Assembly: GCA_963969365.1 (NCBI GenBank)
Contig: OZ017750.1
Coordinates: 434,001 to 498,000 of the forward strand
Length of the DNA: 64,000 nucleotides
Reading direction: 5' to 3'
Source: Asterochloris sp. CNOR1
Taxonomy: Eukaryota > Chlorophyta > Trebouxiophyceae > Trebouxiales > Trebouxiaceae
Position numbers and translations under genes: made by a program. Below, one piece after another: positions 1 through 64,000 of the stretch (its first letter is position 1; each line of letters starts with the position of its first letter). The notes beneath the pieces were generated by a model. It was given only the letters and a program-made list of their open reading frames with translations, was not told where the DNA came from and searched no databases.

Positions 1-848
1 TTACACTTGGAACGTGATACCTTTGCAGACATGGCTGTCTTCCGGCGACCACTGTGCAGCACATACTGAGTCACGTGGGCCACTGACGCTCTTGCCTGGG
101 GGTGCCTGATGATCTGCTGCTAAGAAAGGGGCCTCTCATGTCCAGGCACCAAAGCATGAGCAAGTCCTGTACATGCCTTCTGTCAGCATGCAATTTCACC
201 TGAGAGAAGCCCTCGCAAGTGGTAGGGCATCGCAGGACAAACTCATCTGCATGGCAATGCACATCTGAAGGTCGAGATGGCTCCACTACTCTGGGAAATG
301 TCAATGCAGAGCATGCTGCCAGACAGGGAGTTATCACCAGATCCTGTATGCTCTGACCACACATGTCCTGAAGGAGTGAGATGTCACAGCCATAAACGGT
401 GCTGTCATGATCCCCCTTGCCCACACCTGGGCATGGCCAGCACAGCGCCAGCAATTGCTTGTATTTGTCATGCAGCCATGAGCAGTCCTCCTGCATGCAC
501 ACCTGCCGCCACTGCAGCCACCCAGAGGCGGCGTCCTGCCAGACCACACAACCAGCCTCGATCCTGCAGAAGCCCTCTTGCACAGCCAACCAGCAAGCAG
601 CCATCAAGAGGCAGCAACCCACAGAAGCCTTGATCGTGCAGAGAGTTCCAGGCACACAACCAAGCAGCGGCCGGAGGAAGCACCATGCACCTTGCCGCAA
701 AGAGCCATAAGCCCACAGATGTCTTTAGGCGCTGCCCACAAGTGGCAGTCACGCAGACCCAGAGGCAACGTCAAGCACAGCACTTCAATGAACCAATATT
801 GGTCTGGCAGAGATCCTCAGGCATAGCCCACAAGCTGCAGCCGCCTAC
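1..848. other. Left edge, no gene resolved
   Basis: No exon could be fixed here. A minus-strand frame stays open over most of 71-700 and carries several cysteines, but no splice borders agree with it in phase. The 3' exons of the BTB-BACK gene to the right may lie here or beyond the window edge. Confidence 0.3.
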
Positions 849-3800
849 AGGCACCATCAGGAAGCATATGGACAACTCCTCAGAATCACCCATGATTCTG
901 TACTTGTCAACGGGGACTGCCACAAACTGCAAAGCAAACGGCCTACCGCCAGGCCTGGAGCCTGAGGCCACCAGCTGCACCGTGCCATTCTGCCCGGTCG
1001 CATCCGCACGATTCATTCTGCCATAGTTGGTCCCATTGCAATCCCAGACCAGGGAGGCAGGGTCATCAGAAGAGGGCGAACGGGGCACCACCCTGGGATC
1101 CCTGACCTCCAGGGCAGGGTTGTGGTTTGATGTGAGAGACTCAGCAGACAGACTCTACCGCCTACCAGTCCTCAAGGCTTTGATCACAGATAATGAGCTG
1201 CCATGCACCACCACACAGGGTGGACTCATCAGATATTGACAAGAGGAAGGAGTGCTGAAGGCATGCAAAGGCAAGGGGTCCCTGAAACCCCCGTGAACAA
1301 CAAAGCTGCAAACACAGGGAACACAAGACAGGCAGCAGCTGCCAATCCACAAAGCCTCCTGCTGCAGAGGGGCAGACCAAGATATGGTCCTGAGGTGCTG
1401 GTTGACAGGCGGAGTCTCTTTGCCCCACATGCGACTGCTCCCAGCCCGCCAGCCTGATCTCACTCCCCTTTGCACAAGTCCACTCTAAAGGCCTCCACAG
1501 TCAGGCAGCAGGTGCACAATGGTAGTAGGACAAAGCTGAGCAAGTATGCAGCCCAAACTCACCACCCAGAACTTCAGGCCGCTTATGCCTCTGGAGGAAG
1601 GGCGTGTGCTCTGGACCAGGAGCTCAATGTACATGGAGCCGTACTGCAGCCCCGGCTGGACCTTCGTGTAGCACAAGTGCGGGGCATCTGGCGCAAGGCC
1701 GTCCCGAGACTTCCAGGCCATCTTCAGGCCACCCTCTGCTTCTGCAGTTGCTGTGCACCGCCCACGCTCCAGGAGGAAGCCCAGACTGTGGCCCTCTGGG
1801 TGGGGGCTGTTGAAGCTTGGCGGCGGCCTGCGCGGGCGGCCCTACAGGGACAGGGCAGGGCAGGGGAACTGAGGGTCCCAGCCAGCAGGCGTGCCCTGGT
1901 GTACCAAGAATTGCATGGGCGCCATGCGAGGTATGAGATCTTTCAACAATCAGGCATGTCGTTGCACGTTGGGTTGGCGGCCTGGCTTTCCTGCAGGAAC
2001 CAGGGCAGGGCAGGGCCCAGGCCTGGACCCAGAGGGTTGGGTCTGTTGGCTTACGCTGGTGCACCAAGTCTTGCTGGCTACAGGGCCTGGTAAGCAGCTT
2101 GCTGTTCCTGGGTCAGGTCTGCAGGGTGCAGGTGTGCACAGCAACTGCACGCTGCCTGGCAATGCAGCGCGCCCCACATGCAAGACACACACGACTGCCA
2201 GCCAGAGGTGTGTGAAAGAGTCCCATCACGTGGACATGCCCCAGAGTTCTGAGCTGGCAGATTGGCTTGCCTGTAGGGCCATGGTGACCTCCCGCATGCG
2301 AGTCTCCCGTCCCCTCCCTCGCTGTCCCCCAAGTTGCTGGACCCAGCTGCTGAGCCTGCATCCAAAGGGAGCTCACGATTTACTGCTCAACCGCTTCAAT
2401 TTGGTGGGAGCACTAGGCTATGCACATACAGCCTTTGTGGTTGAGGCTGCAATTGCACCATACAGCAAGAGCAGGCTGCAGAGGTGCATGCAGATGCCAT
2501 CAGCTATGTCATCAGTTTGCAGCCGTGACTGTATCAGCAGCTTTGCTGGGCCTGCAGGGCAGCTGTTCCTGTGCTCAAGCGGGCAGGCAGGGCAGACTGG
2601 CAGGCAGTAGCAGCAAAGCAGGATTCATGTCTGCTGACACCAATCATGCGCGGAGGAAGTTAGCTCCAGCAAGGCCGAACACCACCATGCACAGCTCCTG
2701 TGTGACGGGCAGGTCCCAGGAGTGGTGCTGGACAGCCGGGCAGCAGGTGATCAGCACACACCTGCGACTGCCAGAGGCTTAGCAGCCTTGCCCTCTTTAG
2801 TAAGCAGCAGGGACCTGAAGGCATTTGCGAGGTACTCCTGAAGAGCACAGGGAACTGTGGGAGTGCAGCAGCACAGAGGACTTGATGCCGAGAGTGCAGC
2901 AGCACGCAACACCTGATGCAAGGCCCGCATATTGGTGGGTACGGCCTGCCACAGGACACGGCTTCTGCTGTACGCCATGTCTGCTGTATGCCGGATTTTA
3001 TGCAGCGCCCACTCCTGAATGGCTATGCCTTCAGCAATGACAGGCAGCCAGCAGAGCAGAGGCATGAGTGCTGAGGCATGTCCCCACAGCAAATCATGCA
3101 GCATGGAGGGTGTTGGTACGACAGCCAGACAGGTCAGCCAGGCAGATCAGCCAGGCGAAGCCTACTTCAGGGTTGTGTCAGCTGACAAGGACGCACTATG
3201 AATGGTTGCTCCTCACCTTGGTGACGTCCAGGCTCATCAGCCATGTGTTCTGCTCGACCCTGTCCAGCAGCATGGTCAACCCGAGCTGGGGTAGTCTCAC
3301 GCAGGGCAGCAGCTGCAGGAGGAACATCCGCAAGCTCAGTCAGCATGCAGGGAGCACACTGCCCTGCTGCCATCTGCCGTGACATGATGGCAGGTGACCA
3401 GTCTGCGGAACACGACTGTGCTCATACCAGGAGCCTGTGCACTGAGTGTCAGTTGGTAAGGGCCAGCGGAACAACCCAACAAACAAGAGCAACTCTCCTG
3501 GGCTACAGGGTTTTGATCTGACCAAGCACCTCTTCAACCAAGGTGGTACTGGGCCTCACCCTCTCCATGACAGAATCTCTCATGCCATTGCTGGCGGAAT
3601 CGATGGCAACACCCATGGCACTATTGCTCTTCTGCAGCTGTGCACGCTGTATGTATGTGTCGTATTGCCAGGCTGCTGTCAGCACGGCTGATTCATTGGC
3701 CACCTGCACGTATACCGCGCAAGTGTGAGATGCACACTAGGAGCATGCATGCTGATGTGGAAGCTGGTATGACCAGCACCAGCCAGGGGTCCAGCAAGGC

Positions 3801-6299
3801 CGCTTGTCTGCTGAGCAAGTGACTTCTTGTGACTGCCCTGCCAGTCCCACCTCAAAGCCAGGATCACAACAAAAAGCGTCCGCAGGCGGCTTCATTGCAG
3901 CAGAGTGGCCCAAAAATCAGTAAGAGCCATGACCCACAGTCCCACATGTGCAAGCGCAAAGGCCGGCAGCAATTACTGTACATGGCGATTCTAGCACGGT
4001 TTGAAATGCCAATCTGCGCCCACTCAGACTGAGATAGGAAAGGTAGCAGCGGGTGCAATAACAACATCACTGTGAGGGGTAGCACCCACTGTCTTAACTC
4101 GCGCTGCTGCAGCAAAGCCAGCACAGCAAAAAACATCTTTTGCCTGCAGCAACCTATTTGCCATATTGCATACATACATGTATAAACACAAAGCATCAGG
4201 CAGCTGCCCACAGCCTGAACACACCCTCGGGCAGCCTCAGCTGCCACGGTGGTCAAGGCCTTGCCACAAATCCCACAGCTTTTGAGTATTTCAGGCAGCT
4301 GCTAGAGTGAAGCAGCACTGCAACACAGCACTTGGTATGTCACTGCCAGGCAGCCAGGCATCAGGACCTCCGGCCATATGTTGCAGGGCAGCTGTCCTCA
4401 GCACTCATTCAAGCCCCACTGATGTCTGGGAGGGGTGCACATCCTGCTAGCAGCTGTCGCGACGGAATGGCAGAGCCACTAGCTCACAGCCAGGCACTTC
4501 AGCACCAGGACCTCATCTGCACTTGGCAGGGAAGCTCTTTGTACTCACCTCATCCTGGGTGACCTCCAGTCGGGGAACCAAAGCGTGCTAGAGGCTGTCG
4601 CATGGGAACGGTGCAGTCAGCAGCTCACCACCAGACAGTCCTGCATCAGGATCTCCTGCCACACTCTGCAAGGAAGCTGCCAGAGCGCGCCCTCCTCCAG
4701 CAGGCCCTCAAAGTTCTGTGCCATGTGCTGGATCAGCATGCGCCGTTCGCGCGTGCACATGTATTTCTCTATCAGCTTCAGCAGCAGGTTCAGGCAGTTG
4801 CACGCAGTCAGCAGCTCAAACAGGAACTCGCCGCAGGTTTCCTTGAGCGGCAGGATCTGTGGCAGGGAGGGGTTGTGTGAGGAGACAAGCTGGGTCTGGC
4901 AGGGCAGATGGCTGATGCAAGCCAGCCAGATCTGTTGGTGGCCCAGGCAGCAACAAGGATGCGCCACAAGCCGTGGCTGGGGCGCATGACATGGACCAGC
5001 CGGCAATGGCATGTGAGCAGCAGCATGTAAGCAGAGCATGCTTGGACCATCAGCGGAGTCTTGTGGCAGAGCAAGCCACCCATTCAGCCTGAATGCTGCC
5101 TGCAAGAAGGCTTGCTCAGCAGTGACGGTGTGGGCTCACCTCATAGTAGTTGCTCAGTCTCAGCAGGGGCATCACATTGTGCGAGTCAAGCTGCAGAGCA
5201 ACGCAAACTGTCAGTCTTGATAAGGAGGGTGATATGGGGCCAACATGCTGCTGCCAGTCAAGCAGCATGCCTGCCAAGAAATTTCCTCGACTCCCTGGCC
5301 GTTTACAATCTTACAGATGCACGCCCTGTCAGCCGCTTGGCCTGGCAGAGCGCCTACTCACCTGGCATGTGCCCACATAGCAGTAGTGCAGAAGCTCCAG
5401 GAAGTCCTCTGGGCTGTCTCCTGGACTGAGGTCCACCGTGACGGCAGCTGCCGCGGCGCCGTTGCTGGTACGCTGAGCTGACCACCGGGTGAGCAGAGCC
5501 TTGAACACCTCTGACCACATGCACAGCACGCAGCTGTGAGCCAGGACCTGCTGGTCGCCCACACTCAAGATGACATCTGCCAGCTGGCTCCTGCGAGGCA
5601 CCCCAGCACGCTCAGTGCTGTTAGGCAGAGTCAAGGCAGTCAAATGTTTACCACTTGAGGTGAAGCATGACTTACGCCTGTGCCCTGCTTTGCACATTTG
5701 CCTGTGAACCATTTGGTGCTCGTCAGCATGCAGGTTGTTGGTGCCACTTGCGTTATGTTCGGATGTGGGCCCAGCAGGTGCGGGACTGGTGCATAATGCA
5801 TGCTGTGGCATAGCAGCAGCAAGAGTACACTCATAGATTTTGGAGCGCCAGCCCGTCCACTTGTGCACCCACCTATCGTCCCACAAGGCAGCGAAGCCCT
5901 TGAGCAGGTGCTGGCTAAAGCTGCCTGGCTGTGGCGTCATGGCCTGCACAAAGATCATCTGTTAGCACAGCACAGCACTGCATGCTTTGCCCCACCGCCT
6001 GCACAATCAGGCTGCGAGGCGCACAATCTGGCACAGGCATCATGGCAAGAGAGCTTGTGCCATAGGATCTCATGCCAATGCAACTGCGGCCATGCCAAGT
6101 AGCAACTAATGCACATATACACCTTTTGTGATGGTGATGGTGCGGTTGCACGAAGCACCTCATGTGCCTCCTGATCAGTGTCGACCGGGATCCCTGCCAC
6201 CTGCTTGCCCTTGGAGGAGCTGAGTTTGTTGGCAGCTTGCACTGGGGCAGTTCTTGATGTTGCCTTGCGCTTCATTCGGTCTGCGGCTCTGGTCTTCAT
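849..6299 (-). CDS. BTB/POZ-BACK domain protein
   Basis: Likely a substrate adaptor of a CUL3-type ubiquitin ligase, from the known role of BTB-BACK proteins. Start ATG at 6299 opens a basic head (MKTRAADRMKRK). Exons (minus): 6123-6299, 5873-5943, 5362-5617, 5140-5190, 4629-4856, 4549-4587, 3560-3703, 3217-3334, 2762-2837, 2289-2355, 1563-1815, perhaps 849-1106. The BTB domain spans exons 2-4 (LADVILSV, VLAHSCVLCMWSEVF, LLHYCYVGTCQ). Exons 5-8 look like BACK (QDCLV, VLTAAWQY, LLPCVRLPQL). The 3560-3703 to 3217-3334 junction does not agree in phase, so a small exon is missing or one border is wrong. The tail (exons 10-12, e.g. DCNGTNYGRMNRADATG) is unrecognised; plant relatives can carry a galactose-binding-like tail, but I cannot show that here. 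The stop codon was not found. BTB confidence is high, tail confidence low. Confidence 0.7.
1822..2075. repeat. Tandem duplication, about 152 bp offset
   Basis: Two diverged copies (about 1822-1915 and 1976-2075) share a GGCGGCCTG start, a GGGCAGGGCAGGG core and a CTGGTG(T/C)ACCAAG end. They lie just outside the 3' part of the BTB-BACK gene, upstream (in the coding sense) of the exon at 1563-1815. Confidence 0.6.
2859..2920. repeat. Two 31-bp tandem units before an exon
   Basis: Units at about 2859-2889 and 2890-2920 share GAGTGCAGCAGCAC and end in TGATGC. They sit in the intron just upstream (minus sense) of the BTB-BACK exon 2762-2837. Confidence 0.6.
4359..4690. repeat. Threefold tandem duplication covering an exon edge and a whole small exon
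   Basis: Copies begin at 4359, 4503 and 4644, a period of 141-144 bp. The right copy contains the 3' edge and donor of exon 4629-4856. The middle copy contains the 39-bp exon 4549-4587. The left copy holds diverged counterparts of both, including GCGACAGCTGCTAGC matching the real GCGACAGCCTCTAGC acceptor. Confidence 0.75.
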
Positions 6300-7251
6300 G
6301 TCCTCAGCTTTGAGAGACAGAAACACGAACCCTAGCAAAACCCTGTGTGAGTTGGCTGATTAGAGCTGCTGATTAGAGCCCCAATTTCATAGCAATGCGC
6401 TAGACTCATCACATGATTGTCTTCCCCTAAGGTCCCCATGCTGAGTTGTTGCTTGGGGTGTGCCGCCTTGGAGCCTGGTGCCCTGCGAGGGGAAGACTGC
6501 TGGGTCACAGTCATACCCAAGCATAACTCCTCTCATGACTGCGAAGTCTACGAGCTGAGAGGGCGTGGCAAGCCAGTCAGGGGGGCTGAGCCCCCCCCTG
6601 CGCCATACAGGATCCAGGGTGTTTGCATTTCGGGCAGCAACCTCAGCTAGCAGTCCAACGTGGTGATGAAGCCCAGCACAGTGCCAAGGCCTGCTATGAG
6701 CGCCGGCTCCCTCTTTACCAGCCAAGTACAGTGACCTGCTTGATATGCTGTACTGCTTCTTTTTGTACCCCTACACCTTCAGCAGAGTTCATTGGTAGGA
6801 TGAAATGATCATAGTCCTATGCCCGTGCATTGAGGCTACGGACTTTAAATTTAAATCATCATCATCATTGGCAACATCCCGTGATCTTGTTGTTTGCTTA
6901 ATAGGCAACTTAGCAACCCCAGAAGCCAGCTTCACAGGAGTTGCTAACATTGTGCAAGCTCTTCGCAACAGGGAACAGCAGCCCTATGCAGAGGCCCACT
7001 TCATTGAGTGGCCTGCCGCACGAGAGATCAGCGCACTTGATGATGATCGCTGCCACTCCAACCTGCAGGCTAACACTATGAGCCTGCTAGGGAGTGGCAG
7101 TGTCCATTTGACGAAGAGGTGAGTGGCATGGCGCCTGAGATGAGGGACAAGGGGGAGTTACTGGTCTCATGAATTATAGCATGTCGCAGACATTCTCTGG
7201 GCAGCAAGAGGCGAGTTAGATCAGCAGTGGGTTCGCTGGCACGAGCCAGAG
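6300..7251. other. Intergenic, about 950 bp
   Basis: Lies between the start of the BTB-BACK gene and the stop of the lumen-protein gene, both on the minus strand, so it should hold the BTB-BACK promoter and the other gene's 3' UTR. It contains an AT-rich patch near 6840-6870 with ATC triplet repeats. No exon pair with agreeing phase was found on either strand. Confidence 0.5.
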
Positions 7252-8185
7252 TCACTGCTTGTTTTGCAGCCACGCATCAATCTTGGCCCTGCATTCAGCA
7301 GGCAGGTGCCATCAGCGCTGCATCTTTGTCAAAATGCCGCAGCTCCAGCAAACTCACTTTGTCTCCTTTGAGATGCCGCTGCTGCTGCCTTGTGTGAAGT
7401 AGTCCTGCAGCAGGAGGCATTCATGGTCATTTTAGCTGCAGTGTGAGCCTTAGATGCCGACTCAAGACTGGTACCTCGTGACTGCGCTGACTGCTAGCAG
7501 GTGGATAAGCGCGCTGGCCACCTGCTGCAGGCGCAGCTGAAGCTGGCCCATAACTGCACAAGCAGTTGTGCACAGCTGCAAGCACTTGGCCCCCCTCCGC
7601 ACCGTGAAGTTGCGCCTGTTATAGTCGTCTAGCCTCTCCTTTGCTCTCCTGCATGCGATTTCACACATCATCAGCAACTTGCACAGCTACCTCCCAGAGT
7701 GGTGACAGCCCTGCAGAGCCTGACGCTGGTAGCTACCAGTTGCTCAGCAGGTGCTTATTTGCAAAGGGCACGTTGGGCCATCTTTGTTGGTCAAGCAACA
7801 GCTAGACAATGCCCACGCCTTGCAGCCTCCAGACATGCACGGCCACTTGTCCAGGACTTGCACTCTACCCCACCTGTCCTTATTTGCTGCTGTCCTTTCA
7901 ACCAGCTGCTTGATCAAAGGAATGTCATCTGCTGCCTCCACGTTTTGTGTCGGTCTCTTTGATGCTGCATGAGTGGATTCCTGTACACAAGCACTTGAGT
8001 GTGCGCTGGGAAGATCGCTGCACAGGCACCACAGTAATGCGGCTTGCCTGGGGCCAGGCTACCAAAATGCCAAGCGCAAACAGCATGCGCCTGCGTCCGG
8101 CATGCCCAGTTTGCTGCGGCGTGTGCTGTGGCCTGGCATGTGAACAGGCCTGGCATTGCAGCCTGTGGCCTTGCACAGTTTGCAT
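7252..8185 (-). CDS. Small predicted thylakoid-lumen protein
   Basis: Five exons (minus): 8048-8185, 7874-7956, 7603-7648, 7358-7404, 7252-7288; 116 residues. All junctions agree in phase. The N-terminus has a basic stretch, then RRRMLFALGILVAWPQ, a twin-arginine plus hydrophobic segment of the kind that follows a plastid transit peptide and directs proteins to the thylakoid lumen. The mature part is short and charged: DDIPLIKQLVERTAANKD, then KERLDDYNRRNF, DYFTQGSSSGISKE and AKIDAWLQNKQ at the end. The ANK...ERL pattern loosely recalls PsaN-type lumen proteins, but I do not claim that identity. An in-frame upstream ATG at 8272 would add 29 residues. Intron 1 appears to use a GC donor (CAG/GCAAGC). 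It is head to head with CIA30. Confidence 0.65.
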
Positions 8186-8284
8186 TTGTGTGTTCAGGAT
8201 TGCAACAGCTTCATGTCCCGGCAATGGCAGATCAAGCTCAGCTTGTTTCTGAAATGTTCCACTTTCGCCCACTCTTGGCCTGCG
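8186..8284. promoter_or_regulatory. Shared promoter of lumen protein and CIA30
   Basis: Only 99 bp separate the two divergent start codons (12 bp if the upstream ATG at 8272 is used). Any core promoter must be shared or overlap the opposing 5' UTR. No TATA-like box is evident. Inferred from spacing only. Confidence 0.45.
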
Positions 8285-9705
8285 ATGTTCAAGTGGTTAG
8301 CCAAGGAGACGCAGACCTATCTGAGTCGAGGTGGAGCACACATTGGTGCCCAGGCAAAGCTCTCTCCATGCACATCTGACATGCCGACCTCTCTGTTGCA
8401 GCTAGGGATCCAGGCAACCTAGGCGCCAGCAGCAGCCTGCTCTTCAAGTTTGCCAGTCAACAAGACTTATCACAGTGGAACGTCTTCTCAGATAAAGAGC
8501 ACGGTGGCAAGTCAGAGGCAGAGCTGCATCTGGCAGATGATGAGCCTGTGAGCTGCCTGTGTTGCACCCAAGGCATGACTGCCAATGCTGGCCGTGGCTG
8601 ATCCGGGTGGCCTTGCTGATCTGGTGCTCAAGCTGCTGTAATGAGCAGCACGCGGCCATCTCGTTGACAATGAGCAGCTGCTCGCTGCAGGACACTGCCT
8701 GCTTCTCAGGCAGGATAGACAGCCAGCTGGCTGAGGCCAGCGACCCCAACGCGAGAATACTCAAGCGCAGCGGCTTTGCCGGCATGAACTCTGAGGTAGG
8801 ACAGGCTGCAGTGAAGCACGTGCTGTGGTCAGCCATCAGGGATGCTACGCCAGCTGGATGCCTTGCCAGCAAGGCTCTGGCGCAGAGAACTGGCAGCACC
8901 TGTGGCATTGCCAGCCAGCGACGGCATCATTCAGTTTTTGATCATGAAGCCATCAGGTGGCAGAAACAGCTGCAGCAGGCCCCTGCTTTGCATCTGTAGT
9001 TTCCAGCCATTCTGTGCTTCGTTGCGGCAGAGAGCTTGAGACAGCCTCACATATGCTGATCATCCACCTTGAGTGTCCATGCAGGAGCGGGAGTATCTGG
9101 ACATTGACACCTATGACCACTTGGTGTTCCGGGTGAAGGGGGATGGGCGCAAGTACATAGCCAGCCTGCGTACTGACAACTGGATCATTGGCGGGCGTTC
9201 TCACGACGTCTGGCAGGCCTTCCTCTTTGCCAGGTGGGCTTGCTGCTGCCCACGATGGCCCAAGAGGGTGCTGTTTGCATCTAGCCCTGCAGAGAGGGAC
9301 AGGGCCATGCTGAACTGCACAGTGCATTGATCACCCAGGCCGGTGCATCCCCACTGGCCCAGCCTCCCAAGCTGCACTGGCCTGCAGCTGATTCCAGTCT
9401 GAGGTGCTCACTGGTGGCAGCTGTGCTGCAGGAAGGGGGGGTGGCAGGAGGTCAATATCCCGCTGGATAGATTCCTGCTCACCTGGCGGGGCAAGCTGGT
9501 GGACAGCGAGCAGCAGCTCAACCCTCAACGCATTGTTAGCATTGGTATTGCATTGGCAGGTGGGGACAGCATGCGGGATCAGGGGCCTTTCAAGCTGGGG
9601 CTGGACAGTATCACAGCTGTGCGCCTGGAGAGTGGCCTTGTTGAGAACGCAAGGGAGGACATAGCCGGAGCGTATGAATATATGAGAACTCATGTGCCCA
9701 AATGA
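8285..9705 (+). CDS. CIA30: CIA30 / NDUFAF1-family complex I assembly factor
   Basis: Family members help assemble the membrane arm of mitochondrial complex I; some plant and cyanobacterial relatives act in plastids. Exons: 8285-8330, 8402-8547, 8691-8795, 9085-9233, 9435-9705; 238 residues, all phases agree. Start ATG gives MFKWLAKETQTYLSR, where the family usually begins. The CIA30 fold is seen in LLFKF, DLSQWNVFSDKEHGGKSEAE, FSGRIDSQL, YDHLVFRVKGDGRKYIAS, DNWI, HDVWQAFLFA, IPLDRFLLTWRGKLVD and SIGIALAGGD. There is no obvious long presequence in exon 1, so its compartment is open. The stop is 105 bp before the next gene on the same strand. Confidence 0.92.
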
Positions 9706-9810
9706 GGGACTGCTGTGGGCTCCCGGAGGAGCATGAAGGTCAAAGCTGCATGCCTGAATTGTTCATGCATGCAGCATTTGCAGGTTGACTTCGAAGTCAA
9801 ACATATCCAG

Positions 9811-10543
9811 ATGCTCAGAGTCGGCCTTGTGGCCGACACTCATGGCGTCTTTGATCCCCAGACAGAGCCACTCTTTCAGGGTGTTGGACTCCTTTTGCAT
9901 GCCGGTGATGTGGGGCACCATGGAGGTCATGAGGGTAAGCTCTATACATGATTGCAGCTGTTCAAGACACACCTGTTTCATCTGCTGTTCTGCAGAGGTG
10001 CTAGCGGCCTTCACAGCACTCCACCCAACACAGGCTGTGCGGGGCAATGTTGACGAGGCTGCCCCACTTGCTGTGCTCCCAGAACACAGGCTGCTGCAGC
10101 TGAATGGGTGGCGCGTGCTGCTGCTGCACATATGCGGTCTGCCGCCCAAGCTGGACCCTGCAGCAGAGCAGCTCGTGCGGCAGCAGCTGCCAGATGTTGT
10201 GGTCTTTGGTCACAGCCACAAGCATGGTGCTGCAGTGGTTGACAGGCGCCTCTTTGTGAACCCTGGGGCTGCAGGTAAACAGTTTGTTGCCTGAGCTTGC
10301 TGGCCATGGGCTTTGGCAGCAGGGGCAGCACGCCTCAGCCCAGCCTGAGCGTATTGCTATTGGCATCCTGCAGGCGCAGCAAGGTTCAGGCTACCCAGGA
10401 TGGCAGCCACTCTCCGCTTGCCAGAGCGAGCAGCCGATGTGTCACCCTCAAGAGACTGGGTAGAGTTTCATGTCCTGTCCAGCAAAGCGCCGCCACGGTT
10501 GACAGCTTTGGCCCTGGCAGCAAAATGCAAGAGAGTCATCTGA
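9811..10543 (+). CDS. YfcE/MJ0936-like metallophosphoesterase
   Basis: A calcineurin-like phosphoesterase, probably a two-metal phosphodiesterase or phosphatase of unknown substrate. Exons: 9811-9934, 9996-10274, 10374-10543; 190 residues, phases agree. Metal-binding motifs appear in family order: DTHG near residue 9, LLHAGDVGHHGG, VRGNVDE, LLLHICG and VVFGHSHKH, then NPGA. The motif usually read as HG(H/D) is HICG here. The last exon supplies ARFRLPRMAATLRL, a normal C-terminal strand of this family. The start at 9811 is the methionine directly before the first strand (MLRVGLVADTHG); an upstream acceptor at about 9783 leaves open a further 5' exon. Confidence 0.88.
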
Positions 10544-11709
10544 GGGCTACAAGGGTGTCGCTCAGCAGCATGGTGTCACGACGGCTGAGCACTGTCTTAT
10601 AGTGACTGAGGGCTTGCTGCCTGTGGGCCTTCCTTGTGCAGAAAGGCCTCTGCGTGTGTGTGTACATTGTCCCATTCATAACTGCAAGCATTTCATGATG
10701 ACGATATCTTCAGAATGCAGTCTTTGTAGTGCCTTGCTCAGATATTGTTCGACTATCTTTCGAGTTGTCCTGTGAATGTCCCTTGTGGAAGAGGCTCTCT
10801 GAGGGACCATGAACTTACATATCAGGTTGGGGGCAGCAGTGCCTGCTGGCTGATGCCGCCAGGCAGCAAGCTGGCACTCCTGACCGCAATACTAAGTCAG
10901 GCTGCAAATGATCAGCTGGAAACAGCGCTCTTGAGGTCTTGGACACATCCGAGTAGCAGCCCAGACACACAATTGATGTCGGCAGCCACACTGATTAGCC
11001 AAGCATGGCATGGCAGCTTTACATCACATGTGGTGACTTCTGCATCACATCGGACAGGAGAAGGACTCCTGAGGGTTGAGTCCAGCAGGAATGGCGGTGT
11101 CTCGTCATTAGTTGAAGTGCCGAAGTTCCTAGTGTCTCAGGTGCAGCAGGCAATGCCCATTGTCAGGCAGCCAGCAACAGCATGAGCCCCCTTGAAACAT
11201 CTCCTGGTCTTGGGACGCTCCTTGCAGTCAGCGAACAGGGCAAGCCGCTGCAGTTATTTACTCTAATTGGCGTGCATTATGGTATCATAGCAGCAGCTGC
11301 TGTGCTCTGCATGAAAATTGCCTTCAGTGCACAAAAGTCCCAGTGCCTCACAGCATACATCCTGCAGATGCAGCCAGGGGCAGTGAACAAATAGGTAGCA
11401 CATCAGGCGCTTCATCGAGGCAAAAATGCCCCGTGAGACCTGCCTGTTGGACTGAGAGCTGCCATGGCGGCAGAGCTGTCTCCCTTTCTGCCAACGACAT
11501 CGGCAGAGAGTCTGCCAACACCACCACCAGGTCCTTATCACTTGGAAACGTTGCCCCACTCACCAGTTAGTGAACCGGGTCACTCAGATGCAGATTGAAA
11601 GCGTGTAGGTCAGTTGACTAAAGTCAAATGAGCCAGATCTTAGAGTGCTTGAGTAAGTAAGTGCTTTCCAATAGCTGCTGCTGCTGCTGTGCTCACCACC
11701 TAGGCATCC
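10544..11709. other. Intergenic, about 1.17 kb
   Basis: Holds the 3' UTR of the phosphoesterase and the promoter of the elongase. A 146-codon plus-strand frame at 10745-11185 has no recognisable domain and no splice context. A short GT-rich patch lies near 10655. Confidence 0.5.
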
Positions 11710-13621
11710 ATGGAGGCTATTCGTCAGTGGCTCATTAGTCCAGGAGCAGATGCAAGAGTTAGCCAGTGGCCCCTTGTGGGCAACTGGAAGATACCTGTAG
11801 CTCTGTCTGTGCTGTGTGAGTCCATCTCCAGTACAGTTCTGGTTGTTCCTGTTCAACACATGATTGCTTACTGGCGCCGCCTGCTGTGTGTGCTGCAGAC
11901 GTGATTGGGATTCCCATTGGCAAGCGCCTTATGAGAGATCGTGAGCCTTTTAACATGAGGACCCCCACAGCACTCCATTCAGTCAACTTGTTCATGCTCT
12001 CCCTCTACATGACGCTGGAGTGTGCCAAGCAGGTAGCCATGCTGCAGGCACAGGGCTACACAGAACATGAGCTGCCATGTGACCAATGCGGCCCTCTGTC
12101 TGGCTTGTCGAGATTCTGCTTCTTTTTTACCTTGAGCCTGAGCTGTGCTTGCATGTCCTAGCAGTGGCGTTTTGCAGCGGCTGGCACGACCAACCAAGGC
12201 CTCTGCATTCCCTGAGTGCAGGCTTATGAAAATTTTCGCTGGAAAGATGGGGTTAGGCTGTGGTGCAACCCAGTGGAGAAGGGTCCAGGCTTCAGCGACT
12301 CTGGGTATGCAATGGCCCGCATCCTGTGGATCCACTACCTTTCTAAGGTGAGGCGGCCATGCTCCCGCATGCTGTTGCCGTGCACATCCATCCTGTCATG
12401 CAGGGCAGGAAGCTGGCCATGTTGCTGCAGTGGGTGCTGTTGTGATGCATCTCAGTGGTACGCTGCTGCCCACAGGCATACGAGTTTGTCGATACCCTCA
12501 TCATGATCCTCAAGAAAAACAATCGCCAGATCACCTTCCTCCATGTCTACCACCATGTGAGCTTCTGGGCAAAGGCCCATGCCTGCTGCCTGCGGCCTCC
12601 ACATGAGGACCCACATACCTTTCAGCACTTTTGCAAACATGCTGAGAAGGCCTCTGTCTCCCCTGCTCACAGGCCAGCACCTTCTTCCCTGTGTGGTTTG
12701 CTGTGGTGAAGTACGGTGAGCCAGGACTGCTGTGCTGGACAGCCATGGTGCTGACTGCACGCCAGTGTCTGTTCAGCTGGAGGTTGATTAACAGCTCACA
12801 GGCTGCACGGCTGGCCAGCTCTGGAGCGAGCGCTCTCAGCGGCTGCTGGGCTGGCCAGGCTGTTGAACAAAGCCTCCTTGAGCTTGTCAGCATCTCTGTA
12901 CTTTGCCTGACATGCTTCTCGCGTCTGTTGCAGGCCCCGGGGGAGAGGCTTGGTAAAGCTCATCAGCCACTTTGACTTTGCCACCTACCAAATGTGCTGC
13001 CTCATCAACAGAGGGGAAGCCCTATGCAATCTGCAGTGGCTGCTCTCAGTGCACAAGACCCCAGGCACAGCACTATTTCACATGGGTGTCTGTGCAGGTT
13101 CTGCTGTGCCCTCAACAGCGCTATACATGTGTTCATGTATGGATATTATACCTGGGCAGCCTTAGGCGTGCGCAGCCATGTGGTGAAGCAGATGGTGACG
13201 ATGTCCCAGATGGTGCAGTTTGTGGCCTTGATCTCTCAGGTGTCCAAACAGTTGTCACTTCTGCTGACGGCAGTCTGCCAGACTTGGTAGCCTGCAGCAT
13301 GCTGTGGCCTGCACAGGCAGCTGCTCTATGCTTGCTGAATGGTCAGGCTGACGACTTCAGGCATGCCTCACGTCTTACCTCCGCTTTGCTGCCTGCAGAG
13401 CGTGTACATCCTGATCATCAAGGATTGCTACCGGCCGCGCATCTCACCAGCAATGCTGCTGGTCCAGTGCACCATCTTCCTGCTGCTGTTTGCAAACTTC
13501 TTCAGGTGAGTGTCCTGCCGTCTGCCCCCACGTCTGGTGTTCCTGAGGTCATGCAAGTTGTGTTCCCTGCAGGCAATCGTATCTGAAACCCAAGCGCGAA
13601 ACACAAAAGAAGACAGTGTAG
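11710..13621 (+). CDS. ELO-family fatty acid elongase (3-ketoacyl-CoA synthase)
   Basis: An ER membrane condensing enzyme that extends acyl-CoA with malonyl-CoA in very-long-chain or polyunsaturated fatty acid synthesis. Exons: 11710-11815, 11899-12032, 12222-12347, 12476-12556, 12673-12715, 12944-12962, 13098-13239, 13399-13505, 13573-13621; 268 residues, all phases agree. Family landmarks: FVDTLIMILKKNNRQITFLH, the histidine box HVYHH at residues 145-149, and ALNSAIHVFMYGYY. Several hydrophobic segments follow, including AMLLVQCTIFLLLFANFF. The C-terminus KPKRETQKKTV ends in a dilysine (KKXX) ER-retrieval signal. Exon 6 is only 19 bp and encodes PGGEA. Substrate preference cannot be read from the sequence. 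Confidence 0.95.
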
Positions 13622-13897
13622 AGGGACATTGCTACTTCAGCTGCAGAGATGATGTGGCAGAAGCAAACCAAGTCTAGCCAGGGAAGGATTCAAACCTGTT
13701 CTGTTCCATACTGAGAAAATAACTGAGGGGATTCGTTTGACTGAAATGAACTGGTGAGACAGCAATTCCCTGCTCTTCTTGTCTGGCGAGGACTTTGGCC
13801 CTTATTGACCAGCTGAAGAGGTGGCAGCCTGCCCTGAAGCGAGGTACCTGCGCCTGAATCAATGCATGCGCTCTGACAGGCTGGCGCCTGTGAAAAC

Positions 13898-16800
13898 CTA
13901 GTCCTCATCTAGCTCTGTCTGGATTTCCTTGATGAGCTCATCCCTATACTCCGAGAAGTACCCATCATAGCGCTCTATCTGGCCATCATCCACATGCCAG
14001 ATCTCGCTGCGCTCCTCATCATCACACACACGACTCAGCAGCTGAGAGTCGTGCGAAATGATGATCACACCACCCTCAAACTGCTCAATGGCGTCTGCCA
14101 GCGCATCAATGCTCTGGAGGTCCAGGTGGTTGGTGGGCTGCACAGCAAAGATATGCGGGCGCTCAGCACAATTAACACCAACTGATCAGCTGCTTGTCGG
14201 ACCTTCCTTATGCGGTGGCTGCAGAGAACAGGCAGCAAGCTGAGCAACAGGAGGTCTTGGCAGCTGATGCTGACTAAACCCTCAAACCACCCAGCAGTGT
14301 CCATGCCTCAGAGATCCAGGCAGCTGGTGGGCTCGAAAACAAAGCTCCACAACTTGGCATTGCTGCAGCCAGCCGCTTGCAGGAAGCACCGGCTGGACTA
14401 GGCCTGAGCAGGAAGGGACATGCACGCGCCCTTTTGAATCTGCTGCGCTCAAAGCCGTCAATCTCATCGCAGACATCTCAATAGCTTAGGCTCCCAGCAC
14501 CCACCTCGTCAAACAGGAGGATGTGGGGATTTGACAATGAGATGGAGGTGAAGACGACGCGCGCCTTTTGCCCACCCGACAGCTTGCAGATGGGCTGCAG
14601 ATGATGGTGCCCTGACAGGCCAAAGCGCCCCAACTGGGCCCTCATCTGCTCATTCTTGAGCCCCGACTCGGGAAACTTGTTGAGCAGGTACTCAATAGGG
14701 TTCACGTCCATCTCCAGGGCGTCAACAAAGTGCTGAGCGTAGCGCCCGATACGCAGTTTGTAGGACTTGCGGAAGTCGCCGTCGGTGGGCTGCAGGTCGC
14801 CTGCATGAGCAGGAGAGATGCAGAGCTGCTGAGTCTTGCTGAAGCATGCACGCACAGCTTTGAGTACTCCTGAGCGAGGCAGGGTGTAGCAGTTTGAGAT
14901 TTGCTTTCGCTGGGCTGCAGGTCGCCGACAGATGTGACTAGCTAGGCTGCAAAGGCTCAAGGGGTCCACAAAGGCTGCTTGTAAGATTTGCGGACTTGCA
15001 TGAGTCATTCCTGCTGAGCTGCAGGTTGCCTGCACGGGCAACGACTGATGATCAGGAATGACACTCAACAGCGACGCTGAGAAAGTAGCCCTCACTGTGA
15101 TGCAGGCCGCCTGTAGGGGAGGAGGATGTGATATAGAAGAGGCTTGCAAAGCACTGACATGCTCGGGTGAAGGGGTCGTAGTGTAGGTCTCTGACTGGCC
15201 GGTTGAACACGCAGCCAAATCGCCATCTGGTAGCACTGCATCCTGTGAACAGCTGCCCGGCATGCTGTTTGGAGATGAAGACGCTGTGACAGACTTGGGG
15301 GGTGACGCCTTGCTGTGCTGCAGAGCGCAAGGCTCATCTACAGGCCCTTGCAGATGTTCGTGTGTGAAGCTGGTACAGCCTTGTGCACTGCACTGAAGGT
15401 GCCAATCTGCGGTGTGCAGCTAGGTTCCCACCGGCACAGACAAGGCTGCAGCCATAAGCAGGCACTGACCTGCCAGCAGGTTCATGAGGGTGGTCTTGCC
15501 AGCGCCGTTGGGGCCCACAATGGCCACCCGAGACCCCATGTCCACACCAATATTGAGGTCCTGCAGGAGCATGAGTGCGCTTTGACACCTGTCACACGGA
15601 GACAGGCACAGCCTGGGCAGTGCCGGACCTCACATTGCTTCAGGTCCCTGAGAGCAGCTGGCTGGCAACAGAGTACAGAGATGTCCTGGGGTGCCCTTGT
15701 GGGCATGGCTGCATGATCTGTGCAGCAAATTTTTGCCCCTTCATCAGAACACAAAAACAACACAGTATTTTTGTTGTTCTGATGGACATCCTTTGCCCTC
15801 CATGCTATGTGCACTGTAAGTCTTTGTCTCATCAACCGTCCATTGGATGAAGTGCTTACCTAACTTGAACACCCATGTGTTCTGCAAGGACGCAATGCAA
15901 GGACATAACAGCCATGCCTCAGGGGCGATTGGAGTCACCGCAAACATTGCTCCGTACTCATCAATGCACTTGCATTAAGCGGGACTGCAAATTCAACACT
16001 CCAAACACCTCCGCAAGGCTTATGTCTTGGGATGGGCATTGTGCAGCCGCGATGCATGACGCTGAGAACAGTAGAAATGCTGAGAGCAAGCATGAACCAG
16101 CAGCCCCCAGCCATGATCCAAAGACCTCAGTTCCAGCGGCCAATCCTGATCACATGCGGCAGGGCAACCTCTGTACCAGTCCCCAAGCCTGCCTGGAAGC
16201 CTCACCTTGAGGCCAAAGTCCTCCCTGCCAGGGTACTTGAAGCTGACATCGTTCAGCTGGATGAGGGGCGGCTGCAGTTCCGTGGGCTCAGGGAACTCAA
16301 AGAAGACTGTGTAGTCGCTCCAGCGCCGTGGTGCCTCTGCTGCAGCATTGCTGTCATCTGGTGTGGGGGCGCCCTTCTGCTTCTTCTTCTGAGCAAACTT
16401 GGTGCTCTCTGTCACCTGCAGATTTTATGTTTGAAAACGTGGAGGGACTGCTGCTGCGTGCAGGTCTAGCAGAGGGGCCATTGCAGCTGCTTTGGACTGC
16501 ACTGCAGATGGCTTGAGTAAACTGAACCGACCACATGGCATTTGAGCAGGTAGGAGAAACTGAGCGGTGCAATGTGTATGGCCAGCAGCCTGCCGCAGTT
16601 GTTCTGCGTTGCAGCCCCTGCAGCCCTCAAGCCCTGCCTAACAGCAGGTTGGAGCAAGGCATCCACACATGTGCCCACCTTGTCCTGCTTGGCCTTGCTG
16701 CCACTCTTCTTGGCCGCCTTCATCTGCTTCTCATACTTATCTGCAGCCTTGTTCACCTGCAGGCAGGGATGCCAAGCCCTGGGGAATCTGTAGGCGGCCC

Positions 16801-19800
16801 CGGTGGCCCTGTCCAGCCAGTCAGCAGGGTAGTCCAACCCAGCAGCAGCAGTCAGCTGGCCTCTAGGGAACCACGTGAGCTCACACTACCCGCTGTTGCT
16901 CGACGCACTGGAGTGGCCTCCTGCATTCTGGTCTCGATCCTCACAGAATAACATGCTCCGCTGAAGCCAGCTGTGCCATGCTTCAGCAACAGTGCTCCCA
17001 CATCTCCCCTTACGCTGCAGGTACACTTGATGAGAGGCCAACAAGCACACTACATGTGCGAGGACTGCAAGCCGCGTCTAGCTGCTTCAGGCCAATTCCC
17101 AATGCAGCACCCATGCCCATGGTACATGGCCCGTTCCCCAGTGATCATGCAGGGCATGCTGGCGACGCCCCTTAACACAACCTGGCGAGGATGCAGAGGG
17201 GATATCACAGTCCCCCACCTCGCGGCGCTTCTGGTCGTACATCTCCTCAAACTGCACAAAGTTGCCGCGGTAGTAGTGCAGCTTGAGGTCATGCAAGTGG
17301 ATGATGTCTGTGGTCACTGTGTTGAGGAAGTCGCGGTCGTGGGACACCACAATCAGCGTCTTCTTCCACCTCTGCACGCACACATAGTGAATGTCTTGTG
17401 GCTCTGAATGACCCTGAAGGCAGCAGATTCTGCCAGCTGGCCCACAGGGCCGGGTTGAGGCCTGTGCTCGGCAGCCATGCCCACACGAATGTGCAGTGGT
17501 GGCAGCACAGTCATGGGACGCGATGATCACATCTTGTTTCGCTAGTGCAGAGAGGCAGACAGGAAACGCTGCAGGCTGTGCACAGCAGTGGCTGGGCAGG
17601 GGATGAGGCAGCGTGCTGTGAGGCCTGGTGTGGTCTCAAAAGCACTCCTGGCAGCAGCTCTTTGGAGCTGTTGGTGACGATCGTCAACAAAAACCGGAAG
17701 GCAGGCGCGCAACGGAGTGACCAGCATGGATGCTTCTTGGAAGTCAGGGTGTCACCTGGAGGTACTCCTCCAGCCACAACACAGCTCGCAGGTCCAGATG
17801 GTTGGTGGGCTCATCCTGCAGGCAGGGCAGCATGGGCATGTGCTCTGGGAGGCTTCATGCATGCAGAGCAGCATGGGCGTGTGCTTTGGACAGGTCAAGG
17901 GAGGCAGGGCAGCACACAACGGTGCCCGCCAAGCAAGCAATTGAGCCTGGAGCCCAAGGACAGCAAAGAAGGTTGCCCGGCTCAGCTGTCAGGACTCACC
18001 AGCAGCAGCACGGTGGGCTGAATGTACAGAGCACGGGCCAGCGAGATGCGCATGCGCCAGCCCCCGCTGAACAGGTGGGTCGCGCGTTTCTGCATGACCT
18101 CTGTGAAGCCCAGGCCATGCAGGATCTTGCTGGCGCGGGCCTCTGCTGAGGCTGCATTGATCTCTTGCATCCTCTCGTACACCTGCAGAAGAAAAAGTCA
18201 ATATGGACTGTCCCCAGCTTACTCAGGTCTACTTTGCTGACCTCTCTCCTGGCCTGTGTGTAGAGCGCTTGCTCTGAACATCCATCTCAGCTGGTCAGGC
18301 CTCTGTCATGCTGCATCTGGCAGTGCAGACTTGCACAGGGAAGGCGCGAAGCAGCTAAATTATTTAGCCTCTCCTCTTCTGCAGACTGGCAAACATTGTC
18401 AAGCGTGTTTGAAGGCTGCTGTCCAGATGTCTTGCTGCTAGCCAGCAGCTGAACTTCTGTGCAGCGGAAATACACACAATGTGGGATTGTCTGCTCTGGG
18501 CACCTTGTTGCGTCTAAGCTGCCGTGCAGCATCATGTCCTGGAAGCACACCTCGAGCAGCCCGTTGCAGGCCACACCTTCACAAAGTCAAGTCACAGCCC
18601 CTGGGCCACAGCAATGGTCATTCAGCATTGCCAAACCCCAGACAAAATATGGTGGCACCTTGTGCAGCCTCTCAGAGGCTGCGTCAGCATCACAGCGCCC
18701 TCACAGACCCTCTGACTGCAGCAATGGAGTTCCGCAGTGAGAAACCACTGCCACCGAGACTCACCTCGTTCAGCCTCTCAGAGGCCTCATCGGCGTCAAA
18801 TGTTTTGTCGTCCAGAGTGATGTCCTGCAGCTTTGCATTGATCTCCTCCTCTTCTTCCCGCAGCTCCATCAGCTCTGTGTCAGCAGCCACAACAGCCTGC
18901 AGCGCGCTCCGGTCATCGCCCACCACTTCCTGCAGCCAAGGGAGCGCACAAAAGCTAGGCGCAAGCAGCAAAGTTTGCCTGCAGCACGACTTTGCCGACT
19001 GCATCCCCTCACTATGCGACATGCGGAGATGGGGTTTTAGAAGCAGGAACGCACAGCTCTCATGTAGGTGTTCTGATGATGAGTGATTAAGATTCTGCGT
19101 GCTGGAGGTGGTACGCATGCATTGCATTGCCATCAAGGACATGTCATTGTTGAGCAAGGGTGCTCTCAAGCTCCTCCACTTCATGCAGGCATGGCCAGAC
19201 AGCAGCTGGGGCAGCTCCAAAGAACAATCACTCCCAAGCTCCATGGTGGCGCCCCAGGTGAGATGTTGTCTGGATCAGCTTTGCTGTACTTTCGATCCAC
19301 CCACCTCTGACCCTCAGGGAGCTACACCTGCTTCATACAAGCAAGCCTCCCGTTCCTTGCTGCTTGCCACATGCAAGGCCCTGAATTCATGATCACCCTC
19401 AGGCAACAAACACAATCTGCATGTTGCAGGAATCCTTGAACTTCCACACTGCTCCGACAGCAGGACACCCAGCCCGTACGGCAAAGACTCCGCATGCAAC
19501 GAGCAAACGCACAAGCCCTCAGGGTTCCCCACCTGCTCCACCAGCAGGACGTCCAGGCCATCGGGCACAGGCACCTGCCGCCGCGCAATGAGGCGCAGCA
19601 GCGTGGACTTGCCCTTCCCATTGGGTCCGACGAGGCCATAGCGGCGCCCTGCTGTGACCTGCAGCAGCGTGCTCTCCAGCAGCAGCTTGCCCTTGGCGCG
19701 CACCGACATGTTGTGCACCTGCAGGCAGAGGCATGCAAAGGTGTAATGCTGCTGATCAGCTTCAACACAGGAGTGACGAAGCAGCTGCGCCTCAGAGGAG

Positions 19801-21779
19801 CGCTGACTCTGGCTTCCACCCCTATGCTGCCTGCTGTGCTGATTAGGCAGGTGCTGTCCGGCGCATTGGTGCTGGGCTTTGCATTCCCCTGCTGCCCTGC
19901 CTGATCAAGCAGCTAATGCATTGGCTTGATGCTGCAGGCTTGTCTCTGCATCCTCATCCGTACCCTTGCGCCTCACAGAACCTCCTTCTCTGCCAGATCT
20001 TGCATCTGCCTGGCCTCTTGTTGAGTCATCCCCTATTCTTTCACGCAGTGTTTATCCCATGCCGCTGCCATCTAGATGTTGACAGCAGTGGCCACACTCC
20101 AGCTAAGCATGATGTCATGTCAGATGACAGGGCCACTGGCACTGGCTGCAGCATGTCCAGAATAAACCACCTGCTTGTCAGGTGTGCTGACAGCGGAATG
20201 AATCTTGTCCCGCTGGCCCTGCTGCCCTATCAGAGCACGCAGCTGCCACCAGCTGAGGGCCCACTCAACTACACATATGACATTGGCAGCACACTTTGCC
20301 ATCCTCCCCAGGCCCTGCTGGCCCCTACCATATGATTTAACAACTTAGCCAGGACAGTGGAGTCACCTTGATGTCGGTGGCGCTCACGGTGGCGTCTACC
20401 TCCCCTTGCTGCTCGTAAGCCACGTCGAACACATTGTCGTCGTCGCGCAGCATGTCCTCTTTGATGCGGTGGGCCTTCTCGGCCAACTTGCGCTGTCGGT
20501 CAGCCAATTTGCGCTGCTCCCGCATGGTATTGGCCTGCAGCCCAGAGGAGACTGCACCTCACAGCCATGCAACTATCTTGCACAGGCGAAGCTGCCGCGT
20601 CGCAAGCTTCATGGCTCCTGCATCAGCTGAGCCTGTGGCAGGCAAAGCTGCATGTTGCCAGCTGTTATGGACGGGCAGCTGTAATTATTCGCCAGCTTGC
20701 ACTGCTTGCGCTGTGTGTGGGTCTGGAGAGTTAGTGAAACCTTCATAGCAGACTGCATAGCAGAGTGGCTCAGCTTCTCCACAGCTCTGCAGCTCAGCAT
20801 CTGCGTGCATCCGCCCGAGGTTCCCAGCACCAGCTCTCTGGCGAGCACTCAGGTATGGCTTGGATTCCTTGGACTCCGCTGCACTGCTTGATACATAAAT
20901 TTACCATCCTTTGTTGGAGGCCCTCTTAGCCGTTCCCGGGCAGTGTCATGCAGTCTGCAGCGCACTGGAGGGGATGCTGCCTCGTTGCAGACGCAAACAC
21001 CTCAACGCCTCAGCACCAGGTGTCTTGCTGAGTACTGACTGTTGTCAAGAGCAACAAAAGTTTGCTGACCACTCACATGCGGCCTGAACTCCTGGGGCTC
21101 CTCCTCTTGGTCCTTCTTTGTGGTTTCAAGCTCGCCCTCACTCTCGCTGCTGGGCAGGTCAATGTCAGCCATGTAGTCGTCTGCCTTCTTGGCTGGAGGC
21201 AGGGGGGCCCGCGTCTTGGCAGCGGTCTTCCCGCTGGCAGGCCTGCACAGTGAGTGGTAAGAGGCAAGGGTCAGGAAGAGCTACATGAACGGTGCTGGCA
21301 GACACATCATCACCGACTTTGCCACGGTGGCGATATGGCTACATGCTGAGCTGTGGACAGCTTAAGTGGCATGTACTGCAGTCAAACCACACTGAGCCAA
21401 GCCCCATGACGCCACAACGCTGGCCGCAGCGGACAAACATGCGCCTGGTGTGACACCCCGCCTCCAGCTGAGCATCACCTGCATCTGTCACAGCTGCAAC
21501 TCTGCATACATTCGGTGTCTGGGTGTCCTCTCTCCCCCATGACATGGCAGCACAACATCAGGCCCACCCCTTTACGGCCTCCTTGCCATTGGTGGCCTTG
21601 CTGCTGCTCCCCTTGAGGCTGCCAGTGCTGCTATCCTTGGTGGGGCGAGACTTGCTGCTGCCGTCTGCATCTTTGGACTTGCTGGCAGGCTTCTTCAGCT
21701 TCCCAGACTCTGGGACATCAGCTGTATCCACTTTCTTCGACTTGCTCTTCTTCTTTTCATCCTCCTTGGGCCTCGGCAT
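13898..21779 (-). CDS. ABCF/GCN20-type ATP-binding protein (plant ABCF4-like)
   Basis: A soluble ABC ATPase with two nucleotide-binding domains and no membrane segments. Relatives act on ribosomes or with the GCN2 kinase pathway. Thirteen exons (minus): 21568-21779, 21077-21242, 20367-20534, 19533-19718, 18765-18929, 18000-18182, 17756-17815, 17219-17371, 16679-16756, 16206-16415, 15470-15560, 14505-14800, 13898-14137; 735 residues, every phase agrees. A lysine- and acid-rich head ([12 protein letters not shown]) is followed by NBD1: Walker A GPNGKGKS near 213, signature FSGGW near 337, Walker B DEPTNHLD near 361. [16 protein letters not shown] linker leads to NBD2: GPNGAGKTT near 543, LSGGQ near 631, [10 protein letters not shown] near 655. 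Length and layout match Arabidopsis ABCF4. Introns 5, 6/7 and 11/12 carry splice-edge repeats. Confidence 0.96.
14775..15125. repeat. Repeated splice-acceptor edge in an ABCF intron
   Basis: The 5' edge of exon 14505-14800, read on the plus strand as GGGCTGCAGGTCGCC near 14787-14800, recurs at about 14914-14927, 15018-15030 and 15102-15114 with changes. The second and third copies also keep neighbouring sequence such as TGCGGACTTGC, seen in the exon as TGCGGAAGTCGCC. Confidence 0.65.
17811..17905. repeat. Short tandem repeat next to an ABCF acceptor
   Basis: Directly upstream (minus sense) of exon 17756-17815, the segment AGCATGGGC(A/G)TGTGCT occurs twice, about 47 bp apart, each preceded by a GCAG-type acceptor-like string. 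Confidence 0.55.
18660..18798. repeat. Repeated donor edge of an ABCF exon
   Basis: The 3' end of exon 18765-18929, read on the plus strand as CAGCCTCTCAGAGGC at about 18771-18785, is present again at about 18665-18679 inside the downstream intron, with a diverged GCGTCAGCAT tail like the exon's TCATCGGCGT. Confidence 0.7.
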
Positions 21780-22057
21780 CTGGTGCTGTCCAAGTGAGCT
21801 GGTGGCAGGCCAGAGTTTCTGCAAGCCCCAGATGCCCCTGTGCAGATCCGCAGCAGCTCAGATGGCAATGGTGCTGCAAAGCAATTGTGCTGGCCCTTTT
21901 CTGTTTCGGCAGAGTGACAGATAGGAGGGCTTGCAGACTGTAGGTCTGACAATCATCCCTAGAGCTGCACACATTGCCTGTCGGATTCTTGCTGGCAACT
22001 GGCAGCCGGTGGCATCCTCAAAGCCATTCAGCATCGCCGGTGCCAGTCTTGACTGAA
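21780..22057. promoter_or_regulatory. Divergent promoter of ABCF and an unknown gene
   Basis: 278 bp lie between two divergent start codons (minus ATG at 21779, plus ATG at 22058). The spacing suggests a bidirectional promoter; no motif was recognised. Confidence 0.4.
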
Positions 22058-25000
22058 ATGCCAATCCAAACACCAAGGCAAAAACCTCCACCAAGGTGAC
22101 TGTCCATGCTGTGAGACTAGCCGGTGAAGCTGGCCGAGCTGGAAACTTTGTTTTGCATGCAGTCGGTACAGGCGTGCCGATATTCAGGCGCCCGGATACG
22201 CAGAGATTTACAGCCGGGCCAGGGAGCACTCCCACACAAGCGACCAGATTCAGAACACACAGTGGGGGCCACAGGTGCCCCAGACAGGTGAGGAGCAGTC
22301 ATGCGTTTGCCATGTCTATTCACAGGCCAAACAGCTCTGCTGGTGCAACGCAGGCTCTGGGGTCCCCACTGGTGCTCCCCTGCATGTGCCTGAGGCCCCT
22401 GCGTTTTCCAGGGCCAGTGGACGCCTGATTGCTGTGGCAGCACTGTTGATACACCTGCTGTCGTTTGCAGATGCAGAGGGGCGGCCAGACCTTGAGAGGC
22501 CTTCCACGGCCCCAGCCAGGACCTTGAGCCCCAGCCGCATGGTGCGCGGCCTGAATGCTGGATCCGGTGCCCATGCGCCCACCTACAAATGCACTTCCGC
22601 CCTCCCTTGCGCATGCCAGCTGGCCTGGGCTGCTGCTGTCCTCTGTAGCGGCCACCTGTGCACGCTTGACACTGCAGTGCCATTGGACCAGAGTCTGATG
22701 CACAACAGGGTCCTTCCTTGTAGAGCTTGCAAATTGCACCTGGCCTGCAGGCTGGGAATGAGGGCGTGTGGTATGGCACGGGGCAGCACTATGTGCCAAT
22801 CTATAGGCAGCGCAAAGCCAGACCGCTGCCTGCACAGGATGCCGCAGGTAGGCCCCAGTCAGGGTGACATGACTCATGTCCACACCAGAGCTCACAGGCT
22901 CGTGGCGCGCCACACAAGTCTGGTCTTCAGCTGGGCAGGCAGATTCTGTGCACAGGTGGAGCATCCAGCAGTCTGGCAGCATCTCTCCAGCGCAACTGCT
23001 GGGGCAGTCAACTGGCTATGCCCAAGGACTAGCACCGACACCTGCTGCTCATATCACGGCCTGCCCTCATAGTCTGGCATGTGCAGGCCTGCTGGTGTTG
23101 CATGCTGGCTGCCAGACCCTTACGGGCCAACCAGCTGGCCAGGCTCAAGCTGCCTGCAGTGATTGGCTGCGGTGATGATGCTGGAGGCTTGCTGGAGACA
23201 TGTGAATTGCAAGGCACCAGTGCTCCTGCGTGCTGATTGCTATAATCTTGCGGCTGATGCTATGGTCTTGCGCAGGCTGCTTGCGACGCTTTGGCTTTGG
23301 TGATGATGCTGAAGGTGTGATTTGAATGTTGGGGCTGGCAGTCTGCCCGACAAATTGGCTTGCAAGGCATCAATGCCCCGCAGGTCTTCTGGGTGGGGAG
23401 CGTTTCCACGGTCGTGTGAACCCACAGCTGGGGCATGGGCAGCCCCCGCCAGAGCAGTATGATGCTGCACGCACTGTGGCGGAGCACCACAAGACCTGGC
23501 ACCCGCAGCACAGCCACCTGCTGCAGAAAAGGTGTGCGCTGCGGGTCTCGGCTGCCCGCTGACTACTGTTGCAGCAAAAGCTGTCCAGAGGGACTGCTTC
23601 AGCAGCATGTCTGGGGATGGATGGGTGCACTGCAGCCATCTCCCTGGCACCTGCAGCACAGACACTGCTCCAGCCTGGGTCTGCTGCCAAGCCTGAGGCC
23701 TGGTCACGCTGACATTGAGTGAGGGCCAGAAGTGGCAGCGGCTCTGACTAAGTCGCTTGTTGAGCACATCTGGTCATAATATTATATTATATATTCCTTG
23801 AGTTTGGTTGCTATGTCATATACTGGTTCAGGGGCAAGGGGTGGCCGGGGCGCTGCCTCCAGCAAGTCGTCATACCCAGTCACTGGTGCGGGGCACTGCA
23901 GCCCCTGGTGCTCAGCTCAGATCTGCACATGACGACTTCTGTTCAGCAGCAAGCAGCTGACACAGTGGGCCGCAGTGAGTTATGACAATGTGTCTCAGAC
24001 AGGGGGGCTTGCTGCAGCAGTGTGAGTTGCCATGGCAACTTTGCAGCACATGCAGCTTGGCTGCAGAGCAATTGGGTCCAGCAAATACCAGACATTGGCA
24101 GAGACTCAACCAATCTGCCAATGTGGTGGGGGGTTGGGGGAAGGGACAGGGCAGAGGCGGCTGCATCTTTCAAGTGGGCCTCCTCAAGGCCTCCTCTGCA
24201 GCTGCATCTATGCTCACAACTGCCCTTCCTATCAGCCCTTGTCACCAAATTTGTGTGTTCCTGGATGGACATCGTGGGCCTGGCAGGCTTCAGTGGAGCC
24301 ACCACATATGTGTCCCCGAGGTGGACACCGTGGGCCAGGCATGCTTCAGCAGAGTGCCACCATCAGCCGGCCACATGTGTGTCCCTGCAGGGACATCATG
24401 GGCCAGTCAGGCTTCAGCGGAGTGCCCCCAGACTCGGCGCGTCCCAGCAAGCGCACCTTTGCAGACCCCATCGCGAAGAGCTACCACCTGCATGGCACCG
24501 GGGTGCAGGTGGACTCCCAGATGCCGGCGATGCGCAAGTCCCGGGGGTGGGGCACCCGCCCGCGCTACACTCTGGTGAACACCAGCGCGCGCATTCTCGG
24601 AACGGGAGCAGGTGAGGTCAAGGATTGACCACGCTGCTGGCGCTGGTGCTCCAGCACAAGCTACTGCAGCCGTCTGCATCGGGGGTGAGCACCAGCGCAT
24701 GGGTTTGATGGGAGATAAGCAGGTGTGGTCAAGGTTGCAAATGGGGGCTTGACCGCATCTGTGCGGCGCATACCGTGGCGGACCGTCATGATGCTGTCGC
24801 TGACGGGCTGTCTGACGATGCGCCAGGCGGTGCCAGCAGTGTGCTGGGAGCTATGTCCAGGCCTCAGGGGTTTCAGCAGGTTGTGCACATCTTGGAACAT
24901 CTACAAGTCCTCAGGGTGAAGGCTGTGGCCCTACAGACACTGGCCCCTGTCAATCAGGCTGTCCTGCGTGCAGGGCTGACGGCTGATGATGTGGACCCTT

Positions 25001-25646
25001 CTGGCAACTTTGGGGGCCACCACAAGATGTTTGGACGCAAGGTGCGCTGCGCTGACATCCCGCAAGGATGCTCACGGCAGTGGCGTCCAGGGTCCATGCT
25101 CCAATTCTCCAGCGCTTGCTCTGTTGGAGCACACGGGCAAGACTGACTGCATCAGACAAACTGGCTGGATGGGCAGCCTCAGATGCTGCTGCATCCCCAC
25201 TCTGTTCCTCTGCTGGCCACCTGGCAGCTACACTGCAGCTTGAGCAGCCTGATTGAGAGCCCACCCTGCTATGCACTGAGCTCGATGCATGGTGCAGGTG
25301 GAAGTTGCGCACCCATGTGACCACCCTGACGTGCTGCAGTACCGGTACAGCAAGGGGATCTGTCCACAGGCGTACAAGGTGAGCAGGCCCAGCTTTTGCA
25401 CCCTACTTGGCTGCACCACGCTCCTGCTCAAGCCACCCACCGTGCTCACCCCTTTGCAATGCCCTGCAGCTGGATGCTCGGCGAACGCCAGCGCCCCAGG
25501 TGTCACCCAAGGTGGGCGAATTCCTCAGCAAGGCTTACTACGACTCCCACCAGAATTACCAGCTGAACAGGGCCCATGCTGAAGGCACGACAGAGGTGCT
25601 GTTTCACCATGAGCAGTTTGCCCCGTCACGACTGCAGTACAAGTGA
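22058..25646 (+). CDS. Unrecognised 317-residue protein
   Basis: Eight exons: 22058-22095, 22163-22287, 22471-22566, 23384-23531, 24391-24611, 24974-25041, 25298-25378, 25470-25646. All seven junctions agree in phase, which is the main support for the gene. The protein is rich in Pro, His, Gln, Tyr and Arg with no membrane helix or signal peptide. Landmarks: GYAEIYSRAREHSHTSDQIQ, TAPARTLSPSRMVRGLNAG, PPPEQYDAARTVAEHHKTW, KSRGWGTRPRYTLVNTSAR, DDVDPSGNFGGHHKMFGRK, YRYSKGICPQAYK, and a C-terminus FHHEQFAPSRLQYK. I recognise no family. The extended, aromatic and basic composition would suit a structural or cytoskeletal protein, but that is a guess. It is head to head with the ABCF gene. Confidence 0.7.
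23172..23385. repeat. Repeated acceptor region in an intron of the unknown gene
   Basis: The stretch leading into exon 23384-23531 (GGTGATGATGCTGAAGG at about 23300, TTGCAAGGCATCAATGCC at about 23360) has an earlier diverged copy (GGTGATGATGCTGGAGG at 23171, TTGCAAGGCACCAGTGCT at 23207). Confidence 0.65.
24267..24440 (+). repeat. Three tandem copies of an exon start
   Basis: Units start at 24267, 24323 and 24391. Each reads GGACA(T/C)C(G/A)TGGGCC and continues with a GGC(T)TTCAGYRGAG-like core. The third is the real beginning of exon 24391-24611, right after its CCCTGCAG acceptor. Only that copy has ATG where the other two have GTG. Confidence 0.8.
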
Positions 25647-26251
25647 CCAGCCCATGCAGCCCTGCCCCGATGCCCAGAAAGACCTCTGTACCTGTGCCTG
25701 GCTCGCCTGCAAATAGCTGGATACAGCCATGCAGCTGGGCAGTGTTGCTGGCATCAGTCATGCAGCGCAGCGTCTCTCAGCCTTGACCTGATGTATCCCC
25801 AGTTGATCACAGCTTGAGTATTACAAAGTGGCCTCACTGATTAGACACAGTCAGACACACACTGTCCCCACTAGCAGGGAGCAGCAAACAATCAAAGAAG
25901 CATAGGGCACTGGACAAACACACCTGACATGCCAAAATGATGAGCAGTGCATAACGTTCACACTTTGAGGGCAGCCAGAAAAATGGGGGCTGGCTGCCAG
26001 ACATTGGCAAAAAAACACATACAAAAGCTAGGGCATGAAGCCAAAAGGCCAGCACTTGGCAGGGGTTGTCCCGGGGGGACATCTCTTGGAAAAACATGTC
26101 AGCAAGGAAGATCATGTAGAGATTTCCTGGATTGCTCAACGAAACATTGGAGATGCACATAGCGTGCGCTGCCAAGGCATCTTGCATGGGCCTGACTGAC
26201 CATTGCTACTGCGCCTTGCACGACCGGGCCTAAAGGTGGAAAACTTGGAAG
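25647..26251. other. Convergent 3' spacer, about 600 bp
   Basis: Lies between the stop of the plus-strand unknown gene and the stop of the minus-strand LarB gene; it should hold both 3' UTRs. No exon was found. Confidence 0.55.
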
Positions 26252-29200
26252 TCACATAGCTGCCCGGCGCAGCTTGGCTGCAGACTTCAACATGCGTGCT
26301 GCCAGCATGGCAGCGCCAAAACCATTGTCAATGTTCACAACAGCCACCCCGGGTGAGCTGGAGACCAGGGCAGAAAGGAGAGGAGTGAGGCCTTGCAATG
26401 CGGCACCATAGCCCGCGCTTGTAGGAACAGCGATCTGCAGCACAGGCAGCCAGATCAGTGTGACACTCTGCAAGCAAAGTGTCAATGCCCATGCTGTGTG
26501 CAGCTGCGGCCCTGAGCAAGCAGCAGCACCTGCAGGGCACGCTGCAGCCCTGAGGACGCAGCGGCCACAGCAATCGCTGCATGCTGCCCAGGCTGGACTT
26601 GGCTGGCCTATGCTGCTTACACAGGTGGCCTTTCTGCAGCTAGCAGGGGTCTCGATGAAGTTGCACTGGGTGCTGCACACAGAGGCTGCACCTGGCAGCC
26701 CTAGCAAGGGGTGCATGAGGCTGCTGCTTGCACTGCAACCAAAGTAAGGGTAGCAGCTCACCACAGGGGCCTCTACCAAGCCAGCTACGACACTGGGAAG
26801 GGCGCCATCAGTGCCAGCCACCACCACTATGACGTCAGCGGCTCTCACAGCTGCAGCAGAGGTGCACAGGCCATCTTCGTTGGTGCTTCAAAGAGGTGCT
26901 CAGAGCTGCACGAGCTATGCCGGACAGGCACAGCAGCTGCTAGCTTCAGGCCTGGAGACTTGCCCTGACTGGAGCCATACTGGGCAGTGCCAGTCAACCT
27001 TCAGATCCAGGGATACATGAGGCAATGCTGCTCTATATGTCAATGCGCCCCAGCAATGTGTTGGTGAGACCTTAGGACCTGGTCCAGACTTGCTTTGCAG
27101 CATTCACCGGCAAACGGTACTGGGTTTGTTTCTGCACATGCAGGCTATGGTTGGCGCTCCCTGTGGGCCCCCTCACCCCACCTGCCAAGTTGTGGAGTAT
27201 CCTGTGCAAACCGTCGACGCTCACATCTGGCATCCTGCAGCAGGCAGCGTGATCTCACTGCAGTGCAGTCCAGCATGTCGGCATGCAGCTGCCCTCACTC
27301 TGCAGTGCAGCGCAATTCAAAACGTAAGCAGGTCCCTGCAGTCACTCAGCAATGCACCATGTCAATCACTCAGCTGGGCACCACGCAAGCCCTGCAGGCA
27401 CGCTACTCAGCAGTGCAGCGCGACCCAGACTGCCACCATGTTGCTGCCCATGCTCAGCAGTGCAGCACAACCCAGGACGTCAGCCTGCTCCTGCTCTCCC
27501 TCAGCAGTGCAGCACACCCTTCCTCAGCACGACAACCCTGCAGGAACGCAACCCTGCAGGCACGCCAAGCAGCATGCATGGCTGCGGCCAAGCTTGCCTG
27601 AAGCTGTAGCAGCCCATGTAGTCAGCCACGACGCGGCACTCCTCGGCCACCCCCTCGTCAGCAGTTCCGGCGGACAGGACTGCCACTGTGCCTGCACAAG
27701 GCGTGGCTGCTCTGAGGAGACGAGAAGACTGGACTGTCTTGGCAGAGGTGCTCGCCAGGGCTGACCAAAACATCGCCATATGGCACCAAGCAAGGCTGAG
27801 CGTGCCTCTTCCTGTCTTAATGTGGCAGGCTGCAGCCGTCATCAGCAGTCACAGAGGCTAAGAGGTTGCCCTTGACCCCAGGCAGGACGCCTGCCTCTGC
27901 TACGCAGCTCTCAGCTTACCTGGGAGCCTCTCCTGCTTCCGCTTGCCCGGCGTCTTCAAAGACAGCACCTGGGCCCGGCGGTTGTACTGAACGTTGGGGA
28001 CAACCTCCCGGACTTGCAGGTACATCTGCAGGCATGCAGCGCACATGATGTCCAAGCGCATCTTGCCAGCAGTCTGCATGATCGGAGGCGCTTACGGGAA
28101 TGGGGGCCACAAATGTGCAGCTGTAGCCAGGCGCTGATCAGGTTTGGTGCCCACAGGATAGCCCACAGGGTGGCAGCAAATCAGCAACAGCAGAGAGAAC
28201 AGGCAACCACAGTACGCAGGGCTGCAGCAAAGCCGCCAGCCAGCAGCAGGATGAGAGCCGGGGCTTGGAGTCCACAGGGGTGCTGCAACACAATGAGCAG
28301 CTTGCGGGGGGCAGCAGGCAAGTACAGCCCAGATGCAGTGGAACGCCCTGGTGGTGCAGGACAGGGTGCAGCGCACTTCTTGAGGTATCCTTGTGGCCAG
28401 GACAACCGCCTCTGTCTCAGCCATGCTAGTCATGATGGCTGCAATCTGCTCGGGGCTCTTTCCCGGGCCCCAGACAACTTCTGGAGCCCCCGTGCGGGCC
28501 ACTCGCCAACTGTCAAGCTGCAGCATGGCACGCCCTCTCAGCAGAAGTAGAGAGCACAGAATGCAAAGGTGCAACAATCCAGGTGCAAATGATGCCGTGA
28601 AGCCATGATTGTGAGACAGGGCTCTAAGAGCCTTGCTGGCATGTGCCAGGCTGCCAGGAAGCACAGCTTGCCTGAGCAAAGTCTGAGACAGCCTTGTAGC
28701 CTGACGAAAATTCTCTGAGCTGCATCGCCGCATGGGTGGCGTCCACTTGCCCCTCTGCCACCTGCACGCAACGGCACCAGCCCTTCCTTACCAGGTAGCC
28801 GCAGTGCTGCTTGAAGGATGCAAGCCAGCTGGCCTCAGCATAGCATGTTGCGCACGTCGACTTCGAGCACCTGACACAGGCGTGAGCAGCAAGGTGCAGT
28901 TAAGATTGTAGGGACACCTGCTTCAGAAGGTTGACGAGCTGTGGGTCAAGCAGCTGAGAGTTTGGCGAACTGGCTGGTGCTGGTGAGGATGGTTGCTGTG
29001 GCCTGTGATGCTGTGGCAGCTCGTGGCGCTGTTGTGGCGGGGAAGTCCCACTGCCATTGAGAGATGCTTCAGTCTCCTGCAGAAGCTGCAGCACGCGCCC
29101 TGCAGTATGCAGCCAACAGCTTCAGGCACTCTGCATGCTCTGCGTACAGAGGAGCATTTGAATTCTATGTGGCAGCATCTGCAACCTGGGAAGTGGATGT

Positions 29201-29351
29201 CACCTTCAGCAGTTGCTCTGCATAGTCTGTGCCGCCCATGGCTGGCGCTGAAGTTTGGCTTCGGCGGTAAGTTGGTTCCACCCAATCCGAGATGCCTTGC
29301 AGCGAAAGGCATGTCTTTCCCGCCCCCGAAAGCGAATAGACTGGTGCTCAT
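26252..29351 (-). CDS. LarB-like (AIR-carboxylase-related) protein, probably plastid
   Basis: LarB carboxylates the nicotinate ring of NaAD in making the nickel-pincer cofactor of lactate racemase and shares its fold with PurE. Nine exons (minus): 29204-29351, 28918-29099, 28672-28761, 28377-28517, 27920-28025, 27598-27691, 27182-27234, 26762-26850, 26252-26434; 361 residues, all phases agree. The first 49 residues ([20 protein letters not shown] onward) resemble a plastid transit peptide; a Pro/Gln/Ser-rich linker follows. The LarB domain runs from about 105 to the end: [92 protein letters not shown] and [17 protein letters not shown]. Two introns use GC donors (CAG/GCAAGC). In eukaryotes the reaction is unproven. 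Confidence 0.92.
27254..27530. repeat. Degenerate tandem repeat of about 48 bp in a LarB intron
   Basis: Six copies centred on CTCAGCAGTGCAGC occur near 27254, 27296, 27345, 27405, 27453 and 27500. The array fills most of the intron between exons 27598-27691 and 27182-27234, just beyond its GC donor. Confidence 0.7.
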
Positions 29352-29465
29352 AGCACAAGCCCACCAGTGAGCCCTGCCGTTTAGACTGATCTTGTTTAAA
29401 TTCTTGTTCTTCTTGCCAATTTTGAAGACAACTTACAGGCAATCAACTCCCGAACAGTAGACCTC
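29352..29465. promoter_or_regulatory. Divergent promoter of LarB and a one-helix protein
   Basis: 114 bp separate the ATG at 29351 (minus) from the ATG at 29466 (plus). The stretch is AT-richer than its surroundings, with TTGTTTAAATTC near 29392. Shared promoter inferred from spacing. Confidence 0.45.
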
Positions 29466-32081
29466 ATGTACAGGACGCAGCACCTGCTGCCTGTGGGGAC
29501 ATTCAGGCTGCCTGCTGAGCCATGTCAGCTGAAAAGGCAATACAGGCTGAAGTGGGCAGCTGCAGCTGACAACAGCAGCAAGTCTGCCTCAAACAAGGCC
29601 GACAGCCCCAGGTCTGAGGGTGGCAAGCCCAAATTTGGCTGGTTCAACATGATGTCAAAGAAGAGCCAGGCCAATGACGGGAGCAGCAGCAATGCCAGTG
29701 CGGAGCAGCCTGCAAGTCCAGCCTGGGGAGGCACTAGCGCAACGGACTGGGGAGGGCAGGGCGTCGAGGAGGAAGCTCGAGGGGATCCACTAGGTGGTGC
29801 AGCATCACTTGTGCTGTGCTGGCATGCATACTTTTCCATTTGAAAGGGTGAGAGCCCAAGCCTTGGAGTCCGCCTGTGGTCTACTCAACTGCAGCGTGCT
29901 GCCCGGATATGCAGTGCTTGTTCGCATAAAGCTTGCATCCGCTGTTGTTTCACAGGAGAAGTGCTGTCTCAAGGCTGGGGCAGTCCCTTGCATCGCCTCT
30001 CGTGCTTGCTGGCACATGTAGGGGATGCCTGCGGCCAGGCGCACTGCCCCTGCACGCCAGGGCACGTCGTAATGAAGGTGGTGCTGACTCATCCCCCCCC
30101 CTTGGCGCTCTTGGCTGCAGGGTACGCCATCATGGGTGTCTTTGTGATCATTGGCATTGTACTGACCACCACCATCTTCAGGGCTATAGGTGGGTACTTA
30201 CCCAAGCAACAGGTTCTGCTTGGCAGTGGTTGTCCGCCTCACACAGAAGCTCCCCTCTCCACTGCCTTGGTGCACCAAGCAGCTGCTCCCCTGCACAGAC
30301 ACTAACCATAGCTGTGCCGCTTGCATCACCTTGCAAGGCAGACAACAGAGAAACCTAATGGTTTCCCTGTGCAGGCTCGTACCGATCCCAGCGGCATGGC
30401 AGCAGCGCTCAGACAGCCACAGCGCAGGAGAAGGGGGCCTCCCCCCAGAAGTCACAGCAGGAGGCAGCAGCACCTGGGTGAGCTCCCCTTCCGCATTGCC
30501 CAAGCTGCATACCAGACTCCCGGCTGCAGGCAAGAGCAGCTGCCAGGTTGGCACACTGCCGGTCTCAGCCACCGCTGCTCAGTGTGATGCTATGCAGTGT
30601 GGCGCTTAGCCCCTGGTGCATGCTGACTTTGGGGAGGCCCAGGACATCTCCCAGGACATCTCCATCAGTCGTGGCGGCCTCACGCCCACTGAACAGTATT
30701 GGAGCCGGCAGCAGCCGGTCTACGCGGTCCTGCAGAAGGGCCTGCCAGTGATTCAGGTGCAGCACGACACCCCATGTGCAAGATGTGCTGCAGGCAGCGA
30801 TCTGGCAAGCAGGCCCAGCAGCACCCAGTGAGGGACCTGGAGGATGGCCCCCCAGGGGGCAGTAGGCACTTCCTGCCCTATGCTCGCCACACAGAGCCCT
30901 GGGGACACTACTGGAACGGTGATGATGGGGACGTGGAGTCTGCAGAGGAGGCAGAGGCGGCGCAGCCTCAGCAGGGGCAGGACAGGGATCAGCAGGAGCA
31001 GGAGGGCCGGGGCGGGGAGGTCGATGATCAAGAGGCGCAGGTGAGGCGCAGCAGGATGCTGTACAGCACATCGAGACAAGACGGGGCGCAAGTGGTGCGC
31101 GGGTGAGAACTGCTGATGCTGGGGAGTTGCAGCCCAGTGCTGCAGGCATTCTGGGGATGAAGCAGGGAGGGGGGAAACCGGGACTGGGGTGTGGGCTTGA
31201 AGTGTGGCATGAGGCAGCTGCTGATTTCCTGGATTCTCATCAATATGAGGCTAGCATGGGCGTCTCCAAGCCCCGGGCCATGCGTGAGTGCCTGTGGCTC
31301 AGCAGAGCATGAGGCAGGGGCTGCATCAAGACAAATGGAAGGGGGCTTGTGGAGGGTCAGGAAAGGGGTGCTGATGCTCAGGAGCTGCGGGTGGGGCACA
31401 GCAGCATGCTGCATGGCATTGCTAAGACTGACGCACGAGCAGGGTGGGCACCAGGGTAGGTTCGTTGCAGTGGGCTCTTGGTGCTCAGCAGTTGCGGAAG
31501 AGGCCAGCATGTGCTCCGCTGAGTCCAAGCTGCGCTTCGTTTCGGCTTTCGGCCTTGTGGCTCCAGGGGGCATGAGCCCCTGAATGCTATGTCAGCGAAG
31601 GGGCGCGGGGTAGCTGCTGGTGCTCACGAGGGGCAGGTGAGGCCCAGCACAGGGCCTGAGCGGACATGCCAAATGCTGCCTAGTGAAGCATGAGCCAGGT
31701 GCAGCCTGGCACGTTAGCAAGGACCAGCATGTTGCACTGAGGAGGCGCAAGTTGGGCACCTCTGGGGCTGAATCTGTGTGGCCCGGTCCCTTTTGTTGAG
31801 TCTCTGGCAACAGTGGGAGCAAGGACATGCAATCTCAACTCATGATGCCTGCTGCATAGTAACAAGCTCACAGTCTCCTCACAGGACACTTTGGAAGCGC
31901 TGCCCCTTTGGAGCCATTGGTGCATTCTTACTCAGCCCTCGTCAACCAAGGGGCATGCCTGCACTGCTTGCTCCAGTGAGGGCAGCCTCTGCATATGGCC
32001 TTGCTTTGCCTGGCCGACACTTCAAGGGAGGGACTGAAGTCCCTTTAACAAATGTCAGCACATGTTGTCTGCAGGCCGACA

Positions 32082-32118
<37 letters not shown>

Positions 32119-34110
32119 GCAGCAGGTTGACCGCACACGTGCAGCTCAAGCCACAGCTGCCCAGGCCTCACACAGCGGCGACCAGAAGGCATCGCAGTCG
32201 CATGGTGATGAGCAGCCCCAGCCTGAGGCAAGCACCAGTGCTGCTGGCTCGCAGAGTGCTCCAGCTGGCGTAGGCAGCCAGCCCAGACAGCAGCAGCAGG
32301 CAGAGCAGCGACCACCTTTACAGGTCTACCGCTCCCCTAAGGCTGTAGACTCAGCAGCAGAGCTGCCAGCAGATGTATCAGTGGGCTCCCTGCGGTGCGT
32401 GCCTCATCATTGCCTCCCGCGCCTCAGAGGAGAAGAGCACAGCGCCATGTCCAGCACCAGAATGCAGGTCATTGGACCAGTCACTATCATTGCGCTTGAT
32501 GCAGGCAGGCATGCATGCAGGCTCAAGTGCACTTGCCTGTCCTGCACAGTGTGGCCTCACTGCACTTGCAAGATGCTGCTGCATGGGTGCTGCAGGAAGC
32601 GGGTCTCAACTGCAATGCGGGCGGCGGTGGCGGCCAGCGAAGCCTCACAGCATGCGGCTGCTCACTCTTCAGCAGCAGCCCAGGCTGCCACACAGGCCTC
32701 CATACATGCCAGCAGGTGACACCCTGAAGCATCGCTGTGGGCTGCCACTGCATGCCAAGGCCTCATTCACAATGGGCAGCCAAGGGCCAGCGCTGAGGTC
32801 GTGAATAGCTGATGGGCCCAGGGTCCAAGTCCTGTTCCCCTCCAGCGTCTGGACCCTTGCTTCGCATGACACCCCTCTCAGTGTTGACAGCAGCATGGCA
32901 AAGGCGCTCCACAGCCAATGAAGCTGCCAGAGTCAGCTTCTCAAAGCTGTGGCTGAGGCCATGTGCGCTTCACTGCATTGGACAATGCACATGAGTGGCC
33001 CAACCTGCTGCTCAACTTTCTCAGGCTGTCGCTGTGACGTACCACTGTTGTAGCGTTCGTGTGGCTGAGCAAACCGTTGGTCGCCCCTGGCTGGAGCTTT
33101 GCCTGCTGGCCGTGCAAGGCTGCGAGGCTTGCGCTGCTGCTCAGGCCTGCATCTGCTGCTGCAGCTCTATCGTGTCTGGGTTGAGTCTGACCATGCAGAG
33201 GATGCAAGGGCTGTCATTCCGCCTCAGTAATGCGTGGTGGGGTGAGTGAGCAGCCAATGCAAGGCCTGCAGTGCTGCCTGAGCCATGCGTGGTGGATTTT
33301 TGATCAAGCAGCCAGTGCAAGGCCTGCTGGCTTGCATGCAGGGCGGCGGGGCACGCCGCAGCTGCTCAGGAAACCCTGGAGGGTCTGACCGACCAGGCAG
33401 TGCAAGGCTTGGAGGAGCGCATCAAGCGAGCAGAGGCAGCTGTGGCAGATGCTGAGCAGGCTGCGCAGGAGGCCTTCGGCTACCAGGACCAGGCAGCTGA
33501 GCATGCAGACGTCAGCAAGGCTCACGTCCACATCGCTGAGTCACAGAGCAGCGCTGCAGAGAAGGTGAGCGAAGCACATGCTGCAGAGAAGGTGACTTCA
33601 CACATGCTGGCAAGGCTCTCCTTGGCATGGCTAAGTCACAAAGCAGCGCTGCGAAGAGCAGTAGTGTGCATTGATGCATGTCATGGCAACTTGGTGCAGC
33701 GTTGCAGAGAGGGTAAGCAGTGAAAATCATTCCAAGTCTGCTAAGGAGCCGTGTGCTGCATGAGTGGTCGTTGAACAGGGCAGCGTTGCTGAGAGGGTGG
33801 CCAGGGTGCGGTGCCAGTGGCTGGCTTGTTTGCTGCTCCTCTGGAATGAAGCATGATTTTGCCCCAAAGCCTCCCCCAGGCGCCAAACAAAAGTGGCTTT
33901 ATCTCTTCTGGCTGCTGCACGATTTGGACCCTGCATGTCAGGGCTGCAGTTGGATTACTCCGCTGCTAGATGCCTGAATGTGCATCTGGATGTGTGCAGG
34001 CCGCAGATGTGGCAAGTCGAGAGGAGCAGGGGCCCCTGGCACGGGCCACCTCAACCATGCAAGCTGGGTGGCAGCGTGTTGTCCACTTGTGTCAGAATGC
34101 CCCGTCGTGA
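29466..34110 (+). CDS. Unrecognised single-helix protein with acidic, polyQ and Ala-rich parts
   Basis: Exons that agree in phase: 29466-29793, 30121-30189, 30375-30477, then about 30610-30752, 30821-31040, 32074-32393, about 32600-32715, about 33341-33567, 34003-34110. The junction after 30477 needs a further small exon (a 52-bp candidate lies near 30535) and is unresolved. The N-terminus (MYRTQHLLPVGTFRLP) could be a plastid transit peptide. One membrane helix: AIMGVFVIIGIVLTTTIF. Then comes an acidic stretch (ESAEEAEAAQPQQGQDRDQQ), a glutamine run encoded by CAG repeats, and Ala-rich helical segments (EERIKRAEAAVADAEQAAQE) that look like a coiled coil. The stop TGA is at 34108-34110. No family recognised; likely a plastid membrane-anchored protein. 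Confidence 0.6.
31028..31650. repeat. Repeated donor edge in an intron of the one-helix gene
   Basis: The exon end and donor GGCGCAG/GTGAGGCGCAGCAGG at about 31034-31054 recurs as diverged copies near 31390 (GGGTGGGGCACAGCAGCATGCTG) and 31632 (GGGGCAGGTGAGGCCCAGCAC), with other partial copies between. Confidence 0.5.
32083..32126 (+). repeat. CAG trinucleotide run coding polyglutamine
   Basis: A nearly pure CAG run with one CAA interruption follows ADK at the start of exon 32074-32393 and encodes 14 consecutive glutamines. Confidence 0.9.
33222..33415. repeat. Three copies of an exon segment and its upstream flank
   Basis: CAGCCAATGCAAGGCCTG (about 33250), CAGCCAGTGCAAGGCCTG (about 33311) and the coding CAGGCAGTGCAAGGCTTG (about 33393) are diverged copies. 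The first two are intronic and share a repeated GCGTGGTGG. Confidence 0.65.
33535..33830. repeat. Five copies of an exon 3' edge and donor
   Basis: The coding end CAGCGCTGCAGAGAAG/GTGAGC near 33551-33573 is followed by copies near 33580 (GCTGCAGAGAAGGTGAC), 33640 (CAGCGCTGCGAAGAGCAGT), 33697 (CAGCGTTGCAGAGAGGGTAA) and 33780 (CAGCGTTGCTGAGAGGGTGG). Three of the four intronic copies keep a GT in the donor position. Confidence 0.75.
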
Positions 34111-34506
34111 GTGCTGCACAGGGGGACTGCCTGCCGCCAAGCCCGTCTTGCCCTTGAGCTGCATTCTGTTGCGCTCAGGGACTGTCACACAAATCTGGGC
34201 ATGATGTTGCCAGAACCAAACCCCCTTTTGCCTGGTGCAGAGTGCTGTCCACGTGGTTCAGGATGGTTTGGCACTGGTTGCAACACGCCTGGTCGGTGAC
34301 TGTGCAGTTTTGCCAAAGTCTCGAAGGCCGGGTCAGAACACTTGGGAAAGGCGCCAAATCGTAACCTCCCACTGAGAAGCAGTGAATGAAGCCAAAAACT
34401 CAAATGCCAGCGTCAATAATGCGTTGTCGCTGAAAGTGCGCAACAAACTGGCAGATGATTCATAGGCTGATATGCGATGAATCAAGCTGCTGAAGATTGT
34501 TGTGCA
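34111..34506. other. Convergent 3' spacer, about 400 bp
   Basis: Separates the stop of the plus-strand one-helix gene from the stop of the minus-strand SAP-like gene. An open plus-strand stretch continues to 34299 past an in-frame stop and was not adopted. Confidence 0.5.
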
Positions 34507-37065
34507 TCAGTTTTGGGGAAAGTATGTAAGGCCAGGTGGCGGGCAAATGTTGCCCTCTCTGTCAGCATAAAATTCATGCAAGAGGATCTCGCGTATGAGA
34601 TCCTCTTTTTTGCGCCCGCTGCGTTTGATGCCGTGCTTGGTCAGCAGCACTGCAATTTCGTTATTCAGAGTTGCTTTTCGCAGGCTGGCGACGCGCTGGG
34701 CCAGCTCCTTTTCCCTTCCTGCAGGCAGGCCCCGCAGCATAATGCTGCTGGAGGCATACCCTGTGTCTTCTGAGGCTGCCTTGTGCTGCTCAGTCTCTGT
34801 CTGAGCCTTGTTGGGCCCAGTCTGATCAGGCGCCATTGGCTTAGTCACTGCCTCGTGAGGAGCACGCTTCTCTGCTGCTGCAGCGGCCGCGGCAGCCCTC
34901 GCAGCTGCGCCAGCAGCAGGGGAGCTGCGATCCCTTGATGGAAGCCCAGTGGGGTCAGCGCCTCTGGCAGGTCCGCCAGCTGCAGGGAGCCTGCTTTTCC
35001 TTGCCATCATGCCAGAAGAAGGGGAGGCGCCATTCTGCGCTGCCACGCGCACAGCAGGGGAGGCACTTCCGTCCCCTTCCCGCACCCACCGGCCCTGAGG
35101 AGCCGCATCCCCCCCTTCTCTCTTGTCCTGCTTTTTGGCTGCCTTGGCCGCCTCTTCAGCACCCATTTTGGGCACCTGGTACTGGCCCCTCTGCGGATCC
35201 AGACGCCATGACATGCGCGAGTAGTCATAGCGGCCTGAACCCTGCTCCTGGCCGGGACCAGCACCCTGTTCCCGATGGTGGCCCCCCCTGTGTCCCTGCA
35301 GGGCACAGCAAGCCGTCTGTGTCAGCAGATGCTCCAGAAAGATGCAGTAGCATGCTACTGCTGGCCGCCACGTTGTGACAGCACCCTCAGCCATAGGCCA
35401 TGCATGCACAAACTTGCCTGTCACAGAGGGCTTGCCTCATTCTGGCAGCAGCCACAGACACAAGCTCCCAGTCCGGCTTTGTGCAAGCCCTCAGACCATG
35501 CTCAAGTCTGGAGACTGTCTGCCAGTCCGGCCAACCCATCCTGGACTGGCAGTCAGCGATGGCTTGAGGCAGCATATTGGCATCTTTGCAGGGTTGAGAT
35601 CCAGTCTGGTTTGGGAAAGTCTAGGAGCTCCTCAGCAGCATAGCACAAGCTTGCTCACTTGGCCTGTTGAGCCCCTGGCAGGAGGACCCAGTCAACTGTG
35701 GACAGCTTGCCCTACACAGTCCTGAGCGGCTCTCTGGACCCCGTCAGCTTCACCACTCCTGCCCACCTGGCCAGAGGCAGCCTGGCGTCTGTTCTGCAGG
35801 GGTGCCCTAGCTGTTTTGACAGCACTTGTACCCAATATCAGCAGACCCAATGAGCTGCACCACCCCTGCCCACCTGGCCGGAGGCTTGCCTCCCTGCCTG
35901 CAGTGGTGCCCTGGCCGTCTTTGGGGGCTCATGCAGGGGTGCATGACCCCTCCGTCCACCGGCTGCAGGAGGCCTAGGCAGGGCTCGTGCCGCAGTTGCT
36001 GGGCTGACGGGCCGGTCCGTCTCCGAATCATCTGAGTCATCGTCGGCACCTGAGTCGTCCTCCCCCTCCTCCTCGTCTGCCGTCTTCATGCTCACCCCTG
36101 GCAGCTCTGCACCCGGCAGTGGGGCTCGCATGTCAGTCATGCTTGCATTGCCACACATGCACACTAACCCTGTAGCTCACATGCTTGTCCTGGGGGTTGT
36201 GATTAGTTTTCGGTGTTTTTGTGCTGCCGTCAGGTCAGATTAAGTGAATACGCCAGTTTGTTTTGTGTGAAGGAATTCCATTGCTCAGCTACACAATCTC
36301 CAGTGGCTATTATCATTCATGTTGCCCTTACGCTCAGGAGCATAAGCAACAGGCTGAACTAGCATGTTAGAGCCCACCTGTCGTCATAGTGCGTGTCAGT
36401 CTGGCCTCCAGATGCATCTGGGATTGGCGATAGATGCGCACCAAGAGCCTACCTATGTCTGAGTCATCGTCCTCAGCATCAGATTCATCAGCCGGCACAT
36501 CCACTGACAGCAGCTTGGCGTTGCGGCTGGTCAGCACAGCTTCTCCGCCTGCCGCCACGGCAGCCTCCAGCCTCCGCTTGTTGAGGACATCGCGGCGAGC
36601 CTTGCGGTCCTCCTGGCTCAGCTTCCCATGCCGAGGTTGGCAGGCATCTTCCAGCAGTTGCCACCTGCAACCCACATGCAAACGACTGTCAAAATTTAGG
36701 TCCAGCAACAACATAATGTGCCAAAGCTGGCAGGCCTGCTCCAGCAGCTCCCATCTGCACACCAGAGATGTGACTGTCAGATGCAAACTCAGCGTTTTGA
36801 GGAGAGTGGTGCCGGCCCCATTCCAACCCCCCTTCCGGCTCTGCCTCACTTGCTGAGGCAAGCCTGCCCGAGGCTGCCACCTGCACCTACACAGATGTGA
36901 GCCAGGGTTGGTGACAACCCCTCCTGGCCGAGGCGCATCCACACAGGTCTCCAGCAGTTACCGCCTGCAAGCCAAAGTATTGCACCCAGGCCTAGTCGGA
37001 AGCTTCCGTTGACCGAGCCTCACCCTGCCAGTCTGTTCATCAACACAAGAAAGCAGCACTTGCAT
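34507..37065 (-). CDS. Acidic protein with a C-terminal SAP-like motif
   Basis: Exons supported by phase (minus): 36453-36664, 35874-36106, 34507-35295. The 5' end is unresolved: a 14-codon exon starting with ATG at 37065 (MQVLLSCVDEQTGR) is possible but does not match the next exon in phase. The protein has a basic helical part (QEDRKARRDVLNKRRLE), two strongly acidic tracts (DADESDAEDDDSDI-like and EEEGEDDSGADDDSDDSETD), a Gly/Arg-rich stretch, long Ala-rich low complexity and a conserved-looking end: VASLRKATLNNEIAVLLTKH, then GIKRSGRKKEDLIREILLHE. This last part has the two-helix L...GIKRSGRKKEDLI pattern of SAP motifs, which bind DNA or RNA. A nuclear or RNA-binding role is inferred only from this. 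Confidence 0.6.
35755..35905. repeat. Duplicated donor edge of the SAP-like gene
   Basis: The exon end and donor, on the plus strand CCTGCCCACCTGGCCGGAGG at about 35865-35884, occurs again as CCTGCCCACCTGGCCAGAGG at about 35759-35778, with flanking CTGCAG...GGTGCCCT also repeated. Confidence 0.75.
36612..36970. repeat. Four copies of an exon 5' edge and acceptor
   Basis: The 5' edge of exon 36453-36664 codes for WQLLEDACQP. Diverged copies with their own TGCAG follow upstream near 36719-36763 (would code WELLEQACQL), 36853-36892 and 36930-36970. The second copy remains open and could be spliced. Confidence 0.75.
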
Positions 37066-37199
37066 GCACAGGGGGCAGGAACCCAGGGCACAGGTCTGCC
37101 GCTGAGGTGCACTCAGAAGCACGTAACCCTGCCAGCCCAAAGAGAGCGCAAGCAAGGCGCCTCCTAAGCAGATAGCCTCAACTGTGCAGTCAGTCGCTG

Positions 37200-37440
37200 C
37201 AGAGCACCACACAGGTTTGGGGGGAGGATTCCCTGCGCAAAGAGTCCGTTCTCGGGTACCGCATGCCGGTCCAGGTGAACGTAGAAAGCTCATCCAGCTT
37301 CCTGCAGCCCCAAGGGGTGCAGGCAAGGCACCCACCCGGCAGCCGGCCCCGCAGCAAACACCGCCTCTGCAGACCCTCGCTGCAGGGCTGCGCACAGGGT
37401 TGGGGGGAGGTCTCCAGCGCCGAAAGTCCGGGCCAGAGGA
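37200..37440. repeat. Duplicated segment of the last OPR-RAP exon
   Basis: The coding string around 37395-37440 (plus GGGTTGGGGGGAGGTCTCC) has a diverged copy near 37213-37260 (GGTTTGGGGGGAGGATTCC) downstream of the stop codon. Flanks with GCGC(A)AAGAGTCCG-type similarity extend the match. Confidence 0.55.
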
Positions 37441-40400
37441 GCCAGCAGGCGCAGCAGGTAGTCGATCTGCAAGAAGCCACATAAGGGTGGGCTACGCTGT
37501 GCTGACTATGCGGATGGTGCTGTGGGTAGCGGTGCAGGCAAGGGCTGTGGTGGACGATGTGAGGCCAGGGACAGGCGGCGAGACCAGCAGGGCCTGATTG
37601 GTGGGGAACGCTGTTGGCCTGCCTTGCAGGCAGCTTATGCAGTGACGGCAGGCCGCAAGTCAGCACAACCTCTCTGCTGGGGCTGACATCTCAGGTGTGC
37701 GCTTGCCATGCAGGGGGGGGCATCAGGCTGAAGGAGGCAGTGCAAAGCCAGGCTGCCTTGAGAGGGCCCCTGGGAGAACGGGCCATCCAGTGCAGCAGTG
37801 TGTAGTTGGGTGGGCAGGGGTCTCCAGCTCGACTGAGTGAGGGGCTGGTGTACCGTTGCAGGAGACTGCAGGACAGAGCACCAGCTGCTGCCTGCTCACC
37901 CGCTTGACGGGCGTGCGCAGCCCCCACCAGTCATAGTACGGCACAGTGATGACGGACCACCCAAACAGCTTGAGCAGTCGCCGCCTGCAGCGCACAGCAG
38001 AGCGATCTAAGGCCAGCAACATCTGTGGAGTGGCAACGATTCCTGTGCATGAGGATTTCCACCAGGGACCCATCAGACGGGGGGATGTTATCCTTTGTGC
38101 TGGCTCACCACTTAGAAGGCTTTCTTGACAAACATGCAACTGACACAATTTTTGAGTCAGTCACGGGGCAGATGACTCACCAGGGGCCAGATGCAAGTGG
38201 GCCCTACCACAGCCCACCTGATGAGCGTGTGCCCCATAGGCTGCAGAGTGTTGACGGTGTAGTGGTAGGGCCCGTCCACTTCAATGCAGATCCGTGTGGG
38301 GGAGTCTGGCAGGAGTACGATGTCCAGGGAAAAGAGGCCATCCACTGCCAAGTGCTCCAGGAGGTGGGCCACGCCCATGTGGGCCAGGCAGTCGCTGACC
38401 TCACGGTGCAGGGCAGACACGTGCACATCCTGCACCGTGATCTTCCACAACCTGCAGGCATGACAAAGGAACTCGGCAATGTGCAGGGCTGACATGTGCA
38501 TGTCTCGCCCGTGCTATGCCAGAGCCTGCAGGCATCAGATGGGGAGGCGCCAGCAATGTGTGGCTGACATCTATACATCTGCACTGGCTGACAGCCATAC
38601 CTCAGCACAGACTGGCTCTCTGGTGCAGCAGGACAGGGCACTCACTAGGGCCCTGAGGCTTTGACTGCTGCCCAACAGACAAATCTAGCTTCTTGACAGC
38701 ACTGAAGCAAGGGCAGCAGAGTACACAACAACAGCTGCTTTACCTGAAGAGGGAGTACGCAATACGCGCTTTACAGCATCCCAAAACGGTCTTGCTTGAA
38801 CATGCGCAACCTATCCCCTCCACCACATCAGTCTCAGGCAGAGGGCTCCCTGCAGAGACCTAGCGACTGGCCACGCAATCCTCACCTGGCTGCGAGATGC
38901 TGCACGTTGAGAGGAATCTGCAGCTGCTCCGATGGGTGCCTGTCCCCTCGGCGCTCTGCCTCTGCCTTCACCAGCATGATGGCCTGCACAGAACACACAC
39001 CACACCCAAGAGGTTTAGAGACATGTACTTGCCCACGACAACATATCTGCAGCCCTTCAACTCGCATGTGTTGGGCTGCCAAGCGCTTTGGGCATATCAA
39101 GCTCTGCCTCGACCGACGTGATGGGCTGCGCTGCACCGCTGGCAGCCACCATATTTAACTGGCAGCACTGCCACGGCTGCGCATTCTGCGCAGTTCAAGC
39201 AGCAAACCTGCCGCCAAAAACCCGCCCCTGATCCTGCACTCACTGACAGCGCAGCACAACTTTGACGCTCAATTGACAGACAGGATAGCTGTGTGACTGC
39301 CAGGCCACCCATGCTGTGCAGCGACGATAGCCATGTCCCCAGGAGCCAGTCCTGCCACCATCACAAAAAAGCCCCCTGCCTTTACAGGACGAGGCTGAGC
39401 AAGGCGGCAGCTCACCTGGAACAGCTGGTGCAGCTGCTTGGCAGAGATGAGAGCGATGTCCACAGAGCCCAGGCGCTCCAGGCAGCGCCTGAAGGTGGGG
39501 TTGCTGGTCGTCTGGAACACGCCCAGAGCCCACAGGCTGTTGGCCAGCGATTGAGGCCCCATCGAGTCTTGATTCAGCAGCTGCACAGCATTGTAGCCAG
39601 AGCAGCTCAGTCCAGCATGGCATTAATAAGCCTTGTAAGCGCAGCAGCGCACTGCCAGCATAGCAAACCGCTTTGCGGTGTTCCAGCAGCTGCACAGCAT
39701 TGTAGGCAGAGCCGCTCAGTCCATCAGGGCATCGGTCAGTACTGTAAGCGCAGCAGCGCCATGTCATTGTAGCAACTCCCACTGGCAAATGATTTTGTTG
39801 GACTTCACAGCTGCATGAATGTGCGGCTAGCACGGCATGGCATGCCACTGTCAAGTGACAAATGGCTACCTACTTGAGTTCTGTGCGAAGTGGAGCTTCA
39901 CTGGCACCACAGCGCACTTGACAGGGGCTTTGGCCAGCAAAGCATGCCTTAGCGGTCAGCGCAGCTGGGCCGATCTGCATAAATATGCAGAGCAGACTTG
40001 CCTGTTGGAAATCAGACCAATCCATCAAATCACTTGTATGTGGAGAGCTCGCCCTCCCAAGGGCTGCCACGCAGCAGTTCTGCTGCTGAATATGTTGGGC
40101 AATTAAGGGGGCACACCACAAGTCTATAGTGGCAGTTCTGTGCTCACCCTGTCAATGGCTGCCAGGAAGTCAGGGACCAGGGGCAGCGGATGATAGCCAA
40201 ACTTTGCAAACGACCACAGCAGGTTGGCAGTCTCCTGGTCGTTCATGGTGCTCAGCCGGTCCTTCAGGTACCCAGGCTCATCTGTGTCTTTGCCCACCTG
40301 CAGCAGGGGTGGTCTCGCTATTGTCAGCCAAGCTGCAGGGATGCACTCAACTGCTCTTGCCCCACCTCCAGCAGTTGCGCAACAATCAGTCCTTGGCCCC

Positions 40401-43400
40401 CTGCAGCATCTGTGCAAAGCCTCAAGCAGTGGCTTTTGATCGTCTGCAGCAGCATTGCAAGGGAAGTCCAGGTCCACCTGCAGCAGTGGTGCCCACCGAC
40501 CTAAAGGGGAGACTCCTGGTCGCACATGCAGCAGTGGTGCATAGAGACCAAAGCAGCAGTCCTTGCTGACCTGCAGCAGGGGTGGTGGCACTGTTCTTGA
40601 GGAAGTTCAGAGTTTGAGGAGCAGGCCTTGCCCACCTGCAGAATGGGTATTTGCAGTACACTTGGGTACAAATGACTTGTGAGCCAGCAGCAGCGGTACA
40701 CAAATCATGGCGGTAGGCTGAGTGGTGTAGAGAGATTTTCAAGCAGCATTCTCAGCCACCTGCATGAAAAATGTGCGCAGGACCTTTACAGGCAGTGCAC
40801 AAACTGCCTACATCAGGTGCACGATGCTGAGCGGCAGCTGCCCTGTGAAGAGCTGCTCCCTGCATGGTGCTGGCTGCACACATCAAGTGCACCCACAGCT
40901 ATGCTTGGGGGTGACTAGAAAGTCTGGTCCACATGCTGGAGCAAGCCATGAGGCACCATGTGGCTGCAGTCGACAGAGGCCTCCATCGATGTGCTCGAAA
41001 GCACACCTGAGCCCAGGCTCACTAGTGTGCTTGACAGCATAGCATCAGAGAAGGGCTGGCCTCAGCGATACCTTTGTATGTTCAAGCCCCAAGCACAGGC
41101 AGGACTGTGCTGGTGCAACAGACTTGTGCGGTAACAGGCGTGCCCACCAGAAAGTCCAGCAGCTTGGCTGGGTAGTAGCGCAAGTTGGCAAAGCTCCACA
41201 GGAGGTTGGTCACTGCCTGGGGCTTCATGGCGTGGGGGACCTGTAGCTTTGCCAAGGTCTCCAACTCACTTGCCTGCAGGCGGCCAAAGCATAAAACAGT
41301 TTGGTGGGTAGCAAAGCTCCACAGCAAGTTGGTCGCTGCCTGCAGGGTGTTGGCATGAGCACCTGCAGCTTTGCTGTCGCCGTCACCTCATTTGCCTGCA
41401 GGTGTCAGAAGCATGATGCTGAATTGCTGCCCTTGTGAGTGTGAACAGTTTTGCAGGTTTGCCGCTGCCTCCACCTCAATCGTTTGCAGGCACAACCACT
41501 GCAACAGCTCTGGAACAAAACCATTTTGGCAAGCACTTGAAAGCACACTAGATGAGGAGCTCGCGACCAAGCTGCCCTGCCCAGGCAGACTGCTCATGCA
41601 AGGCAGTGATTAGGGTTGAGGATAAGACATAGGGTTTAGGTGTTACCTGCAGCAGCTCCTCGTTATACAGCTGCACCCGTGTGAAGGCCAGCAAGACATT
41701 GGAGAGCTCCTGAGGGCCAAAGTGCCCAATGCGGGCCTTCCAGACCTCGTTCCCATCCTTGTCCTTTGTCCCTGCAGGCAGCAAGCTGCTGGCGTCACCA
41801 ACCATTTCAGCGCAGCAGCTCAAGCAGCAATCTGCCTGCAGCACTTTGCGTGTGCTTGGATTGCATGCATGTCTGGGCACTGCCAGGCAGCTAAGACAGC
41901 TTGCAGGGGACCGCACATGCTCATCATTGCATTCCCCTGTGCTGCATTTGCCTAGAATTGGTTGTGGACATCGGCTGTAACTCAACGGTGCTTTCGAGTG
42001 ACCCAGCTTTGAACTCACCCACAAGCGACTTGGCACATGCGTCAAATAGCCGATGATGCTTCTTGCCAAGGAAGCCGAAGGCCCACACAGTATTGGCCAG
42101 GGGCAGGGGCTGGAGGGTGGAGATCCGCTTGGCACAGTTGTTGCCGCACTCCTGCAGGCAGGGACCAGCAGTGTGTGTCTTCTGTGCAGTGCTGGCACAC
42201 AGCAAGGCCATATAGCATACTGCCTGATCACTTCAGATACCACTTCACATGTGACACCTGTGAAGGGTGCAGACTACTTTGGGCTGCCTTGAGCATGCTG
42301 CAGGCAGGTATGCCACGGCGAGGGCTGCATTGTGTGTGCCAGCATAAAAGACAGCAGGCGCATGCCCCAGCTCATGAATACTGTGTGGGTGCCAGCAATG
42401 TGTACCTCTGGAAGAGGCTGAGGCGCATCAGGCTTCAAGCAATGTCTCTGCGGATGCAAGGCAGGGCATTTGCCCAGTCGCATGCGGCCCTGCCCCACCT
42501 CTGAGGTGCATGTTGCTGAAATGCGACCCGCAAGACACAAACAGTGGAAGCAGTGACACGTCCTATCACTGAGCACGCCCGGGTCCAGGCAACGTCAGAG
42601 TTCCTCTGGGGCAGGGCAAGAGACACATACGGGCCAGGTGGGAGGGGAAGGGGGCTGCATGCAACTCTCATACCCTTGTGGCTTCAGCTGCAGCACAGTC
42701 TAGACACCGCCGCTGCCGGCCACAGTCCCTGCAGCTCCACCCACCTCCAGGAACTCATGGTGCTGCAGGCTGAGGCGTGCCAGAGTCCACGAGATGTTAG
42801 AGATCCCCTGCCCTGGGAACTGGCTGAGGCCCATTGCCAGCGCGGCGTTGCACAACCTCCACACCGTGTCCTTCTCGTCGGTCAGAAACTGCTTGCCAAT
42901 GGCCCAGCAGATGTTGCTTATCTCCTGGGGCTCCATCTTGCCAATCGGTTGCTGCAGCACCGCAGTGGGGACACAGGTCAGGGAGGGGCAGCGCCAACAC
43001 AGTTTGAGCAGGCAGGAGTTCAGCAACTGGGGCACAGCAGCAAAGCAGTGCCTGTGTGCTGCAGCAGTGTCCCTGTGCAGTTGCTCCAGGGCAGCAGGCA
43101 GATGGCACACTGCTGTCTCGACATTATGTTCCACGTGTCATAGTTGACTACCACACACGCCGCTCACAATCAGAGCATCATGTACAGGATCTGTCAAGAG
43201 TGCTACAAGTCGAGGGCGCATCCTGCCAGGAGCAAGCCATCACACATGAGGCCAGCTGTGGAGTGCAGCTCACCCGCTTGAACACTTTGAGAATGTCCTG
43301 CATGCAGGTCCTAGCCTCGGGCCCACCAATGACGCCAAAGGCCCACAAGCAATTGGCCTGCTGCCTGTGGCTGAAGCTCTGCAGGCACAGAACATTGGCT

Positions 43401-46400
43401 CAGGTATTTGTTGGGCACTTTGAGCACTGGGTCGCCATTGGCATGCCAATCAGCCCACTGCAAAGGCACTGAGCCTGCTGCTGGTGGGTGAGGGTGCGCA
43501 GGGTGTGTGATGTCGGCTGAGACAAGCTTCCAGGGCAGTAAGCATAAGTCCGCAAGACAAAAGCAACTCAGGCATTCAGAGGGTGCTGATTGCGACCCCA
43601 ATCAGGATAAAAAATGCTGGGCAACTCAAGCTCATGCATACACACTACGGCAGCAGGGGCAGCAACACTTAGGGCATTTACTATGCAGCATCAGCCGTCA
43701 AGCAGACCGGCACTTGTCAGGAAGGGCAACCTATCACGCAAAAGGTCAAGCGCTCACAGGGGCTATGATGGAGATGTACTTGAGCAGCTTTGGGAATTCA
43801 GGGTGGTTTCGTACAGCCACTTTGTAGGTCTGCAGGCATAGTGAACAGCAGTCAGCATGGCAGTTCTTGCACAACTACTCCATTGAGCTGCAGCGATTGT
43901 ACACAGCAATGTAGCGTGGAGCTGAGTCCACGCAGAGGTCTGCAGCCTACATGCTAACCAGGCAGGCCGGGGGCAAGGCCATTTACCACGTAAAGAGCAC
44001 AAGGCTGCATTGCAGATGAGGGCACTGAATGCACTTGTCTGCCCCACGTCATGCCTCATTGACTCCAGCCTGAGCTGGCCTTCCAAAGCCACCGACACCA
44101 GCAAATGGTGCACGTTTGTCAACAGACACAGCCGCCGCAGCCAGTCTGGCACCAGAGCCAGGCAGGTCATGTCCGCTTGACACTGGAGAAACCTGCCAGG
44201 GCTGCCTCACCCGCTCCTTCTTGATGAACCTGGCCAGCCGATGTGCGCTGGTGGACAGGTTGACCTCGGTCATGGTGTGCCCCACATCGCGCACGAACAG
44301 CAGCACCGACTCCCACTGCGTGAAATTGAGGATGATGTTGTTCAAGGCCACATTGAACAGCTCCCAGCGAGGGTCTGCCTGCAGCTCCGGGGTCAGCAGC
44401 CCCACCTTCTTGAGCTGCTGCGCATAATAGCCGGGCTCGACCAGGGCTGCAGGCAAGCACGAGACGAACACATGAAACCACACTGAGGTCACTGCAGAGA
44501 GATCAAGATGGCAGGGTTGGGGGGGCACCAAGGCTTGGCCAGGGCTGCAGGCACAACATAAATTGTATTGAGAGCAAGCTGCCTGACATGCAGGCACAAT
44601 TTGGATTGTGTTGAGAGCAAGCTGGCTGACATGCATCGTAGCTTATAGCTGCAGGCAGGCACGCCATCCTTCAGTGCGTTGGGGGGGCCGGGGGGGGGAC
44701 GCAATGATCATGAGTCGCCCCATAGCCAGGCCTGGCAAGGGTCACAGGCAGAGAAGAAGTTTAGCAATTTTATGCAGTCTCTTGCAAGGGGCTGCTGCAG
44801 GTTCTTGCTAGGGTATTGCGGAGCTTCAAGGTAGGTAGACAATGTGGTGGCAGGTCTGTGGCATCATGGCTGGCTTGTAGGGCAGGCTGGCCATGCACAG
44901 GGCGTGGCTGATCACAGCAGCTTCTGGGTGGCTCTGTCATTGTAGGGTGCTGTCCTGTTGCCACGCGGGCCACAATTGCCAGGCAAGCTATGCAGATGCT
45001 GGCAGCTGCAGAGCATTGCCAGCAGCCTCTTCCAGAGCAGCTTCAGGTGCCGCACCTGCAGCCTGACCTTTCCTGCTGAGATGCAGGCATTTCACCAGCA
45101 CTTCTTTTGAAACCTCAGCAAATAGAATGTTCCTCAAGTCCAGAGGTCTCAGTTCACCTGCGGCCTCATCCTCCCTGCTGACATGCCACTGCGGCATCTT
45201 GACCTTCCTGCCACTGCCCTCAGGTTTGTCCTTCCCTGCCTGGTGCTTGGCCTCTGTTTGCTGCCGGCTCTCCTTCCACCGCTTCTCAAAGGCAGCCCTC
45301 TTCTTCTGGTCAGCTGCTCTGTCAGCAGCCTGCACAGCAGGCAGTGCAAAGCTCATGGGTGAACATCAGGTGTTAAGGGAACTTGGAGCTCAGAAATCTC
45401 TCCCTCTGGATGCATAGCAGCCAAGGTGGCAAGCCCTTAGAGGTGCCTGTGGGTAAGCTTGCTGGAGGCATATGCAGCGTTGAGTATTGTATGCAAGCGG
45501 CAAGAGCAAGGCACTAACTGCTCGACCACACCCAGCAAACCTGCCTTGACACGTGCATCTGTAGCTTCAAGAGCCCGACAAGTACGCACACTGCCAAGTT
45601 GACGGCGACCACCTGGCGGATGCCTGCTGTGCAGCTGAGAAATGCACTGCTGTCCTGGTGATCTGTGATCCCACCTGTTGAGAAGCTGGAGACTCTTCAC
45701 GCTTTGCCTCCTCAACTTCCACATCCTGAGCAGGCTTTCGCTCAGCCTCAGGTTCAGGCCCGTCTCCTTCCTGCCGCTGCTGCTGCATCATGGACACAGC
45801 AGCCTCACTGTCAGGCTCCCTGTCTCCCTGCTGGTGCGGCTGCACGGGAGCCTCAGCAGCCTCCACCACCGGGCCCACAGCTGGCTGCTGCCCACTCTCA
45901 GCGCCTGCCTCAGCCCTCCTTGGGGGCGCCGACAGTTGGCCAGCAGCAGCAGCAGCAGCCTCAGCAGACTGCTGCCCACTCCCAACGCCTGCCTCAACCC
46001 TCCTCGTGGGCGCCAACAGCTGCCCAGCTGCTGCAGCAGCAGCCTCGCTGCTGGGCCCTGGCCCTGCAGCAGCCCCGCTGGCCCTGCGGTCTGAGACGAG
46101 CGACATTCGCATGGACAGGCGAGTTCGCTTTCGCCCTCGCCGGGGCTTCTGAGGGTCTGCCCCAGGCTCTGGAGCTGGCTGCTGAGTTTCTGGGGGGGCC
46201 TGTGGCCGCCCGGGCGCAGGCCTCCCAGGGCTGTCTGGCACTGCCGTGGAAGGGGCTTGCGCAGGCTTCGAAGGGGCTTGCGCAGGCTTTGAAGGGGCTG
46301 GCGCAGGCGGCCCAGGGCCTGCAGAAGCAATGCAGGGCATCACGAATGGGCTGCCATGCACACCCAGCCTGGCAGCAGGCGCAGCCTTGACTTGCACACA

Positions 46401-46532
46401 GGGTATGTGTCTATGGTGCAGCAACCATGGCAAGCCATGGAAGTAACCTGCAGCGGCAACTGTGGCAGCCAGTGCAGGAGGGATGGTCCGCTGCAACCAG
46501 GGCAGGGGAAGCCAGCTGCGTGCGAAGATCAT
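37290..46532 (-). CDS. OPR-type organelle RNA-binding protein with C-terminal RAP domain
   Basis: Such proteins bind organellar RNAs and steer their processing, stability or translation; they are expanded in green algae. Sixteen exons (minus): 46448-46532, 45675-46318, 45158-45329, 44211-44446, 43758-43829, 43274-43378, 42745-42951, 42019-42151, 41647-41771, 41148-41273, 40148-40297, 39416-39580, 38886-38983, 38218-38451, 37900-37984, 37290-37466. All fifteen junctions agree in phase, giving 937 residues. The N-terminus (MIFARSWLPLPWLQRTIPP) looks like an organelle presequence, followed by Pro/Ala low complexity with a basic patch RRGRKRTRLSMRM. From about 305 come helical repeats of the ANxLWAxG/ISNISWTLA type (NCLWAFGVIG, ISNICWAIG, NLLWSFAKFG, NSLWALGVF). 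The RAP domain lies near 773-880 (ICIEVDGPYHY, KLFGWSVITVPYYDW). Target RNA unknown. Confidence 0.93.
38405..38600. repeat. Three copies of the RAP-exon acceptor edge
   Basis: The 5' edge of exon 38218-38451 (plus GGGCAGACACGTGCACATCC ... CTGCAGGCATGA) recurs at about 38479-38541 (GGGCTGACATGTGCATGTC ... CTGCAGGCATCA) and more weakly at about 38557-38600 (GTGGCTGACATCTATACATC). Confidence 0.7.
39570..39773. repeat. Duplicated acceptor edge in the OPR-RAP gene
   Basis: CAGCTGCACAGCATTGTAG, which spans the acceptor of exon 39416-39580, occurs at about 39579 and again at about 39688 (110 bp apart). Both copies continue with CAGAGC(A/C)GCTCAGTCCA and a later TGTAAGCGCAGCAGCGC. Confidence 0.85.
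40285..40645. repeat. Six copies of an acceptor edge in the OPR-RAP gene
   Basis: The acceptor edge of exon 40148-40297 reads CCCACCTGCAGCAGGGGTGG on the plus strand near 40293. Similar strings occur near 40357, 40476, 40525, 40567 and 40629, each around a (CT)GCAG core. Confidence 0.65.
41150..41510. repeat. Repeat-coding exon edge copied into its intron
   Basis: Exon 41148-41273 (ASELETLAKLQ ... TNLLWSFANL) has a diverged copy at about 41290-41405 that still reads TNLLWSFATHQT, and a third, shorter copy of the acceptor side at about 41430-41495. Each copy is bounded by TTGCCTGCAG or TTTGCAG. Confidence 0.75.
44440..44640. repeat. Repeated acceptor region with 50-bp units
   Basis: CCAGGGCTGCAGGC at the acceptor of exon 44211-44446 recurs at 44539. 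Two 50-bp units follow (44547-44596 and 44597-44640), each with GCACAA(C/T)...AATTGTATTGAGAGCAAGCT or its close variant and GCTGACATGC or GCCTGACATG. Confidence 0.75.
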
Positions 46533-46592
46533 GGGCAGTATGACTGGGTGATGGCCCCAGGGCAAGGCTTCAGCTGCTCACAAGCTCCACAA

Positions 46593-49500
46593 TTATGCCA
46601 TGCAGCCCAGCACAGATCCGGTGCACACTGCCAGCAGCTGCAGGGCACACCAGCTTTGAGCTAGAGAAGCATCGGAGTTTGATGCGCTGGTGATCCATGA
46701 CTTCTGGGGTGGCCTTTTGCTGCTGCCTATGCAGGGCCAAGCACATGCAAAGCTTGACAGCTGAGTGTAACGCCCCACACCAGGTGACTCATCAGTGATG
46801 GCCTGCCAGCAATGCCCCTCTAAGTGTACATCTGCCTGATTGTCTGCGCAGGGCTCGACAATTAGCGAGATGCCTTACCGCTGTCAAATTATTGGGGCAG
46901 CTAACAGAGAGGGGGTGGAGCAAGGCCTGGCATTACTGCATCAGGGGACAACTGCCTAGCTCTGGTAGTAAAGTGTGTCGACCCAGTCAGCATTTGCCTG
47001 TCCCCGCCCCCTCCATATCCAGGATTGGGCAACACACAGGCAGCCACTGGCTCACCTTTGACCACACGGTAGTACTCCCCGGGTGGGATGCCGCCCTGCC
47101 CATACTTGCGAGCAGGGCTGGGCGGGGAGGCCTTCCCAGGAATCTCCAGCTCAAACTCCTCCTCAAAGTACTCCTGCTCGAGCGCCGCCTGATCCTCGTC
47201 CTCTGAGTCATAGGCGGGGGGCTGCCCCTCCCACGTCTCCTCCTCAGAGTCCGCTGTGGACTTCTCCTCCTCTTCCTCGTCAGACTTTTCCTTCTCCCAT
47301 GGCATGACTTTGGAGTCATCGTCAAGGGGCTGCTCCTCCTGCTGGCTGGGGCCAGGCTTGGCCTGCGCCTGCACCCCGCCTGCATACAGACAACTGAGTG
47401 AGGCTTCAGATCACAGCCTCTGACTGAGGATGGCCAAATGGGTCTGACCAAAGCAGACCCAGCCTGCAGCCACATGAGCTTTTGCGTGATTGAGTATATC
47501 GGGCCGAGGAAGCAACAGGGTGGCTGTGCTGCTTGACGGGAGCAGGCTTTGCCTGCGGCAGCGCTTGCAGCCATGGTGTAGGGAAAAAGTAGTGATTGGT
47601 GGTTGGGTTGCAGGCCCAAGTTACAGACCTTGGGTGCAGGCATGCCATTGCTGCACACAAGCGATGCATCCTGGCATGAGCTGGATGCTCAGGCAGCCCT
47701 GTCAGCTCCAGACTGCGCCCCACATGTCCCCTGGCTGCCCTAAACAGCTTGCCCACATACTTTTGGCTACTGCAACCCAGACTGAGGCCTGCATGTGTCT
47801 TGCTGCCTTCGACATGACTTGCGCACTCACCAGCGACTGGCTCCTGCGACACTGGCGGCTGCAAACCAGCCTCCACTGAGTCTGCCTGTGGCTCAGCTGT
47901 GGGCGGCGGCCTCTCAGGCTCATGGTCCACTGTGGGCTCAGCCTCCACTGCAGGTTTGCCCTCGAGAGCCTTGCTGGCGTCTGCAGGTGCAGGCTGTGGG
48001 ACTAGCTGCTGCTCAGCTGCCTGGGGGCTGCCTGGCGCCTCATCTGAGGCAGTGGGGGGTACAAGGACTGCTTGAGGCTCCACAACCACCTGGGCCTCCG
48101 ATACGGCCGCTGGCCCCTGGTGTGTGACTGGATCCCGCTCATCCGCCGGGGTGCCAGGAGGCATCTGGACTGGCGCAGGCTTGCCAGCATCACTGACTGG
48201 TGCTGTGGCCTGCGCGCCTGCCTCAGGCTTGTTTGTTGCAGGCAGACCCTGCAGCTGGGCCTGCGCACCTGCCTCAGGCTTGCCGTCATCCCCGGCTGCT
48301 GCTATGGCCCATGCACCTGCCTCAGCCTTGCCTGTTGCAGGGGCACCCTGCAGCTGGGCCTGTGCACGGTAGCTGCCAGCCCCGGCTGATGGCAGCAGCC
48401 CAGCGCCTGTCCCAGCCTGTCGGCGCTGTGACTGTCTCAGAAGGTACTGCCTTCTGGGTATGTCCTCAGACAAGGCCTGTGCCAAAGCAGCTGGGAGCCC
48501 AGCAGCAGGAGGCTGGCCAGGTTCCCCAGCTGCTGCAGGTGGTCCAGCGGCAGGAGTGACCTCAGCGCGGACCGTCAAGTTGTCTGGCAGCCGCCCGGGG
48601 TCCCGCCCCAGCTCCCGGTACCGACACCGATTCTTGAAGGTGGCCAGCGCAAACCTCAGAGCCTCGTGCTGCACATCTTCGCCGAGGCCTTGTGTGGCAA
48701 CCTCAGCCAGTTGCATCAGGTGCATCAGCTCCTCATACTCCTCCATGGTGCCCATGGCGATGGGCGGGCCTGCAGGGTACGTCGGCGCATCTGGCTCGAC
48801 CTCCAGCTGAATCCTCCTGGCCGACGCAACAGCCTGCTTGGCATTAGCTAGGATGGCCTCAGCACGCCAGTCGCCCCGCTCAGCGAGGAGGGCTCTGCGC
48901 TGCTTGGGCAGCAGGGCAAGGGCGCTCTGCGAGGTTGGCAGGGCAGGCTGGCTCTGCGGCAGCTCGCTCTTTCCAAGGCCCCCGCCCAGGTTGAACAGGC
49001 CGCCCAGTCGATGCATGAGGCGCTCGATGACGCTGCGCTCAGGCTTCTGTTCGGCGGAGGCAGGACCTGATGAGGTGCCGGCGGCCCGAGAAGTGATAGC
49101 CGCTGCGACTGTGGCAGCAGCTGCCGCCCTCCCAGCAGCCTCTACCAGAGCAACAGCCTCTGCCACAGCCGCAGCAGCAGCAGCGGCACCCTGCGCTGAG
49201 TCGGCGACAGGCGGGGCTGCTATGACCTGCTCAGGGGCCAGCCCAGGTGCCGAGGGGGTACCTGGTGCCTGGCGCTTGTCTGCTGGCAGGGCAGCCTCCC
49301 CTGCGTCCCTTTGCAGCATGAGCTCCCCCAAGGGGCTGCTGTCTCTGTGCTGGTGGTTGGAGCGGAAGACCGCATCTTCCATGGCATCCCGCCCCTCTTC
49401 CCAGTTCATTTCGCGGTCCAGCACCTGCTCCAGAATCTCCAGCATCTCCAACTGCAGCAGGGGTCAATGCAGCAGAGGTGGGTCGCTGGGGAGAGCCAGA

Positions 49501-51943
49501 GCAGGTTGTGACAGCTCCACAACCCTCTGTGTGCCATCCTCCTCTCACAAATCCCCTCAAGATCACTGAGGCCCAGGCCCTAGGACCCAACCCTGCTGCA
49601 CCACTGCCCCTCTGATCTCAACACCTGCAGTAAGGCTTGAGCCCCAGTGCAAGAACACCAAAATGTCTTTGCAGTGCACCCACGGCCTGCTGCCAGCCAC
49701 TCTGCGATTGCCCTGAGTGCTTCGGCGCTGCAGAGAAGCCTGCTGGGCCTCATGTCTTTGCATTGTTGTAGCACGTGCACCATGCGCTTTTGGCTTCAGG
49801 CAGATGAGCTTGGCCCCCAAGTTGACAAGCTGCACCAGCAGTCGCCTTGCCTTCAGCGGTTCCGCAAAGGGCTGAAGTCCTGCCTCCAGCTCGGCACGAA
49901 CTTTCTGCTTGAATATCAAATCCTCTGCAGCCTCCTTCCTCTTTCTCTCCACCTCCCTGCACAAGACGTTGCAGGGAGTTGCTGATCTGCAGAGAGGCTG
50001 CCTCCTCTTGATGCTGATGCTCTGGCAGGCCCTCCTATAGAAAACCCTCTAGGCGTCCTTGTCAACTAGCCTCCTTTAGCAGCATGTGAATCGCAAGGCA
50101 GAGACCCCAGAACGAGAGTTGGTGCGGACTCCCTGCACCAGCTGGCACATGAAGGGCGTCTCAGGAGGCTGCCTGCTGATGGGCAGAAGAAGCACGAGTC
50201 TCAGCAGGCAGCCACAGCCAGGGCGGACAGCAGCAGAAGAAGGAGGTCAATGGCACATGCAGCGCCGTTGCGGGCAGCTGTGACAGCCTGCAGCACCCCT
50301 GCTACAGCTCTTGTGCAGAGGACTGCCAACAAAAAGAGCCCCTGCCTCGCCACACTGTGCACTGTGCACGAGGGGCACCAGTGGCTTACACTTCATGGAT
50401 GATGTCCTCCAGCTTCTCTCCTTGGATGTATCTATCATACCTGCAGAAAATTCAGGGAAGGGGTGCTTGAGGCACAGAGCATGAACCGACCCAAAGCGGT
50501 GCACAAGGACCACACAGCTGCAGGCTGCCCTGCTGCCAAGCGTTGCTCACAAGCCTGGAGAGGGATGCCCACAGCCTTCCCATGGCAGGAGGCAATCCTG
50601 CAGAGCTGCAGCCACCCCACACTGGCCCCTCATGCAGTGGCTGTGGCTGTCCCACATCATCATGGAAACCCATCACCATCCACAAGGCAACTGCATACAA
50701 TGCAGAGCCTCCCTCCTGACCCTTGGTGACTTCTGGAGCACCTTTGGGCGCATGCCCCACAGCAGGTCCCCTGACTCACCCTGGCCCCTTGAGGAAATAG
50801 TCGCGGTTGTTCATCAACAATTTGGTGTTGACTGCATCCAGATCCTTCGTCAGGCCTTTGATGTGCATGGGGCGTGTCCTTGGCCCTGCAGGGCTCACGG
50901 TGCTGGAGGCCTTCTGTCGTTTGGCCTTCTTGGGTGGCTTGGGTGGGCGCGGCCCGGCTGTCACGCTGCCGGGGCTGATCACAACCCTGGGGGCCCGCCT
51001 AGAGCTGGCAGCTGAGAACAGCAGCCCAGCTGCGCCATGGTACAGGATTGTGGGCTGTTGATGGAGAGCCTGCAGGCAGCACAGCACATGACTGGCACCT
51101 GTGTGCACCAGGAATGTCCTGGTCATGGCTGTGCAGGCTTCCAAGCAGGATATGGGCCAGGCTCCCTGCAGGGCTGCCAAGTATGGGTGCCACGCCGCAG
51201 GCAGGGCACTCAGTGGTGGAGGCCTGCATGGCAATAAGCTGGTGCCTGCAGGCAGGGCTTTGAGGATTGGACTAGGGCCTGAGGCAGGACTGCAGCAGGA
51301 TGGCCATGCCAAGCCTGCAGGCAGTGAACGAGGCTGAGGTTTCATAGAGACATCAGCCACCTGCAGCTGGCAGCCCAAACAGCCAGACGCTGCACAGCCC
51401 GAGCACAGTGATGCTGCAGCGCCTGCAAGCGGCAAGTGGAGTCATGGGTCAGTGTCGCCTCCAGCAGGCCGGCTGCTGTGCAGGGGATCAGCAGGCCAGT
51501 CCGCTGCCGCTGAGCTTCTGTCCAGGCCCTGCTGCCCTGTGGCAGAGAACTCAGGGTGGGCAGCAGGGTCTGCAGGCAGGGCAGACAAGGGAGCATTCCT
51601 TCTGGCCAGGTGATGCCCTACAGAAGCGCCCGGCAACTTTGCCGCTTGCAGGCTGCTTGACCGCACGCAGCACGTACAGCCTGTCCAGTTTGCAATGTAG
51701 CATCTGGTCCTGGTACATCCTGTCCTGTCCTGACTGCAAGGCAGGCAAGCTGTGTAGCTCTGAACTGTCCAGCAGTGGTGGCAGCTGAGCACTCACGCGC
51801 AGCCTCTGCTGTGCAGCCTCTGCCTGAGGAGGCCCCTGCCGCATCTTGGAGTGTGCCCCACCTCCCTTGCCGCTGCTGCTGCAGGCCATCAGGATGCAGC
51901 TCAGTGAGTGCAGGTGCGCCTTGCGCTGTTCAGTGGGAAACAA
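46593..51943 (-). CDS. Unrecognised Ala/Pro/Gln-rich protein
   Basis: The firm part is a large exon 47831-49451, then 47056-47379 and a terminal 46593-46843; these agree in phase. Further upstream the exons at about 50390-50440 and 50765-51010 agree with each other (LLMNNRDYFLKGPG then YDRYIQGEKLEDIIHE). The exon near 49790-49965 (KRKEAAEDLIFKQKVRAELE) and the 5' exons near 51.4-51.94 kb look coding, but their junctions are unresolved. The big exon begins LEMLEILEQVLDREMNWEEG, passes through Ala-rich low complexity, a helical part (EEYEELMHLMQLAEVATQGL, FALATFKNRCRYRELGRDPG) and a Pro/Ala/Gln tail with imperfect repeats. The next exon is strongly acidic (EKEKSDEEEEEKSTADSEEE). No domain recognised. 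Exact start unknown. Confidence 0.55.
48170..48375 (-). repeat. In-frame tandem repeat in a coding exon
   Basis: Within the large exon the peptide pattern QLQG(A/L)PAT(G/N)K(A/P)EAGA recurs, followed by a degenerate third copy (APVSDAGKPAPVQ). Units are roughly 100 bp. Length variation here would keep the frame. Confidence 0.7.
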
Positions 51944-52251
51944 ACACCCGCAGGAGTATGTCTTGCAGACTCATTGTTTGCACGTTGAGCCATGAGCGTT
52001 TCACCTGGCACAGCCCCACGGCAAGACCATCTGAGAAGTTTGTCAGGGACCCCAGCATTGGCAGCTAGGTCTGCCTAAGACTGCTTGTCTGAATACCATC
52101 AAGCGAGATCTCGTGTAGGAGTTGCCAAGGATCACTTTGACCTAGATTTCAATTTAGATTTCTCAGTTGACACTCTCACTACAGGTTTGTGCTGGTTGCT
52201 GCTGCAGCTGCGACTCTCTCGATGGCTCTGTGGTGGCATACTGTTGTGTGC
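51944..52251. other. Short intergenic spacer, about 300 bp
   Basis: Lies between the presumed start of the Ala/Pro/Gln-rich gene and the stop of the biotin carrier gene, both on the minus strand. Contains an AT-rich patch near 52145-52165 (ATTTCAATTTAGATTTC). No exon seen. Confidence 0.4.
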
Positions 52252-54491
52252 TCACTGAGCAATTGTCAACAGAGGCTGCAGCCAGACAGAAAGGTGTCAG
52301 TAGCCAGCATGAACCAGCTGCAGCAAGGACAACCAGACAGCAGCATGCAGGAGCCCACCTGGCCTGGGGTCACTGAGGTGCCATTCTCGACCAGCCACTT
52401 CACCACACTCCCGCTCACATCAGCCTGCAGACCACCTTCAGCGTGAGCGCAGCGCAACAGTCGCCATGCAGCCATACAAGAACTCAGTGGGCACAGTGTC
52501 AAGCGTGTACAGTGTGCAGCTGGGACTGCAAAGGTGTCCTTTCGGCAGGCCAACAGCTTAAGCGCAGCATGAGCCTGCCCATGGCCCCATCAAGGACCAC
52601 ATGCGCACAGCATCATGCATGCGATGAGGTGGCACATGTGCAGCTGCTCATGCAAGGCTGCAGTACAGCATCATGTGCAGACACAGCAGGCCCGTTCTGC
52701 TTTGGGCCTGGTGTCAGCAGTGTCACAAGCCCACCTCAATCTCGTTCATCAGCTTCATGGCCTCAATGATGCACACGGTCTGCCCGCTGGTGACCCGGTC
52801 GCCCTCCTTGACGAAGACAGCCTCGCCAGGGGCGGGGCTCCTGTAGAAGGTCCCCGCCATCGGGGATGTCACCTGCAATTGCACACTGTTGTCACTAACG
52901 AAGCAGAGGTGCGCGTGCAGGTCATGCCTGCTGGAGGGCCAGGACTCAGCGCTTGAAGCCACTCCTGAGACAGCCGTGCCAGCTGCTGACAGGGTCGATG
53001 CAACTCGTGGGGATCGGCTTTGGAACAGCTGTGCATGCTGCTCTGCAAGGCAGCATCCCCAAGCAGCAAGGCACTGGCAGCTGTGTGGCATGCATCGCCT
53101 GCATGCCAAACACAGCTTGCTACACACTGCTGTGCAGGACCAGTGCTGCACTGCGCAGGCAGGCTGCATCGGGCATGCAAAGCACCTTGTAGCCAGAGTC
53201 GCCGCCAGCATCTCCTGCAGGCTTGGGCTCGGGAGCCTTCTCTTGAGAGGGAGGTGGAGTGCTTGATTGGGGTGCCTGGGGCGGTGGGCCAGGCTGCTGC
53301 ATCTGCTGCTGCATCTGCGGCTGCCACATCTGGGGAGGTGCCTGCGAGCAGAGCATTCTGAGCTCTGCAACCAAATATAGGAGCACCCCTTTGCGAGCCT
53401 GTACCAGCCGCGCCTGAGGGCACATGCATGTGCTCTGAAGAGCTGGATCACAGCAAGGTATGGAGGGCGGCAAGCCAGCATTGAGCAGGGTGCAGCTGGC
53501 CCTGGCACCAGCGAAAACCTGTGGCAGCACTCTGCGAAGAGGTGCACACTGCCAGCACACACAAGGCCAGCAAGGCACGAATGGCAGTCAGCAAGCCCCA
53601 AGCAGGCTTTGTCAAGGCTGTGTCAGCAACTGAGCCACCAGCTGAGCACAGACGATGCTCATAGAGCCTGCCAACCCCAGGAATGTACACAGGCGGTCCT
53701 GGCTGCATCGCAAGAGGGCACCCTCAGAGGAATGGAGGGCAGCCAATCCGCCAAGCAGAGCAACCAGCACCCTCCCTTCTGCACAGCATGTGAGCTGCCG
53801 GCCCCCCTGGCCTGTGCACAGACAGATACTTCGGCTATCTGGCTGAATGGCATCAATGTGTGGTGGGGCAGTCAGCCAGCCTTGAGGTCGTGACAAGCCC
53901 CACCCAAGCCTGAGCAAGGCACTCACAGAAGCTGCCCAGGTGTGCGAGCCCTCTGACCTGTGCATAGACTGGCTCCGGCTGCTCCAGTGCCTCCTTCTTC
54001 TTGACTGACAGGCTGAATTTCTTGCTCTTCAGCTCCAGCTCCACAATGTCAGTGCTGTGCACCATTCTGCACAGAGCAAAGTCAGTCCAGGTGAGACAGC
54101 CCAAGCCTGAGCTTGACGTGTATAGCTACTGGGCACTCAAAGAGGGGCGCATAGGCATGCAGGGAGCGCAGGGGGTCTTGCTGTAGTCACCTGAGGATTT
54201 CGCTGAGCTCCTCAAAGTCCATGGGGTTGGTTGGGCCCCCAGTGGCGCCATTGCTGGCAGCAGATGAGGCTGAGGCCTCCTCTGTGTTTGCAGCCCTGCT
54301 CCTCACCAGGGCCCTGCCTGAGGCCTGAATCCAGAGTGTATCAATCAAAACTGGCTCTGAAGGCCTGGCAGTGCACCAGATCACATTGCCATGGCTGTAT
54401 GCCTTACCTTGACAGGTGCTATCCTGCCCAGGCATGGCTGCACTGCAGGCCTCGTCAATGGCGAAGGCGCCTGCACGCCGGTTGGGTGCAT
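52252..54491 (-). CDS. Biotin carboxyl carrier protein of plastid acetyl-CoA carboxylase
   Basis: Carries the biotin that shuttles CO2 from biotin carboxylase to the carboxyltransferase, making malonyl-CoA for plastid fatty acid synthesis. Seven exons (minus): 54408-54491, 54191-54324, 53958-54066, 53186-53341, 52735-52872, 52359-52424, 52252-52275; 236 residues, all phases agree. The first ~45 residues ([20 protein letters not shown] onward) are Ser/Thr/Arg-rich with few acids, like a transit peptide. Then come [20 protein letters not shown], a Pro/Gln-rich linker with repeated QMQQ, and the biotinyl domain: [27 protein letters not shown] with the biotinylated lysine near 201, [15 protein letters not shown] and the end [12 protein letters not shown]. 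The last exon codes only seven residues. Order and motifs match bacterial-type BCCP. Confidence 0.96.
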
Positions 54492-55203
54492 AGTTGCGGA
54501 CTGGGCAGATTGATCGTAACCCTAAAGATCATTGACCGGTCCTCAGAGAGGCATTTCCAACCGCTCAGTGTTGGGGTAGAGTGAGCCTCAGGACACTGGA
54601 ACACAGGATCTTGGTACACTTAGTGGCAAAGACACATAAAAGCACTACTCCAAATGCGTGAGCTGATGTCTGTCATGCTCTCAAGAAAGTGGTAAAGCTG
54701 TGTTACAAAGAGCAGCTGTCATTCAGAGACGACATTCCTTCACATTGAGACCTTGACATCCAAGCATCTGTCAAGCATGGGGGTGCTGCCAACAACACTG
54801 CTCAATCGGCCTTCCCAGGAGAGCGGCATTGCATGGGTGTTCATGATAGGTCCGGGAATATACATGTCAGGGGGCTGTCAAGAGTGTGTCAAAATTTGCA
54901 AGTGGCGATAGCAGCCACAGGTGGTGTTCAGAAAGGCTTGAGCAGACCCCACAGGCAGTGGCGCTGCACTTGTTTGTGTGCAGCAGTACTGGTTCCTGCC
55001 AAGCCTTCTGCCCTGGTCAGCATTATTGTCGATTCTGAATGGGGCCCATGTAGCTGCAGCAATCTGGGGTCAGGCAGACAGCTCGTTGGGTGGTTCACAG
55101 CAGTGGGAGCGGCATCCTCAGGTTGCCCACACCAGCTGTTGGGTGCAGGCGCCTCACGCCCTAAACTTCCATTCTAGGGCCCACCAACAACCAGGCCAAC
55201 GCT
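54492..55203. other. Intergenic, about 710 bp
   Basis: Lies between the biotin carrier start and the ABCD transporter stop, both minus, so it should hold the biotin carrier promoter and the transporter 3' UTR. No exon with agreeing phase was found. Confidence 0.5.
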
Positions 55204-58200
55204 TCACTTGATGATGCGGCGCCACTCCCACTCCCCCTGGCCGTCCACCAGGCAGAGCTCGGCCACATGGTATTTCACCAGGGCTGGCCGCTGAGTGATG
55301 GTGACCAGAGTGATCCCCAGCTTGGCAGCGTGCTTGTACAGCTGCTCCTCAATGTCCACGCTGGTGGCATTGGTGCACTCATCCAGCACCCCGAACTTTG
55401 GGTGTTGATAGAACAGGCGGGCCATGCCAATGCGCTGCTGCTCCCCTGCATCAGGGTGCAGGAGCATGTCAGGCGGACCTGGGGGACGTCAGCTGCTAGT
55501 GAACTTGAGATGCTGTGCAGGCAGGCCATGCTGGTGTTCTGCTACTCGTTGATGGAGGCAGGACATCCACTTGATTCTGGTGGTCACAGCAAGGGCTGCC
55601 CTTGGGAGCAAGCCAATAGAGGCTGCTGGACCTGAGCTTCGGGAGCTTCAATTCATTTTCATGGGCAGGCCTTTTCCGCCAGAGGCGGCATGCGACAAAA
55701 ACCTTCAGCTGCCCATAGGAGCATGCTGGGGACGCTCCAGCTGTACAGCACTCACTGTGCCTCTCACCAGTGCAGCCCCCGCAACATACGTCTTTAGCAT
55801 GCCAGCCCGGCAGCCAGAATAGACCGCCAACATCCCTGCCATGCAGACCACTGTTGTATGCTCACCGAGGGACAGGGTCTCGCCCAGTCGCCACCACCAC
55901 CACCACCCCGTTCCACTAAACCACCAACATCCCTGCCATGCACATTGATTTGAGATGCTCACCAAGGAACAGGATGTCGCCCCAGTCAGCCATAGAATTC
56001 CACTAGACCACCAACACTTTTGAGATGCTCACCGAGGGACAGGGTCTCGCCCCAGTCAGCCACAGAGTTCCACCCACCCTCCCTCTTGACCAGGTAGGAC
56101 AGACGGACGACTCTCATGAGGTCATCGAGGCGACCCTCCAGCTGCCTGCGGCCCTCCTTGAGGCCCTCGCAGCCCTCAGCTGCCACCGCATCTGCCACGC
56201 TGACAGGGTAAATGACCTGCAGTGGGGAGCACAGGCAGAATCAAGATGCGCATTGGCAACTCCAGGCCCGGGCTTAAGACCTTCAGGTGGCAAGGAGGGT
56301 TGCAAACACACTCAGTTGCAACAGGGCTCACCGCCCTGGGCCAGGGTAGACGACTTGGCAGCAGTGGGGAAGGTGTGCAAGTTCAAGCAGCAAAGAGGAG
56401 CCCTGTGCACAGCCAGAACTGCACAAACCCTTAGCAGTTGCTGCATATGTATGCTGCCAGGGGCATAGCAGCTGGTGGAACTTTGGGGTTCCACAAAGTC
56501 CCAAAGGAGCCTGTTGCACAAATCGTGACATTGCAGCAAAACTTCAGGAAAAGAAAAGGAAAGGGGCACTACATGCTGCAGGCGTGGGGGTCCAGAAAGC
56601 ACCGCCATCAGCTGCTCATGTGATGCTTGCTAGTAGCAGCTGAGAATCTTGCAAGTCCCCTGCCAGCGATGGGTGACGAGCCTTTAAGCGCAGGTGTGCA
56701 GAGAGGCAGGCTAGGCAACTGCAGCAGCGGCCGTCATCCACAGCAGCAGGCCAATGCACACACACCTGTTCAAGCAGGGTGCCAATGGTGGTGTAGGGCT
56801 TCTGAGGCACGTAAAAGATGTCTGACATCTCCTTGCCATTCTGCTGGTGCACAGGTCTGCGCACCAGACCATCGCTGGTGGGCCAGAGACCAGCCAGAAT
56901 CCTGAACAGGCTGCTCTTGCCTGAGCCATTGGGGCCTGCACAGAGATGCAGCTGAAGGGTCCAGACAGATGTGTATGATACTGAGGCAGCTCATGCTGCC
57001 CAGGATCAAGGCTGCCACCCAGCCACAGTGCATGCTTGCTTCACCAGCGCAGCCCAACGGGCAGCCAACCTCGTCGTGCCCAGCAGCTGCCACACAGCAA
57101 TCGTCACACCATCCCAGAGCCATGAGATGCAGCACGGCATGAAGATGCGCCAGAACTGACCTGTCACCAGGACGCTGTTGCCGGGCAGGACCTGAAAGGA
57201 CAGTTCCCGGGCCAGCATCTTGCCGCTGGGGGTCACCACGTTGACCGCCTCAAACAGGATGCCCTCAGAGACGCTGGAGGAGCGCGCCCGGTGCAGCGAG
57301 GCGCTCCTCTGCAGGTTCTGGGACTTGTCCATGATCTCCAGCAGCTCCGACACCCTGCAGATAGGAGGCAGGCACAGCTTGCAGGCCGGCTCAGCAGCTG
57401 CCCTAAGTCTGTCGCAACTTCTTTTGCAGCTCTAGCGTGGCAGCACTCCCTTGCGACACGCAGCCTCGCTAGCGCTCCAGACAGAGGACCCCGGCCTTCT
57501 GGCTACCTGGGATCGTTGGCTGACTAAGTACATGCCGGCGCACAACTGGTGAGGCCCGCCCGATAGCTCGCCAAGCCCCTGTCAGTCACCAGCAGGTCTG
57601 TCACTGCACGCACCTGGTGACGCCCCCCGACAGCTCGGCAAAGCGCTTGTTGAGGGCCAGGAGCTCCCCAAAGGCTGTGAAGCAGTTGGAGACCACAGAG
57701 GACAGGTAGCGCATGTTGTGCACCAGCAGACCCTGCAGGCAGGACACAGGGGTGCTTGGCACAGGACTCTGCAGCTAAGGTGGGCCATGCTGGTCAGGCT
57801 GGGAGCACTGCTGGATTTTCTTTCTTTAGATGGCAGTATTGCCGGCACGTGCCAGCACCACCGTGCATGCAGAACAGAAACGGCATGGGCCATGGCTGGC
57901 AGTGCAAGACACAGGCAAAGATTTGTGTGGTGACGGGCAGTCCAAACACAGCGCAGACGTCAACAGAGCATCTGCCTGGGCAGACTCGATTGTGAGCAGC
58001 AGTAGCAACAGCTGGGAGGCCCATGTCTGATTCAGGCAGCAGGTCAGCTGAAGCGGTCTAGGTCATGGAAGACTGGAGCCTGCATTCCCTCTTATCAATT
58101 TATGCATGTCCTAGCATGGAGCCAAGCTGGCGCTTGCCACGCCTGCCACGTGCATGGGTGGCCCACCTGAACGGCAGGGTCCGAGAAGTTGCTCTGGTGG

Positions 58201-61200
58201 TCCATCGCATACAGCAGGGTGAGCCCCCAGGTCACATTGAAGGGCAGCTGCTTGGTGAAGAAGTCATCTGCCACAGCATATGGCCACCTGCAGGGAGCGC
58301 CAAATCGTGAATTGTCAGGTGGGTTTTGACAGAGGGTTTTGTCTGGTGTACATGAGCCTGAGGCCTGCCACATCCACAGGTGGCCTGTGGATGGCAGAGC
58401 TCCCCCAAGAAGGTGTCGCTGGGAGTGTAGCACACAGCAGTGCTAGACACCAAGGGGTGGGAAGGCTGGATGCATCAGGCCAGGGCCTCTGTGCACCACG
58501 TCGTTTAAAGCAGAGGCAATGCAGACTATACAGACAGGGAGGTGCCAGGTAAAGGGCACAAGAGATGCATGCATGGCAGTGCCAGCGGTCAAGAGTCAGA
58601 AGTCTGTGCGCGTCAGGCCAAGGCCTCTGTGCAATGGCTCACTAGCAGTAAACGGAGTGCAACATCACAGATGGAGCCCAGTCCCAGGTACGAGGCTGGA
58701 GGGGTCCAGCTTGCCCAATCATGCTGCACGCAGAGCCACACCTGATGTTGACGACTCTTCTGAGGTGGCCCATCAGGCTGTCATACTGGGCTGCCACTGT
58801 CTGGCCCTCCCGCGCACCGCCGCCAAAGAAGGCGATGGACTCAGCGTGTGTGCGCACCCGGGTGTGGATGTTCCTGCAGGTAAAGATTTTACATAGTACA
58901 TCAGCCACATTTGCAGCACATAATATCTCAAGTGATTCCCATGATCACAGCAAATCAGGTCCTATTAAACAGGAGCTAGCTGACCCCATGGCATGAGCCA
59001 GGTGGCTGCCTGCTTGATGTGTAGCCGCTGCAGCCTCTGCTGCCTCCCAAATGTGTCCAGGCAGAACCCAGATGCAACACCTGCTGTACCTGACTGCCAA
59101 CATGCTGAGCAGCAAGCAGGCATAAATAGTCTGAGATGACATGCCACATTACATGCACATGCTCAAACCACCAGGAGAGGTGACCACACCTGAATGCTCC
59201 CTCCAGGAAATATTCCTTCCCTGAAAGTGCGCCGAAGTCCGGTGTGACGCCCCTGAGGATGGCAAAGCCCAGGAAACTGTAGAGGTACAGGATTGCCATG
59301 CCTCGCCGGCCAGTCAACTTGTACAGGCGGAAGGTAAACCAGGTGATGTCAACCACAGGCTTCACCTGCAGGTGACGCAATATAGACTAGAAGCCTGCTG
59401 CTGAAGGCAACTCAATGGCTTGACGTACAGTGGGAAGGCAGAAACTGAGAACTGTTGTGGTGATGCTGATGGGTGCACAGGTAACATGAGCCTGACGATG
59501 AGATGCAGTGGTGACCGGGCGGCGGCACCCATGCAGGCTGGGGACATGTATGAAGAACAGCTAATAGGTGCGCAAGTGGTCATGCCCTGGGAGTTGGTAT
59601 GCAGTGGTGACCTGGCAACAGCAGAAGGCAGGTGGGGACAATGCAGTTCTTGACTGGACACGGACTCTGCGCGAACAGCCTGGGCTGCATTCTTGCAAGG
59701 CAGCATTGGGCCCAAAAGGTGCACAGTGCGTTGTTATCCTGTTGTTATTCTGTAGTAAGCAGACAGCTGCGCAAGGATGTGGCTGCAGCGCTTGCTTCTA
59801 GCACAGGTAGGTGCTGCATGATGAAAGCTCCAGTGGGCGGCTCACCATAGTTGGTATAAGCTCTGCCAGGTCAATGCAGAGGCGCTCAATATCCCTGGTC
59901 ACACGCTGGTCAACGTCCTGCATTCCTGCAGGGGAGTGCACAGACAGTCCAGAGATGCAGCCAGCAGGGGCGGCTCATGCACCAGCTGCAGCACAGCAGT
60001 AGCTGCATACCAAGCTGTATTTGACAAGCAGGGGTGTAGAACGATAGGGAAACAGGGTAGGGCCTTAACAAGCTGCACCGCACCTGACTGCTGGCAAGCC
60101 AGACAGACAACCACAAGGTGCACTGTGTCCTGAGAGACAGACAGGCATGCTTGGCACCTTTGCCAGCTGCGCTGCAGGACTAGGCTGCATGGCAGGCAGT
60201 GCAGGCCAACAGTAGGTGCACAACATCAGGGCACCGAGCTTGCTTGCCTGCCAGTTGAGCCACCGTGTAGAAGGTGTTGCCCTTCAGGTAGCGGGCATGC
60301 GCAGCTGCAGTCAGACGCCTGCACAGCAGCACGGCTGCCTTGTTGGGCCTCTTACGTGTAAGTAGTTCAAAAATTGGCATGGTTGCATTGCTATCAATTG
60401 ACGCTCATGCCAGGGCAGCCTGCGGTGCACAGCATGTGCTGGCAGGGCATAAGGTCCATGCATCGGACAATCAGGGACATATGCTCAGCCATCAGACCCA
60501 GACAGGCCAGAACAATGGGCCTGAAAATGAACTGCAGGCGCCCGCTAGGATATCTTGAGTGGGCGGTGCCAGCCGATGAGCATGGCAGCTTCCTGAAAGA
60601 GGAGTTTGTATGCTGTCCTGGCCTATGAAGGGCTGTGCTGGAAATAAGATGCAGAGACTGGCAGGCTGAAGGCAGTTCCCTGAATCATGAGCATGCTGCA
60701 AGGCCAGCAGGCTTTGCAGACAGCGCTCTTGGTTAAGTGCCCCAGCCTTTGAACCGACCAGAACCGCTGCACCAGCAGAGAGCTTTTTTGAACATTCAGA
60801 GGCTCCATTGTGCCTGCTGCATGCATAGGCTTGAAGTCTGTTGCACGCATACAGGCTGACTTGCGCCCTGTGCATAGGCACAATCCTTGTGGTACAACTG
60901 CAAACTCACTTGCGCCAGGTTAGCTGTGGTGCATATGCAATCTCACTTGCGCCAGGTCAGAGCCAGGGCATCTGCCACGTGCCGCAGCGTGGGCGCCAGC
61001 ACTGCCGAGGCTCCCGACTGCAGGACTGACAGACCAATGAGGCGCACGAAGGCCGAGCGGTCCTGCCGCATGACGTGCTGCACGGTGCGCCCGTTGAGGG
61101 AGGCGATGCGGTCCTGCGAAGGGCATGACAAAAACAGAGACTGTCCGGCTTGGATGCTGAGGTGCTCCTCAATGGCTGTCACAGCGTGCTTGTAGCTGCC

Positions 61201-64000
61201 ATTACATTCCTTGGCCTACTAAAGCTGGAGCGCATCTTAAGTGTGTCCAATGATTGAGAGATGCTGGCAACGAGGTGCAGGCCAAGTGCTGCCCAAGCAA
61301 CAGGTAGGCTCCTGCCAGCGTTGGCCCTTGAGCATGGCAGCTTCTTCCAGCTGCAGCCTCGCCGCTCTCCACCGCTGTCCTGTGCCACCACTGCCCTGCC
61401 CCCTTGTCTGGATGCAGCGCCCCACCTGGAGCAGGGTGCGCATGAAGACGACCCCCGCGATCATCCCCAGTTGGATGACCTGCCCCTTCATGTCGCGCTC
61501 GACCAGCTGCCGCCCCACGGCGCTCCACCGCTGCCACACAGTCAGCCTGCTGGGCTGGACCTCCTGTGCAGCCACCTCCGTCTGCAGGGCAGCCAGAGAG
61601 GTTGTAAACTTCTGAAAAGTGGGGCTGCCACAAAGGGCACCCCGCCGCAAAGCATTTTGCCTGTGGCCACCTCCAGTTGCAGGGGGGAGCCCGTGGGGGT
61701 GGCGCTGCCCTGATACAGAAACGCAGCGCTGCCACACAGTCAGGCTGCTGGGCTGCATTTGTAGTTGGGTCAGCCTGCTGGCATGTATCTCCTTCACAGC
61801 CACCTCTGAATTAAAGCCACCAGCGGGGCTCTTCAGTGCACGGGCGCCCTTTTCTGGGGAACGGGCAAGGGCGGCATGGCCATGACCTCACTTTGAAGCA
61901 ACCTACTTAGCTGCTCCCATGCACCCGGGTCATCACCCTGTCCAGATACAGGGTTCCCTGACCAGCACAAGCTCACCACTTGGTGCCAATCAGTGTCACG
62001 GAGGGGAGTCCAGAACACGGTCATCATCCCAGAATAGGGCCACGGCCTTGCCATGCAGCCCAGCCCGCCATGCCGTGCCAAACAGCTTCGTAACGGGGCG
62101 TGCGGGCCGCTACCTACTCCCAACCTGGGGCCATGGCCTTTGCTATGCAGCCTGCTCACCACCCGGTGGCGGACAGCGTCGTAAGGGGGTGCCCGCGCCA
62201 CGACCTTCTCCCGAGCGCTGCCGCTGTCCTCCAGGACGCGGCCCTGGCCGCTGGCAGAGGACAGGATCATGCGCATGCCCTGCAGGTTGGCTGCTGCGTC
62301 GCCGCCACGAGCGCGGGCCGCGCTGGTGCCCTCCTCACCCTCCTGGTCTGCAGGCAGCCCACAACTAGGTCAGAGCTTCCAGCCACAGCCTGAGTCTTGA
62401 GCGGTTCATGCAACCCTTGCTTGCTCCGGCCGCTCTGTGGCATGGCGACACCATTGTCCCGAGCCAGGCGATGGCCACGCAGACGCCTGCCAGATGAGAA
62501 CTTAGGTGCTTGGGATGTTTTCATGCATTGCCAAGTAGGCAGCACAGCCCAAAAGCCAGCAGCCTGCCTTCCGGCTCAGAGCTGCTGCTGCCCAGCAGCT
62601 CATGGGGGCCCTCCTTGCCAGGCTTTCAGGCTGCGTGCAGTGTTGAGCAAAAGCCAACTGCAGACCCAGAGGGAGTGGTGCCCTGGCCCGTAACTTTGCT
62701 CACTTCAACATATGAGCAACACCCTCTGTCTGTGCTGCTTGTATTGCACTGCGGTCAAACACCACAGACAACCATCGGAAAAGGATTCACCTGCCGGCCC
62801 CGAGCCGCCGCTGTCCAGCAGCTCTGGTTGGCCACCTTCGCTCTGAGCCCGCGCCCCACGGTGAATGCTCCAGCCCCCTTCCCCATCCAGGGCCAGCACC
62901 AGGTCATGGAAGGCCACCAGGGCTGGGCGGTGACTAATCGTGACACAGGTGCAGCCAAGCTCCTTAACCTTACTGCAGAATCGTTCCTCCATGTCCACCT
63001 GCAAGCAGCAAGAACAGGGGCGTGTTGGTGCGTGTCTTGACCCCCACGACCGGGGCAGGTAGCCAGGAGTTGGGGCCTGCATGTTACCTGCAGGCAGCGG
63101 GTCATGGCCAGTGATGCTGTGCTCAGTGCAGGCAGCCTGAGGTTGAGGCCTGCATCTGCAGGCCCAGGCAGAGGGCCAGATGCGGTGCTGCCCTAGAGCA
63201 AGGTGTGTTTCAAGGGCACATGCAGCCAATGTGAGGTGTAGTGGTCGGCCAAATATCTGCAAACATGGGCTCTGTTGGTAGCTGCTGCACTCACTACAGG
63301 CATAGGGCACGCATGCGACACTGTTGAATCATCTGCCTGCCGGCAAGGGGAGTCTGAGCTTCAACTTGCCATCGTACTGCTGTAGACAGCCTGAAGCTGA
63401 GATGCTTGGAGCCTGGTGCATGTCCATCAGCTCAGAACAGCTAGCAGAAATGACCCGTTGAAACATGGCCCTCCTTCAGTCCAAAGACAAGGCACCGGGG
63501 TCCACCTGCTGTCAAGGTGTGCCTGTAAAATCCCAAATTTCAATGCATGCTGCAGGACACTGCCACGCATCATAGCAAACTGCAGCCCAGCTTTCCCTCT
63601 CAGGGGGAACAGCCACTTACAACACACGGCAGGTCGCACTGCCAAGAAACCTCTTCTGGTTGGAGGTCAAGGCATCAAGCCACAAGCAGACTAAGCAATG
63701 CAGGCCCACCGTGACCCCGCTGGTGCACTCGTCCAAAATGGCAAATTTGGGCTTGTGATAGAAGAGGCGGGCCATGCCCAAGCGCTGCTGCTCCCCCAGG
63801 CTTAGCACCTCACTCCAGTTCACCTGCATGGTGCAAATCAGATTCTTCAGTGCTCATGGTCTGGCACTTTCTGCTGCCTAGTGAGGGTCCACATGCCCAT
63901 GCTCTCTTGCCGAGAAGCTAAAAGCTGCACCACCCTAGGCAGACTCCAGACAGTGAAATCAGCACCGAACAACTGGGCTGGAGGCATGAGCAAGCAGAAT
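55204..64000 (-). CDS. Full-length peroxisomal ABCD transporter (COMATOSE/PXA1 type), 5' end outside window
   Basis: Imports fatty acyl-CoAs and related compounds into peroxisomes for beta-oxidation. Fifteen exons in view (minus): 63710-63823, 62791-62998, 62160-62347, 61426-61581, 60947-61113, 60248-60318, 59846-59925, 59190-59365, 58742-58873, 58167-58287, 57614-57732, 57161-57354, 56766-56935, 56033-56216, 55204-55445; 773 residues, all phases agree. In view are the end of NBD1 ([44 protein letters not shown]), a linker, the second membrane half ([26 protein letters not shown]) and NBD2 ([44 protein letters not shown]). Both halves carry LSLGE in place of the usual LSGGE, as plant COMATOSE does. 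TMD1 and the start of NBD1 lie to the right of the window. One intron uses a GC donor. Confidence 0.95.
55856..56085. repeat. Three copies of an exon 3' edge with donor
   Basis: The end of exon 56033-56216 (codes [14 protein letters not shown]) plus its donor has diverged copies near 55958-56005 and 55856-55915. Both keep a GTGAGC-type donor. The flanks CCACCAAC(A)... and TTGAGATGCTCAC are shared. Confidence 0.85.
60901..60960. repeat. Duplicated donor edge
   Basis: CTCACTTGCGCCAGGT occurs at 60943-60958, where it is the end of exon 60947-61113 with its donor, and again at 60905-60920, 38 bp away in the intron, as an exact 16-mer. Both would code TWRK or its remnant followed by GTGAG. Confidence 0.9.
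61505..61810. repeat. Copied acceptor-side exon segment
   Basis: The 5' part of exon 61426-61581 ([19 protein letters not shown]) has a diverged upstream copy at about 61722-61806 that would read [13 protein letters not shown]...[24 protein letters not shown] is shared exactly. Confidence 0.8.
61965..62190. repeat. Three copies of an exon 3' edge with donor
   Basis: The end of exon 62160-62347 with its donor (plus GCTCACCACCCGGTGGCGGACAG-like) has copies near 62035-62100 and 61968-62005. Intron sequence next to the donor (GGGCCATGGCCTTTGC versus GGGCCACGGCCTTGCC) is copied too. Confidence 0.75.

Follow-up and report, generated by a model that had tools for sequence, protein, structure and literature searches.

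Many introns of Asterochloris sp. CNOR1 hold decayed, old copies of an adjoining exon's edge. In the window, by which we mean the whole 64,000-nucleotide stretch analysed (contig positions 434001–498000), 22 of the 107 predicted introns had a flanking exon edge copied within them at an ungapped score of 28 (+2/−3), in agreement with the roughly twenty introns of an earlier preliminary description. Over the entire sample, 69 of 438 introns did so, and the comparison stretches outside the window showed the same copying. At the stricter score of 40, which was also counted, 8 of the 107 window introns had such a copy. We consider it likely, with a probability of about 0.7, that these copies derive from old tandem duplications whose positions were independent of exon borders, and that they have stayed recognisable longest where one member is an exon edge under selection.

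The sample consisted of the window and twenty stretches of 10 kb each, chosen at round coordinates from 13 contigs, together 264 kb or ∼0.5% of the genome (56.4 Mb, 21 contigs). All gene models were predicted from DNA alone by a purpose-written generalised hidden Markov gene finder, self-trained on the window and 24 genome stretches (L001–L024), so the introns and exon borders described here are predicted ones. Training converged on 46 genes with 453 introns (median 308 bp). Four 3-kb stretches, L001–L004 (15 introns), were used in training and in the shuffle test of edges and were excluded from the later counts, which rest on the 438 introns in 264 kb. Introns below 80 bp were left out, the floor being 120 bp for the shuffle test of edges, 60 bp for the register test and 150 bp for the self-similarity and fixed-target tests; exon edges too short for a query were left out of the edge scans. 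The 453 introns had the donor consensus CAG/GTGAG and the acceptor consensus CTGCAG/G. The acceptor signal was long and strong, with T at 0.91, G at 0.93 and C at 0.98 ahead of AG. G+C in the window was 54–64% (2-kb bins), and the chlorophyll a/b-binding family had 31 matches in the genome, which together with the spliced genes marks a photosynthetic eukaryote. Genome size, G+C and intron size were similar to the values for Asterochloris glomerata given in the accessible part of PMC6652019 (56 Mb, GC of 56–62%, 9 introns per gene, gene length of 4240 against an mRNA of 1400).

Seven gene models were obtained in the window. Residues 196–743 of model 3 align to ABCF1 (PDB 5zxd), which we take to be the human protein. 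Other models matched the Pfam families BTB, CIA30 with metallophosphatase and ELO, ABC_membrane_2/ABC_tran, biotinyl and RAP, and one had an AIR carboxylase match below Pfam's cut-off; models 4 and 6 had no Pfam match. The CIA30, metallophosphatase and ELO elongase domains lie in a single model (8285–13621), probably two to three genes fused by the gene finder. Model 6 contains a polyglutamine-coding run of AGC triplets (32082–32125, 14.7 copies). Model 7 is several genes merged, with a stop at one junction. Codon positions were counted in models marked complete only; model 7 was counted as complete, and its phase is possibly wrong in places.

We compared exon edges with the adjoining introns against several controls. 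With dinucleotide-preserving shuffles, a comparison proposed in the preliminary description and run here on the sequences used in training, the edges were in clear excess: 16 of 97 acceptor and 16 of 97 donor edges of the window reached p ≤ 0.01, as did 30 of 315 and 30 of 315 in the rest of the sample. Rates against real introns of other genes were close to these (0.155, 0.165, 0.108 and 0.105). As the rates are alike against shuffles and foreign introns, the excess cannot be put down to the CTGCAG richness of the introns. Per 10 kb, the window had 11.8 local direct repeats with offsets of 25–400 bp and the other stretches 7.9, while the shuffle and cross-locus controls gave 0.21 and 0.13. 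Using 60-bp queries taken from the exon only, we found that 26 of 413 donor and 23 of 410 acceptor edges were copied in the adjoining intron, and that 21 of the 30 gene models having five or more introns had at least one copy. The same queries matched foreign introns at 0/413 donor and 1/410 acceptor edges, and the reverse complement of the same intron at 0/413 and 0/410, so the copies are in direct orientation only. Exon segments 100–160 bp from the border gave no match to the adjoining intron (0/152 and 0/157). The intron at the opposite end of the exon was matched in 1 of 224 and 0 of 225 cases; the copies are thus local to their source.

Significant self-similarity was present in 62 of 378 introns taken alone, in 110 when their own exon flanks were attached and in 66 when the flanks came from other genes. 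Composition bias had been named in the preliminary description as something that could inflate weak cases, and the length and strength of the acceptor consensus would lend themselves to such matches. The foreign introns and the swapped flanks, with their near-zero gain, rule out that the matches reflect composition, whether the CTGCAG richness of introns or the splice consensus itself, and we give this reading virtually no chance.

The 236 repeat pairs comprised 129 between an exon edge and an intron, 70 within introns, 19 within the same exon, 15 intergenic and 3 others. The fraction of bases lying in a repeat copy, outside the window and in it, respectively, was 0.076 and 0.095 for exon edges, 0.054 and 0.062 for intron interiors, 0.029 and 0.087 for exon interiors, and 0.019 and 0.006 for intergenic DNA. 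Six of 63 intergenic pieces of 400 bp were self-similar (p ≤ 0.01) outside the window and 0 of 7 inside, compared with 0.140 and 0.204 of the introns without flanks.

Duplications were also found inside exons, where they obey the reading frame. Of the 19 same-exon repeats, 18 had an offset that is a multiple of 3 (p = 3e-8), compared with 27 of the 70 intron-intron repeats; this contrast also served as an internal check of the gene models. In-frame coding tandem duplications of 84 bp (45875–46046, minus strand), 99 bp (48170–48367, minus strand) and 21 bp (46249–46308) were observed in exons of low-complexity protein regions. Offsets between exon edges and their intronic copies were without frame preference (remainders 0, 1 and 2 in 30, 36 and 34 of 100). 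Reading through to the copied donor met a stop in 10 of the 19 phased donor matches and stayed open in 9; these stops and the frame-free offsets disfavour the copies being unannotated coding sequence.

The copies are best illustrated by individual loci in the window. At 55949–56073 (minus strand), the 3′ edge of an exon and its donor are copied 70 bp downstream in the intron, with a 55-bp ungapped match at 89%; the gapped length of 75 bp against an offset of 70 bp is as expected of a tandem unit, and both donors read GTGAGCATCTCAAA. A 43-bp tandem pair at 44546–44635 (minus strand, 87%) likewise reaches a donor border. Other exon 3′ edges recur at offsets of 27, 95, 148 and 232 bp within the intron that follows (33515–33799, plus strand) or 223 bp downstream (62567–62824, minus strand). 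On the acceptor side, all on the minus strand, the intron before an exon repeats that exon's 5′ part 198 bp away (61526–61755, 94% over 32 bp), two pieces of the 5′ part of another exon have copies 122–123 bp away in its preceding intron (41188–41414), and the 5′ edge of an exon of the ABC-F gene, within the ABCF1-aligned region, has copies 125 and 229 bp away (14782–15040). A diverged tandem array with a period of ∼47 bp and larger fills most of one intron and touches the exon (27227–27516, minus strand). Outside the window, an intron array with an offset of ∼72–74 bp runs into an exon at L005:6177–6340 and has the best score of 102 gapped pairs.

Two loci had been put forward in the preliminary description as near exact. 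The first, at 39575–39775 (minus strand), is the end of an intron, together with 6 exonic bp, repeated 109 bp deeper into the intron; 39575–39666 matches 39684–39775 at 82% over 92 bp (gapped length of 97 bp), and the match is intron except for those 6 bp. The second is a donor border (14 bp of exon and 22 bp of intron) that recurs 37 bp into the intron (60888–60960, minus strand), where 60888–60923 and 60925–60960 agree at 86% over 36 bp. Both are clear, but neither is near exact. At the left end of the span described earlier, the pair 1851/2001 (1851–2015) is a weak one, 15 identical GGGCA-rich bases within a single intron, and involves no exon edge. Copies lay in five of the seven window models. 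The eight genes of the preliminary description are plausible given the merged model 7.

Over the whole sample, 36 of 49 exon-edge copies had offsets of 67–148 bp, within the 40–150 bp described earlier, but the remaining 13 were at 170–371 bp. An edge with a copy typically had one rather than the two to six claimed: at a score of 24, 68 edges had one, 18 had two, 5 had three and 2 had four, among 823, and the control gave 9 edges with one. Nor do the copies usually keep GT or AG. Among copies reaching to within 6 bp of the border, the dinucleotide was in register in 13 of 28 (8/17 donors and 5/11 acceptors), which is not beyond neutral decay (simulated for GT only, see below). Most copies were diverged by 15–25%, with a median score of 33 and 7 of 49 at ≥92% identity. 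None of the 64 pairs of at least 40 bp exceeded 93% identity (four were at 90–93%), and 0 of 12 TRF arrays with a period of at least 30 exceeded 92%; some shorter pairs were identical, e.g. 28 bp at 55858/56025. Mismatches at codon positions 1, 2 and 3 were 0.157, 0.148 and 0.224.

The similarity is concentrated at exon borders. Edge segments were copied in 48 of 714 cases and intron segments of equal length in 43 of 1860 (∼2.9-fold; odds ratio of 3.0, p = 3e-7), whereas foreign-intron controls gave 1/714 and 5/1860. In this sample, similarity is thus greater at borders than elsewhere in introns, the reverse of what the preliminary description named as its refutation. The excess was greater at donors (26/361 against 16/930) than at acceptors (22/353 against 27/930). 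In the copies, similarity was ∼0.7 on the exon side and ∼0.3 from 10 bp beyond the border, identity past the donor being 0.42, 0.32 and 0.36 in successive steps. This halt of the homology at the splice junction had at first suggested to us a junction-specific mechanism, such as duplication targeted to AGGT or to transcription- or splicing-linked breaks, or selection of the copies as decoys or alternative splice sites.

We therefore simulated placement blind to borders. Tandem duplications were placed uniformly over introns and borders and allowed to decay, with introns free to change, exons codon-constrained and splice sites kept. Settings were chosen by hand: relative change of 0.10 at codon positions 1–2 and 0.70 at position 3, a mean indel of 4 bp, 60% deletions, a unit median of mostly 90–100 bp and one event per intron; the indel ratio of 0.17 in the final simulation came from gapped alignments of this sample. 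The simulated edge-to-intron ratio was 1.9–5.0 at ages of 0.18–0.25 (2.5 at 0.20 and 3.6–5.0 at 0.22–0.25), against the observed 2.9 (bootstrap 1.9–4.4). At ages of 0.20–0.25, identity past the donor was 0.43–0.45, 0.32–0.33 and 0.30–0.31, close to the observed steps; GT was retained in 0.47–0.55, comparable to the 8 of 17 donors; mismatches by codon position were 0.135–0.146, 0.132–0.153 and 0.204–0.221; the median score was 35–39 and the share at ≥92% identity 0.13–0.14. Restricting the age to 0.22–0.25 narrowed the mismatches to 0.143–0.146, 0.143–0.153 and 0.210–0.221 and the median score to 35–37.

Since border-blind old duplications reproduce both the edge excess and the drop past the border, the pattern does not require that borders or AGGT were targeted, and in this model a border-specific mechanism would have nothing left to explain in our sample. 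The 2.9-fold edge excess, the fall of similarity to background within ∼10 bp past the border and the prominence of the donor side could all be cited for such a mechanism; the neutral level of GT/AG retention and mismatches of ∼0.15 at codon positions 1 and 2, which mark the copies as unconstrained coding-wise, count against it. We regard it as improbable.

The edge excess, its local nature, the frame filter within exons and the scarcity of near-identical long pairs are observed in the sample; border-blind placement, the age and the number of events are suggested by simulation. Together they point to the following. Many short tandem duplications, mostly at offsets of ∼70–150 bp, would have landed irrespective of exon borders. 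Inside exons only those in frame survived; in introns or across borders they would be tolerated because one intact splice site remains, and the spare copy would turn into intron, so lengthening it. Most detectable duplications would be old, the exonic copy having since been held by selection while intronic copies drift. Because selection would hold exonic copies while both copies of an intronic pair decay, an edge excess would arise without border targeting: pairs with an exonic member would be recognisable longest, and their similarity would seem to end at the splice junction. The exon edge may thus be a fossil anchor, neither a target nor a functional decoy. At the molecular level, the duplications presumably arose when staggered breaks were filled in and joined, or through slippage during replication.

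Several results do not sit easily with this account of border-blind duplication and selective preservation. In 44 gapped pairs with both kinds of column, several of which overlap within a single array, exon-intron identity (0.740) was hardly above intron-intron identity (0.718), where a larger gap is predicted, though local alignment favours similarity. The difference between donors and acceptors is not predicted by a symmetric model. Homology length agreed with offset in some well-kept pairs (75/70, 47/43, 97/109, 98/114 and 64/63), but over the 102 aligned pairs of the 236 the ratio of length to offset ranged from 0.19 to 3.2 (5th–95th percentile) with no correlation (r = −0.12), gapped extension lengths being unreliable where alignments are long and weak. 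Exon-edge offsets begin at 67 bp, while a quarter of the intron-intron offsets are ≤63 bp. Finally, the age was fitted after a constant-rate simulation had failed, and to the very data it explains; its best value varied with the statistic, ∼0.2 from the ratio and 0.25–0.3 from score and mismatch. These adverse results hold our confidence at the level given above and do not overturn the account.

That constant-rate simulation had ages even from zero. It gave a ratio of ∼1, mismatches of ∼0.09, 0.10 and 0.14 and copies that were too similar, with ∼42% of edge matches at ≥92% identity against the 7 of 49 observed. The four pairs of at least 40 bp at 90–93%, among 64, would fit some younger events, but we lend little credence to steady ongoing duplication. 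A single age of ∼0.2–0.25 substitutions per site per copy appears most compatible with the decay model. Matching the edge rate of 0.067 then took 0.66 events per intron at an age of 0.20, 1.02 at 0.25 and 1.7 at 0.30, which suggests ∼0.7–1 duplication of ∼100 bp per intron; at ages of 0.20–0.25 the events would together make up between about one fifth and one third of a median intron's length. With ages spread above a floor of 0.15, the corresponding value was ∼2.6 events per intron (0.067 divided by 0.024–0.028).

The lack of young pairs may reflect either a pulse of duplication or a collapse of young duplications before they diverge. In the first case, a genome-wide pulse of ∼100-bp tandem duplications, narrow in time and about one per intron, would have supplied a fifth to a third of intron length and then nearly stopped. 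Intron growth would have been episodic and independent of transposons, with exon edges as its datable record. We hold this only tentatively, at well under even odds. In the second case, a variant of our main account and not exclusive of it, duplication would be ongoing, and recombination or slippage would usually collapse young near-identical copies again, sparing those that had diverged enough; preservation would still account for the border pattern. Such a process fits the missing young class, and ages spread over 0.15–0.8 or 0.2–0.8 also gave fitting mismatches (0.12–0.14, 0.14 and 0.21–0.22) with ratios of ∼2.4 and 4.9. It would require collapse far faster than substitution for 100-bp repeats, and we find it possible but rather unlikely.

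The preliminary description had also raised slow intron growth by tandem duplication, which our data support. Among introns with flanks, self-similarity was found in 0.414 and 0.529 of those >350 bp and in 0.111 and 0.159 of the shorter classes, although length itself aids detection. Introns with copies were longer (451 against 303 bp), a raw comparison in which a larger target favours the longer introns. When the target was fixed at 210 bp, edges were copied in 28 of 265 cases for introns of at least 400 bp and in 14 of 335 for shorter ones (p = 0.003), as growth by duplication predicts; the trend with intron length was non-monotonic (0.062, 0.019, 0.064 and 0.165).

Creation of introns by duplication across an AGGT, by contrast, is far from the pervasive process proposed there and would be a rarity at most. 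The one clear candidate is the 70-bp predicted intron 24321–24390, within ∼68-bp tandem units at 24302–24430 (plus strand; TRF period of 68, 81%). It aligns to the preceding exon (score of 57) and to the following exon (58), and the exons align to each other (50); its register score is 50, with every control below 28. No other intron in the sample had this full layout, and we regard it as a candidate for an intron born by tandem duplication. A second, 40298–40477, is weak (scores of 30 and 26). In the donor-acceptor register test, 4 of 434 introns reached a score of 24, against 0.12% of control comparisons; at scores of 14–20 the similarity equalled the control (82/434 or 18.9% against 19.0% at 14). 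This control-level similarity rules out intron creation as the general cause. These counts would limit the process to ∼1% of introns here, and it is scarcely credible that most of these introns were born from AGGT-bearing exon segments, as in the Rogers model. The interpretation in the preliminary description is thus partly supported.

How introns lengthen where transposons are few is, to our knowledge, poorly understood. If one copy from every duplication across a border is kept as an exon edge, the rate, unit size and age of intron-lengthening duplications could be read from one genome, with codon positions 1 and 2 acting as a clock; the test requires only gene models and a decay simulation. 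It also follows that finding intronic copies enriched next to exon borders does not, on its own, point to a splice-linked mechanism.

Tandem duplication is an established model for the origin of introns, as the accessible parts of PMC4974935 and PMC2891723 describe. Reported gains of the Rogers type, across an AGGT, include ATP2A1 (Hellsten 2011) and potato RdRp (both in the part seen of PMC4974935) and Drosophila cases (PMC2891723, likewise in part). The candidate 24321–24390 has the layout expected from these sources, with exon homology on both sides at an offset of about the intron length, but that layout is exceptional in our sample. Within-gene tandem duplications spanning parts of exons and introns, as cited in the consulted portion of PMC4974935, are likewise filtered by their effect on the product; in contrast to them, we observed partial exon edges inside existing introns (69/438), mostly old, with intron creation rare. 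In rice, short tandem insertions are attributed to inexact break repair (Vaughn and Bennetzen 2014, as described in the available section of PMC7407515). These natural insertions resemble the duplications here in being local, 10–1000 bp long and tandem or nearly so, whereas most copies here are 15–25% diverged and near-identical long pairs are missing. Introners, going by the excerpt of PMC9860276, also change intron content genome-wide and possibly in episodes, but in our comparison of edges and local repeats no shared element was seen: edge similarity is confined to the adjoining intron and cross-locus repeats are at background. Among the titles and abstract openings listed, none described exon-edge copies pervading adjoining introns. 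Set against these systems, what the present case adds is the density of such copies in this genome, an age spectrum weighted towards old copies, and the case for reading exon edges as possible fossils of intron growth.
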